Source of the DNA: Owenia fusiformis
Taxonomy: Eukaryota > Annelida > Polychaeta > Sabellida > Oweniidae
Reading direction: 5' to 3'
NCBI GenBank assembly: GCA_903813345.2
Contig: CAIIXF020000012.1
Coordinates: forward strand, 19,163,520 to 19,227,519
Length of the DNA: 64,000 nt
Shown: one piece after another, positions 1 to 64,000 of the stretch
How the letters are laid out: each line of letters begins with the position of its first letter
How positions within the stretch are numbered: position 1 is the stretch's first letter
Made by a program: the position numbers and the translations under genes
The notes under the pieces: model-generated
What the model was told of the DNA's origin: nothing
The model's input: the letters and a program-made list of their open reading frames with translations, nothing else
The model's database searches: none

Positions 1-50
1 CCATCCTACGTCTAGAAATTGCAAGAAATTCCACATTTGATGCAGTGATC
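1..50. repeat. Partial copy of an interspersed repeat at the window edge
   Basis: The first ~50 bases, containing ACGTCTAGAAATTGC and ending AAATTCCACATTTGATGCAG, match the end of the block at 10160-10340 in the same orientation. The copy is cut by the window edge. Confidence 0.7.
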
Positions 51-1788
51 ATACTTGCGAATCATATTGAAATTAATCTTATTAAGCAAACAAGAATTAA
101 AATACAGTGTACGTTACGCTAAAAACAAAAACTCCTTTGCACAATTACAGAACGATGATTCAAAATAGTTTTTTGAAACCCTTTTTAGAGTACTTCTCTC
201 CTATAGTGCAGGAAATAATTGTTTGGACGGTGGTCAATATTACATACACCCCCCCCCCTCCATAAAATTAGTAACAGGATCCCCTTTTCGGCCACCTATC
301 TAATCAAAGCCTGATTATGATTGGCGATTTAGATAAATTCGTCAAATGTCACAAATAACTGAACTACTAGATCTAGCATTGCAATTGAGGAAAGAATTAG
401 ATTTAAATATTGATATGCTTCGAAATGAAAACACACGATTGCCAATCTAATGGAAGGGGTACGTAATGAAGACGCGATATTGTGTTTACCGCCGTCCATC
501 GTCCATCGCTCGAAAAGAAAATCGCATTGTCCTGACCAATCCATCTCACAAAAATCGCATTCACCTCAAAACAAAATTTGAATTCGTCTCCCATTTGAAA
601 ATTAAGAGATTTTGAAACGAAAAGAGTATGAAGCTCTGTTTGAGCCTATTAAACACAGGCGAATGGTAATTTCATCATCATGCTCTGACACAGTAAAGTC
701 ATAGACATCTGAGCAACAAGCGATTTTGTTTGGTCGCTGGTATATTGTTTTGTTGATTTTTTTTTATGCTGGTTTGTTTATATTATTCAATAAAATTTTA
801 TATTTCAAAATGTCATTAGTTAAGTCATTTGGATATTTTGTAGACTTGTGATATAAGACTTCTGGTTTTGTTTCATCATACAAAGTTTAGATATGGACTT
901 CGAACTTCAGATTTCATTGAAGAGAGTTAGGAATATCATGATCGGAATTGAATATGGCCTGTGGTTTTATACCCTGTGACAACATGATATTAACCTCTGG
1001 CCCTCTGAGCCCTCGAGAAATGTATCGTGTCCCTTTGGAAGGGTTGGTGCACGTCACCCCCCCCCCCCCGGCCAAAAAGTCTAGATCTTTCAAAAGCGTG
1101 CAGCTTTTCACCATTGTGAGCACTTTTCAAATACACCATTGACCATTCCATCGGGATACCACCATGTATTTCACCAGTCCATGTTATGTCGATGCACCAT
1201 TGAAGACTCCTCATTTTCCCAGAAGAACTCAAGTTGATCGAATCCGAAAAGGTACAATCATGCCAGCTTTCAGTCGGGGGGGGGGGGGTGATGCCCAAAC
1301 GAATTTCGGTTATCAGTCAGGGGGGTACCATTGTGGCTAAAACACCAGGCCAATAAATTTATTTTGAATTTTACAAATATTGATGCAACTTCTTTCAAAA
1401 TTGAGCTAGAGGCTCAAAATAAAAAGCATTTTACCCTTTTCTTCTTCTATCTCATGGTTCTATTTTTATTGGTTATCGCACCCATCGTACCCCCCCCCAC
1501 ACTTTGTAACGCCTATTGTTTTTTGAACAGGACATTAACACGCGGGAAGTCTCGGGAAGATATATTGTATTAATATCCCTCAGAATATTCCCTATATCCA
1601 AAACATTCCAGTGCATAACCCCTATGTATTAACTTTATCATTTGAGAGGAGTTAAGCTACACGTTTTAGAGACAAAGTGCACGTGAACTTGTAATATTAT
1701 GACCCCTCCACATTGGTTTCTCCAGGGCCCCTTATAATTCAATATCCCTTAAACCCCGGGCCTTAAACATTTATCACAGAGTCCTAAA
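51..1788. other. Intergenic, no gene recognised
   Basis: All open frames here are short and lack family features, a signal peptide or plausible splice partners. The stretch holds several homopolymer C or G runs (about 249-260, 1057-1069, 1276-1288, 1490-1497). Bases 1340-1500 resemble 6900-7080 in the same orientation (shared AATTTTACAAAnATTGATGC and TTCTTCTATCTnATGGTT), so both are copies of one interspersed repeat. Confidence 0.5.
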
Positions 1789-1790
1789 TA

Positions 1791-2482
1791 CGACCGTTAG
1801 TTTGAATTTCAAACCTACCATGTGTCTAAAAATCAAGGATTATGAGTCTCAAAATGTACCGTTTTTGTTCCATTAAAAGCAAAACAAAAATGCCTCTCTG
1901 TCGGTACATTGCTGTCGGGGCCGGTCCAAAGCTGTGTGAAGCGCTTCTCACAGCTGGGGATCCAAACACCGCTAAAAGGAGGGACTCTCAGTCTGTATAA
2001 GTAACAGTATAATGTGAAAAAATTTGTTTTAAGGATGTTCCCTGGTCAGATAGGAAAATATTCAATAGTATTTAACTTTTTCTCAAAAATGGTTTTCTGG
2101 GATTCTCACGGGCAACAAAGAATATTAAAACTTTAAAAACCATATGTTAGTGTGCTTTTTTCTGAGCAAGAGGCCTCTAAAGTGTCAATATTTGACAAAA
2201 GTGGGCGTGGCACTTTCTCATTGAAACCCATGTTAAAAATCAGGTTTTCACCCCAAAACACACTTTTGAATATTTAACTTTTTCTTAAACTCACAGAAAC
2301 ACTTAGTTATGCTATGTACTTCACATTTTTAAAAGAAAAATTAGGGGTTGGTGTTCATCGTTTTCAACTTCGTCCAGGGAACATCCTTAATGGAACAAAT
2401 TTGAAGAAAAACGGTGCAGTATATTGATTCACAATCCTTGATTTCCAAACAGGTGTAGGTATAAAATTCAAATTAACGGTCG
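1791..2482. mobile_element. Inverted-repeat element, family X copy 1 (carries a nested insertion)
   Basis: The ends are an imperfect inverted repeat: CGACCGTTAGTTTGAATTTC at the left and its counterpart AAATTCAAATTAACGGTCG at the right. Inside each end is a subterminal arm containing ATCAAGGATTATGAGTC (right arm CACAATCCTTGAT). Related copies lie at 22150-22308 and 29132-29520. No coding capacity is visible, so this is a non-autonomous (MITE-like) element. It is interrupted at 2029-2390 by a second element. Confidence 0.7.
2029..2390. mobile_element. TTAA-flanked MITE nested in family X copy 1
   Basis: The element is bounded by TTAA (2029-2032 and 2387-2390) and has inverted termini GGATGTTCCCTGG / CCAGGGAACATCC. 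The paralogous family X copy at 29132-29520 shows the uninterrupted site around 29426: CTTTTAATGGAACAAG, with a single TTAA. That gives an empty-site comparison inside the window. TTAA duplication is typical of piggyBac and Kolobok superfamilies; the superfamily here is inferred only from the duplication. Confidence 0.75.
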
Positions 2483-2490
2483 GAGTTGGT

Positions 2491-4030
2491 ACCTCGTGTT
2501 TATACTTACTAGCATGGGCAAGGGTATGCAACTCTGTGTATTACCATGAGACCTTCAAAATGAGCAGTGCCACGCTTCCCTTTTATGCTATTATTTCAAA
2601 AAGTATCTATGTTTTAGTATTATTTTGAATGAAAATCAATTTTCAATATGATTTAAGCATGAAATATATTCAATATCATGTAAAAGTAAACAAAAAAGAC
2701 CAATAAGAATAAGAGGTATCAAGATGTTCTCTTTGAATATTGCATTGTGGGTTATTATTCATGAACACATTCCAATAAAAACATAATTTGTGGGTGAATG
2801 TTCACTTTCTGTATTGTCATAATTATGATGAATTCCATTTTTTTTATTAATTTGTCAACATGTGTGGAGATAATCATGTTTTTATTTTTGACTTATTTCT
2901 TTAAATCATCAATTAAAAGTACAGAATAAGATTTTCTTGGATTGTGTACATTCTCCAATTTTGAAAACCAAGGCAATGCTCATGTATGAAATATGGGAAG
3001 TTGCCTACCCTTCTAGTTGAAAGCCCATGTTACTAGTAATCGGACAAATAATACTACGACAGGCAGAACTTATTCCAAGAGGACCAAAATTCTGCACGTT
3101 CACGAACAAGCTCCTTCATAACCCCCCTATCATGAAAAATGGCATCTATTGCAGTTTTCTAAACCTTCATTCTAAAGGACGTAATCCAAGTTCCCCCCTC
3201 CCCCTATTCGCTCATGTTTATAATGTCCAGTGAAGATCATGAATTGATGCACATGTATACATGTGTCTGATATGTATGATTACAATTGTAGAGTTAGAAA
3301 TTGAAGTGTTTCCCTTTGTCACTTTTATGCATCTTATGTAAACCTGTTTGAACTAATAAAATACTAAAAATATGATAACTTCATTCGAAATGCGGACTGT
3401 GGTTGTGATTTGGGAGGGGGTATACTGATACTCTACTAAGGTGTTAGACCCAGCAATCTTCACAAATGGTGGCTACAACTTAAGTTCCAATTTATGAATC
3501 TCTCATTAAAATAAACAACTATTACTAAAGGTTCTTTCTGATTGCATTTTACCAATGAAATTATAATCTCTGACTAAACTCGATTTTAGATTTTAAGATA
3601 TGAATTTTAGATCTCACTGTTATTTAACATTAAATGTCTAGTGTGGGATTGAGCGATAAATCTCCCGTCAAGAAAATGGAATGGCATCTCTTAGTCGGGC
3701 TCTTACTATGCTATTTGGACATTCAATCTCACTTCTGACATTGCGTGTGAGGTACAATTTGATCAAAGAAATTCCAAAATCAGAATCTAGCAAATCGCAA
3801 TCTTTGCCACAATCATTTATTCAGACATTGCACATACATCTATCGTTCCCAGGAAATTGTACATGTTATTAAAACTTCAATTCCAGTAATTCCGGAGACA
3901 AATGTATTATTTTGTTCTCTAGCGTCATTAGATGATAGCAAAAAGTAATTGATTGATTGAACAATTTATTTCCTTATTTTGTAAGTGTACCAATGTATAA
4001 GATGACATGATTTATCATAATTACAGGGTC
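2491..4030. other. Intergenic, nothing recognised
   Basis: AT-rich sequence with only short open frames. No splice-linked exons, RNA genes or tandem repeats were recognised. Confidence 0.4.
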
Positions 4031-4045
4031 TTAATAGTCTATGGC

Positions 4046-4075
4046 TACCCTTTGCATTCGTTCGACTTCTAATGC
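4046..4075 (-). mobile_element. Solo end of the TACCCT..AGGGTA element family
   Basis: TACCCTTTGCATTCGTTCGA matches, in inverse orientation, the right end of the elements at 4732-4811 and 49233-49303. The opposite end is not recognisable, so this is a truncated copy. Confidence 0.55.
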
Positions 4076-4132
4076 TGCTAATCACCCATCCCCTCTTCAC
4101 AAAACGACGACATTTTAACTGCTTTCCAAATT

Positions 4133-4290
4133 CAGGCCCGTAGCCAAGGGGAGCGGAGGGAGCGGCCGCTCCCCCTCCTGGCCAAATGATGTTTTGCCAA
4201 AACAGTCAAAAAAGCCCCCCCCCCCACTCCCTTGGCACCCCCCCCCCCATGGTAAAACCGCTCCCCCGGTAAATCCTGGCTACGGGCCTG
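4133..4290. mobile_element. Short MITE with CAGGCCCGTAGCCA termini
   Basis: The terminal inverted repeat is CAGGCCCGTAGCCA at the left and TGGCTACGGGCCTG at the right. The interior is GC-rich and contains two poly-C runs and GCGGCCGC. No coding capacity. Similar GGCCCGTAGCC termini are common in animal MITEs, as a general resemblance. I could not read a clean target-site duplication. Confidence 0.7.
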
Positions 4291-4731
4291 AAGATATTAT
4301 ATATTGATCTATAATTTATAAACATGATTTTCTATGTTCTAGGTTTCATGGGTCGTCATTCCCCCAGAGGCCTCCTTGAAACATACCGATTGCGATGTTT
4401 ACCCATTTCAAACATGTCTTAGGCCCAGGTCTTGTTGCACCATTTTCGTTGCCACATTCTTACAGGAAATGTATAGATAGCGGAGATATATATAGTACTT
4501 TTTATTTTTATTATAAAGAAGATGTTATCTGGATTGAGCATAAACTTAAACTTGAAAAACATCCGAACTCACCAACGACTTAATTATAGTGAATGTATGG
4601 GGGGGGGGGGGGGTAATGATTCCATCTTTATTTTCTAGATTGGACTCTAAAAGTAGACCTCTAATACGCCTTACTTTCTGGTCTAGACCAATAGTATGCC
4701 TCTTTTTAAAGGTTTTGTTATGGCGTAGACC

Positions 4732-4811
4732 TACCCTGCGTGCAGAGTCTAGTTAAACTACGAAGACGAAGCTCTCTTTTAAGAAGTGAAGTCAAACGAA
4801 TGCAAAGGGTA
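4732..4811. mobile_element. 80-bp TACCCT..AGGGTA element with 9-bp TSD
   Basis: The element begins TACCCTGCGTGCAGAGTCTA and ends GAATGCAAAGGGTA. It is flanked by a perfect 9-bp direct repeat, GCGTAGACC (4723-4731 and 4812-4820). It is the same family as 49233-49303 and 60010-60963. A 9-bp duplication is typical of Mutator-like transposons, so this may be a deletion derivative of such an element; that assignment is inference. Confidence 0.85.
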
Positions 4812-4819
4812 GCGTAGAC

Positions 4820-7650
4820 CAAATCATCTCCTTAAAGTTTTCTATTATAAGCATATAGACCAAAACTGCGCTTAAAACTCAACATTTATATCTAGTCAAA
4901 ATGACCATTAAAAACTCTAATGATTACACAAAGTGGCCATAAGTACGCCTCAAAAACTCAAAAAAATTGCAAGCAACATCTGAGAATAACATAAAAGGTA
5001 AAAAAATATTGTCCTTTATTTAAGTTTCAATAGATAATGTAGCTTGATCATTTGATTTCACTTGCTGTTGGATAGGATATGAAATAATTCAAAATACTAG
5101 TCCATGTCCGTGCGATTAGTGTCAATTCATATAGTTTTGATTACAATCAGAATTCTCAATTTTGAGAATTCACTTTCAAGTCACTTTTCCTTTAATCTAT
5201 CTGTAATCACTAATTAACTAGATCAATACATACTCGATTTCCTCTGCCCACCAACAACACTGTTATGTAAGGGCGGAAATAAATCACTGTAATCTTGTAA
5301 TCAGGCATTTGAAAATGACCCCTAAATTTCATCCATGTCCATGGTAAGAGCCAAGGGTAGATGGGGGGGGGGGGCTGGAACTCTTACATATGACTGGCCA
5401 AAATTTCAATCACATGCAGTTTTCATCATTTTTTGGACACTTTCAAAGAGCTCTTTGAATCTCAGGGCCGTTAGATGGGGGAGGGGGTGTTCAGATATCA
5501 CTATATCTAGGATTTTGATCTGACATTATTTATGCCGGGATACCTTCTTGCCTTTTCAAAGTCGGTATTTTTTACTTATCTGCCCGCTTATCTGATCAAG
5601 GGCGTTACAATACCCGGGAATGTATCGGTTCGTGCAGTACTTGTTTGTGATAGCGCCCTCTGTAGGTCACTGTGCTTATAGCCTACAGTAATACGGGGTA
5701 GGATATCGGGAATTCGGTCAGTTTCTATCCGTCGATTACGCTATGAATTGAAGCAAGTGTTACCACTTTATCCACTTAAACAATTTGATAATTGATTAAA
5801 TCTTTGAACAAAATCGATAAACACGTTATACACTTCCTATCTCCTTAGAAATTAGCATGTATTTATGGATTGTGTTTTCGAACAAGGCTCGACCCATACC
5901 AATAGGGAAATCCTTATGCTAATTAGTATGACGTCATATTTTCCTGGGGAATCCTAGATTTCAAAGACTCAGTCTGTTATTGTGTCAAATGTAAACGCTC
6001 TTTTGCAGACAGAAAATTGACAGATTAGCTTTTAACTTTCAGCTTTGATGTTTAAATATTCTGTATTTCTACCGGACTTCTTGCTGAATATCATATAATG
6101 TTATAACTTGATTTGGACCATTGCCTGATTGATCATAGTGAAATTTTGATTGTGATTCATGATTGATTGGCAAGAAAAATAATTCCTATTGTTTTCCAGC
6201 AAAGTCAAAATGTTACAGCATGAGTTATAATGTCGAGTTTGCATCATGTTAAATTCTGCTAGTGATTAGAAGTCCATGCACAAGCACAAACACAAGTGAC
6301 AAACACACCCAGGCTCCAGGCCGTGGATGGAAATATAAAACTATTTAAGGCACAAACTGGTATTTAATAGACCGATATGTAGTGTCTGCCATGTATTGAA
6401 AGTAAACCAATCTGCATTATTAATGTTACTTCTATCAATACATGGATTGAGCAATGGAAAAGCAATGGCACAATCAAAAATGTGCATATCAATCGTGAAT
6501 ATCTCTCGGTTCAAAGCTTATTTCAACCAGAATCGTGTCAAAATATGTGTCTGAGTAACAGTTATACATTATAAGATCGCAAACTCTTACCAATTATTAG
6601 CCGAATGGCTTATTTTCAACGAAATGTCCTTAAGACAACAGCCCTGGGTCGCGCCTGAGACCAAAAACTGTTTCAAATATCCCTCCCCTAATTATATTGG
6701 ATAATCACATTTATGCGTGCGCGCGCAGCTCATCCACTGAACGAAACGCCACTTCCCGCTGAAATCACCGGGTATTGATCTTTCCCTTGATCTGATCTTG
6801 AATAATAGAAATCAAGATAGGATTAAAAGATGCCGATTTGGGCAAGGCTACCCCATCCACCCTATTCCAATCTTTCTGGAAACTACTCCCCATGTGGTGC
6901 GATCCCATTCTGATACTTGAATTTTACAAAAATTGATGCATCTTTCAAAATTCTTCAAAAATGAGATTGAAACTTAAAATAAAAAAATTGAAAGCTCTTT
7001 TCTTCTATCTAATGGTTATGTTTTATAAGCTTTTTTTTGGGGGGGGTGCCTTCGCACTCATCGCAACTCCCCCCCCCCCTCTGCCGTCCAGAGAGAGAGA
7101 GAGTCCAGAGATAGTTTGCAAAGCGTGCTCACGGCTTTCCATGGAAAACATCACCAGTTGCAACTAGCCTCTTTTTTTCTTTTTAATTTTTTTTCTTTTT
7201 GAAGTTGCAACTAGTCTCTACAACTGTCACTGACTGAAGATCACAGACACAGACACAGTTACATGTACATTATGTCAAGGTGAATACAAAATATGCCCTT
7301 TTTGGAATGTTCAGGATTCACGATGGTCAGAACGAGATTGTATTTTTGATAATACAAATGTATTACCTTTAAGCAGGTTTCAACGGATTTTGATACACAT
7401 TTTTTGCCGTGTGTCCTATTATGATTACAATCAGCAGTTTCCTAGATAAACATGACAACCGGGAGATAGTCTTCGGGCTGACATCTCGAAGCTGTTGTTT
7501 ATGACTTCAATACCGTACATCAATATTGATTTCCCCGCAAAGTATTCAAATTCGTCTTTTGATAGGCTTTTTTCAAAAATTTTACACTTCGCTTACGTCA
7601 TTTTAATTCATTCAAAATAATAGTTCACAAATGAATTCAGCTGTGGGGAA
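4820..7650. other. Intergenic, no gene recognised
   Basis: Contains homopolymer runs (about 5363-5372, 7037-7046, 7066-7078), a short GA microsatellite (about 7091-7103) and a diverged interspersed repeat at 6900-7080. Open frames are short and look random. Confidence 0.4.
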
Positions 7651-7659
7651 TAGCAAAAG

Positions 7660-7930
7660 TACTGCTTGAGAGGGAGGGGGTATGTATGTACCCGGCAAAT
7701 ATAAGGGCTTTAACATGGGATTTAGGGGTACCCTGTACAAGTAGGGTTTTGAAGGGAGGTTGAAGGGGTATGTTACCTTCAAAAGTAGGATTTTAACGAG
7801 GGTCAAGGCCTTAGGGGGTAGGCCCCGGTGTAGACACCCTGTAAAATGGGTATTTAACAGGGGTTGAGGATTGATTGAAGATATCCTGGAAAAGCTTGGC
7901 TTTAACATGGGTTAGGATGTTAGTTAAAGT
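7660..7930. repeat. Degenerate GGGTTTTAA-type tandem repeat
   Basis: Phrases such as GGGCTTTAACATGGG, GTAGGGTTTTGAAGG and GGGTATTTAACAGGGG recur about every 50-60 bases. The array is strongly diverged. Confidence 0.45.
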
Positions 7931-9569
7931 AGGGGCTTAATGTGGACTTAAAAAGCTCCAACGTTCCTCTTAGGGTGGTTAGTCACAATTTTTTCTCTAA
8001 AACCCAATTGTATTGTTGTAGCCAGAATGTTTCGGGTCAAGAGACCAACTACGAAAGAAAGTTATCAAAAGGATTAATGCAAATGCCTTTTATATGAACA
8101 AAATGTCAACTACATGTACGGGGGAGTTTCCTGCCCCTGCGATCTTATTTGTCCATTTAGAATAAGATAAACCATGTAACCAGGTCCATGTATTCCATTC
8201 TGACAGAATTTCAGATTCAATTTCAAATTAAGTTTATTATGTTCGAAATCCCGAATGTCCCCGGGAGAATCTCTTTTCGAAATTATAATGTCAGATAGAT
8301 ACAAAATAATATTATATTAATACACTTAATTTGGGTCCCGTTTTAATTAGACGGATTGACGGAGTCAGAAAATCCGCCAAATTAAAATCCGTCTTTCAGT
8401 TTGGAATTTTTGTCAAATGCACTTTAGAAATTAATCTCCTGGGCCCCTTTTCCTGTCAACTGAGCATGTCATCAACATGTCATACATTATCCCAAAAGAA
8501 ATACAGAAAATATCTTAATAAATACCCGTCCTAATGACATAAACCATGGGCTTTCAAGAGAATCTTTTGATTGCCCATGCATAAACATACACAAAAATTA
8601 AACTTCAGTCCTGATTCCGCCAAATTAAATAGCCGCCAATATTTGAAATTAAGCAAATTCGTCAAATTAAGTAGCGTCAAAATAAGTGTATCTAAAGTAT
8701 ATGTAAGGGGGGGGGGTGGCTCAAGGCATAAAGATTACCGAGAGATACAAATCGGAGAAATAGATGAGATGATGAATATGTATTGTATGTTTTCCAGTTG
8801 AATTATGTTATTTGTTATTGGGCCTAATATGATTAGGGACCACCAATATGTATCTGACAGTTTTGAAGTTCAAAAAACGGGTAAAATTGGTTAAAGTAAA
8901 TTGTATATGATAATCAGAGCCGGGATTCAGAGATACACAACTAAAATAACGAGGAATTTAAAATAGCCTATAGACCATATAGACTGCACTCGTGGACTCT
9001 CTTGAAAGCCCATGCTATAATCAAGGTAATTTTGGGATATCCCGTCTTTGAAGAAGCAAAAACGCAATCAAACAGTTAATTAGCTATTGTGTGATCTAGA
9101 TTACAGATCAAAGAAATCAATTTCAAGATCATTATTAGTATGTATTTAGTTCGTTGTATTTTTGAAAAGGGGTACAAGAAAACTATGTATTAATATATCA
9201 AGGGCAGGGTGCTACTGAATCTGATAGTTAAAGCAGGGAAAATGCTCTCCCCCATTTTGCAAATATTGTGTGATGCCAATGAACCCTGAAATTGGTTTTT
9301 GTTTTCGCGAGCAATCAACAAATATGTTTATGAAAATCTTGCGAGTCCAGACATATGATTCTCATTCTGTCTCAGCTTAGTGTTGATTAGATTTTATCCC
9401 CACTCTTCCGACGTCTGTGTCTCCCTCATTTTTACCCTATATTCAGTTTCTTTTTAAACCAAATTTACAAATATCCGTTCATATATATAAATCAGTAGTT
9501 GTTTATGACAAGATTATGTTTATAGATTATCAAAAATTAAGGAAGCGTATTCTGTAGTTTCAACTATAT

Positions 9570-9850
9570 GTTAGCCCCCCTCCCCTTCGCCGACAGTAAT
9601 GTATTGTTTAAAATAATACTGCATCTACCAGCCAATTATTCTTTCACCATTTTGAACAGTTTTCGTGTGATTTTGAACAAATATCAAATGTGACCCCACC
9701 CCTGGAATAAGTTAGCCCCCCCCCTCGCCGACAGAGATGTCTAGTTCAAAATAATACTGTATCCCCTGGCCAATAATTCTTTCACCATTTTGAGCAGTTT
9801 TCGTGCAATTTTTTAGCAAATATCAAATGTGACCTCACCCCTGGAATAAT
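9570..9850. repeat. Two-copy tandem duplication, ~141-bp unit
   Basis: Copies at 9570-9710 and 9711-9850 share GTTAGCCCCCC, TCGCCGACAG, TTCTTTCACCATTTTGA and CACCCCTGGAATAA in the same order. Each copy starts in a C-tract. Confidence 0.85.
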
Positions 9851-10159
9851 TCAAAAGTCATCCCCTTAGCAAATGCTGGATTCGCCCCTGGTACTTGTCA
9901 ATGCGAAATAATGGGCGTTGATTAGTGGAAATACCCATTTAAACAGACCTTCTTAATTTATAACAAGTTAACAATTAAGAAGCCATGTTGCGATGTATTT
10001 TTCGTGACTCAAGTCGGATATAAAGTGAAAACATACTCTTTTTGATTTGATATCCCGTATTTAGCTAAAGCAAAACATGAAATATTAACGCGTGCGGTAA
10101 ATTATAATTTAAATGTTTCCATATATAGCGCAAAATCTCACATGGCAATTTAATAACGA

Positions 10160-10340
10160 CTAATTTTGTCTTGTGTCTAACCACGGCGTGCTTAGAGATT
10201 TCTAGACTCTAGTCACGCTCTGTCCACGCCAGCTCTAAGCACGTCTAAGCACGCCTAGAAATCTCTAGATACACGGAGTTCCTAGACCGACTAAGCACGT
10301 CTAGAAATTACTAGAAATTCCACATTTGATGCAGTGAAAT
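10160..10340. repeat. CTAGAAAT / TAAGCACG repeat block
   Basis: Short words such as CTCTAAGCACG, CACGCCTAGAAATC and CACGTCTAGAAATT recur in both orientations, giving a complex, partly palindromic block. Its end is repeated at window bases 1-50. Confidence 0.6.
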
Positions 10341-10394
10341 AAGGAGAACAAAACTAAATAGGTTTATTGTTGGCTTTATAATATAATAATGTAA

Positions 10395-10400
10395 TTTATT
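10395..10400 (-). promoter_or_regulatory. Candidate poly(A) signal of gene A
   Basis: AATAAA on the minus strand, ~110 bases beyond the gene A stop. The region is AT-rich and a second AATAAA lies nearby (10362-10367), so the choice is tentative. Confidence 0.35.
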
Positions 10401-10509
10401 ATAAATTAATTGTAGCTCCAAAAATTGGTTGCTTCTTTTGCAATATAAATATGTAATAATCAATTAAAATTTCGAAATATCAATCATATGATCCATCTTT
10501 AAGTCATAT

Positions 10510-12183
10510 TCAGGAGTTGGTGAAATGATCGTCCTGATCATAGTTGTCGTTGTTTTTGGCCATGCAGATTGCATATCCACATGGTGGACACACATTGCGA
10601 GGCCAATCGCAATTCCCGAATGATTCATTAAACACAAGCCCTAAAACGAGTTTTGGTATATTGAAGTTTACTTCAAACAACATGAACATGTAGTTCATGC
10701 GTACGTTGTTAATAATACAATAATGTCATTTCGAAGGGCAATGGACTTCGAAGGGCAAAATAGTGAAATATCGGACCGAGGGCCTTCGGGCCTTGGGCCT
10801 TCGGTCCAATATACTGCCTTTCGAAATGACGTTATTCGTATTTTAATGACCAGGGCTGAAATAGCAAGGTTACTTAAAAAGTTACAAGATGGCACTATCG
10901 TAATATTTTCAAATAGTAACAATGAAACCCGATATGTAAGAGCCATTCTATATAGCTAACCACATTTACCTTCAGGGCATAAGTTGTTGTTTTCAAAGAC
11001 ACCACCTCGGCAGTAGTGATATGATTGGCAGTTGTCGTCGACGTTGGCATAGTAACCATCTGCCTTCCCTGTACAATTCCGTCGAACACCACAAGGTGGC
11101 GGTACGTTGTCGACACTATCGTTTAAAATTAGTACGCTTGTCATACAATTAAGTAAAAATCAAATTTTCACAATTTTAACATTTTTTCATAGAAGACATA
11201 CTCTTCTCATTGTGCTTCGAGTATGAATGATTTAAAAACAAAAATGTAAATATATAAGTATATACGTATAGTATGAATGTACTAAATAGGTGAGCCCTAT
11301 GTGAGTCAGAGTGTATCCTTCTTTTGACTTCCTTTTTTGAAAGGTATAGAATACTACACCCCTTTCCTCCGGTTAACGACTCTAACCTATCTTAAATTAA
11401 AAATATACCCACGTGTCACAGGTACCAGTGTCGATGTTAACAACATCTCCAGGGTTACAGTCTACTCTGACTGGAACTCGATTGTGACAGTAAATGTAGT
11501 AAGTACATCCCGATTCACAGATCGTAGGATCATTGCCAACGTTGCTACAATCACATTGTGAGGCCACTCCTGGATTAATATATAAAAAGATTTTAGATGT
11601 TAAAGCTCCTATCAGATCTAGCTAGCAATCATTGCAAATATTTCAATTTTAAAATATTTTGGCTCATACCAATCCTGTTAATATTTTGAATACCCGAAGC
11701 ACATGTACTTTATTAGAAAACTACTAATTCTAACATGAAAACGTACTCATAAGTAGTTCATCGTCGGTCCCCACGTTCTAGCTATGAGTACAGGTCGGAA
11801 GCTTGATGAAGCAAGATGTAAGTAGTTACCACATTCATTATTTAGGAGAATTTTAACAGTTTTGCCCCATTTTTGAACTTTGAATATTACATGTAAATAA
11901 AATCACCAAATTGATACCATATAGCGAATCTTTTCAGGGAGATATGATATTTGAGATCACGGAAAGCATATATTGACCAGTCGTGTACGTGTTGCTTCCA
12001 ATTGTATGACCTCTTGAGACCTGATTCTGCCGTTAGATTTAAAACATATTTAATTTCCTTATTAAGTGTCAGGTTAATCACAATTATTCCATTTAAGTTA
12101 AAATAATTTGACAGCAAATTAGTTTTACCTTTGAACGTCACGAGAGAGAGCAATATTGCAAATAGACCTGCAAACATTTTCAT
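10510..12183 (-). CDS. Gene A: secreted two-domain chitin-binding (CBM14) protein
   Basis: Four coding exons: 12183-12129, 11569-11413, 11115-10970 and 10640-10510, all with GT..AG borders and phases 1, 2, 1. They join to a 162-residue protein. Residues 1-22 are a signal peptide (MKMFAGLFAILLSLVTF). Domain 1 (Cys26-Cys79) has spacing C-x13-C-x5-C-x9-C-x12-C-x9-C plus two additional cysteines (24 and 36). Domain 2 (Cys85-Cys137) is a canonical peritrophin-A pattern, C-x14-C-x5-C-x10-C-x12-C-x6-C, with aromatic TYYIY and SYHY between cysteines 2 and 3. A CPPCG motif follows, then an acidic tail (NNDNYDQDD). CBM14 domains bind chitin, so a secreted chitin- or mucus-matrix role is predicted. An in-frame ATG 12 codons upstream (MYMYKK..) is possible, but the start at 12183 puts the hydrophobic stretch at the N-terminus. 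The second and third exon borders match genes C-E exactly. Confidence 0.9.
10711..10846. mobile_element. Hairpin MITE in intron 3 of gene A
   Basis: Near-perfect inverted repeat: AATGTCATTTCGAAGGGCA at the left and TGCCTTTCGAAATGACGTT at the right, around a GC-rich core (GGGCCTTCGGGCC). It sits wholly within intron 3 (10641-10969). Confidence 0.7.
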
Positions 12184-12224
12184 CTTACTTTGCGATGTGT
12201 CTTTCTTGTACATATACAAATCAT

Positions 12225-12231
12225 TTTTATA
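12225..12231 (-). promoter_or_regulatory. TATA box of gene A
   Basis: TATAAAA on the minus strand, ~42 bases upstream of the gene A ATG. Other members also carry AT-rich TATA-like words 40-80 bases upstream: gene C 21435-21443, gene D 27541-27548, gene F 43420-43426. Confidence 0.5.
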
Positions 12232-12284
12232 ATGTTATATCAAATTGATATATGGCCTTTTAAATTTTATTTGCGGGTCAAAGC

Positions 12285-12309
12285 GACCCTTGATTACGTA
12301 TCATTTAAT
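12285..12309 (-). promoter_or_regulatory. Upstream element shared by genes A and C
   Basis: Read on the plus strand, GACCCTTGwTkACGTATCA followed by a TTAA run is conserved with 21501-21525 upstream of gene C. It lies 54-58 bases beyond the TATA-like word in both. The flanks are much less similar, so it may be a regulatory site. It may equally be residual homology from duplication. Confidence 0.45.
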
Positions 12310-13378
12310 CACCGTATTTATAGCTAACCAAATACCATACACTCTTTCACCGCCCCTCCATCCCCAATACGATACCTCAAACGAAACATTCCTCAAAATA
12401 AATGACATCATTGAAAAGCGCAATCAAAGCGCTGACATACAGTAATGTAAAAAACGTATGAGAATGTGATATTTTAAGAAAAATAGAATAAAATGACCCA
12501 GGAGGTGATCCCTTTCATTGCAATGGGTAGTTTCTTTTCAAAACGTATTTTCTCGTGTATCTTTATTTCCACCGTATTCGGAAAGCATAAACTATTTAGG
12601 TCAATAAATATATAAATGCATTTATAAACTGCATTTACAGAAGAATACTGACCCATTTGATATAAAAACAGCTGATTTAACAATTACAGTGCAATACCAC
12701 CACAGTCGATGTGCCATTTTGCTAGAAAGTGAAAAAGCTATAAAAATAAACATTCTTAAATAACTAGTATATACATGTACAGAGAGCAAGGATACAAATT
12801 TGTCAGGTCCCCCGTTGTGCCGAGAACAATGTTCAAGGAGACGAATGATCCCGGCAATTTTAAGTTAATTCGTTGATGAAGTTAGTCCCAAAAGCTACTA
12901 AGCAAAAATATAAGGTTAGTTTTTAGGAATCTTTTAGTATAAATAATACACGTTATTTTATTAGTAAAAATAGCAATAGCTTCAGTGTAACTTGCTTCTT
13001 ATACAAGCTCGGTACTCCAGTTAATTCAGTAGTTTAAAAAGGCCAGTTTTAAAGTTGCTAGCAACTCCCATTAAAATATCAGATTACATCCACACTTTAA
13101 CATAGTACAGAAATTCAGGATTAGTAAGGCTAAGCTTCGGGATTTTCAAGTTTGAAAAATGTTATTACTGTTTTTAAATGTCCTATCACAACCTAACAAA
13201 ATCTAACTGCAGGATATGAACATCAAACATTGAAAGATACACATAACAGATTGGAAGCAATATATTTTCCCAATCAATATGTTATTAGAGAAAATTGACC
13301 AGGTTTTTGAAAATATGAAAAATACAGTTATTTTGGCTGTTCTATTAGTCTGTCTCCTATTTATACCCCATGTCCTTC

Positions 13379-14483
13379 TTAGGGTTCTAGGAGGTCACCG
13401 CTACCATAACCACACGGTGGACAGACAGTTGCCTGCCAGTTGCAAATCTGTCGTGGCTCATCATGTCAACCACTACACCTGAAAGTAACAACAAAATGGT
13501 TTCTCTTCTTCGTTTTTTCTCGCCTGCAGTGTAAAAATGATATATAGATGGCGTGAAAATAATATTACATTAACCGAATAAAAGTATTTTATCGTGAAAG
13601 TCAACCAAATAACCCTTTCATGGGAAGTGTTATATACATACTGGATATGACATCCAAAAGGAAACACTGTGACATGCAACACTTCGGCAACCTACTTCTG
13701 TAGGTTTGTAATTCAAAACAAATATCAATTTTCGAACAAGCTAAGTCAACTTATTTAAAATGCTGAAGTATTTTTTCATGGCCTTTTCATTTAGTTAAAA
13801 ATTTAAAATTGATAAGAGTTTTCTCAGTTGGCCATCCCACATTCTGATTACTATCCTGCCATAACATCGTGTTTAAATCATTTAATGATAAGTTATGCAT
13901 TGTCGCTTGCATTTTTTAAACATTCGAAGTTGAGTATTTGGTACCAGATTGAGTACTTACATGTCACATACACTATTGTTGATGGTGGCCACCTGACCAA
14001 TATCACAATTTACACGGGTCTCAGTATCATCCTGACAATAGATGTAGTACAAGTACAAGCCCATTCACATATACTTGGCTCAGAGCTACTGTTTGAGCAA
14101 CACATTGTGACATCACGCCTACAGATCGAATTGCTGAACACTACATAGTTACACCCAAAGCTAAGCATGTATTCGCGGATGCAACATTCAGCTGTCGGCT
14201 ACCGAATTAACCAACTATTTTATGGGCAACTCACTTAAATATGAATACATACCTGTAGTACCTGCCACTGTTTCGTTCATATTAAATATTAAATAGTAGG
14301 TTAATCCTGTCGAAAGTTGCATTCGTGAATACAAGCCAACTCTTCATTGAACACTTATATTATCAGATTAGCTTCCCAGGGTGTAATATCTTTAGTTGTA
14401 AGGAGTACTATAACAAACATTTAGTTACCATCGACGGCCACAATGCCAATCAGTGTCGTGAAAAGACTTTTACGTGATGTCAT
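13379..14483 (-). pseudogene. Gene B: broken CBM14 paralogue
   Basis: Exon 1 (14483-14429) encodes MTSRKSLFTTLIGIVAVD and has the same 55-base length and phase as genes A and C. Exon 2 (14118-13961) keeps its splice sites and most of domain 1. It has a 1-base loss near its start (at the expected CxC) and a 2-base gain in the CTYYIYC region, so it cannot be read in one frame. No intact exon 3 could be found between 13490 and 13960. Exon 4 (13478-13379) ends in a recognisable QICNW..VCPPCGYG segment and a TAA, but has a ~4-base insertion after its first codons. Together these mark a member of the gene A/C/D/E subfamily that has lost function. A sequencing error could explain one shift, but not three shifts plus a missing exon. 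Confidence 0.8.
14166..14335. mobile_element. Hairpin MITE, TTGTATTCGCGAATGCAA family, copy 1
   Basis: The left end ATGTATTCGCGGATGCAAC is inverted at the right end (GTTGCATTCGTGAATACAAG). Internal arms share TACCGAATTAACC and TAGTAGGTTAAT. Same family as 31698-31804 and 33012-33170. This copy lies in intron 1 of pseudogene B, directly beyond the exon 2 acceptor. Confidence 0.7.
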
Positions 14484-14996
14484 TTTTTAGTTAGATTAAT
14501 GTTTTTTCTACTTCAGTCGGTTTGTATTTTCAATGGCATTTGCAGTTTTACATTTATTTTATAGAGCAATAATTCATGACATCTAACCCATTGGTCTCAT
14601 TGTTATGGGCGAGCCAACCGGTGAATATATAAATGATAAAGTCGTGGACAATCAGAATGCACTATATTTTCAGATGAGGTCATCCTGACCGAATCGGGCA
14701 AAGTAAGTACACAATATACCTGGATGGTCAATAAATATAAAGTTTTGATAAAATCTATCCCATATCCTTATTTGTTACATACTGTGCATACATAAAATGC
14801 TACCAAGATACATGTAAGGTTATGTGATGGCACAATATGTAGACCAATGCATTGTTTTATCCGTCTTTAATGGGGTATTGTCTTACAACGGCATACTATA
14901 TAAAATACCTTCAATGAAAGAATCTCAATCTCTATTCTTTATAGCATTTTCACGCTGGTGATCAGGTTTGTTGAAAAACGCTAACATTTGGACACA

Positions 14997-15060
14997 CCCT
15001 GATAGCCTTGATAGCAAGTTGCTACTACATCCCAGCTGGGTTCGATTCCCACTCGGGGGC
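14997..15060 (+). other. tRNA-like (B-box) segment, possible SINE head
   Basis: GGTTCGATTCC at 15039-15049 is a perfect polymerase III B-box. It is framed by a short T-stem (TGGG/CCCA), and ACCCTGA / TCGGGGG could pair as an acceptor stem. The segment is too short for a normal tRNA and no clean anticodon arm is visible, so a decayed tRNA or SINE head is more likely than a working tRNA gene. Confidence 0.3.
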
Positions 15061-15551
15061 ATAGATTTTTAGCAATTTCTTTATCTGGCTTGTTGGACCT
15101 ATGCTCGTGGTCGTTAGTTATTTATTGCCCTGGGGCTCCCTCGGGTCATTCCACATTAAAATGCATCCATATGCCTTTATTTATGGATCTGTCATCTGCC
15201 TAGTCATAAAATAAAGCCAGAATTGTAGGAATGTTAATAATTTGAGCTACTTTGAGATTTAATAATCTTTAAAATTGAACCCATCAATGACTATATCATG
15301 TTCCACGTAGGTGGGTAGGTGGGTATGAGGTAGGAGGTTTTTTATACAAAGCCATTTAAACACGATTCCAGACCTATTGATAACAATGGTGCTTGTTAGT
15401 ACAGTTTGAGCTGTTCCCCATCACCTCAGTGCATGTGATATACGCATGTCGATCGCCTATCTCTAATGTTGGTAAAAGTACATAGAGGTACACATTTAAA
15501 GTGCAATTTAGAATAATAATCATTTTGCATTCGTCATTATTCACTTTGCCT

Positions 15552-15990
15552 ACATTGTTTCTTATGTCATTTATAATGATAATGCAAAGGAAATGGATAT
15601 ATCACATTGTTTCTTATGTCATTTATAATGATAATGCAAAGGAAATGGATATATCACATTGTTTCTTATGTCATTTATAATGATAATGCAAAGGAAATGG
15701 ATATATCACATTGTTTCTTATGCTATTTATAATGATAATGCAATGGGGAGGGGGTGTATCACATAGTTTCTTGTGCAATTTAAATGATAATGCAAGGGGG
15801 GGGGGGTCGTATCACATAGTTTCTCATGTCATTTATAATGATAATGCAAAGGAAAATTGATATATCGCATTGTTTCTTAGGTCATTTATAATGATAATGC
15901 AAGGGGAGGGGTTGTTTCACATTGTTTCTTATGCCATTTAAAATGATAATGCAAAGGAAATGGATATATCACATTGTTTCTTATGCCATT
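15552..15990. repeat. 52-bp minisatellite, ~8 copies
   Basis: The unit contains ACATTGTTTCTTATGTCATT and ATAATGATAATGCAAAGG. The first three units repeat almost exactly every 52 bases (15552, 15604, 15656). Later units are diverged and carry G-tracts. Confidence 0.85.
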
Positions 15991-16083
15991 TATAACCAGA
16001 ACAAAGGCAACGCAAAAGCGTAGCGAATCCCATCGAACAGCCATGGCTGGCATATTTACAAACAAAGTATATAGCACAAATGG

Positions 16084-16925
16084 CAGCCTTTTTTCAAAAT
16101 GGCCACATTCTACCATTAGACAGTGTCATTAGACAGTGTGCCATGCTTATAGTATTCACATACCAAATATGAACAAAATCTCTCCACCACTTTTTGAGTT
16201 ATAGTGTAATATGTTAAAATGGTGGCTATTTTTCAAAATGGCTGCCTTCTACCAAAAGTGTCATTAGACAGTGTGCCACGCTTATAGTATTCACATACCA
16301 AATATGAACAAAATCGCTCCACTACTTTTCAAGTTATAGTAAAATACATTAAAATGGCGGCCATTTTTCAAAATGGCCACATTCTACCATTAGACAGTGT
16401 CATTAGACAGTGTGCCATGCTTATAGTATTTACATACCAAATATGAACAAAATCTCTCCACCACTTTTTGAGTTATAATGTAATATGTTAAAATGGTGGC
16501 TATTTTTCAAAATGGCTGCCTTCTACCAAAAGTGTCATTAGACAGTGTGCCATGCTTAAGGTATTTACATACCAAATATAAACAAAATCGCTCCACTACT
16601 TTCCGAGTTATAGTAAAAAACCGATAAAATGGCGGCCATTTTTCAAAATGGCCACCTTCTACCAATAGTGCCATTAGACAGTGTGCCATGCTTATAGTAT
16701 TCACATACCAAATATGAACAAAATCACTCCACAACTTTTCGAGTTATAGTAAAATACGTAAAAATGGCGGCCATTTTTCAAAATGGCGGCCTTCTTCCAA
16801 AAGTGTCATTAGACAGTGTGCCATGCTTATAGTATTCACATACCAAATATGAACAAATTCGCTCCACTACTTTTCAAATTATAGTAAAATACGTTAAAAT
16901 GGCGGCCATTTTGAAAAATAGCGGC
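16084..16925. repeat. ~136-bp satellite-like tandem array, ~6 copies
   Basis: AGACAGTGTGCCAYGCTTA recurs about every 136 bases (near 16130, 16267, 16404, 16540, 16677, 16814). Each is followed by ACATACCAAATATGAACAAA and ATGGCGGCCATTTTTCAAAA. Alternate units look most alike, suggesting a two-unit higher-order period. Confidence 0.85.
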
Positions 16926-17111
16926 CTTATTTTCAATAAGCTCTGAAAACTGATCTCCAAAATTCCAACTTATAATGAAGTCTAACCCTCACAATTCAAC
17001 AAGAAATAACGCAACGTATCCATAAAATCAACATGTATGTCGCAGTCCCTAGTACAGCAACAGATTTTTAAAATATCAATCATCGTAAAGCCCTCATACT
17101 CCATAATATAC

Positions 17112-17660
17112 AGCGTGGGCAAAAAAAAACCAATACCCAAGTTTAAAGATGAATGTTTCATATGATATATGTTAGACCATGACATGAATCATATATCATT
17201 TTAAAGATAAATCACTTCCTAACAAAATGACACCATCTTATTGAAAAACATTTGTTTTCTCGTGGAGTTTGGAACTAAAATTGACACCAGGGGTGCCGTG
17301 AGCGACCAAAAATCAAATTATGAAAAATCCAAAATTTCCCTCCATATTGCAGCCACAGCTGCACTCAATATGATTGACTAAATCATCAATAATTTATTTA
17401 GCAGTAATACACAATTAGGTGCCAAAGTTCAAATTTCACTCCGTTTTCCACAATTCAAAAATCCGCAGTGAATAATGTTTTGGTAGCCCCCTCATGACAC
17501 CCCTTGTGTCAATTTTAGCCTCTAACACCACAAGAAAACAACGGTTTTTCAATCAGATGGTGTCATATTGTTAGGAAAAGATTTATCTTTAAAATGATGT
17601 ACAATACATGGCATCGCCTAACGTAATATTATATGATACTCATCCTTGTACCTCAAATTC
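17112..17660. mobile_element. Inverted-repeat element
   Basis: The left arm contains ACATGAATCATATATCATTT, CCTAACAAAATGACACCATC and GTTTTCTCGTGG. The right arm carries the inverse (CCACAAGAAAAC, GATGGTGTCATATTGTTAGG, TCTTTAAAATGATGTACAAT). Interior near-repeats around TGACACCAGGGGTGC and GACACCCCTTGTGTC also pair. No coding capacity is visible. Confidence 0.65.
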
Positions 17661-17839
17661 AAAAGTCTATAAAATTGCAACTTTAAATACAACAAACTGA
17701 TTGAAATTAAACGTGAATAACCATAATATACGTTTATATACATGTATATATATTTTATTTTGTTTCTCGCAGTGTAAATAGATTACAATCTATAAATCTC
17801 AATCACAATCACAAAACGCAATCCATCTATCTTATCTTG

Positions 17840-20800
17840 CTACATGTAGCTGTCGTCGTTGTAAATGGCAGTGGGGGTGCAGTCAACAGAACCACAAGGA
17901 GAGCATGTTTCGTCAGGCCAGTTGCAAATCTGTCGCTCTTCATCAAACACTAATCCTTAAACGAGATATAATAGCGTTATTACATGACGGACAGTGTGAT
18001 ATCATAGCATTATTACATGACGGAGAGTGTGATATCATAGCATTATTACATGACGGAGAATGTGACATCATAGCGTTATTACATGACGGATAGTGTGATA
18101 TCATAGCATTATTACATGACGGAGAATGTGATATCATAGCATTATTACATGAAGGAGAGTGTCATATCATAGCCTTATTACACGACGGAGAGTGTGACAT
18201 CATAGCATTATTACATGATGGAGAGTGTGATATCATAGCATCATTACATGACGGAGAGTGTGACATCATAGCATTATTACATGAAGGAGAGTGTGATATC
18301 ATAGCGTTATTACATGACGGAGAGTGTGATATCATAGCGTTATTACATGACGGAGAGTGTCATATCATAGCCTTATTACACGACGGAGAGTGTGATATCA
18401 TAGCATTATTACATGACGGAGAGTGATATGATAGCGTTATTACATGACGGAGAGTGTGATATCATAGTATTATTACGTGACGACAGTGTGATATCATAGC
18501 ATTATTACATGACGGAGAGTGTGATATCATAGCATTATTACACGACGGAGAGTGTGACATCATAGCATTATTACATGATGGAGAGTGTGATATCATAGCA
18601 TCATTACATGACGGAGAGTGTGATATCATAGCATTATTACATGACGGAGGGTGTGATATCTTAGCATTATTACATGACGAAGAGTGTGATATCATAGCAT
18701 ATTACATGACGGAGAGTGTGATATCATAGCATTATTACATGACGGGGAGTGTGATATCATAGCGTTATTGCATGACGGAGAGTGTGATATTATAGCATTA
18801 TTACATGACGGAGAGTGTGATACTATAGCATGATGGAGAGTGTGATAGAACGAAATATCACCTCAAAGAAAACATATCACACGAGGAAAAGTCGAGTGTG
18901 ATATGTTTTGAGTGGCAATATTTGATATATCACACTCTCCGTTATGCAATATTGTATTTATCAAATGAACACCTATTTTCACAACATTTAAGATACCACA
19001 TTTCGAAATTCTGAGCTTCTTTATTTTATTCAAATAATAAATCACACATTATCACATCATACACCCGGGACTTTGAATGTATTATATTAAATCATCAGAT
19101 GGTCATGTGACGCGATCTGACCAATCACAGTCAATCATAATAGTTTGACATGTTATAAAATATCGTTATACTTCAAATCTGATACTCGTAGTTTTATTCA
19201 AAACATGTAATAAATATTAAGAAAATGGCAGATCAGGCGACAAACGCTAAACATTTTCAAAAGTACATTTCTATTCAAGTTAATTATTGAATGGCCGCAA
19301 ATACCTGTAGCGCATATGTTGTTGCTCACAAAGATTCCGCTTTGGCAGTAGTGATACGATAAGCAGTCGTCGTTGAGGTTGGCATAGTAACCATCAGCTT
19401 TTCCGGTACAGTTGTGTCGAACACCACAAGGTGGTGGTACATTGTCGACACTATGAATAAGAAAAGTGAAAAAGTTAAAGGAACTCACAACAATGGTTCC
19501 TATAACAGAACACATGCATATTGAAAAGTCAACTCATTAACTAAGCAAAATCTGGGACATTTGGAGTTATTGGAAATAAAGTCACGTTACATCTCTTATC
19601 ATATGTCTTATAGACCCCTGCTGCTTAATTTAACCCTAATGTCTGCAACCTTTTTTATAACACTAAGTTGCAAGGGGGGGGGGGGTATTTGGACCACCTC
19701 TGTGATTTTTCATTACTTGTCTGATTTCATTATAGTTGGTATTGTTGTATACTCTATCCAAATTACTCTTCAGAAAAGTTGTTTTTAAAAGTGGGCCAAC
19801 ATATGTCAAATCGAGATCAACGTGACCTATTGCGGTGTAAATCTTTTAGTAAATTTTCGATTTTCTTTCACAATAATTTTTGTGCCAGAAAAATGCTACG
19901 CTGCTTTAAAAAATATAGTATTTTTCAAATAAAACTAAAATAATGGTAAAAGCTTTTCTAGAACTGATGTTACACACTTTCAAAGTTTCCATTGAAAGTC
20001 AGCAATTGAGAGTTCAACTTGTTTTTGTCATTCATATTTCAACAAATGCTAATCAGTGATTTAGCATGCAGATATATGAAAGTATGAATCGGTATTGTTC
20101 CAATATTATTCCGGTCCTGATATTGCCTAGCAACAACCTAGCAACGGCGCAAACATCGAAATAATGGAACTGATAAATTTGGGGTAGGGGGTATAAAAAA
20201 AATAATTTGGAAGAAGATATCATTATTATTCTGGTACCACAGTGTGCATAAACATTTAGGAATATGCAAAAAATCAAAGGTATTCATTAAGTATTTTTTG
20301 AAAAAATCAGTTTTTCTCTCAATTTCGTGAAGAGTTCACGCTTTTCGCGCTACTTGGCAACTGAAATTTCTAATAACAATCCATCAGTTCAGAAATATCC
20401 CAGAAGACGTAGCATTCTTTCCCGTGTAGTGTACCTGTTCAATTAGTGATTCAATTGTGATTCAATTGTGAACTTTCTCTTGTAAAAATAAATCTTCCAA
20501 ATGTGTTGAATTTTCTAGCGAAAATCAGCTACTCCCCCAATCCCTCCCTCTGTCCATTTCTTCCTACATGTATCACCGGCGGGCGTGAGTATTTGTGCAA
20601 CACATTTCTTTTCATTGTAGTCGACCATTTCACTACATGCTTAACAATGTCGACGTTCACAATTGCAAGACCCTATCGATTTCTTACCATAATCAAGAAA
20701 ATGCAAAAATGCTAGACACACTGGTCACCCTGGCCTACTTTTAATAAATTTTGCTTAATTCCCTTAAATCCACTTTATTCATCAAGCGTTCCATTGGTAC

Positions 20801-21368
20801 GATTGCCTAAAATAATCCATCGACTGTTTTCAATTGAAGAGTGTGCTGTCCGATTCTTCATCATTTCGATACTTGTCTTTTGAGAAAATGAGCATGACTG
20901 CATTTAAGTTAAAAATAAACCTACGTGTCACACTCCCCAGTGTCGATGTTAACGACCTGTCCAACATCACAGTCTTCCCGGATTTCCGTAGAATTTACAC
21001 AGTATATATAGTAAGTACATGCCCATTCACAGATTGTAGGATCAGTACCAACGTTGCTACAATCACATTGCGAGACCACTCCTAAAATTGAAATGATATT
21101 GAGAAAGAAAAATACTCTAGATACACTCTCAATACAATTTAGCGGCAAGGCTCTCAAATGCATGTTTTAAAGCTCGCACATGTGTATAATGATTTTAAGT
21201 GATGTTGAATATGTTATGATATGGCTATTGCAATTTCTGTCTTTTTGCAGTGAAGATCTAATAAATGAATTCTAGTTTTACTTAAGTATAATCTGAAAAC
21301 AAAATAGATTTACCTTCGAATGTTACAACAGATAACAATAATACAAATATTCCGACAAACGTATTCAT
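17840..21368 (-). CDS. Gene C: secreted two-domain chitin-binding (CBM14) protein
   Basis: Exons 21368-21314, 21081-20925, 19450-19305 and 17955-17840; all introns GT..AG with phases 1, 2, 1. The product is 157 residues: a signal peptide (MNTFVGIFVLLLSVVTFEG), then domain 1 (Cys26-Cys79, with extra Cys24 and Cys36) and domain 2 (Cys85-Cys137). Cysteine spacing is identical to gene A. Aromatics between cysteines 2 and 3 are TYYIY and LSYHY, as expected for chitin-binding CBM14 folds. The tail after CSPCGS is short and ends NDDSYM. Intron 3 is filled by a 33-bp minisatellite that begins about a dozen bases from the exon 4 acceptor. Upstream are a TATATAAAA-like word (21435-21443) and the element shared with gene A (21501-21525). 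Confidence 0.9.
17967..18845. repeat. 33-bp minisatellite (~26 copies) in intron 3 of gene C
   Basis: The unit contains ATATCATAGCATTATTACAT followed by GACGGAGAGTGTG, total 33 bases. Variants are mostly single substitutions, with a few shortened units (near 18421, 18696 and 18825). Because 33 is a multiple of three, both strands show long open frames. On the minus strand these read as an 11-residue repeat (MISHSPSCNNA), which is a by-product rather than a gene. Confidence 0.95.
18878..18960. repeat. Diverged palindromic remnant next to the minisatellite
   Basis: GAGTGTGATATG and, ~40 bases on, CATATC-like ATATCACACTCTCCG form an inverted pair that shares the GAGTGTGATAT word of the adjoining array. 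It may be the seed from which the array grew. Confidence 0.4.
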
Positions 21369-21500
21369 TTTTCTTCTAATGATGTTAAACTGGTGAATGC
21401 TTTTTGTTATTTTGATTCTTAAAGGTGTAAAATGTTTTATATAATGTTATATCTTAGTAATGACACATCACATTTTATTAATTTATGTTTTTGTCCATTT

Positions 21501-21525
21501 GACCCTTGTTGACGTATCAGTTAAA
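21501..21525 (-). promoter_or_regulatory. Upstream element shared by genes C and A
   Basis: GACCCTTGTTGACGTATCAG (plus-strand reading) followed by TTAAAA. It is 133 bases upstream of the gene C ATG and ~58 bases beyond its TATA-like word. The counterpart is at 12285-12309. Confidence 0.45.
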
Positions 21526-21599
21526 ACAATTTGCAAAATAGCACACCTTCTTACAGACGATTAGCAACCGTGGATTCCCATTGTTGGGGATGTTGAATC

Positions 21600-22140
21600 A
21601 CAAAGTTTAGCTTGCCACTGAGGTACTTGGCATATCTAGAAAGCTGGATCTTTTGTATCTTGTCGGGGTCCAGGCGTCGTGGTCAAGGCCATTATTGGAA
21701 CTGAATACTTTGAAACCACATTTCAACATGTCATTTTACATGTAGATTTTAAATATGATTTCACTCTGACTGAAATCTGAATATTTAATGATTATCAAGA
21801 TTATTTCTACTCACATCTAAAAGGTGGGCCACAACAGACGGGACACTTTTTGAAACTTAAAGATGGGGTGAATTTAAAGTCCAGTTGTCTGGTGTTATCG
21901 TCATCGGATAAAGTCCCTATGCATTGTGACAGTTTCATGAGCACGATAGGCTGGCGCTTAGTCCAGTGTGTTGAAAGATTCCAGTGGACATCGGAATATT
22001 TTAGAAATTTGTGACTGGATCAACTCTGTAATTATGTATTGATTTTAAGGTTAATGTCCGTTTTATTTTCTCGGGTCATACCTGCCCATACCACGATGGA
22101 CTTACTTGCTGAACTTGCTCCGTGGGTCGAACTATGTAAG
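21600..22140. other. Intergenic, nothing recognised
   Basis: Upstream of gene C. GGTGGGCCACAA at 21825 faintly recalls mariner-type termini, as does GTGGTCCACCCTGTA at ~22580, but no transposase remnant could be read between them. Confidence 0.35.
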
Positions 22141-22149
22141 TTGCAATAT

Positions 22150-22308
22150 CGTTAATTTGAATTTTAGACCTACACGTACCTGATGTTTGAAAATATTGTA
22201 TCAACAAAAAGGCATTTTTGTATTGATTAGAAAGGAACAATTGCAAGTATGAGACTCATAATCCTTGATTTTCAAACATCTAGTAGGTGTATAATACAAA
22301 TTAACGGT
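22150..22308. mobile_element. Family X inverted-repeat element, copy 2 (short)
   Basis: Ends CGTTAATTTGAATTTTAGAC and ACAAATTAACG. Internal arms contain TGATGTTTGAAAAT and ATCCTTGATTTTCAAACATC. Compared with copies 1 and 3, most of the interior is missing. Confidence 0.65.
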
Positions 22309-22832
22309 TTATCAACGTGCAGAGTTGGATCCGCGTGTTAGCAGACAGCTGTGATTTCCTCTTCCCATATATCCGAATGTTCTCTACTGCTTATTGAGAT
22401 ATCCACTAAGGGGAAAGACTGTCTCGTCAGTAAATAAAATATCTTGAATATCAGAAGCCTTAAGCCTTATTCAAACTTGCTCATTTTCTACAGAGTGATC
22501 GCAAATTGATTGTAATTCAAATTTAAACTGGTTTGAACATTTATAAATGCTGAATAACAAGTCGGGAGCATACCAAAACGTGGTCCACCCTGTATGTAGT
22601 AGTTTATTTTGTTGCATAAGATTTTAAAAATCGTTAATACTTTTGCATAGAATATTAAGGTCATAAGAAGTTGAATCTTTGTTTTGCGTCCAAATCTTGC
22701 AAGGGTACTAGGAAAACAAACACAAACTTATTTGCTTGGAAATGTATACACTTAATGGGTCTAATAATGGATGGCTATACCGATATGCAGTGATTACAAA
22801 CCTATAACTAGCTTTGCATCGTATACTATATT

Positions 22833-24070
22833 TAAGGAATAAAGACGAGATTTATGGCGCAAAATAAGACCGGAAATTTGATTATGTTCATTGATAAAAA
22901 GCGAAATCGCGTAGCGATTGAGGGAGGTCTTTGGCAGAATAAAATCTGAGGTCATATATTTGCCATAAATCATAAAGTCTTTGTTACGATTCTAATATGA
23001 TAAACAGACAAGAAGCACAACTTTTTGCATTTATGAATTTTAGCTGTCATACATACTCCAATATAAAAATATAATATGAATTAAGGAATAAAGACCACGA
23101 ATTTATGATTTATGGCGTAATATGACCGAAAATTTTATTCTGTTCATTGTTAAAAGACCTAAATCGTGTAGAGATTGAGGTCTTTGGCAATGGCCAGAAT
23201 AACATTTGAGGTCATATATTTGACATAAATGATAAAATCGAGGTCTTTGTTACGATTCTAATATGATAAACAGACAAGAAACACAACTATTTCCATTTAT
23301 GAATTCAAGCGGTCATACATACGCCAATATAGACCAGTAAATCAATTGTTCTAGCAATTGTAACGCTACGTATCATATTAGAATAATAAAAATAGATCTA
23401 TTGTTGTAAATATTGTGACGTCACGTGTCATATCAGAATTAGGGTTTGGGTAAAAAGGCATTGGGTTTGGGGCGTGGGGTCTATAGGGTGTTCAAAAATG
23501 GTTTGGGTAAAAAGGCGTGGGTGTTATATTTAGCAGTATAGCGCGCCTTAAGGCTACCATTATATTTGGCCAATTCACAAATACATGTAGCTCTAGGCAA
23601 GGTGTGTCCAATTCCAGCCAATCAGAACACGCTATTTAGGGCTAGGCACAAATGCTTTCGAACAGAAAACGTTTGTGTCTAGCCCTGCGGGGTGTATTCG
23701 ACAAAATAACCCCTGCTCTTCGGTCTATATTTCTCAAATCACATTTTAACGTACATCCCGCGCCTTTTAACCCAAACCATTTTTTGAACACCCTGTAGAC
23801 CCCACGCCCAACGCCTTTTTACCCAAACCCTTAGAATTAAGGAATAGAGACCGAGATTTGATGATTTATTGCATGATATATCGCCAAAAATGTTGTTCTG
23901 TTCATTGTTAAAAGGCAATGGCCAGAATTAAATTTGAGGTCATATATTTGACATAAATCATAAAATCTCGGTCTTTGTTACGATTCGAATATGATAAACA
24001 GACAAGTAAAATACTAACTATTTCCATTAATGAATTTTGGCGGTCATGCATACTCCAATGAAGACCAGTA
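22833..24070. repeat. Three copies of a hairpin repeat (AAGGAATAAAGACC)
   Basis: Copies near 22834-23060, 23085-23335 and 23835-24066 all start with AAGGAATA(A/G)AGAC. They contain GATTTATG inverted as CATAAATnATAAA, and share TTGTTACGATTCTAATATGA and AACAGACAAGAA. Each is itself an imperfect hairpin. Confidence 0.75.
23440..23833. mobile_element. Inverted-repeat element, AGGGTTTGGGTAAAAAGGC termini
   Basis: AGGGTTTGGGTAAAAAGGC at the left is matched by GCCTTTTTACCCAAACCCT at the right. A second internal inverted pair surrounds TGGGGTCTATAGGGTGTTCA. It lies between copies 2 and 3 of the hairpin repeat. Confidence 0.7.
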
Positions 24071-24700
24071 AATCAATTATTCTAGCTATTGTGGCGTCAC
24101 TTATCATATTAGAATGTACATTTTAACATAGCTATGAATTAATGGAACATAATATCTAACAAAATAATACACGAAATAAGAAAATACACGTGGTTTGAGT
24201 TTTCTATTTCTAAACTATTCCTTAAAAGTCAAGGATGTGTGATTATTACAAAGCAAACCCATAATATATACATTTATTATATCATTGCTAGAATTTGTGT
24301 CCTTTGATTGGCTGATTCAGTACCATGTGATCAAAAATACCAAAGCGTATTTCACAGCTCTCTTAATTTTGGAATTATAAAAGACGTATTGCCCGGCGTA
24401 TTGCCCGCCCGGGAATTCTGAATCGTCCCGTTTCGTCCAGTACAGTTGTGACGTGCATCAAAATGGCAGACGGAAAAAGATTTAAAAGTCTGAATTCCGA
24501 TGAAAAGAACGACATCTTGAGGGATGTGCATTCTAAAAACACCATTAAATCAACGGAATGACATCTAATGTCTTAGAACATTTTCAAGTGTTATGTGGAC
24601 GAAATAGACGTTAAATCTATCGATAAAATCGTTCTGGATGGAATTTTAGAGGATTTTTTTTGAACTGCGAACGAAGGATGGGGAATATTACAAGAGTGCC

Positions 24701-25535
24701 CAGGGCTCTCACCAGAAAAAAATTAGGGTGTGGTGCTTGTTACTGCGAATACGCGATTCGAAGCGTGAGTAAAGCGAACGCATGAGTAAAGCGAATGCGC
24801 GAGTAAAGCGAACGCGTGAGCGGAGCGAGCCTAAGCTATTAAAAATATTTTGTAACTATATTCACTTGCAAAAGTTCTTTCATGCATAATTTGTGTACAA
24901 TATAAGAAATATACATTATACCTTCTTCTATTGAATCACTGCAAACTTTCTGATTCTGAATTATAACCTGCTGGATTGGCAGGCCATACTTTTTGACTTC
25001 CTGTTTACTTGCTGAATTATAACCTGCTGGATTGGCAGGCCATACTTTTTGACTTCCTGTTTACCGGCAAGTATAATTCACTCAGTATTTCTCAAATACT
25101 GATGATTATCTGTCAATTTCACTTAAGATTTGTCTTCTCTAAGGTAGGTTAGTTCATGTTCTTTTATTCTGATCACGTTTTGAGTAGAATTTACAATTAG
25201 TTTTATAGAAGAGATAGGTTGAATTTTTTTCAATTTTTTTTTGATCTTGGCCTTGGGCCGTGATCTGCCGTCGGAAAAGTGACTCTGAAGCTCCTTGCGC
25301 AATTATTTTGGCGCAGAAGCGGTACCTCACGTTCAATACAAATATGGCTGTCAGGTAAAAGAAATTTGTTTATAAATCGTGATTTAACACGATATTAGCG
25401 TGAATTTTCAACAATTTAGGCTGTGGTTACTACAGTTTAGACTGTGGTTACTACCTTCTATTTTGGATAGGTTGTGGCGGCACTCAATTAGAGTGTGGCG
25501 GGGCGCCACACTCTAAAAGCGTAGCGAGAGCCCTG
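24701..25535. mobile_element. 835-bp element with CAGGGCTCTC termini and 5-bp TSD
   Basis: Perfect terminal inverted repeat CAGGGCTCTC / GAGAGCCCTG, flanked by the direct repeat GTGCC (24696-24700 and 25536-25540). Removing the element and one GTGCC restores continuity of the Crypton-like reading frame. The interior has a short GCGAACGCGTGAGTAAA-type tandem (24765-24830) and a two-copy tandem at 24953-25064. CAGGG-type ends suggest hAT, but hAT makes 8-bp duplications and only 5 bases match here, so the superfamily is open. Confidence 0.75.
24953..25064. repeat. Two-copy tandem repeat
   Basis: GAATTATAACCTGCTGGATT..CAGGCCATAC..GACTTCCTGTTTA is repeated almost exactly with a period of ~56 bases, inside the 24701-25535 element. 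Confidence 0.85.
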
Positions 25536-25597
25536 GTGCCAGTCTGCCCCCGGCAGTCTGCAAAGTAAGCGAATGTCTAGCAATGATATAATAAAAC

Positions 25598-25749
25598 AAA
25601 TATTTCATTCTATGTTCGGGCAATACCTGTTGCACTTTCAATGATTTTTGCAGCATGTATTTCCCTCGCCCTCCGGGCTGCGGGCAATACATGCTGCAAA
25701 AATCATTGAAAGATGAACAGGTATTGCCCTCCATAGAATGAAATATTTG
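25598..25749. mobile_element. Compact hairpin element
   Basis: AAATATTTCATTCTATG..GGGCAATACCTGTT is inverted as AACAGGTATTGCCC..CATAGAATGAAATATTT around a CCCTCGCCCTCCGGGCTG core. The arms are ~70 bases and nearly perfect, so the insertion is probably young. Confidence 0.75.
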
Positions 25750-25915
25750 CTTAGTATTATTGTATAAATATTTACAAAAGAAATTTATTATTAAATTATT
25801 AAATATTATTGCAATTGTATTATACCAATATTCCAATTTAGATCACAGATAAATTTAATTTCTGAAGAGTTGTGGTGGAGTAAGTTTACTAGTTCATCCA
25901 CCAGGGCTCTGAATA

Positions 25916-27464
25916 TTAGTGTTTGTTTGTGTAGTACACATCAATGCCGTCCGATTCAAGAATACATGATGCGTTGCCACAAGGTGGGCAGGTATTAGCA
26001 GGCCAGTCGCAAGCCTGTTTCCTGTCGTTAAACACCGTCCCTGAAATCGGAATACGGAAATAGTGTTGTGAATGTGTAACATTATTTAGTATAAAACAAA
26101 ATTCATGAGATATGAAACAACATGTTAACAGTTTGCGATTGTTGTACGTACGCTTCTAATTTTGGTATTCTTGTGCAAAATCAGAAGACTAATGGATTAA
26201 AAAACCAATGTCATTCAAACTATTTGATAATGACCAACCATCAATTATAACCTGATTAATTGTCAATCTAAATAGGCTGGGATTATATTATATTATTATG
26301 TTATATCACATAACACCCAGTATATTATTTCACATATATAAACACCCAGTATGCAAAACTAATGTAAGAAGGCGATGAAGTAGTAGTTATACTTACCACT
26401 GGGGCAAATGTTATTGCCCTGGAAAATTCCACTTTGGCAGAAGTGATACGATAAACAGCTGTCATCAAGGTTGGCATAGTAACCATCTGCCTTTCCGGTA
26501 CAATCTCGCCAAGAGCCACATGGGGGTGGTATTCTCTCAGGACTAAATGGTAACAAACCGTTGGTAACAAAACATGGTTCGTGGGAAGTTGAAAATAACA
26601 AAAATATATTATTCGAAATTTTAGGAAATAACGTAGGGAATGTATTGTATTTTTTATGCAATCTGTACTTATCTAGCATTTTGTCCAAAGGTACAGGGAA
26701 CATCCGCAACTGAGATACAATGTATTATTCAAAACTGTATACAAAAATAAATTTTATTTTTTTATCTTTAATTTTCCAGGATCGTGTTGTTGAAAAATGG
26801 AAATACGTATAACCAATAGAAAGTTTCCTTAATAATAATACATTTTATTAATAAAATATATACTTACAGGTCACAAACAAGAGTGTCGAAATTAAGCACT
26901 TGTCCAACGGGACAATCTACCCGGTTTTCGCCGTTATTTTCACAGTATATATAGTAGGTGCATGCGTATTCACAGATGACAAGGCCCGGAGTGTTTGCGC
27001 AATCGCACTGGGCTGTTACGCCTGGATTTAATGACAATATATGCGAAATTAATTAATAATGGCATAAACATGTTTTATGAATTAGGTTCTGATCAATCTT
27101 TGCAACATTTCAGAGCTTTTAAAAGCGGCCCATTTTCACTACTTAGAATAAAAAGTGAATTATTTCATTTTAGTTTCATATTACTGTCTGACAATTTTGA
27201 TTTCACAATTCTGTCTGATCTGATTGTCTGATCAAAATCTGATTGTTTCTGTCTGTAAGTTATAATCCAAGTAGTTTTACAATAGAGAATAGTTTTTTCT
27301 TCATCCCTTATGATGTCTTTGAATCAAAGTAAATGCTAGTCACATTTGCCGTTAAAATCACAATCATATTGTTGTTTACAATGTTAATTACAAAGACCAA
27401 CGATATAATCATTACCGCTAACAACAGCAACGAGTATTGCGAAAGTACCTCCTAATTGTGTCAT
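25916..27464 (-). CDS. Gene D: secreted two-domain chitin-binding (CBM14) protein
   Basis: Exons 27464-27416, 27021-26868, 26542-26397 and 26040-25916, GT..AG throughout, phases 1, 2, 1. The product is 157 residues. Its signal peptide (MTQLGGTFAILVAVVSG) is two codons shorter than in genes A, C and E. Domain 1 keeps the subfamily CxC and extra Cys (QCDCANTPGLVIC) but has a one-residue shorter loop. Domain 2 (DCTGKADGYYANLDD..) has the canonical C-x14-C-x5-C-x10-C-x12-C-x6-C spacing. The tail after CPPCG carries another Cys and ends VYYTNKH, unlike the acidic tail of gene A. This is the most compact intact member (1.55 kb). A TATATAAA word lies at 27541-27548. Confidence 0.9.
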
Positions 27465-28123
27465 ATTTTGGCGTTAGTATATTGTTGTTTCTTTGCGAAC
27501 GGTTTCTGATTACACTGTGTTGCTGTTCAAATTACATCAGTTTATATAATGCAACATAGTATGCCCAAACAAAACTTATTTTACTTTTAAGGTTGTGGTG
27601 ACCATTGATAAGCCAAGTGTAGTCATTATTTTTGGTGTCATTTAGCCATTAACAACAAATGAGTTACATAATTATACATTTACATCTATGATTTGGTATT
27701 CAGGGCATAATTTTAAGAATAAGATAAGAACATTGATTTACACATGGCATATATTTTATTCAATTTCCAAGGATTTTTATCTTTTCTGATACCAGCAAGT
27801 CCTGTCAGATTAATATGTGCAGCTGTTTCTACTTTACGAAATATCAGATGACTAAAAGTTGAGACGGGCAAATTCAACCAATAAAATAAGATGGGGAAAT
27901 TCAACCCTTAAAATATAATGTTAAGAATCGCAAAAGCCGTAAAGCCTTAACTTAAATAGGTTATAAACTCATAAATCAAAAACTAGTGACCTGAGGTATC
28001 GACAGTTCTTTGTACAAAACAGAGAATGTTAGTAGAATCAGTGTGTATAATGGTAGAATATTAAATAGGCAGAAAACAAATGTGGGCAATTATGGAAACT
28101 AGACTCTAAAATGCTATAATTAT

Positions 28124-28694
28124 AAAAAAAATAAAATGGAAACCCTTACACCATTTTCCTCATATATTTGTCATTTTAAAAAATAACTCCCTGATATTTT
28201 GCACATCTGTTCATCATTCAATTTACTACCAGCCTAATTTATTTCATGACCATCAGATTGATAGTCACAATGTAACAGACTTTAAAGAACATGCCCTAGT
28301 GGCCACTATTGCTCTGTCGGGCCACCTGCACTCGCCGTCCAAAATGTCCCTACCTGTAGGGATATAGCAAGGAAAAAGTGTATGAGAATGATCTCAGGAC
28401 AATCACAAACCTCAAAAGTGAGATCATCCTTATCATTCAGTCCATACCTGCTGAGGAATGCATTCGGCCCATTGACAACTGTGCAGGTTTGCCTACAGCG
28501 CAATGATGGCCAAACTTGAAGCATGTTATTCAAAGTGCTTTAAAATTGTGACTATAGTCTGATGGTCATAAAATTTGGTAGGGTGGTAGGAAATTGAATG
28601 ATGTACAAATGTGTGAAATATCAGGGAGTAGTTCCTAAAGATGACAAAGATATTAGGAAAATACAGGGTTTCCATTTTTTTGACCACCCTGTAC
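28124..28694. mobile_element. Mariner-like long-inverted-repeat element
   Basis: Arms of ~170 bases pair: AAAATGGAAACCC..ACTCCCTGATATTT..CATCATTCAATTT..GACCATCAGA at the left, inverted at 28530-28690. The right end reads TTTGACCACCCTGTA, the form seen in mariner/Tc1-type termini. The left end seems to have lost the corresponding outermost ~12 bases. The loop (28300-28530) has a 75-codon open frame on the minus strand that I do not recognise. Confidence 0.6.
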
Positions 28695-28839
28695 ATTTTC
28701 ACTTTTCATTGTCAAACACGTTTCGTGACCGAGAGAAATGAAACATGAAAACGTGACAGAAATCATTCCATCCGCTCAATGACGAAGTTAAGCGGTATGA
28801 TTGAGTGAATTCACAACTATGTAACAGTCGTCTAACCCC

Positions 28840-29045
28840 CAAGTCACATTTTCTACGGCCGCCGTGCGGTCTATCATTTCTGTGGTCAGTAACATTTCTA
28901 CGCTCGCCGTAGAATTTCTGCGGTCAGCTTCTTTTGCAGTCACATTTCCTACAGTACGGCAACCGCTAAGCGAATTTTGTTGATATAAAAATCACGGTTG
29001 CCGTGCGACCTTCTAAATGGTGAATAACGGTCGCCGTACAGTCTC
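28840..29045. repeat. GC-rich palindromic repeat
   Basis: Words such as TCTACGGCCGCCGT, CGCTCGCCGTAGAA and CGGTTGCCGTGCG recur in both orientations every 30-60 bases. CpG-rich against an AT-rich background. Confidence 0.5.
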
Positions 29046-29131
29046 CCTACCTACCCATTCATACCTGTTTGACATCCGCCATGAAGAATATCGCAATAAC
29101 AAAAAGATGGGGGTCCAACTAGATACACGAA

Positions 29132-29520
29132 AAACGGTTAAGTTAGACCTATCTGATGTTTGAAAATCAAGGATTGTGAGTCTTCAAACTTTCTTCAAAC
29201 TTGTTCCATTCAAAGCAAAACAGAAATGCCTTTCTGTAGGTATAACTCTGTTATACAGGGCGCTTCTCACACCTGGGGACCCAAACGCCGCTATTAAGTC
29301 GAGGGACTTAGTACAATAAACCAATGCACCGGCAGAAAGGCAATTTTATATATTGCTTTTTATCATAAATTCCTGGCAGTGCTAGACTTCAACATAATCC
29401 GAGACACTACATGGCCATTCAGCTTTTAATGGAACAAGTTTGATGTAAAACACTGCAGTATCAGACTCACAATCCTTCATTTTCAAACATGGGATAGGTC
29501 TAGAATTCAAATTAACGGGC
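29132..29520. mobile_element. Family X inverted-repeat element, copy 3
   Basis: Arms contain TGATGTTTGAAAATCAAGGA and AATCCTTCATTTTCAAACAT; the ends are AACGGTTAAGTTAGACC and AATTCAAATTAACGGG. This copy lacks the 362-bp TTAA insertion of copy 1 and so preserves the empty target site at 29426-29429. Confidence 0.7.
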
Positions 29521-29635
29521 GTACTTGGCACCGCGTGAAACTGAAGGAGGCAACATTGGCAGAGTAGGCAACAGATATTATAAAATGTACTGGTCAGTGG
29601 TCACTAGAAAGAATGGGTATCGATATGGCGATTGC

Positions 29636-30130
29636 TATTTCCAGGTGAACCGTTTGGTAGATCAATTTGAAATTTTCAGGGATGATTCTTAGTATAAAAA
29701 TCTAGATCTGATCAGTTTTTTGGCATTCTGGATAAATGTCAAGGCAGCCATTTTGGATTTTCTGTTTCTAAAATCTTGTCTGTAAAGTCATGTCTACGCT
29801 TTTCCAGGTGAACTGTTTGGTAGATCAATTTCAAATTTTCAGGGATGATTCCTAGTATGAAAATCTAGATCTGATTAGTTTTTGGGCATTCTGGATAAAT
29901 GTCAAGGCAGCCATTTTGGATTTTGTGTCCTCAAATCTTGTCTGTAAAGTCTTTTTTACATGTTTTCTGGTGAACTGTGTGACAGATCAATTTCAAATTG
30001 GTGGTGTGGTTCTTAGTATAAAAATCTAGAACTAACTAATTTTTTGGTATTCTGGGTAAATTTTAAGGTGGCCATTTGGATTTTCCGTCGTCAAATTGTG
30101 TCGGTAAAGTCTTGTCTACTCATTTTTAGG
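29636..30130. repeat. ~163-bp tandem repeat, three copies
   Basis: Units begin near 29641, 29804 and 29967. They share TTTTCyrGGTGAACyGTkTG, AGATCAATTTvAAATT, AAAATCTAGA and TCTTGTCTGTAAAGTC. The third copy is the most diverged. Confidence 0.8.
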
Positions 30131-30202
30131 ATAACCATTTGACGGGATCACCCATAGGTGGGGACATTTTGTACACATTTGTGTTCTTGTATACATTTGA
30201 AG

Positions 30203-30978
30203 AAAGGTCCGTGTGCAGTATGGCAAGTGATTTTAGACGGTCATATCTTTCACCATGAGTACTTTCTGGGCATAGATACACTGTTTTTTTATTAAAACAA
30301 TATGTTTTCTTTCAAGTGAAGTCCCCGTTATGATAAAAATATCAATCGAACAGTTCGACAAATTATAAATAGGGACCCCACGTCAACAATTTTTCAAAAT
30401 GTTGGACTTATTTGCTCAAAAAGGATCTTCTTTTTCTGATTTTTATTGCATGAAAACATTATTCAACAAGGGGTCTATAACATCTTCAAAAGAAGAATGG
30501 TATTGAAAGTCTAGTTTTGAAGATATCAATTTTCGATGACCAAAATCATGCTAAAAACAATGGATAGCATGAGTTTTCCCTATGGGAAAATAACATGGGA
30601 AATGTAATAACAATGGATAGCATGAGTTTTCCATATGGGAAAATAACATGGGAAATGTGATTTTTAACTTTATCGCATTTCTATACCCGTCCCCCTCTCA
30701 GAAGTTTTTAATATAGTGTAGAAGAAACTTTTGATACATTTAAATTGGGATCCTCTCCTTAGAAAATAAGTCTTACATTTTTAAAAAGGTGACAAGGTGG
30801 GGTCCTAATCCATACATTTTCATAGAGTTGGATTGATATTTTACTATCATGGGGACTTCACTTTAAAGAAAACATATTGTTTTAATAAACAACACTGTAT
30901 TTATGCTCAGAAAGTACTCATGTTGAAAAATATGACCGTCTAAAATCACTTGCCATACTAAGCTTACACATGGACTTT
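30203..30978. mobile_element. Long-inverted-repeat element (copy 1)
   Basis: Arms of ~220 bases pair: CAGTATGGCAAGTGATTTTA, TATGTTTTCTTTCAAGTGAA and AAAATATCAATC at the left, inverted at 30790-30970. The loop contains a two-copy 51-bp tandem (30558-30660). A third copy of one arm starts at 63890. Confidence 0.75.
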
Positions 30979-31381
30979 TATGCTTATTTATCAATATTCA
31001 AGATGTCAAATTTCGACTTTTGTAGTTATACGTTGTTCAGTTGATTTGTTGATTTTACCAAAAACGTTCAGCTTAAAAATAATTTCGTAGCTGAACAGTA
31101 AAACTAAATAAGTATTGATTCAGTGCCTGACAATATGATCTCTAATTGATTTTTATTCACAAAACAAAATGTCCTTTTTGCAAAAAGTGAACAACTTTAT
31201 TTACAAGTAGATATGCGTACTATACAGCTTTGTAGACAAACTGCAATGCATGTCGACAAAATATCAAATCTGTAAATTCCTACATCCAACTAAACATAAG
31301 TCGACATCGACTGTCGTAAATTGTGTCTTTTTTAATTGAAAATGCCGTTTCTACTCCTAACGTCACTTGAACATCACGTGA

Positions 31382-34300
31382 TTAAACGTCATTTCCTACC
31401 ACAGTTGTAATCTCTCCCTCACAAGGATACAAGGGGTCACCAGTCCCCGTACCGCACTCGGGACAAACATTATTTGGCCAGTTGCATAATTGACGAGGTT
31501 CATCAAATATCAAACCTGGAATAAAAAGCAAGATGAATCCCTCCATGTATGTAACATATTTTTAAGAATGACCTACATGTATGCGAAAATCTTAAGTGGC
31601 CCTGGTAGTCGCTGATCGACTATTGATTTCAATTACCCAATCAAATTTTTGAATCTCTCCCGAGGACAATGGCCGGGATCGCGCCTTTTATACTTAGCTT
31701 GTATTCGCAAATGCAACTAACGCCTGTCGGCTACCGGATTAACCTACTATTTTATGGGTAACTCATCTAAAACCTGCCACGTTAGTTGCATTCGCGAATA
31801 CAAGGTAAGAGTGAGCATCACCAAAAACGGGCGTTCGATTTGCTAAACGTTATACGTTATCCTTTAAAATATATGATTACATGACTAATTTTAAAATTGG
31901 TATGTTTTCCATTAGCGCATGGTTTGAAAGTGTTGGTGGGAATTGTTTTACAATACAGTAGTCACGGGATGCGATCGAAAGATTTGTTCACCGTGATGAG
32001 CATGCTATTTTGCATAAAAACTAAGAAAAAACATATATTTCGTTATACGTATGAAAATTAGCTATTCCATGCAATGGGTATATCATTCGTGGGTAACCTT
32101 CACTTGAAGTCCAATAACGCTACGGGCAAAGGTTATTGAAAGCGGCGGAAGAGTATCATACTCTAAAATGCACCATTTGCCAAACCCCCTTTTAGAATTG
32201 ATACGTTGATAGTGTAATTGCAAAGAAATATAAGGTATCTTGTATTAGACATTTAAAACTCCTCCCCACGATCGACAAAAAAATTAAACGTTAATTTTCG
32301 GAACAAAAAATAAAAAGACCCAGTGCATCTACATCATTTACACCTCAAAGTTATACTGAAAACATATGTAAAAACTATCATGTCACTATACCATGCCATT
32401 AAACAGTTAAAAAAGAGATGGCATATTTTGGAATATGATACCCTGGCACCGTTTTCAAAAGCTTTTACCCCTTGCGTTATTGGACTTCACATAGAATTAG
32501 AAGTGGAAGTTGCCCGCAAATGATCTACCCATTGTACGAGAAGATTTACCATCGGGGCAGAGGTTGTTTGTTTGGAATTCTCCACCGATACAATAATGAT
32601 ACGACAAGCAAGCGTCGTCCAGATTGGCGTAGTATCCGTCAGCTTTTCCTGTGCAATTTCTGCGGACTCCACAGGGGGGTGGCACATTATCTATTCTGTT
32701 AGGTGAGAAAAGGATGTCGAATAAACCAGGTGTTCACTCGGTTTAAGGCTATTAGAACACAGGCGTGTATAGAAACGGATATACTTACAGTTCCTGTAAC
32801 GGACAAAAAAGATTATATGATGATTTTATACAATATCCACTTCATTACTAGAGTTTGAAAAAATAAATAATATAACTTTGATCTATATCCTTTTGACGAG
32901 ACTAAAAACGATTTTATTGATATGTATTCATGATCAATTTTACAATATTTCAAATTTTTTGTGGGAAAAAGGTCGAAATAGATCCCATTTTTACACAATG
33001 GCTAGACTAACCTTGTATTCGCGAATGCAACTAACGCATGTCGGCTACCGGATTAACCTACTCTTTTATGGCCAACTTATTTGAATATGAGTGAATTAGT
33101 GGCAAAATACCCATAGAATAGTAGGTTAACGCGGTAGCTGCTAACTGTTACTTGTATTTGCGAATACAAGCTATGAGCACACAACCATTCCATGTGCCCA
33201 CATTTATAGGATACAGGGTACAGTTAAGTTGCAAATGGAGCGGGTATTCTCGATCTTTTCCATTGGGCTTTTCTGGTAATAATACGTTGCAAATTGCTCG
33301 ATGAGTCTATACAATGTATAGTAGAACACTTGGAATATATGTAAAATCTAGTATACCTTCAGAACTATGGAAATAAACAAACGTCCTCCATGTGCAAGTT
33401 CGCTGTTGCCTGTATTTCTTTTAAAGGAATACAGGATACAGTGCAGTTTCATACAGATCAAGTTGAAAATATTTGATTAATCAAGAATTTTAGGAAGTTT
33501 GTCAGTTGTCTCCATGTATATCTAGTTCATGGTATGACTCCGGAATATTAAGAATCCGTAACACAATATAGTGCAGCAACATTTGAACCAATATTAAAGG
33601 AGGTCCGTATGTCTTGATTCTTTTAAAATGCCATTTGCTTAAAATACTTTTTGGGTCGAAATATGCCTCTCATTACAAGGGGTCAAAAACGTAAATATTT
33701 TCATTCGAATGTTTTCATATTTTATAACACTCAAAACGTTAATGCAAGCATATTTACAATAAATTGGATTATAATTATGTCAGACAATTTTAGCATATTT
33801 CATTCTTATATAAAAACGATTCATTGATGCCATTTACATCACATATATTGGAAAAATAATTAAAAATGTTGATGTGCTGATTACGTGATTTTTTGTTTTT
33901 CTAAGAAAAATAACATCAAAGTTATGGTTGAGAAGCTTAAAACATACACTCAATATATATATATATATCCTTGGTTGAGCCTATCTTGTTGTATGGCGCG
34001 GGAGTATGGGGCAATGCTCAGTACACCGAAATAAATGCAGTGCAACACAAGGCAGCGCGTTATTTTTTGGGACTAGGACAAAAGGCACCTAATATTGCAA
34101 TGAAGGGAGATATTGGCTGGACCTTAATATTTACAAAACAACGCGTCTCAGTAGTTCGTTTATGGTGTCGCCTAAAAAACATGGACAATTCTAGAAACAT
34201 GAAACATATACATATTTGGTCAATGCGTCGAGCTCGGACCTGGGAAGCAAAAACAATTAAACTCATTAAGACTCATGATTTTGATCATCTTATAACACGA

Positions 34301-36591
34301 GACGAAATCCCTGACATCAGAGAAGAACTTCGTGATTTGCACGATATTTTATTTAACTGTGATCACGAGCTTTGGCATCGTCAAATGTGGAATGACGGAC
34401 GCAATGTTAATGGTAATAACGTTAGAACATATCGATTACATAAGACACACGCCATTGGTCCGGAATACTATGTTAATGCGAACCTCACTCGCTTTCAGAG
34501 GCGTGCTATTGCCCAACTTAGAAGCGGAACGTTGCCACTCAAATTAGAGACTGGGAGATACACCAACATTCCACTTAATGAGCGACTATGTCTCTGTGGC
34601 AACGCCGTGGAAACAGAAATTCATTTTGTTATAGAATGTCACCTTTATGAGACTGAGAGGAGAGAGCTTTTGCATAAGGCCAGCAGGTCGCTAATAGGGA
34701 ATGACTTTGATACCACTAGTCTAGGGCTGTATTGCTTACTTATGAATTGTGAATTGTTGCAACGTTCCCTAGCAAAGACTGTAATTAAACTTTGTATGAA
34801 ACGTCGAACATTCTTATATTAACTTATTAATCGAATTGTTGTTAAGTGTCTCATATGCCGACATCGGCAGGGCCAATGTTTTTAATATCGTTTTAGTACT
34901 ATGTAATATTTTATGGCGTGGCACTATAATAAATAATAAATACAATACAATACAAAATATATATATTATATTTCATATAATTTTCTGTAGAAATATATAC
35001 TCCAAATTGTAAAAAGGGGATTTAGTTTTTACTAATATTTTGACCCCTGCTAATGACACGCATAATTCAGCCCAAAGACCCAAAGAATATTGAACGTCTA
35101 TAATAAAAAACAATACTAGACATGTGCACATTGTAGGTATGTAAATATGAGGTCAAATATCGCTGCACTATATCGTGCATCCTCTTAAATAAGCAGGTAT
35201 CCAGAATCCGTACCTCCTTCTTCCCTCTTCTATACCAATTTGGAAGCGCCCGATTAAACTGAATCATGTGATCTTATTATGCACAATGACTTATACATGT
35301 TTCCTGCCGCGACAGCCAATCAGATTGCGAGTTCTTAATCGGGGAAATGCTAACTGCTTATCGCAGGGGGTAAAAAGAAAGAATATATTCTGGATTTTGA
35401 AGTGCTGTGATCGGAGGATGTATATCGTGTTACCAGCTCCTAATTAGGCGTAATGGGAATTCCATAGCATGGACTAATAGTGGTATTCCATAATACCACC
35501 ATATCAATGTTGATTAACATCTAAAGCATCCTCCTAAGCAGGTGTCCAGAATCCGTACCTCCTTCTTCCCTCTGCTATAACCAATTTGGAAGCGCCCGAT
35601 TAAACTGAATCACGAATATGCGCAATGACTTATACATGATTTCTGTTGTAGTGTTGCGACAACCAATCAGATTGCGAGTTCTTGATCCGAGGAAACTAAC
35701 TGCTTATCGCAGGGTTTAAAAAGAAAGAATATATTCTGGATTTTGAAGCCCTGTGATCGGAGGTTACATCTAAAGGTGAACAATGATTTTTAGAAATATC
35801 AAATATACAGACTTTATTGCATGGCAAAATTGAAGAAGGACTGCTTTAGGAGTTTTAGGTGTATCAAGATATTCCTCAAAAGGTGCTGACTCGATGTTTT
35901 GTATGACACTTACATATCGCATTCACCATTGTCAATATTGACGACATCCCCGACCTCGCAGTCTTCTCGTATCTGCGTTCCGTTATCACAATAGATGTAG
36001 TAGGTACACGACCATTCACATATGGTGGGGTCGCTTCCAACATTGTCGCACTCACACTGTGATGCGACTCCTGGAATATTCAGAATTATAATCAGTATTC
36101 ATCTACTTAAGATCTTTGACAGTGGAACTACTCAGACATTGTACCCGTTTATTGTTCGTCCCATCCCGTCTTCATCCGTCCTTCCCTGCCAAAGTTTATC
36201 CTGGAGCCGGGCAATTGTGATTTGAAAATGTAGCCCAAAAATGTCGATATTATCTTCAATTTACATAAGGAAATATAACATTTCAAATCTACATAATCCT
36301 TTTCGAGAATTTTGATATTTTCAAAATTTTCAATTTAATACTCTTTCATGAATATCAATGTTTTATATGATGTCGATACCTTTCGATTTTGAATATAAGA
36401 ACTTGATAACTCCTAATCCATTTCGAGGGTACTTTTGGTCTTATGCACGAAGCATTCGCAGAAATGCTGAGTAGATGGTTTTTTATTTAAATCATGTTCC
36501 CTTTTAAATATAAGATACTCTAGATTCGCCACGTACCTGTAAATACACATACCACCAAGACGAAAACTATTGAACCTCCAGTATGCCTCAT
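31382..36591 (-). CDS. Gene E: secreted two-domain chitin-binding (CBM14) protein
   Basis: Exons 36591-36537, 36070-35914, 32695-32550 and 31515-31382, GT..AG, phases 1, 2, 1. The product is 163 residues with signal peptide MRHTGGSIVFVLVVCVFTG. Domain 1 is QCECDNVGSDPTICEWSC.. with aromatic TYYIY. Domain 2 begins NCTGKADGYYANLDDAC and continues with LSYHY. Cysteine spacing equals genes A and C. One difference is CPECG in place of CPPCG after the last domain cysteine, followed by a tail with another Cys (LYPCEGEITTVV). Intron 2 is over 3 kb because it has taken up a LINE fragment (33969-34955), a hairpin MITE (33012-33170) and a ~240-bp direct duplication (35174-35763). Exons and splice sites remain clean despite this. 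Confidence 0.9.
31698..31804. mobile_element. Hairpin MITE, TTGTATTCGCGAATGCAA family, copy 2 (short)
   Basis: CTTGTATTCGCAAATGCAAC at the left; GTTGCATTCGCGAATACAAG at the right. It is in intron 3 of gene E. The flanking sequence, GATCGCGCCTTTTATACT before and ACGGGCGTTCGATTTGCTAA after, is itself a repeat also found uninterrupted at 60855-60925. Confidence 0.8.
33012..33170. mobile_element. Hairpin MITE, TTGTATTCGCGAATGCAA family, copy 3
   Basis: CTTGTATTCGCGAATGCAAC at the left and TTGCGAATACAAG at the right. Internal TACCGGATTAACCTACT is inverted as AGTAGGTTAAC. It lies in intron 2 of gene E. Confidence 0.8.
33951..33968. repeat. (TA)n microsatellite at the LINE insertion point
   Basis: A run of AT dinucleotides directly precedes the 5' truncation point of the LINE. 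A second AT-rich run (ATATATATTATAT) follows its tail. Confidence 0.8.
33969..34955 (+). mobile_element. 5'-truncated non-LTR retrotransposon (LINE)
   Basis: An uninterrupted frame (33971-34822, ~283 codons, opening without an ATG) encodes the region downstream of the reverse-transcriptase palm. It starts VEPILLYGAGVWG..AVQHKAARYFLG, and ends with a zinc-binding-like segment (CLCGNAVETEIHFVIECHLY). These are typical of the C-terminus of CR1/L2/RTE-type LINE ORF2; I cannot fix the clade. The 3' UTR ends in a simple tail of AATAAATA and ACAAT units (34927-34952). A 5' truncation, intact downstream frame and tail together indicate a fairly recent target-primed insertion. It lies antisense in intron 2 of gene E. 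Confidence 0.85.
35174..35763. repeat. Direct duplication of ~240 bp with ~105-bp spacer
   Basis: Segments 35174-35418 and 35524-35763 share TCCAGAATCCGTACCTCCTT, GGAAGCGCCCGATTAAACTG, CAATCAGATTGCGAGTTCTT and AAGAAAGAATATATTCTGGA with small indels. In intron 2 of gene E. Confidence 0.85.
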
Positions 36592-36659
36592 TTCGGTGCT
36601 TTTGCTTATTTTACTTTCTTGAGTGTCACAGATGTTTCTGTTCCTAAATATAAATAAGG

Positions 36660-39060
36660 GAATGACCTATGCCCTCTATGTTCGTGTTGATTTAGTGACC
36701 ATTTTACAGCAGGCCAATATATATTGTAGATAATAAAAACGCCTAGTGGTCAAATATAAATCTACCCATTATTTCCACATTATTACAATTGCATTTTACC
36801 TGATATTGAGAAATCAGAGGTTGAAGTTTAGGTTTTCATAAGTTTGGTTTTTGAAATATCAAAATAACCCTGAAAACTGAATTTCAATCACTTCCATTTT
36901 GTTATTGTCTCGTATACCATTATTCTGCCCATCTAGACAGGATATGACTCATGTTCCATTGTGACTGATATAAAGGTACTGGATGAGCTTGGACCATGTT
37001 TTTGCTTACAGTATTGCATTTTTCTAATTATGTTAATTATGTGTAGCATATCATTTTTCATTGATTTTGAAAATAATAGGGTCTAGTTTTACAGCATCTG
37101 CGAATTATTGCCATATATACCCCCCTGGCTACTTTTATGAGGGGGTACTATGATAATCATCAATAATTTATGTTATACCTTCAATCACATTCTTATTTCA
37201 TATTTCCAGGGATTATGTATATATATATAATTAGTAAGTTGCTATGACAAGTGTGATTATGATTGGTCGAGTGGTTGCCATAACAACACAACTTAAGTGC
37301 GAAAAATTGTAAATATTTTGGATAAATCAATCAGATCTTTAATTAAAAGGTAAATGACAAAGGTAAAAGGGTATAACAGGTCAGTAATTGATTAAGTTGA
37401 ATAAACTTTTTTTGTTACAATAATATCAAATCTGATTTCTTTTGTTTGTACGACATGTATGGTGTCATGATTTAACTGTATGATCTCCTTTGTTAATTGC
37501 ATGCAAAGTATACATGTACTTATAAGTGATCTTCCCATTATTTCCAAATTATTATAACCATTAGTCACATGATCAAAATTATGTATCTGATTGGCTCTGC
37601 TGCCAACCCAAACGGATATGACAAGGTGGGCCTAATTTTTTTCCTCATTTTGCATTTATAACAATATCGCACTGGATATCTCCAAAATGAGATAAGATCC
37701 ATTGAAATGCACTCCAGAAATGAATACCTCGTGAAAAATTGGGAAACATAGTAAACTTATCTCAACACCTGTAAAAAGTGAGTTATAACAATGTGGAAAT
37801 AATGGAACGAAATGTTGAAATGTTGTAGACATCGAGGGAGTATTTGAAAACTTACTCGTATTTATGATATTTAGTCGACAGTCTAGATTGCTGGATTCAG
37901 TAACAAGACGAACAATTGTGCGCATTGATATGACATGCAGATATTTTGCTCACCCTCTTTGTCCACCCTTTTTGTGAAACACCCATCTAATCTGATAAGA
38001 AATACATGTATTTAGGACAGTGTCATACAGTGCGAGAACAATGTGACCTAACTACATGTACCTAGGCGTCTTCAAGTTTATCTTGATTGCCAGAATGTAC
38101 ATATGTTTTCAAGTACCTTGATAAATTGTTCTTACTTGAGAAAATATCCTTGCATGTACTACACTCATCTATCATTGTACTTTTAAATTAAAAGACACAC
38201 CAAAACGTCGTCACTAGACTGCCCTTGCCCTATTATGTTATATTAATCTGTTTATCGGATGATAAGAACAAACGTCAGACTTGGCACTTCGGATTCGAGA
38301 CTCACATCCATGTCAATTCTTAACATGGCATCCTCTTGATTACTTTATGAAATTGTAAACAAATTGATTGGGTTGATCTGCAAATTTGATTCTGATTTGT
38401 TCAAGTCAACTATTATGATTTTATAATCAAATTCTGTTCCACTCCTACGGTTCCTCCAACAGTTTTTTTAGATTTAACATAAGGGTTATGTACTGGAAAG
38501 TGTAAGATACGGTGTTTATCTCATGGAGAACATTTAAAGTGGGAGTTTGATGGAAACAACTGCATGGCCTCAGAGAAAACAGGATAGATACAGAAACATC
38601 CATCAGCAAATATTCCCCGCATTGGAACCACAGAAAATATGATTCTACTATTCTAGTAAATAAAGTAAAAAGATGAATGGCAATTTTTGTTCTATATAAT
38701 TTTGATCATTTAATCTCAATGAAGTAAAACGCGCTACGGGATATTCAGTGTCATTATTGAGGTACCAATTAGGTTAAGCTACACGTTTTAAGAGCAGGTA
38801 AATACTATGAAGACGAGAGCTAATCCCCGTTGACCATTTTTCTACGTGTTCACGTTGTCTATCATTTAAACAAACCAATCATATAATAGCAACTAGAATC
38901 TGCTCAATAATCGACAAAATAATTGTATCTCAGTAATGTGCGCCAGTATTGTTCTTGAACAAATAAATTGAGAGGCAGTGGGCTCGATTCTAGTTACAAA
39001 CATTATCAATTTTAGTGATACACATTTCACAAATGTTATCATTTTCATGTATGTTTGTTG
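36660..39060. other. Intergenic between genes E and F, nothing recognised
   Basis: AT-rich, with no repeat array and no open frame resembling a known family. CTACACGTTTTAAGAG near 38777 echoes CTACACGTTTTAGAGA near 1656, a diverged interspersed repeat. Confidence 0.4.
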
Positions 39061-39070
39061 TGTATATCAT

Positions 39071-42000
39071 TTATTTAAAGTCTTTTATTTCATCCAGACT
39101 GAAGAGTGGTACGTCCTTCGGGACGGCCATTTTGTCGATTTTGGCCTTGACTTTATATTGGGGTGAGTCTGTTGTACATGGGTTCACAACAAATCCCTCC
39201 CCTGTTCCACAAGGCGGACAGACATCGCTAGGATATGTACAAACCTGTCGGTCATAGTCGAAAACAGCATCTACAGAAGAGAAAGGAAAATAAATTATGA
39301 CAATTGCCTGTACCTGTCCACGTATACAATTACCTAATATAGTATTCTCTATTAGAGTATTTGCAGTTTTACAGGAGAGTACGAACATAGAAAGCAAATG
39401 TGCAACTGCGCTTTTTTGTAAATGTAAATGTAATTTTTGTTAATTTAATATTTCAGATATGGGCCAAGGACGATTTTCGGTTTGGAGAACCAAATTCGAA
39501 GTTATCAATGTAACCAAAAATGTTAATATTATTAGGACACCCGATATATCGTTGTGTTAATTGTCGTTGATATCAACACACATGATGCAGATATGACAGA
39601 ATTTGACTGTATCAGATATCTTTTTGCCCATGTTTGAGTTCTTTCATGTGAAGCATTCAAAATTGAATGACAGATGCTGTAAAAGGAATGTTACCAGGCT
39701 TAATTTCAATTAGTTTAATTAAATATAGTTGCTTGGTTTAATTCACCTGGTATGCATTCTTGCGCTCTCCCAATCATCCTTTCGTTCCTACATGTGTAAT
39801 ACGACGTGCAGTTACGGTCGTAGTATGGGTACCTGTCATTAACCAAACCTGTGCAGTTCATCTTATCACCACAGGGTGGGTCTACATTTGCTTTACTGCA
39901 AAAATAGGGATACATTCATTTGTTATTCATCATCTGATGAGTCTCGGCTATCAAAACTGTTTTGCGTGCGATTTATGGGCTTACGAAAATTGAAATTTTC
40001 AAAATCAGTTGTTTTACTGAAGCCTGTGCTGTGTGTTGATACCAGGTTCATTTGATGTGCGCTATTTTAAAGTCATCACAACTAGTTATCATAATCATGC
40101 AATATATACTGAAAATATTGCTTATTATTTCTCAAAACCAGCTGAAATGATGATTTTTGTCAAAAAACAAAGTTTTGCTTTGTTTGTGGTTGTTCAAAAC
40201 CGGATTACAGTGCATATAGAGCATCGATTGCGTTGATATCTTTCAATTCAATTTTTTATATAAAAATATTTTTTGCTGAATCTTTTACTGAATAGATATC
40301 CAGATTTCTGATTTGCCCCGAACCCTCCATTTCCCGTTGGATTACTTGGGAATGACGATTTTCAAAAATTCATCAAAATCATCAATTTTCGACCTATTGT
40401 AATTGAGGAAAAAAATGAGAAAATTTGGAGGTATCGGAAATAAAGTCAAGTTACGTTTCCATTAATATTATAAGTTATTTCATCTCCGGTTAAGTAAATA
40501 ATAATTCAAACGTAAAGAGGCTTTAACACGTAGTTCAATGGGGGAGCTAAGGTTGCCAAACTTATGGAGGGGAGTGTACATATATAGTGTTATATATAAT
40601 TTTCAAGCATATGATATACTTTATCAGAATCAGTCAAGTTTTTTAAGTCCCATTTTATAAGATGTCATGGTTACAAGATTCCTAAAAATGCATTGGGTTT
40701 GTACTTGGACGTGATATCACGTCCTTAGTAGTCAACATATGTGCTTTATGACGTCATATCACGTCCTTCGTAGCGAATGAGTTAATTGCATCCCCGTCCT
40801 CTTATTCAGAAGATTATGCTAATATTATAAACATATCCCTATTCATTAATTGCATCCCCGTCCTCTTATTCATGAAGATTATGCTATTCCAAAACGTATC
40901 CACATCCTAATAATTGCATTATCATTGTACTTACACTTCGCATCGCAAGTCGCCGAAATCAAACACTTGGCCTTTTGGACAATTGACTATTGTTTCCACC
41001 TCATCCCGGCATTCTACATATTGAGTGCATGACACTTGCATGTAAATCCCATTTTCTTTACCGGTGCAGTTCACGAAGTTGAAACCTTGAGCAGAAACCT
41101 CGCCTAAAAGGCACAATTAAGATAAACTGTGTTACTAAAAGACCGGATATAACATTAACAGATATATGACTTCATAATCATGACTATAATCTTTTGAATA
41201 GTTTAAATATTAAAATACATTAGCTGAACATAAAGAACATGTAGTTCGGGGTTAAAATGATCTTGATGAAATAATTTTAACGGGCACAATTATGACTTGT
41301 CCAACCCCCTCACAAAGGCAATTTCCAGAACCAATTACCCTGTAGGGTGTTTTAAAGTATGTTCTCAGATCACAACGGCCCTTAAACACGGGGCACAAAT
41401 ATGGTGCTGGTAGTTCACTGATTTTTTCAACAAACTCGGATAACATTAGAACTGGTCCGCCAGTCATTCTTTCCGTCTCATTGGAAACGTTTTTTCTGTC
41501 AACAATTTTATATCGCCCGCGATGTAATCCGATTTTGTTGAAAAAAACCCAGTGAACTACAAGCATCATTTGTAACCCCATGTTAAAGGGCCGTCGTGAT
41601 CTGAGAACATGCTTAAAAAAGAAACGCCCAAATAACCCGTTTATTATCAATAGCAACGATTTACATGTACATGTTTTAAAACATCTTAAGATATGACATA
41701 CATGTACCTGTATAACACTCCATAATGAACTCAATGCGCCAGTTTGACATAGATAAGATATTCTAAAGAAGTTAAAACATGTAACTAAGATATGTATTAT
41801 CAATCCTGCAACCTCCGTGGATGGTTGACTTATTGACACGTTAAAACTTGGGTATATTAGCTCTACATGTACAAACTAATAAGGCTCGCTTACTAACAAT
41901 AACATTAACAATTATGACTGTGAGCTTCTCTCTTTTAGATTCGACTAGCTTTCATTCTTTAATGATACATGACGATGGAAGAAAGGGTAATTGTTGGTAA

Positions 42001-43346
42001 TCTTGCAAGTTCATACTGTTGCCAAAGACCTACTAAGCTACATTGCTCTGCTTCCTCCGCAGTCGACCAAGTTCGGATCCCCTTCAATCTTTTCTCCACC
42101 GCTGCCAGAGTCCTTACAATGACCTTCTGGCGATTGGACTCAATGGTTAATTCATACCATTGTTAATTTTTGGATCAAGATCTGATATATTTAATGGTAA
42201 CTCCAGACACCACTAGGGTAGTAGTGTACATGTTTAATACCCCTACCCCTACACCCCTACCCCTTTGGCTAATATGACACGTTTCTGTACTGTATCCCCT
42301 AATCTAATCTCTAGTAATGTTAAACATAATGAGTTTACATGAAATAGTCATGAATAAGTATTGCCTTTAGAGCTGAAACCGAGACCACCAGAAAGGAAAT
42401 TTATGGATTTTCAAAAAATCAAAGAAACAACAAATACCCTTACATAAAACCCCCAAAAAAGCTTTTGTAGATATAACATGACAAAATGAATAATTCATCA
42501 TTGAAACAAATGGTGCAACAAGACACACAGCGATAAATATCGCACTTTTGAAAATTAATTTGAAAATTAAATTGATCAAAATAAACAATAAACAATATGC
42601 CCAAAAACTATTCAGATCCAGATATTCTGGCTCTATAGTCTGCTCTTGCATCTATAACAATGTTAACTTGAACAGGTAAACGGATTTTTTCCGTTCGATG
42701 TCAAGATTCATGTGGCGCCCGCCAATAAAAAACTATTTTTTCTTCTTCGATAAAAGTTAAAATATCAAATGTCTTAAAGTTTTGATAATTCATCTGAGAA
42801 TGGCTACACTATAAAAAATTAGTATGGATTCCAAATAGTTGATACTTGTATCTGGATTTCAGATGATATAGGCAAACCCGTATACAGGGGCGTACATGAG
42901 GTATAATGCAACTTTTGGCTAAATGACGTACAGTATATTAATTGCTTTGAACTTACTTTACAAAGTTTGAATTAAGAAAAACATTCAACTAAAAAAATTT
43001 CTGTAAAATGATGACATTGTTGTCTCGCCTGCCTCATGCCAGGTTACGCTCACACATTTACCGAACTCCCAAATGCTAAGAATGTCAGAGACACGAAGTT
43101 ATGGACAATTTTCTGGTTGAAAGTATCAACTTTCTGATATATCATAATATTACCAATGTGGTCCATTATATCAATTTCATATCCAATCAATTTCATATGT
43201 TAGAGCATAGTTTGTAATAGTCATATATATCCATTGAAGAATTATGTAGTAGTTAATATCCTTTTCCCCAAAAGTAAAAATACATAACTATACGTACATG
43301 ATACGAAGCATGATAAGACAACCGCAGCTATAATGTATTTCATCAT
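39071..43346 (-). CDS. Gene F: MMKY-type secreted chitin-binding (CBM14) protein
   Basis: Exons 43346-43298, 41103-40935, 39895-39747 and 39270-39071, GT..AG, phases 1, 2, 1. The product is 188 residues with signal peptide MMKYIIAAVVLSCFVSC. Domain 1 (NCTGKENGIYMQVSC..) has spacing C-x12-C-x5-C-x9-C-x12-C-x9-C and lacks the additional cysteines of genes A-E. Domain 2 (NCTGLVNDRYPYYDRNC..) is C-x14-C-x5-C-x11-C-x13-C-x6-C, with aromatics TQYVE and TSYYT. The exon 3/4 junction encodes CIPDAVFDY, one residue longer than the CVPGAVFDY-type junction of its near-twin gene G. The tail after CPPCG is lysine- and aspartate-rich (KVKAKIDKM..) and ends EIKDFK. AATAAA overlaps the stop codon. It encodes the same fold as genes A-E in the same gene structure, and is predicted to be secreted and chitin-binding. 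Confidence 0.9.
40300..40600. mobile_element. Family Y repeat copy (intron 2 of gene F)
   Basis: Contains CGATTTTCAAAAATTCATCA, TTTCGACCTATTGTAATTGA, CACGTAGTTCAATGGGGGA and CTTATGGAGGGGAGTGTACA. The same text occurs at 47090-47365 and inverted at 46485-46830 in intron 1 of gene G. Confidence 0.75.
40789..40905. repeat. Two-copy short duplication
   Basis: TTAATTGCATCCCCGTCCTC, TTATTCA and GAAGATTATGCTA occur at 40792-40822 and again at 40849-40886, beside the exon 2 donor of gene F. A diverged remnant of the same text precedes exon 2 of gene G (46020-46070). Confidence 0.75.
41353..41616. mobile_element. Hairpin element in intron 1 of gene F
   Basis: AGTATGTTCTCAGATCACAA..GGCCCTTAAAC at the left, inverted as TGTTAAAGGGCC..GTGATCTGAGAACATGCTT at the right. 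A 195-codon minus-strand open frame runs across it but has no family resemblance. Confidence 0.65.
41900..43290. other. Rest of intron 1 of gene F, nothing recognised
   Basis: Holds a short CCCCTACCCCTA run at 42238-42265 and several short open frames without recognisable features. Confidence 0.4.
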
Positions 43347-43434
43347 GTTGACCGGCTGTTGGTGAGATACTAAGTGAAAGACAGTATTCTATGCTTATGT
43401 AAAGTATTGCCTAACATATCTTTATACAATGAGG

Positions 43435-43450
43435 GTCACGACCCATCATT
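43435..43450 (-). promoter_or_regulatory. Upstream element shared by genes F and H
   Basis: CACGACCCATCATT (plus-strand reading) is identical upstream of gene H (54227-54241). It is followed 15-30 bases on by a CCAAT word in both (CGACCAATTG, TGACCAATCG). It is ~90 bases upstream of the gene F ATG; TATAAAG is at 43420-43426. Confidence 0.45.
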
Positions 43451-44087
43451 TTGAATCATTGATTTCGACCAATTGAAAACAGTTTTGAAATCAAGGGAAT
43501 TAGAAAAAGGTCATAGCATGTTTTATGAGGTGTATGCATTAAACCACGTGTTAGCATGTCTTATTTAATATTTGATGAATTATTCATATCTTTCCATCGA
43601 TCATGAGTTATGTTAAATTAATGTAAAATATAAAAATACAAATTATATATTTACTTATTTTCAGGCTTCAACCTGCAGATAAGGCATACACCTCATAAAA
43701 CATCGCTATTTTTCGGAATTAGAATGAAAGTTGAACAAAATCACGGGTTTTTAAATGGACTGTATCGGTCAAGCAGTGACCCATGTATACTAAAACATCG
43801 TGACGTCTAATGTTATAAAAATGAGTGCTTTGATTGGCTAACTTAACAAGGATTCATTTCCCCATTGATATAGCACCATTCCAAACAAATGGCTTGTTTC
43901 AAGATTTTTCTAATAATTGAACAATGTTATATCAAGTAATGCAAAATTATGCAATGCATATTTTCAGTATGTATTTTCTAGTTTAAAACATAGATACACT
44001 ATATTCTTCTGTCATATTTATGCAACTATGTCTATAGACCAGATATGTCCAGATTGTTTATCATTGTAACATATTTTACTTCTTAAT

Positions 44088-47000
44088 TTAATTTTCCGTT
44101 TTTCCAAATGGTAGGGCGTTTTGGGGGGTCATTTTGTCGATTTTAGCCTTGACCTTATATTGGGGTGAGTCTGTTGTACATGGGTTCACAACAAATCCGT
44201 CCCCTGTTCCACAAGGCGGGCAGACATCGCTAGCATATGTACAAGCCTGTCGGTCATAGTCGAAAACAGCACCTAGAAGACACAATCGGTATGTGTAATT
44301 TATTAACATCTATCTGATATATTGTAATAACATCTATTATATGCATACTCTTTTAAACCCTTCTCCTTTTGTATTAGAGACAATACATTGAACAACAGGT
44401 CTCCATACATTATTTTGTTCAATTTTCTGAGAATTTCCTAGAAACAACTCGAGTTCAGTTATCTAATTAATAGTTTCTAAGTGTCACCACATTATGTCAC
44501 CATCAGCATGAATTCCACAAATGGAAATACCATGAAATACACGAGCGAGCAGAGAGGGGTGCGTATATAAAACGAATCGTCTGGGAGGATTTAGGATCAG
44601 TGATCTGGAATATCTAGACGGAGGTGAAATAGAATAGATCCATTTCAGCAGTTCTTTACATTTCCGGCAAATACACTTAACAGAAATGTCGTAATACTGG
44701 TAACATTTCAAAATAATGAACGCTTCAGTTTTTAGTTTAATTACATTTGGTAACTTAGCAATTTACTCACCTGGTACGCACTCTTGAGCAATCCCAATCA
44801 TTTTTTCGTTCCTACATGTGTAATACCAAGTGCAGTTACGGTCGTAGTAGGGGTACCTGTCATTAACCAACCCTGTACAGTTCATCTTATCACCACAGGG
44901 TGGGTCTACATTCGCTTTACTGCAAAAATGTGGATAATTTATTATCTGGTGAGTCTCGTTTGGTGAGGCTCGTTTATCAACCAGGTTTTTGCCTATGTGC
45001 CATAATTTAGTGTGACGTGTATCCTGTGTCATTAGTGACATTAAGACTCAAATGCTTAATCCATGTATTTTTGACGTTTGCGTATTCGTTAAAATAATTT
45101 CTAACTATTTACATATTTTAAAGTTGTGGTTCTGAATATGTATCTACGTGTTACATAGGAATCCGTAATTTAGTTTGATCAATGTCGTTACACAAAAGGA
45201 CAGTTGAGCTGTCACGTTTTTAATTAACGCTGTTTCCATATTGAACCTTGAGACTAATAGGGCAAGTGCATACTTAAGGAATAAAGAATAAAAAATCATG
45301 TAGCATTCTATATTGGAAATATAAAAGCATGAGTGTACGTACTAACCCATACACATAATGCACGAAGGCGAAGCCTGAGTGCATTATCAGAAGGGGTTCA
45401 AATGCTTTTATATTTCCTATACAGAATGATACATGATTCTTTATTGCAAATTATGAAAACTTAGTTGGAAAATCATTGCATTGACTAAAATGAACACACG
45501 GATGTTATGCTGTCACCTCTTTAAAAGAATAGTACTGCTCAGTCCGTGTATTTATCAAAAATTAAATACATGACTAAATCATTTCCATGTATACGTTATT
45601 AAATTAACACACTGAAATGCTTTAAGCTGATTGGTTGAGACACACTTGGCATGTTTAAATATGAATGGGAGAACTAATCCTTTAAAGTACCACAATTTTT
45701 CACGTTCACGTAGAAATTCCAAAAGATTGTACGCAGTCCCCAATGTCAGGATGAATTTTAAGATTAATCCCACAATGCATCATTACCATGACGAATATAC
45801 TAATCAAGATCGGATTGGGGATTGTACCAATTCACGACCCCAGTATAAAATCCAAAGTTAATCCCACAATGCATCATTTCCATGAAGAAATTTATCTGGA
45901 TCATATTGGGATTGTACCAATTCGCGGCCAAAGATTTTGTCTTCATCCACTCCCAAGCTAGGTACCTTTATGAAGTCTACAAACGTGTCGGTAATAACCA
46001 CATATATGAAATACATTCTCTTCCTTTTATTGAGAAGATTATGCTATTACAATTCATTAATAATTGCATAATCGTTCTACTTACACTTCGCATCGCAGGT
46101 CGTTGAAATCAAACACTTGGCCTTTTGGACAGTTGACTATTGTTTCCACCTCATCCCGGCATTCTACATATTGAGTGCATGACACTTGCATGTAAATCCC
46201 ATTTTCTTTACCGGTGCAATTCACGAAGTTGAAACCTTGAGCAGAAACCTCGCCTAAAATGCAAAATGCAGATAAACAAGATTATTATTGTGTTACTAAA
46301 AGCCCGGCTATGACATCCACAGCACTCCTGATATTCTTTTTAAATGGAGATGTATATTAACGTTTCTAAGCAAAGATCAGAAAGGGCAACATAACTAGGT
46401 GAGAAGTCAATCAAGATCTAAAAACAGATCTTGAATTATTTCAAAACACTACATTCAGTTTACAGTTTGCAAGGAACCAGAAAGGTGTAACACTCCCCTC
46501 CATAAGTTTGGCAAACATTTTCCCCCATTGAACTACGTGTTAAAGCCTCTTTACATTTGAATTTTTATTTAATTAACCGGCGATGAAATAACTTATAAAA
46601 TTGATGGAAACGTAACTTGACTTTATTACCAATACCTCCAAATTTTCTCAATTTTTTCCTCAATTACAATAGGTCGAAAATTGATGATAAATTTGATGAA
46701 TTTTTGAAAATCGTCATTCCAATGGGAAATGAAGGGTTCGGGGCAAATCAGAAATCAGAATATCTTTTCAGTAAAAGATTCAGCAAAAAATATTTTTATA
46801 TAGAAAATCGAATTGTCTAACTTTTTTGAACACTAAGTGTTTAGTTTATTTGATGAATATTAAAGTTACAGCGCTTCAAAGTCATTTTTGAAAATAGTTT
46901 TTCGCCTCCTGTGTTATTTCAATGAGAGAGGTTTTTTGAAAAACAATTTTGATTTTAAAGCCCTATAACTTTGTTGAACCTGAAGAAACATATCAATTTT

Positions 47001-47955
47001 TTGTTAAATAAAGTTAGCAAATTCAATTTCCTGCCTAACTCGTATTTTTTGCAAGGACTCGGATGGATGGATATTCTGTCATGTGACTTGCGGCAAACCT
47101 ACCATTTCCCATTGGTTAACATGGGAATGTCGATTTTCAAAAATTCATCAAATTTATCATCAATTTTCGACCTATTGTAATTGAGGAAAAAAATTGAAAA
47201 AATTTGGAGGTATTGGAATTAAAGTCAAATTACGTTTCCATCAATAGTATAACTATTTTCATTGCAGGTTAAGTAAATAAAAATTCAAAGGTAAAGAGGC
47301 TTCAACACGTAGTTCAATGGGGGAAAAAGGTTACCAAACTTATGGAGGGGAGTGTACATTTATATAACGCATGAAATGACTAAAACCAACTCCATCCTGG
47401 ATTTTCGAACTTTTGTATTCCACGTTTACACTATCAATTGATTTCAAAGTAGAATATTTAGAATGGATAATATTGAAAATGAAATATTGAATTACTAGTT
47501 GTTTTCTACCAGATGGTATTAATTAAACATATGCACATGTCCACATCGGAATAGCCTGACAACGGTAAAGTCAGATACCGTACGCTGTCAAAAATGGCTA
47601 CAAAAATAGTTACACGCTTTTAAGAGAACCTGTACGCGAGCTTGTAATATTTCGATCCCCGGGGATTACTGTCCCGCTCTCAATTCACTTTCCCAGCGAC
47701 CTTTATTAAATTATTTTAAGTTGACATGCTCGAAACAACTGAAAAAATGCCGAAATGTATTGAAGCTCACGTCCCATCGATACGGATTAACCATAAGTAC
47801 ATGTCAAGGACTATTATAGATTAACTATACATACCTGTCTCAAAATGATTTTGATTAACAATATTTACATGTTACAAAATACTATACAGATTAATCATAT
47901 ACGTACATGTCACAAAGCAAGATAGAGCAACAGCGGCTAGTATATACTTCATCAT
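44088..47955 (-). CDS. Gene G: MMKY-type secreted chitin-binding (CBM14) protein, twin of F
   Basis: Exons 47955-47907, 46253-46085, 44919-44771 and 44272-44088, GT..AG, phases 1, 2, 1. The product is 183 residues with signal peptide MMKYILAAVALSCFVTC. Domain 1 spans Cys29-Cys81 and domain 2 spans Cys87-Cys140 (C-x14-C-x5-C-x11-C-x12-C-x6-C), followed by CPPCGTG. Exon 2 differs from that of gene F at only about five of 169 bases, and exons 3 and 4 are also almost identical until the last ~25 codons. There the C-terminus changes to PQNALPFGKTEN, five residues shorter than gene F. This is a recent tandem duplication in which the tail diverges fastest. Intron 1 contains an inverted pair of family Y repeats; intron 2 contains a hairpin element. 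Confidence 0.9.
45278..45447. mobile_element. Hairpin element in intron 2 of gene G
   Basis: ATAAAGAATAAAAAATCATG, GCATTCTATATTGGAAATAT and AAAAGCAT at the left are inverted as ATGCTTTTATATTTCCTATA, CAGAATGAT and ACATGATTCTTTATTGC at the right. The core contains CACGAAGGCGAAGCCTGAGTG. Confidence 0.75.
46485..47365. mobile_element. Inverted pair of family Y repeats (intron 1 of gene G)
   Basis: Left copy (46485-46830) starts ACACTCCCCTCCATAAGTTT. Right copy (47090-47365) ends AACTTATGGAGGGGAGTGTA. The arms are ~300 bases with a diverged ~260-base loop, so the whole behaves as one large foldback structure. Confidence 0.75.
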
Positions 47956-48483
47956 GGCGACCTGCTCGTTACACGCTATTCTAACAGACTAAATGTTAGT
48001 ACTAAGGTGAAAGACCACTAGACTTATCTTTTACAATAGATGACATGGCCAAAATGTCATGTTATGTATGTCAACCAATAGACTTCGAAATTTAGCTCTG
48101 AAATATTTATGTTCTTAAACATGCTCTTCAGGTTGGATTATTAAATCACAAAACTATTTTTTCTTCACAACCTTTATTCTAACTTCACAGGACGTTTCGG
48201 ATCACATCTAGATCCTTTTTCAACTTTACTGAAAGTGAACTGAACTAAAGCGCTACAAATCAATTAAATAAAAAAAATATTACGTCATATTAATTCACCA
48301 AAATTTCATTCCAAATTCCCGCCAATTTATAGTTCCCATGGTCCATGCTCAAATTATTGTTGTTCTTCTTTATAAAAACATATTCTTCAATCCATCTTTC
48401 TTGTCTCTTATTGTCATTGTCAAAAACTGCTGCAGTATTGTCCCAATCAATTATGCAATTATTCCGAAGGACGTGGTCCGTAA

Positions 48484-49869
48484 AGCTACGTTCACACCAA
48501 CGGCGCTTTGGTGGCGCTTCAAAGCGGCACCAAAGCTAAACAAAGCTTGATTAAAGCGTCGGGGTCGTAATAGGTCGTAGAAAAGCTCGGCGATCTCAAC
48601 ATTTTCAAATGCGTGACAGAGCTTAACAGAGCGTAACCATGCACAACAGAGCTTGGCAATCGTATCAGAGCCTGATTTAAAGCGTCATAATCGCATCAAA
48701 GCGTAATAATGCTTATCAAAGCGTGATTTCAAGCGTAAAAAAGCCTGTTCAAAGCGGGATCAAATCGTGAGGAACCGCAACAAGTCGGGAAATCAGAGCG
48801 TATCAGAGCTTATCATTTTTGGAAAAGTAAACAAAAATGACGGCGCTTTACACCTAGTTCACACCAACGGCGAATGCCACGCTTTAAATCGGCGAGCAAA
48901 ACGCCGTCATTTTTGTGTACTTTTCCCAAAATACAACGATCTCCCAAGTAATGTTACGCTCTGATAAGCTCTGATACGCTCTGATTTCTCGACTTGTTAC
49001 GGTTCCTCACGTTTTGATCCCGCTTTGAACAGGCTTTTTTACGCTTGAAATCACGCTTTGATAGGCTTTATTACGCTATGATGCTATTTTGACGATTTAA
49101 ATCATGCTCTGGTACGATTATCAAGCTCTGTTGTGCATTGTTACGCTCTGTTAAGCTCTGTCACGCATTGAAAAATGTCGAGATCGCCGATTTGATGCCG
49201 CTTTTGATCCAATGACTATATAAAGAAAGATGTACCCTGCGTGCAGAGTCTAGTTAAACTAAGCTCTCTTTTAAGAAGTGAAGTCAAACGAATGCAAAGG
49301 GTAAGAAAGATGCAGTAGATCCATACAATCACTACATCTTTGACTCCAGAACACGATGGCCGGCAGAACAACAAGATCCAGAAGTTCCAGATGGACCAGA
49401 GCATGATCTATCTGAAGAAGACATGATGTTGTCACCCTGCGTGAAAGAGCGTGGGAGAGCGTAAGGAAGCTTGTCAAGCGTAACAAAGCCTAACAAAGCG
49501 TGTCAATTCGTTGGAAAGCTTGAGAGTCTTTCATAAAAGCGTAACAAAGAGTGTCAGATATTGATGAAAGCGTCTGACCTCGTGTCAGATCTTCATACCA
49601 GATCGTAGCAAATCTTGAGACATCTTAACGAAGCGTGTCAAGTGGTAACAGACCGTGAAGAGACTGGGGTCCCCGCTTTGAACCAAGCTCTGTTAAGCAG
49701 TTAAACAGTTTAAATTTTTTTGGCGCTCTTGCCGAATGTCCCGCTTTACTCCGAGCTTTTAGACGACCTATTACGACCCCGACGCTTTAATCAAGCTTTG
49801 TTACGCTTTGTTGCCGCTTTGCAAGCCGCTTTAAAGCGCCATCAAAGTGCCGTTGGTGTGAACTTAGCT
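48484..49869. mobile_element. Foldback element of AAAGCGTnn units, TAA TSD
   Basis: Terminal inverted repeat AGCTACGTTCACACCAACGG / CCGTTGGTGTGAACTTAGCT, flanked by TAA (48481-48483 and 49870-49872). The arms consist of degenerate ~9-18-base units around CAAAGCGTnATnAAAGC at the left and their complement (ACGCTTTGAT) at the right. A second internal copy of the terminus is at 48857-48877. A 3-bp TWA duplication is typical of PIF/Harbinger elements, so this may be a Harbinger-type MITE; that is inference. It has itself been hit by the TACCCT element at 49233-49303. Confidence 0.7.
49233..49303. mobile_element. 71-bp TACCCT..AGGGTA element with 9-bp TSD, nested
   Basis: Begins TACCCTGCGTGCAGAGTCTA, ends GAATGCAAAGGGTA, and is flanked by a perfect 9-bp repeat AGAAAGATG (49224-49232 and 49304-49312). 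It sits inside the foldback element. Confidence 0.85.
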
Positions 49870-49969
49870 TAATAGCTGATTTATCCCAATCTGCTTCTAT
49901 CTTATGTTCTTTATAAATTGGCGGGAATTTGGAATGAATATTTGGTGAATTAATATGACTCATTTTGGC

Positions 49970-51170
49970 AAACGGTTCTGGTACGATGTTAATAATAGAT
50001 ACATAAACACATGAATACATGAACACCCAACTTACCTTGTAGTCATTTATGACATATGACTCCAGAATATGAAGAAGCCGTAGCACACTATAGCTCATCA
50101 ACATCTGAACCAATATCTAATTAAGGAGCTGCATATTTCTTGTCATTTCTATAAAATACAAATTGCTGAAAAATGCCTCCGACTTTCGGGTCCAAATGTG
50201 TCTGATCAGTGGTGTTAAACAGTATTAATGATCTGAACTGAATTGTTTTTCCCCTTTAATTTTTTTCAAAATTCTCTAAAACAACTTTTTAAGTCATGGA
50301 AAATAGTAAATGAATGATAAAAACAAAATTTTAAACTTAAGATGGGGCCTTCAATTCTTCAAATTTGCTGCAGACAACAAAAGTGTGCGAAATATGAAAT
50401 TCTATGTTATTCATGATCATTATTATTCGTTGTTTGCTACTAAAACATTTTATTTTCTCTATTATCGACAAAGTTTAAACAACAAATAATTGTTTGTGTT
50501 TCATAAAACATAATAAAATGACATTTGAATAAAATATATCACTTATGTGATGTTATGGTTTCTGAGGGCGTGTCTGATATTCTATCATAGGCATACTCCT
50601 TACATTTCTTCTTTACTTTCGTGACAATGTTGTAGAGGCCAAGAGCCGACATCAAAATATCAAATGTCTGATAGGAAACTGAAAATTAGTTTGGGGAGAG
50701 GGGTTTAACGCACGGGGTTTCCTATCCGATATTTTTTATCATTTTCATATTTCACAAACATGTAAATCAGTCGCTACCTACATGTGCCCCATTCAAATAC
50801 TAACTGTAGAACATAAAACAGATTATAAATTATGAATGATACAAAAATTATGGTTGATATTTCATACAATACAAAGGAAATAAAACCTAATTTATTTTGT
50901 TTCCTATCAGGCATTTATAATTTGAAGCCGCCCCTAAACAAGACGAACCATCTAGCTATCGTTTAATATTTGCTAAGTATCATCAAAAGTGTACAGTAAC
51001 AGAACAAAATAATTCAACAAGTAATTCAGTGTATTTATTTACAACAATATTTGACATTAATCTATCTCATTTGAGCTGACGTAAAACATTCGTATGAATT
51101 TATCTAACTTTAACATCAATTGATTGTATTCATGATGGCACTTTATGGCACACCTGCGTGTTTTCACAGT
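49970..51170. other. Downstream of gene H, nothing recognised
   Basis: AT-rich, no recognised gene or repeat. AATAAA on the minus strand near 51035 is a candidate poly(A) signal for gene H. Confidence 0.35.
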
Positions 51171-51178
51171 CAAAACAA

Positions 51179-54166
51179 TCAGTTCAAGTCTTTGATTTGA
51201 ACGTTTTTGTATATGTCATAAAGTGAGACCCCTTCAGGTTGTTCATCATCTTCCTCCTCTGGTCGAAGATCGCGTTCATATTTATCTGGGTTGCGCAGTC
51301 TATGATTCATAGGGGTGTCATCGTCACATGGTTGAACAACTAAGCCTTCGCCTGTACCACAGGGCGGGCAAACATCACGAGGTTCGACGCAAACCTGTCG
51401 GTAGGAGTCAAAGACAAGACCTTAAACAAAGCATATGAAACATATTAAAAACAAAAACGTCGCGAGATGTTATACAGCGATATTGAAATTTCGATAAGAA
51501 AACGGCAATTTGTTGATTTGAAGACTTGTACAATAGAAAACCATATAAAACAGATAAGATATTCTATATCAGAAATTTTTTCAAAAGATAACGTCGTGGA
51601 ACACTTTCCTTTATCAAACTTGATGATCATATTTCGGATATACAATTTGAGTATATTGGAACTATCGACCGCTCTGATTTTCTGAAAAGTTAAATAGTAA
51701 ATACAAAAACAAATAGATAAGTATATACACGTAACTGTTAAGATATTTAGAAACGATAAGTATAAACACGTAACTGTTAAGATATTTAGATACGCCCTCG
51801 TACAGTATTCTTGTCTTTTCACAATCACATATGAAGAGCCTTTTAAAGTTAAATATTAATGTTGTTTAAATAATCTTACCGAAGATACATTGTTGGGCAT
51901 TGCCCCTCATACGTTCATTTCTGCAGGTGTAGTACTCTGTGCAGTTACGGTCGTAGTAGGGGTACCTGTCATTGGCCAAACCGGTACAGTTCATCTTATC
52001 ACCACAAGGGGGTGACACTTTTCTGCTTCTATAAAACAAACAAACAAATAGGGGTACCTTAACGCATTTCCTTTACTGTCATGAATTGTGTTATAGAAGC
52101 ACCCAATTAGTGAATAAAACTATGGATATGCCCGTTTCTCTAATGCAAGTTAATGATAAGAAAAGAATTGCAAAACCACTTAGATTTATCAGCTAATGCT
52201 CTGTAAAATTGTGTCTGTGTGTTTGACTTCGACCCTCAAAATATTCTTACAACAACTATGAGACATATCCTCCTTTCTCGTCATGTAAGGGACCTACCTA
52301 CCAAAGGACAAGACCTGTTAATCACTTCCATACTTAGAGATATTTGGCCAGAACGTTCTGATCGATTCTAATATTATTAATGTGATACATTATAATGTAC
52401 AATTATGTGATATTGTATGATATTGTATGCACATGTCCATATTTAAAAGGGGGTCCAAAATGTTCTTTATTTTTTTCGTGAAGTCACTCAGTAAAATTAC
52501 GATACCTCTGTACCATGATGCCCAATCAAGATCATTCCAGTACCGTTTGGGCATCCTGGAATGCCAATGTCTATCCAAAGTAATTGCAGGTAATTTATGA
52601 CTGAAATCGGGAGGACAATACGTTGGTACTCAAATGATCTTGATTGGACATCATGGTGCAGAGAAATCGTGGCTCTACGAAAAAGAAACAACATTGTAGG
52701 CCCCTTTAACCCACTTAATACTCATATAATACAATAATTCACTTATTACTCACGAACAATATACCGCAGTCACGGATGGGTTTATTTATGATATAAAAGT
52801 AGATGAATAGAAGTGAAATTTAATATGCTATCTCTGTATGTTAGTTAACTTACGGTTCACATCTTCTGTCTATTATATCAAAGACTTCGCCTTGTGCGCA
52901 GTTGGAGATTGTCTCTACCTCATCTATACACTCGACATACCGTGTACATGACAACTGCTTATAGATACCGTCCTCTCTTCCTGTGCAATTCTGATATTGA
53001 GCAGAAACCCCGCCTAAATACATTTTAAAATCTCATTTATCTAAGAATATGTTACCAAGATGTAAATGAAAAAATGGATGAAAATTGAGACTGTCGACTC
53101 GGGGAAAGATCAAAATAGTAACACAATGAAATATCAATGCAGATGGTATAGTAACAAAATGAAATATCAATGCAGATGGTATAGTAACACAATGAAATAT
53201 CAATGCAGATGGTATAGTAACACAATGAAATATCAATGCAGATGGTATAGTAACACAATGAAAAACCAATGCAGATGGTATAGTAACACAATGAAATACC
53301 AATGCAGATGGTATAGTAACACAATGAAATATCAATGCAGATGGTATAGTAACACAATGTTATACCAATGCAGATGGTATAGTAACACAATGTAATACCA
53401 ATGCAGATGGTATAGTAACGAAATGAAATACCAATGCAGATGGTATAGTAACACAATGAAATATCAATACAGAGGGTATAGTAACACAATGTTAATACAA
53501 ATGTATGGAATAGTAACACAATGAAATATGAATGCTTATGGTATAGTAACACAATGTAATACCAATGCAGATGGTATAGTAACACAATGAAATACCAATG
53601 TAGATGGTATAGTAACACAATGAAATATCAATACAGAGGGTATAGTAACACAATGTAATACGAATGTAGATGGAATAGTAACACAATGAAATATAAATGT
53701 GTATGGGATAGTAACACAATGTAATACCGATGCAGATGGTGTAGTAACACAATGAAATACTAATCAGATGGTATAGTAACACAATGAAATATCAATATAG
53801 AGGGTTTAGTAACACAATGAAATATCAATACAGGTGGGATACTAATGAAATGAAAAATCAATGCAGATTGTAGTTACAAACCCTTATGTCTTCAACCTTT
53901 TTTAAGTCGCCGCATACATAGCAAGGGAAATATAACATATGTGATTTGGGAAATGATGATGATGAACACAATGGACATTGACATTTTAACTATCATCTTC
54001 GAAAATAAACGATTAACTTATATTAATTCACAAAATCGTTAATTCATTACACTTAAGAGCACCCTATCGGAAATGCAATAATCAAATTGAATGATATTAA
54101 TTATAAAATATACTCACAAAGCATGAAGCAGGAAATGGCAAAAATCGCAATTTTGTACTTCATCAT
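51179..54166 (-). CDS. Gene H: MMKY-type secreted chitin-binding protein with long acidic tail
   Basis: Exons 54166-54118, 53013-52854, 52028-51880 and 51420-51179, GT..AG, phases 1, 2, 1. The product is 199 residues with signal peptide MMKYKIAIFAISCFMLC. Domain 1 (Cys26-Cys78) has C-x12-C-x5-C-x9-C-x12-C-x9-C. Domain 2 (Cys84-Cys137) has C-x14-C-x5-C-x11-C-x12-C-x6-C, with TRYVE and TEYYT between cysteines 2 and 3. The ~59-residue tail after CPPCGTGEG is the longest in the array and strongly charged (KYERDLRPEEEDDEQPEG), ending VQIKDLN. It groups with F and G by start motif, domain 1 pattern and the CGDKMNCTGL text, but is clearly older than the F/G split. Intron 1 holds a 33-bp minisatellite. 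The upstream element CACGACCCATCATT is shared with gene F. Confidence 0.9.
52496..52678. mobile_element. Hairpin element in intron 2 of gene H
   Basis: ACGATACCTCTGTACCATGA and CCAATCAAGATCATT at the left are inverted as AATGATCTTGATTGG and TCATGGTGCAGAGAAATCGT at the right. A diverged single arm occurs near 55000-55080 (CTCAGTAAAACTAC..CACCATATGA). Confidence 0.65.
53109..53875. repeat. 33-bp minisatellite (~23 copies) in intron 1 of gene H
   Basis: The unit contains ATGAAATATCAATGCAGATG followed by GTATAGTAACACA, total 33 bases. The left part is homogeneous; from ~53500 units diverge and some are 1-2 bases shorter. Long open frames on both strands (up to 188 codons) are products of the three-fold period, not genes. 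Confidence 0.95.
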
Positions 54167-54224
54167 GATGCTTTCGACGACAATAGTGAAGATACGTGTT
54201 ATCTTCTGTATACTTTACGAGATA

Positions 54225-54241
54225 GGCCACGACCCATCATT
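54225..54241 (-). promoter_or_regulatory. Upstream element shared by genes H and F
   Basis: GGCCACGACCCATCATT, followed by a CCAAT word at ~54257. It is ~60 bases upstream of the gene H ATG. Counterpart at 43435-43450. Confidence 0.45.
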
Positions 54242-54479
54242 GACCATCGGTTTTTGACCAATCGCGCATAGTTAAATGTATCGTATTTGAACAACTGGAA
54301 TGATAGGTATAGTCCTTCTTTAATTCATTTAAAGGTTGAATCATTACTTCAACTAGTTTGTCATTAAAATCGCCACTGTTTTGGTTTAACTTATAAAATA
54401 CATTCTTGTTCAACTGTTCCAATTCTGTCTTCGTCGAGGTCAGGATAGAGCATTTTGTTTCCATGTCAACGTTTTGTTT

Positions 54480-55105
54480 TTGATTATTATTTTTTTATTG
54501 CAATCGACAGAAATATACAGTATGACACTAGAATTCTGAAATTGTGGAGTTGTAGTTGGAAGTACAATTTGGTATCATAGTTTACTTGAACAATTAATTC
54601 TAACTACTATCAACATATCGAAATAATTTAAGGAATTCTAACAATGATACATTTGATAAGGGATTATTCAACAGTCGGGTCCAGTGAATTATCTCACCTC
54701 TTGACCGTGACGCTATTAGTAACAGTTTCAGAGCAGAAATGGGATAAACCAAGGGCGAAGCCCGGGGGCGAATGTAATACCCGGAACGTGCCTCGTTCGC
54801 ATCTTTAATGTATTTTGCGTTTGGCAAATATATCGTTCTATCAACCAATAGAAATAAGGGGAGCGCGAAGTTTAAATATTTTTTCATATAATCTGTGATG
54901 AGGCTCATGCGAAGCCCCACTCGTTTTGTTTCTTTCGGTACAAATAAACCCATGGATTAACTCAAATTAGGTAGATCATAACCTTTTTAATTCTTTGGAG
55001 TGACTCAGTAAAACTACAATTTCTCTCCACCATATGACGTTTGTGCATCCGGAAATGACGTACGTCTACCCAAGGGTATGCTATCTCTACGTCTACAAAT
55101 GATGT
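54480..55105. other. Intergenic, nothing firmly recognised
   Basis: Includes a GC-rich patch (AGGGCGAAGCCCGGGGGCG near 54750) of the kind seen in the core of the 45.3-kb hairpin, and a diverged arm of the 52.5-kb hairpin element near 55000-55080. Confidence 0.35.
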
Positions 55106-55109
55106 GCTA

Positions 55110-55335
55110 TTTTTAGCTCACATGGTGAGCTTTTGCAATCACTCACTTGTCAGTTTGTCTGTCTGTCCGTCAATCCGTCTGTGCGTCTGTCCGTCTGTCC
55201 GTCTGTCTGTCCGTTAACAAATGTGGCACGTTTTAAAACCTCTGTCGGTAGGATTTTTCCGTTTTGTTTAATATCGATACAGAAAGTAAGCTCGCGTATT
55301 ATCAAAATGGCCGCCATTTTTTCTCGCAAAATCTA
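55110..55335 (+). repeat. Interspersed repeat with GTCCGTCTGTCC microsatellite
   Basis: Starts TTTTTAGCTCACATGGTGAG, then a GTCTGTCCGTC(n) run (55155-55215), then AAAATGGCCGCCATTTTTT. To my knowledge this arrangement is a widespread repeat in mollusc and some other lophotrochozoan genomes. It is one of the few clues to the source organism. Confidence 0.6.
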
Positions 55336-55499
55336 CTTTTAGACCATTTGCTTTAAAACCCAATAGGATTCCCATTTTAAATTATTTCTGATCAACATCA
55401 ATACATAATCCATGATTTTCCACTTATCGCCTCTGCCAACTCGTTTGTCCATAATAAAATATTCCTTCACATTACTTATAAAACCTTTAAGTGTTGGTT

Positions 55500-55990
55500 T
55501 TAGCATATAGAATATATGCACAAATAAACATACCTTTTAAAAATACATAGCATATTATTTAGGATGATCGTTGTTTCATTTATACTCTCAGGTCCTACTA
55601 ATACATTTTGTTTAGTACATAGCAGTGTGAGCTCTAAAGGGAGCCATTGTTTAATGTCATTTAATAAAGCACTTACAATAGTACATTCACACAGAAGATG
55701 GCAAATCGTTTCAGGATTTGCTTTACAAAAAGTGCAAATGTTTGACTCTATGAGTCCACACATTTTTAAGTATGTATTAGTTGCTTAAAATCTATGAAGA
55801 ACTTTGTAAGTGAAAGATGATAACTTTGGTTCATAGTTACTCAGTTTGTTAAGTTTATTTATATTCTTCCAATCATTTTGATTAATGGACATTGCTGGAA
55901 ATTAATTTTTCATATTTCAAAATAAGGGCAGCGAATTTTTGACCTAACTTTTTTCTCGCATACCCTATTAACAATAGCATTAGTAAACGT
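55500..55990 (-). mobile_element. LINE relic (RT C-terminal zinc-binding region)
   Basis: On the minus strand the text reads KLSSFTYKVLHRF, a stop, ATNTYLKMCGLIESNICTFC, then KANPETICHLLCECTIV. The CxxC..H..C arrangement after a W/F-rich stretch is typical of the C-terminal domain of L1/Tx1-like LINE proteins. At least one in-frame stop and upstream frame shifts show it is dead. Confidence 0.6.
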
Positions 55991-57284
55991 GTCCCTTTGA
56001 CAATGAAATGCTTTCAGAGAGAGAATCAGATTTAGCGAGAAATCTCAACAAGAATAGTTTCAATTTTAATTTTTTTTGTTTTTATATCATTCCTTGTCAT
56101 GTCTTGTCAATTTTGCCAATCCTAATTAATTATAGATCTGATTCTACATTTTCAACATGGTTTCATCAAAGTCTATTGACGTTGCATCGATACATGAATT
56201 TGAAATATGTTAGTATTTGGTATCAGAATTACAGCACCTTGATTGCAATATGACACAAGGAAATGTACCAATGAGTAAAACTAAAATAAGTTTTGAATCA
56301 CAATACAATACAATAACATATACACCCGATAACAACAATCTAAAAGCAAAAAATAATAATGTTATCACCATACATAACATGCGAATGTGATATGATATAT
56401 AAAACAGGTGTCACATTCCTTTTGATAACATAGAAAGAACAATACGATCGACGACATTAAGTACTTTTATATTATCTTTCGAGGCTAATTAAACCATGGG
56501 AGGAGAACATGTAAAACGAGATAAAGTGCGACACAATTAAACGACTATCAGATGTAGAATCTCACAACTTTATTACTTTATTTTTAAAGGCCCCTGTTGC
56601 AGTAATACAACAGTTTAAAACTTTAGTACAAATACAGTACAAAAAACAGTCTGGGTGTGATATAACTGATAACTCTATGCATTCCCGGGGACAGTTGTTC
56701 AAACAAAACTCTTATCGAGCGTAGGTTGTCGCCGAAAAAATTGTTCCATATGAACCGAATGTCCTGATGGGGATACATTTGTTCGTTTTGACATCTGAAA
56801 GTACGTGTATGTCCGCCCTGATAACAGTTTGCACTTTAATAAGTTGACTATATAGGAAGGACCACCCAACTTGTCTGCTGCCTCAAACTGTACTTAGATA
56901 ACAATGGTGTAACCTTTCTCTCAGGAACAATTGTTCAAAACTTTCGAGCGTAAGCCAAATGAAATTGGCCCATACTGAAAATATATTGTATATCCATTGA
57001 CCTCTCCTTATGGCATATTCGCTTTTATTAGACAACTGTAATAATATAACCTACACACATTTTCTTCTATACTTCATTTATATCCATTAGTTAATTACGC
57101 ATCTCGAAAACATATTTTATAAAAGTATCTTTCACATTGTTTGACATCTCCAAAAATCTAGCTAGACATTATTATCGAAGCCTTTGTTCTCCCCATGGAA
57201 AGTAAATGCTGACTGGAGTGTGCATTTGGAGAATGGACATAATGCATTTGGAGAATGAACACAATGATGCATAATGAGAATGAA

Positions 57285-57541
57285 AGTCATTAGATAGAAA
57301 TATATGTGATTTGGATGAAGTTGAAAATGAAATTCATTTTCTGATAAAATGTCCACACTATAAGCTCCTAAGGGATACCTTCTATAGAGAGATTGTGCAA
57401 GAGCAATTATAGACTTGAATAATGCAAATTCACTTTTGACATTTATTAGCCTAATGCTTGCCAAGAAGATTCAAAAACCTCTAGCAGCTCTTATTCATAA
57501 TATGTATTCAAAAAGGCAATTTGACTATGGCAGATTATAGG
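57285..57541 (+). mobile_element. LINE relic (3' end)
   Basis: Plus-strand fragments read CDLDEVENEIHFLIKCPHYK and, after a frame break, LTFISLMLAKKIQK followed by LIHNMYSKRQFDYGRL and a stop. C..VE.E.HFL..CP.Y is a common zinc-binding signature near LINE ORF2 ends. The text needs frame changes, so it is a decayed copy. Confidence 0.55.
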
Positions 57542-58053
57542 AGTTACATTTGTGAAGTCCAGACTTGGTTAAAACTGATACTTTTTAGAATTAAAGATAT
57601 AACTGGGCAGCAGGTGTGTGTCCCCAATCTGTTATAGTCATTTTCCAGCACTTGACTACAAAATTTATTGTATCAATACAGTTTATTTATGCATGCATAT
57701 TCATTTATTGTGATAATGGCCATTAATAGAAAATATTTGTCAAAGCATTTAAAGATGGCAGCACTTGAATACTACTCTATCTAAGAGTGCTCTATTAAGT
57801 CAACTTACTCTAGTCAATATTCAATTACAATTAGATATACATTTAATGGTGTCTCCTAAGCCGATGCCGGCTGGTGGTTTTTTTTTTAAAAAAAGTATTT
57901 GTTATATGATATTGAATGTAGTTTTTAAACCTGTGACACAGAAATAAAATATTTTAAACTAAACTATTAAAACACATCTTGCATCACAGCTTGTTGAAAT
58001 GTTAAGATAACGAATGCTTAATTTCCTATAATAAGTGATCAGTTAACCACATA

Positions 58054-59600
58054 CAGGGTGGGCCAAAAAAAACCACCCCCCTAGTCATTAATTCTGATAA
58101 ATATTTATTTTTTAACACGTACACCAACAATGATATATCATGTTAAAGATAATTTAATTTGCAACAAAATGATATATAATAGAACAGTTTTCAACAACCA
58201 TGGCTCGAGATATAACCATTTATGTGACATGGGGGTCAAAAAACACCTTTTCAATTTTTATCGATTTTGCGAACAATAGTCTATTTCTACCAAATTTTAC
58301 TTTTCAGTTAAAAATTGCAACATTGTCATGAGTCTTTCATTATTGGATATTATATATTGTTTTCATTCAGTTTTTGAACCATGCATGCTCAATAAACATC
58401 TGTATGCTTATAAAACAAATTCATTTCTTCTTCAGTCTGTCCAAATATGACTCAATAGAGCCACCCCCGGACTCACCTTCTGATCGGATTATTCGCTAAA
58501 GACACGAAAACCATTGGTATAATTGATGGATCTATGCGGAAGTACCATCAAACTTCTTATTATTCATTCTTTCAGTTTGTCTACATCCCTGATAGGCTAG
58601 TGATCTTCATTGACCAACTGTTTTAAATGCCCCAAGTACTTTACATGTAATCAACAGGATAGAGTCTATATATCAGTAAGCAAGAATAGGGACATTTGCG
58701 ATAAAAGGCTACTCAAATCGACATTTTTCTGAAAGGGTAGTGGTGTCCCCTCGGTGTTTCCCAAAACATGCAGGCCCTGTTTTTGTTGAACTAGGAGGAA
58801 AAATATATATACTCTGAATGTTAATGACATGAGATGTTAAAAAGGACTCCTCAAGGATATAAAAACATTTCTTTCATTTTCTGATAGGAAAGGGCTTCAT
58901 CACACAGGTCCAATTCTACCCTGGAGTTTTTGGAGATTCGAAATGACACCATCTCTAGCCCGGACAAATGGCTTACTGGCAGTCCAGATGCCAATAATGT
59001 TGATTACTATACCTGGGGGCATCTAGAAAAGTTGGTATTTAAAGATACCCAGCCTATCAGGGATGTAGAAGAATTAAAAGAAAGAATAACTAGCAGTTGA
59101 ATGGTACTTCCGCATACATCCATCAATTATGCCATCAACCAATGGCTTCCGCGTCTTAAGGGAATAATCCGATCAGAGGATGGGTCAGGGGTGGGTCTAT
59201 TGAGCCATATTGGGACAGACTGAAGAAGAAATGAATTGGTTTTATAAGCATACACATGTTTATTGAGCATGCATGGTTCAAAACCTGAATGAAAACAATA
59301 TATAATATCCAATAATGAAAAACTAATGACAATGTTGCAATTTTTAACTGAACAGTAAAATTTGGTAAAAATAGGCTAAAATCGCAAAATCGATGAAAAT
59401 TGAAAAGGTGTTTTTTGACCCCCATGTCACATAAATGGTTATATCTCGAGCCAGGGTTGTTGAAAACTGTTCTATTATATATCATTTTGTTGCAAATTAA
59501 ATTATCTTTAAAATGATATATCATTTTTGGTGTACATGTTAAAAAATAAATATTTATCAGAACTAATGGCTAGGGGGGTGGTTTTTTTTGGCCCACCCTG
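58054..59600 (+). mobile_element. Foldback mariner-like transposon with transposase remnant
   Basis: Termini CAGGGTGGGCCAAAAAAAAC / GTTTTTTTTGGCCCACCCTG are flanked by TA on both sides, as in Tc1/mariner insertions. The arms are ~550 bases and highly similar (for example CGAGATATAACCATTTATGT and AACAAAATGATATATAATAG with inverted counterparts). In the loop, 58981-59100 encodes SPDANNVDYYTWGHLEKLVF..RDVEELKERITSS and a stop. This matches the SPDLNP.DY..WG.L..LV..EL motif of mariner-type transposase C-termini, with the usual LNP altered. The 5' half of the gene is missing, and the flank downstream of it is duplicated in inverse order at the left. Confidence 0.8.
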
Positions 59601-60009
59601 TATATATATTTCTTGTAAGATACTGATAGATAATTACTAAGTATTTTACTTTTAAAAGAACATCTTTGAGTGCAATGGTCAGATTGATAAAAAGCCAGTA
59701 TGTTGAACTACGTAGGTTCAGCTCGTGCAATCGAATTCAATGAAACAAAATAACAGTGTTGAGGCTTATGGTCGAGCGTGACATCTATAAATTTAATTTA
59801 GTACTAAAGGTAAAATTGTTCCCATATACCCGCATCCATCTACCATTGGTTATGATGTTATTTAAGAGGTCCACTGCTGAAATACAGGCCCTCTAGACTT
59901 CCACCAACGCAAACACCAGTTCTGACATCGCGAACTACGTTCCTTGCACTCGAACCACGATTCTCACATCGTGAACGTGAAATCTTTAGTCTCAAACTCT
60001 GATGAGGAT

Positions 60010-60963
60010 TACCCTACGCGCAGAGTCTAGTTTAAAGGGTTCCGACAGAGGGGGAGAAACACCAGGGTTCAAAGATGACATACGCTTATAATGTAAATCT
60101 GTATTGAGATGACACGGTCGCTGATTGGTCAAAAGTCGACAAACAAATGACGTCATCAATGGCGGTTTCAAAATTTTCGAGTGTTAACCAATATCATAGC
60201 TTCTCATTTCACATCAAGATAAAGAAAGGTGTACGGAATATGCCTATATCAATTATAACATCCCATCGAAGTGTAGTATTTGATAACTAGCCGATGAAAA
60301 TTCGATCGAACGAAGGTGGTAAGCAAGAGAGGTAATTATGTCTGTCATCTTGAAACTCTGGGGCTTTCCCTCCTCTTGGTTCCGATAAGCATCCCGTATA
60401 AAAACAATATGGCGGCACCAGGTGAATCAACTGGATCAGTCCATTTTTAAGAAACAAGGGGAGTTCTGTAAAATCCAGTTTATTGAAATTGTCTTTGAGA
60501 TAAAGTAATCCGTTTATAATGATTTTGAAAACATTATCCATAGAGTGATTGCGTTCAAAGAATATGTACAACAGCCAATATAAATAATTGTATTAGAACT
60601 GCTTTGTTTCATTTGTGGATATTTCATATGCCAAGCTGTGTGCTATTACGTTATGGGGAAAATATGTCAATTTTTCCTTATTATACACAAATAGAAGATC
60701 CTGAAACTTCACCCATAAATGTGGAATTGATTTGTCAAAATAAAAATCACCCTTTTATAAATATGTGACGATCTATAATAAACTTATACTATATAACAGT
60801 TAGAGGTGTTGACACAACGACCTCGAGCCTGTGAACCCTTGAGTATTATTCCGGGATCGGGCCTTTTATACTAAACGGTGAGCAACACCAGAAACGAGCG
60901 TTCGATTTGCTAAACGATATGCGTCACCCTTTAAGGAGTGAAGTCCAAGGAATGCAAAGGGTA
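60010..60963. mobile_element. 954-bp TACCCT..AGGGTA element with 9-bp TSD
   Basis: Starts TACCCTACGCGCAGAGTCTA, ends GGAATGCAAAGGGTA, and is flanked by a perfect 9-bp repeat GATGAGGAT (60001-60009 and 60964-60972). It is the largest of three complete copies here. Its interior includes a LINE-like fragment (60287-60720, minus strand) and a repeat (60855-60925) also found near 31675-31860. No transposase was recognised. Confidence 0.85.
60287..60720 (-). mobile_element. LINE-like fragment inside the 60-kb element
   Basis: Minus-strand text VKFQDLLFVYNKEKLTYFP, then after a stop IFFERNHSMDNVFKIIINGL and LYLKDNFNKLDFTELP. It resembles the linker downstream of the reverse transcriptase in L1/Tx1-like LINEs (FF..W...GI..I.DLL...G.F). 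One stop codon interrupts it. The resemblance is judged by eye. Confidence 0.4.
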
Positions 60964-60982
60964 GATGAGGATGTCATGTATA

Positions 60983-61080
60983 TTGTGTATAATGTATATA
61001 TATTATAATTTAATTGAATGTATTCTTTGTATTAATTTGGCTTTCCAAATTGGAGGAAATAAAGGCTCATATCATATCAT
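60983..61080 (+). other. Possible retroelement 3' tail (ATCAT)n
   Basis: GGAAATAAAGGCTCATATCA followed by TATCATCAT looks like the end of a LINE or SINE with a short simple-repeat tail. No attached coding text was found. Confidence 0.3.
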
Positions 61081-61762
61081 CATTTCTAAACTACGGTGAT
61101 AGTATTTAAGTAACGCCATCCTAACTTGTAGAGAATAATTATAGAACAACAGTCATATTCTGAGATCAATTTCGAATGCAAATGGCGCTTGTTCATAAAA
61201 TTGAATGTGACAATGCCAACTCTCATCTTTGGGAAATCTACGTACTTCCTCATGGGTTTTCAAATGAAATAGAAATGGATGACTCTGAGTCTGCTCAATT
61301 ACATTTCTGCTTATCAAGCTTTCCCAAAATTAAATTCTGAATTGCCCCCGATAATGTGACAACTTGAAACACCCGTTACAAATATATGATATGCAAGATA
61401 GTTTGCTTAAATGGATGGGTTTCCGTAACCGGTCATGTTGTAGAGTTCCTAAACTGCGAACACAGTATATTCAATTATTTATAAGGCACCGTCTTGTCCT
61501 GTCAATTACTGATGGACAATACCAAAGAGACGGTGCTTGATCGCCATAATTGATTTTCTTGAACACTGGTTCGGTTTTATGTTTCCACGCTGTATAATCA
61601 ATTATGTTTTTGACCTGTTCATCAAGTGTCCGAATCATTGTGTCATTGCTTTGACCAATTTACAAAAATGCACAAATTGATCAATAGACAATTGGAAGAG
61701 GTTTAGATTTTATTTGCTCACGCCTCATTATACGTCGTCGCTGTTTTTGTTGATTAACATTC

Positions 61763-62538
61763 CACCCTATGCAGACAGAGCCTGTGGGAAATATTGGGTG
61801 CGGCGCAAATGAGCGGAGGGTGCGGAGCTAACGGTCATTTTTGAATTTAGAATTGGGGTATTTCTGAAACTAAGCCGTTTTGGGACTTCAAATATACCAA
61901 GATATGTGTATTTGACACCAAATATCAATAAAATTGTGAAAATAGTAGTGCAATTCATTTTATAGCGACGCAGTATGCCTTAAACATTTCCCAGACCTAT
62001 ATATTTTGAGACTATCCTTTTAATACTGCATCCCCAGCATTCATAAAAAATGGTGTTCAAGATACACTACCCATGCAAATTATTTTTGCATCTTGGAAGC
62101 CGGGCAGTATCTGTGTGATTTTATAAAAATTCGGAAATGTTTTTCAGATATGAGCCCCCTCTAAATATTGGGTGCGGAGCAGCTCCATAAACGTAGCTCC
62201 GCTTCCAAGATGCAAAAATAATTTGTATAGATAGTGTACCTTGAACACCATTTTTTATGAATGCTGGGGACTCAGTATTAAAAGGATAATTTCAAAATAT
62301 ATAGGTCTGGGAAAGGTTTAAGGCACACTGCGTCGCTATAGAATGAATTGCGCTACTATTTTCACAATTGTATTGATATTTGGTGTCAAATACACATATC
62401 TTGGTATATTTGAAGTCCCAAAACGGCTTAGTTCCAGAAATATCCCAAATTTAAATTCAAAAATGACCGTTAGCTCCGCACCCTCCGCTCATTTGCTCCC
62501 CACCCAATATTTCCCACAGGCTCTGTCTGCATAGGGTG
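61763..62538. mobile_element. 776-bp foldback element with 5-bp TSD
   Basis: Ends CACCCTATGCAGACAGAGCC / GGCTCTGTCTGCATAGGGTG, flanked by CATTC (61758-61762 and 62539-62543). The arms (~370 bases) are nearly identical along their length, for example CTAAGCCGTTTTGGGACTTC and ATACCAAGATATGTGTATTT with inverse counterparts. Mirror-image open frames in the two arms are by-products. Confidence 0.8.
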
Positions 62539-62579
62539 CATTCGCGTCAAATAATCTACTTAGTAACGTTTTCCCAAAA

Positions 62580-63885
62580 ATAAACAAGAACCATAAAAAA
62601 TATATTTATTCTTCTGATCGAGACATTTTCTTCATCCATTGTTCGGGTGCATATATTAACTTAGTTGTGCTTTTTGGTAGAGGAAAAAGAGAATACTGTT
62701 ATTGAATGATCATTGGACGTGTTTTTAGTGTTTCACTTCGCTCAAGCAATACACCAGTTGCACTTTCAATGTTTTTAGAAGGAGTACTAATATACGATGT
62801 CCTCTCACTAAGCCGTTCATTAACCGATGATTGACAGATAGCACTTCATGTATTTCACTGAAATAACTTTTATTGATCATGGCACATAATAGATAATCTC
62901 AAGACTACGTGTATATTCAATTTACTGATTAACACTTGCAATAAATTAAGTTTGCTTTAGTATTTTGTGCTGTTATACGTTGTGCCGACAGTATCCATTT
63001 TTATCGCTTACTGTATGCGGCTCTTGCAACATTGTCAGTCCCCAAAGCACATTGTCCTTGGGAATGAAGATTGTTTAGATTCGATGTGTCTCATTTGTTG
63101 AGAAGTCGCCACATGTGCTTTAATAGAGACCTAAATTAAGATAAACGTCACGTCCGCGTTGTACGTGTATTAGTAATATTAGACAATTCTCTAATTTCAA
63201 AGATTGTTCGGCGGTTTGAAATGTTTTAAGGAGTGAGAAACGTCTAGGGGGTGAACTATCCAGGGGATGAAATTTCTAAGGGGTGAAACGTACAAGGGAT
63301 TGACAGTCTAGGGGTGAAACGTCCAATGGGTGAATTGTTTTGCTTTAAACCAGACAGAACATTGATTAATAGACGACGAGTAACATTGACATATTTGACA
63401 TTGAGTAATCGGGTAAAGATCGATCAAAAAAGCAAATTGATCTGACGATTTCTTATATATATATTTCTTAAGTATATAGACTATATATTCAAAGGATAGT
63501 CACCGGACATCGTCACACTTAGAGGGCATTATCACCAACAATATACAATTGTATAACTCTTTTAATCCAGAATACTTTATATATATATAAATATGGAGAT
63601 TATAAACAAATTTATTGATCAGAAAAATGAATACATTTTCCACGTGTATGATTTCGTAAATAATTTTATTGAAAAAGATTAGGCAATAAACAATTAAAAT
63701 CTCTCCATCCGGAAGTGGTTACAAAAGTGTAGCAATGATTCAGGCTAAACACCAATGCCAGTCACAAAAATTTGGCGTAGCTCTTCCTCATCCGATCCCA
63801 TATAAAATCAGGTTTCACACGAAGCAAACTCTTTGGATTATCTAGTAACCTTTTTTACATGTAAGCTCAAAGAAACGCATAATCT
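62580..63885. other. Intergenic, no gene recognised
   Basis: Contains a short degenerate tandem (63228-63336) of GGGGTGAAACGTCnA-type ~18-base units and AT microsatellites near 63456-63470 and 63578-63590. No gene features. Confidence 0.4.
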
Positions 63886-63889
63886 GAAA

Positions 63890-64000
63890 GGTCTATGTGC
63901 AGTATGGCAAGTGGTTTTAGACAGTCATATCTTTCACCATGCGTGCTTTCTTGGCATAAATACAGTGTTTTGTATTAAAATAATATGTTTTCTTTCAAGT
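63890..64000 (+). mobile_element. Arm of the 30.2-kb inverted-repeat element, truncated by the window
   Basis: CAGTATGGCAAGTGGTTTTA, CATATCTTTCACCATG and ATATGTTTTCTTTCAAGT match the left arm at 30206-30325 in the same orientation. The rest lies beyond the window. Confidence 0.8.

Follow-up and report, generated by a model that had tools for sequence, protein, structure and literature searches.

A one-strand array of CBM14 genes in the annelid Owenia fusiformis and its probable role in a secreted matrix

What does an annelid do with a row of neighboring genes that each encode a pair of chitin-binding domains, and how far does the row extend? We address this for a 64,000-nucleotide stretch of DNA from Owenia fusiformis, a marine worm that lives in a tube (contig CAIIXF020000012.1, positions 19,163,520 to 19,227,519), which we call the window; unless stated otherwise, coordinates are positions within it. 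A preliminary description of the window had proposed seven intact genes and one pseudogene on the minus strand, and the gene models bear this out.

Gene models and extent of the array

The block of genes with two CBM14 domains spans positions 10510 to 54166, all on the minus strand, and its ends coincide exactly with the G1 stop and the G8 start. Complete four-exon models were obtained for seven of the eight loci (G1 and G3 to G8), and their joined frames contain no internal stop and yield products of 157 to 199 amino acids. Four of these genes belong to group A (E values are for Pfam CBM14, PF01607): G1 at 10510-12183 (exons 12183-12129, 11569-11413, 11115-10970, and 10640-10510; 162 amino acids; two stretches, E 6.6e-18), G3 at 17840-21368 (21368-21314, 21081-20925, 19450-19305, and 17955-17840; 157 amino acids; E 1.6e-18), G4 at 25916-27464 (27464-27416, 27021-26868, 26542-26397, and 26040-25916; 157 amino acids; E 1.2e-17), and G5 at 31382-36591 (36591-36537, 36070-35914, 32695-32550, and 31515-31382; 163 amino acids; E 7.4e-16). 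The other three form group B: G6 at 39071-43346 (43346-43298, 41103-40935, 39895-39747, and 39270-39071; 188 amino acids; E 1.8e-17), G7 at 44088-47955 (47955-47907, 46253-46085, 44919-44771, and 44272-44088; 183 amino acids; E 9.5e-18), and G8 at 51179-54166 (54166-54118, 53013-52854, 52028-51880, and 51420-51179; 199 amino acids with an acidic tail; E 1.3e-16). All 21 introns are GT-AG and all seven genes have intron phases 1, 2, 1, but both features were imposed in the exon search; the support comes from all exons being found beside conserved domain ends.

The four-exon layout had been attributed to all eight loci, which holds for the seven intact genes and only in part for the pseudogene. 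G2 (13382-14483, minus strand) is a group A remnant with an exon 1 candidate at 14483-14429 that, judged by eye, looks like exon 1 of G0, a locus outside the window. Its exon 2 is frameshifted (about 14113-13963), what is left of exon 4 (about 13465-13382) contains stops, and exon 3 could not be located, so the layout is only partly kept.

The block was also said to hold no other recognized gene. It contains seven open frames (stop to stop) of at least 120 amino acids, and a Pfam scan of six of them at E up to 0.1 gave a single match, to CBM14, in the frame that carries exon 3 of G4. A scan of this kind may overlook small exons that belong to other genes. The frame at 39071-39439, which has no Pfam match, contains exon 4 of G6, and the seventh frame (53052-53627), outside the Pfam scan, lies mostly within a 33-bp tandem repeat. 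A nested gene in the long intron 2 of G5 was considered and rejected: the plus-strand open frame there (33941-34819, 293 amino acids) is a high-copy, mobile-element-like sequence with 134 scored matches among 2230 candidates, further copies that reach 98% identity, and no Pfam match, and it is not part of the array. No Rfam family matched the window at gathering score.

Upstream of the genes, TATA-like hexamers precede the chosen ATG by 20 to 120 bases in 11 of 20 loci, compared with 13.6% of random 100-base stretches on the same strand, a control not matched to promoter base composition. The 20 loci leave out chr1a, chr7, chr5, E1, and chr12b, the last despite its exon 1 candidate. A palindrome, GGGTC...GACCC, was found in 2 of the 20 upstream stretches, compared with 0.2% of background bins; on so small a number we rejected it as a shared motif besides TATA. 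Receptor-like half sites are present in 3 to 4 of the 20, against a background of 3 to 9%.

How far, then, does the array reach? The preliminary description had placed its limits at the ends of the block and had suggested extending the assembly to see whether it goes on. The array does continue: on chromosome C12 the family runs from 19,056,334 to 19,291,122, about 235 kb, with 16 loci on the same single strand as the window genes, and both limits lie outside the window. The count of eight is therefore an artefact of the window edges, and the window genes form the central part of a longer family array on one strand. Along C12 the groups follow one another as D, then A and B (the window), then C. 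Dispersed copies exist as well, and we looked at eight further related loci elsewhere than in the C12 array. As a side observation on gene placement, forkhead matches fall on 9 of the contigs C1 to C12, with tight groups of four on C8 and three on C10; the Fox gene study PMC9539403 likewise reports 9 of 12 chromosomes and tandem foxQ2 genes on two, but the numbering differs, as its empty chromosomes are 4, 9, and 10 and those seen here are C2, C7, and C12. One group D locus, D3, has about 10 kb between its exon 3 and an exon-4-like piece, holding a trypsin-like fragment and a 1202-amino-acid open frame on the opposite strand whose first 978 residues have no Pfam match; D3 is therefore uncertain and may be two loci.

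CBM14 domains and the candidate binding tryptophan

The Pfam profile search that had been proposed for the joined proteins found both predicted CBM14 stretches in all seven (whole-protein E 7.4e-16 to 1.6e-18, 58.5 to 67 bits; stretches were accepted at E 1). Eight single domains, five first and three second domains of the 14 in the window, were submitted separately, and all scored 25.5 to 46.8 bits, above the curated gathering cut-off of 22.1 bits. Each domain has six spaced cysteines, the rule for this domain as worded in the available part of PMC3504105; they are present in the joined proteins, and the alignments of exons 2 and 3 show invariant cysteine columns. Exon 3 also encodes the sixth cysteine of domain 1, and exon 4 the last two cysteines of domain 2. 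On the profile scores and the shared intron phases we rejected a chance pattern or artefact. The proteins are cysteine-rich and acidic (pI 4.05 to 4.74), and each intact gene begins with a hydrophobic stretch that, by hydropathy, resembles a signal peptide. The exons of group C genes encode at least four CBM14 domains; the joined product of one of them, Cx2, is 441 amino acids long with four Pfam stretches (E 2.6e-31) and a mucin-like tail of 131 amino acids (45% Ser, Thr, and Pro). In the core of the group D locus D1, Pfam detected a single stretch rather than two at E 0.01.

One residue bears on whether chitin is the ligand across the array. A tryptophan two positions past the fifth cysteine occupies the same aligned place in chitotriosidase. 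In domain 2 it is kept in groups A and D and absent in B and C, while in domain 1 it is absent across the array loci. Group C retains it in domain 3, which leaves B as the group without any such tryptophan. In the PDB, the sequences that match G5 are CBM14 modules, the best being human chitotriosidase (6so0, E 2.3e-5), with a further match to squid chitin-binding beak protein 3 (7bwe, E 5.9e-4); both are weak and cover one domain, and chitotriosidase, unlike G5, is an enzyme with a single CBM14 module.

It is conceivable, though improbable, that the CBM14 ligand has changed, at least in group B, and that these are soluble secreted proteins of digestive fluid or mucus that bind, for example, polyphenols or glycans. 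The model for such a shift, with the same low probability, would be the 25 kDa polyphenol-binding protein of the PDB (8in3, 8in4, 8in6), whose name states its ligand. The loss of the tryptophan from both group B domains and the small, acidic nature of the proteins are consistent with it, and 8in3 is the top PDB sequence match of G8, with a whole-chain E of 3.8e-7. However, this value sums one G8 domain over three 8in3 repeats that all align to it, the best single stretch reaching only E 0.0041, so the match rests on generic CBM14 features. The window proteins have two domains rather than three repeats. The top match of G5 to a chitin-binding module and the tryptophan retained in A and D (domain 2) and in C (domain 3) also argue against a shift.

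Descent and selection

Sequences cluster by place: the C loci form one clade, B groups with one chromosome-1 copy, and A groups with G0 and chromosome-9 copies, though group D is not a clean clade. Identity also drops with rank distance along the array (r = -0.41 over 15 loci; 4 of 10,000 permutations were as low). Both results uphold the proposed tandem origin. Among the 21 pairs of intact window genes, dN/dS is computable for nine and ranges from 0.13 to 0.39, with dS saturated in the other 12; dS is below 1.5 in only two of the nine, G6/G7 (dN/dS 0.25, dS 0.29) and G1/G3 (dN/dS 0.35, dS 0.70). Selection has been purifying on average, gene-wide.

This pattern also bears on a defensive role, in which the array would supply diversified immune or barrier lectins that bind the surfaces of fungi or other microbes in mucus of the gut or body surface. 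The tandem growth of the family, its dispersed copies, its pseudogene, and identities of only 29 to 45% between groups would all suit such an array. However, there is no sign of gene-wide positive selection, with all nine computable pairs below 0.4, and none of the seven joined proteins has a Pfam match to an enzyme or effector domain; we regard this role as quite unlikely. That the loci are mostly decaying copies with little function is very improbable, since G2 is clearly broken but the other seven of the eight window loci retain their reading frames, splice sites, and cysteines, with selection that is purifying on average.

A probable role in a secreted matrix

We think it likely, from the sequences, that the array is an old tandem family of secreted, small, bivalent chitin-binders, probably acidic matrix cross-linkers. 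The uneven retention of the tryptophan, the top PDB match of G8, and the single Pfam stretch in the D1 core weigh against this reading. Each intact window gene would yield a protein of 157 to 199 amino acids that enters the secretory pathway, judging from its hydrophobic start, and folds into two adjacent disulphide-rich CBM14 modules. Its two binding modules could tie together a pair of strands, of chitin or of a similar polysaccharide, and a single molecule would thus most likely act as a small acidic cross-linker in a secreted extracellular matrix. Group C proteins, with four or more modules and in one case a mucin-like tail, may be larger cross-linkers in the same gel.

Which matrix might this be? 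Arrays of this kind were said to feed tissue-specific matrices, and by analogy there is an annelid precedent. In the vestimentiferan tubeworm Paraescarpia echinospica, according to the available part of PMC8476170, ChtBD2 genes expanded by tandem duplication and their proteins are present in the chitinous tube proteome. The two cases are alike in being annelid, CBM14/ChtBD2, and tandemly duplicated, but the tubeworm proteins were detected in the tube, whereas the window array is known here from its genes. Tandem expansion of this domain in annelids is thus already known, and this array is not unusual as gene expansions go. The insect CPAP1, CPAP3 (obstructor/gasp), and peritrophic matrix proteins, described in the accessible text of PMC3504105, are likewise mostly secreted members of multi-gene CBM14 families. 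However, CPAP1 proteins have one ChtBD2 domain and CPAP3 proteins three, in contrast to two in each of the seven intact window genes and four or more in group C (four stretches in Cx2). In the literature seen in part, we found no report of this array or expression data for its genes, though it may already have been published, and the available portion of PMC11149249 yielded no mention of chitin-binding or peritrophin. In our judgement, a gut or mucus lining is the leading candidate at somewhat short of an even chance, a tube lining is a serious second, and chaetae or cuticle is the least likely of the three.

A broader extension of the cross-linker reading, which we hold to be rather unlikely, is that the 235-kb one-strand locus is a whole matrix kit whose neighboring groups A, B, and C (with D) give graded parts of one chitin-mucin gel. 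Group A would supply small proteins with the tryptophan, B two-domain proteins that lack it, C longer proteins of four or more modules, one of them mucin-like, and D a further related set. Such a kit would have grown in an early-branching annelid by tandem duplication together with duplication of phase-1-bounded exons.

Because the candidate binding tryptophan is present in A and absent from B, the two groups could be compared directly to learn whether CBM14 domains of a single locus change ligand. More broadly, in light of the available part of PMC8647411, the array would help show whether chitin-matrix toolkits of the tube, gut, or chaetae expanded early in annelid history.

A sixteen-locus array on contig C12

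The preliminary description had read eight chitin-binding loci on one strand, and a six-frame search of the window bears this out, with CBM14-like exons at eight sites, 8/8 on the minus strand. Exons 1 and 4 were located by phase and splice site, with hydropathy added for exon 1. The four-exon layout holds in seven complete models (G1 and G3 to G8) but only in part in the pseudogene G2, where exon 2 is frameshifted, exon 4 has stops, and exon 3 was sought and not found. Intron phases of 1, 2, 1 recur in all seven models, as first described, and all introns are GT-AG. In these models, exon 2 encodes domain 1 except for its sixth cysteine, which comes from exon 3; domain 2 is split between exons 3 and 4. 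The joined proteins have 157-163 aa in group A (G1, G3, G4, G5) and 183-199 aa in group B (G6, G7, G8). Pfam finds CBM14 as their sole family, with two stretches per protein (stretch threshold E 1), and the eight single domains tested alone, of 14, all exceeded the curated cut-off.

The window lies at C12:19163520-19227519 in the 498-Mb assembly, and its edges do not limit the array: searches with joined G5 and joined G7 found additional exons on both sides. Among the matches listed for these queries at 19.05-19.38 Mb, all are on the minus strand. We examined C12:19046500-19304499 (980 bases missing) and 19372500-19377499. Exon profiles raise the count of eight to 16 minus-strand loci at 19056334-19291122, in the order D1, D2, D3, G0, G1 to G8, Cx1 to Cx4. 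D3 may be two loci. Full gene joins cover the seven window genes and Cx2, and the other flanking loci are known from exon hits; for each of the eight flanking loci, a candidate first exon was found that begins with a hydrophobic stretch and ends in a phase-1 donor. The D loci run on with additional CBM14-like pieces. A distant, long-branched relative, E1, lies at C12:19374285-19376534; no exon 4 was found for it in 19372500-19377499.

Group C (Cx1 to Cx4) has extra phase-1-bounded exons that bring more CBM14 modules, with Thr-rich linkers between them. The joined Cx2 frame (441 aa) contains four CBM14 stretches and ends in a tail rich in Ser, Thr and Pro; a tail of this kind is not seen in the final exons of Cx1, Cx3 and Cx4. 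Judged from exon hits only, the module count is about four in Cx1 and Cx4 and about six in Cx3. Elsewhere, C11:15407496-15411773 (+) is one open frame of 3683 aa with five CBM14 matches listed, a possible giant chitin-binding protein.

Intervening sequence and neighboring genes

Seven open frames in the window reach at least 120 aa, and six were scanned with Pfam. One, which includes exon 3 of G4, matched CBM14; the other five had no match at E 0.1, and one of these contains exon 4 of G6. The longest window frame (33941-34819, +) is repetitive: near-identical copies are numerous, and the flanking array itself contains one (C12:19253387-19254013). Two 33-bp tandem repeats with differing units each lie in an intron close to the acceptor, at 17965-18831 (about 10 bases upstream of G3 exon 4) and 53115-53872 (about 100 bases upstream of G8 exon 2).

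The gap between G8 and Cx1 contains a plus-strand rhodopsin-family 7TM receptor, read from two frames: C12:19235735-19236304 (L021:8216-8785; 7tm_1, E 2.9e-22) and C12:19245506-19245934 (L022:7987-8415; 19.1 bits, below cut-off). The two frames are probably parts of one gene. With this receptor in it, the array is broken, outside the window, by at least one unrelated gene. By eye, the last exon of the receptor looks opsin-like, with a lysine just upstream of an NPxxY-like motif. A CD39-family phosphatase frame (C12:19050821-19052173, +; E 2.5e-74) lies beyond the array's left end. Left of the window, open frames L029:1967-3259 (-) and L026:2098-2799 (+) are similar by eye; neither has a Pfam family over its cut-off, and they are possibly another small local gene family.

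Subgroups and age of the duplications

The analysis also covered eight dispersed loci that have exons 2, 3 and 4: two on C1, three on C9 and one each on C5, C7 and C12; weaker matches occur elsewhere, e.g., on C10. In a tree of 24 loci, with 7 of 21 inner branches starred, Cx1 to Cx4 group together (100/99), as do group B and the chromosome-1 copy chr1a (99/100), D1 and D2 (99/97), and D3 with chr1b and chr12b (99/95). G0, window group A and three chromosome-9 copies form one grouping (90/93). Support for D as one group is weak (85/54), and two dispersed copies fall within it. Sequence identity among 15 loci drops with rank distance in the array (r = -0.41; 4 of 10,000 permutations as low).

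Synonymous distance is saturated in 12 of 21 window pairs, and the duplications are therefore old. The youngest window pair is G6/G7 (dS 0.29). Their exon 2 copies (40935-41103 and 46085-46253) are 97% identical and the intron flanks 86%; the other exons are 73-91% identical, a contrast that suggests gene conversion.

Possible roles in a chitin matrix

As small, acidic, disulphide-rich proteins with two CBM14 modules each, the products would bind chitin strands bivalently. A tryptophan after the fifth cysteine probably matters, judging from its aligned place in chitotriosidase. Domain 1 lacks it in the array loci. Domain 2 has it in group A and the D loci but not in groups B and C, and domain 3 has it in all four C loci; group B is thus the group without it. 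The best PDB match of G8 is a polyphenol-binding protein, weak per stretch.

TATA-like hexamers, common upstream of strongly regulated tissue-specific genes, are enriched upstream of these loci (11/20, including 9/16 array loci, versus 13.6% background). A palindrome, GGGTC...GACCC, occurs in 2/20 upstream stretches, those of G1 (near 12290) and G6 (near 43440), versus 0.2% of background bins.

PMC3504105 defines the insect families by their domain number, one or three, or by expression in the gut. CPAP1 and CPAP3 have one and three domains, respectively, in contrast to the two CBM14 stretches of the window genes, which therefore are neither. According to available passages of PMC4375521, in which no chitin measurement for Owenia was found, secreted material lines the tube of Owenia collaris in layers. 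The array is real and was well read, and it is bigger than the window sequence could reveal. It is also an ordinary kind of gene expansion. PMC8476170 reports tandem growth of ChtBD2 genes in Paraescarpia, with ChtBD2 proteins in the tube.
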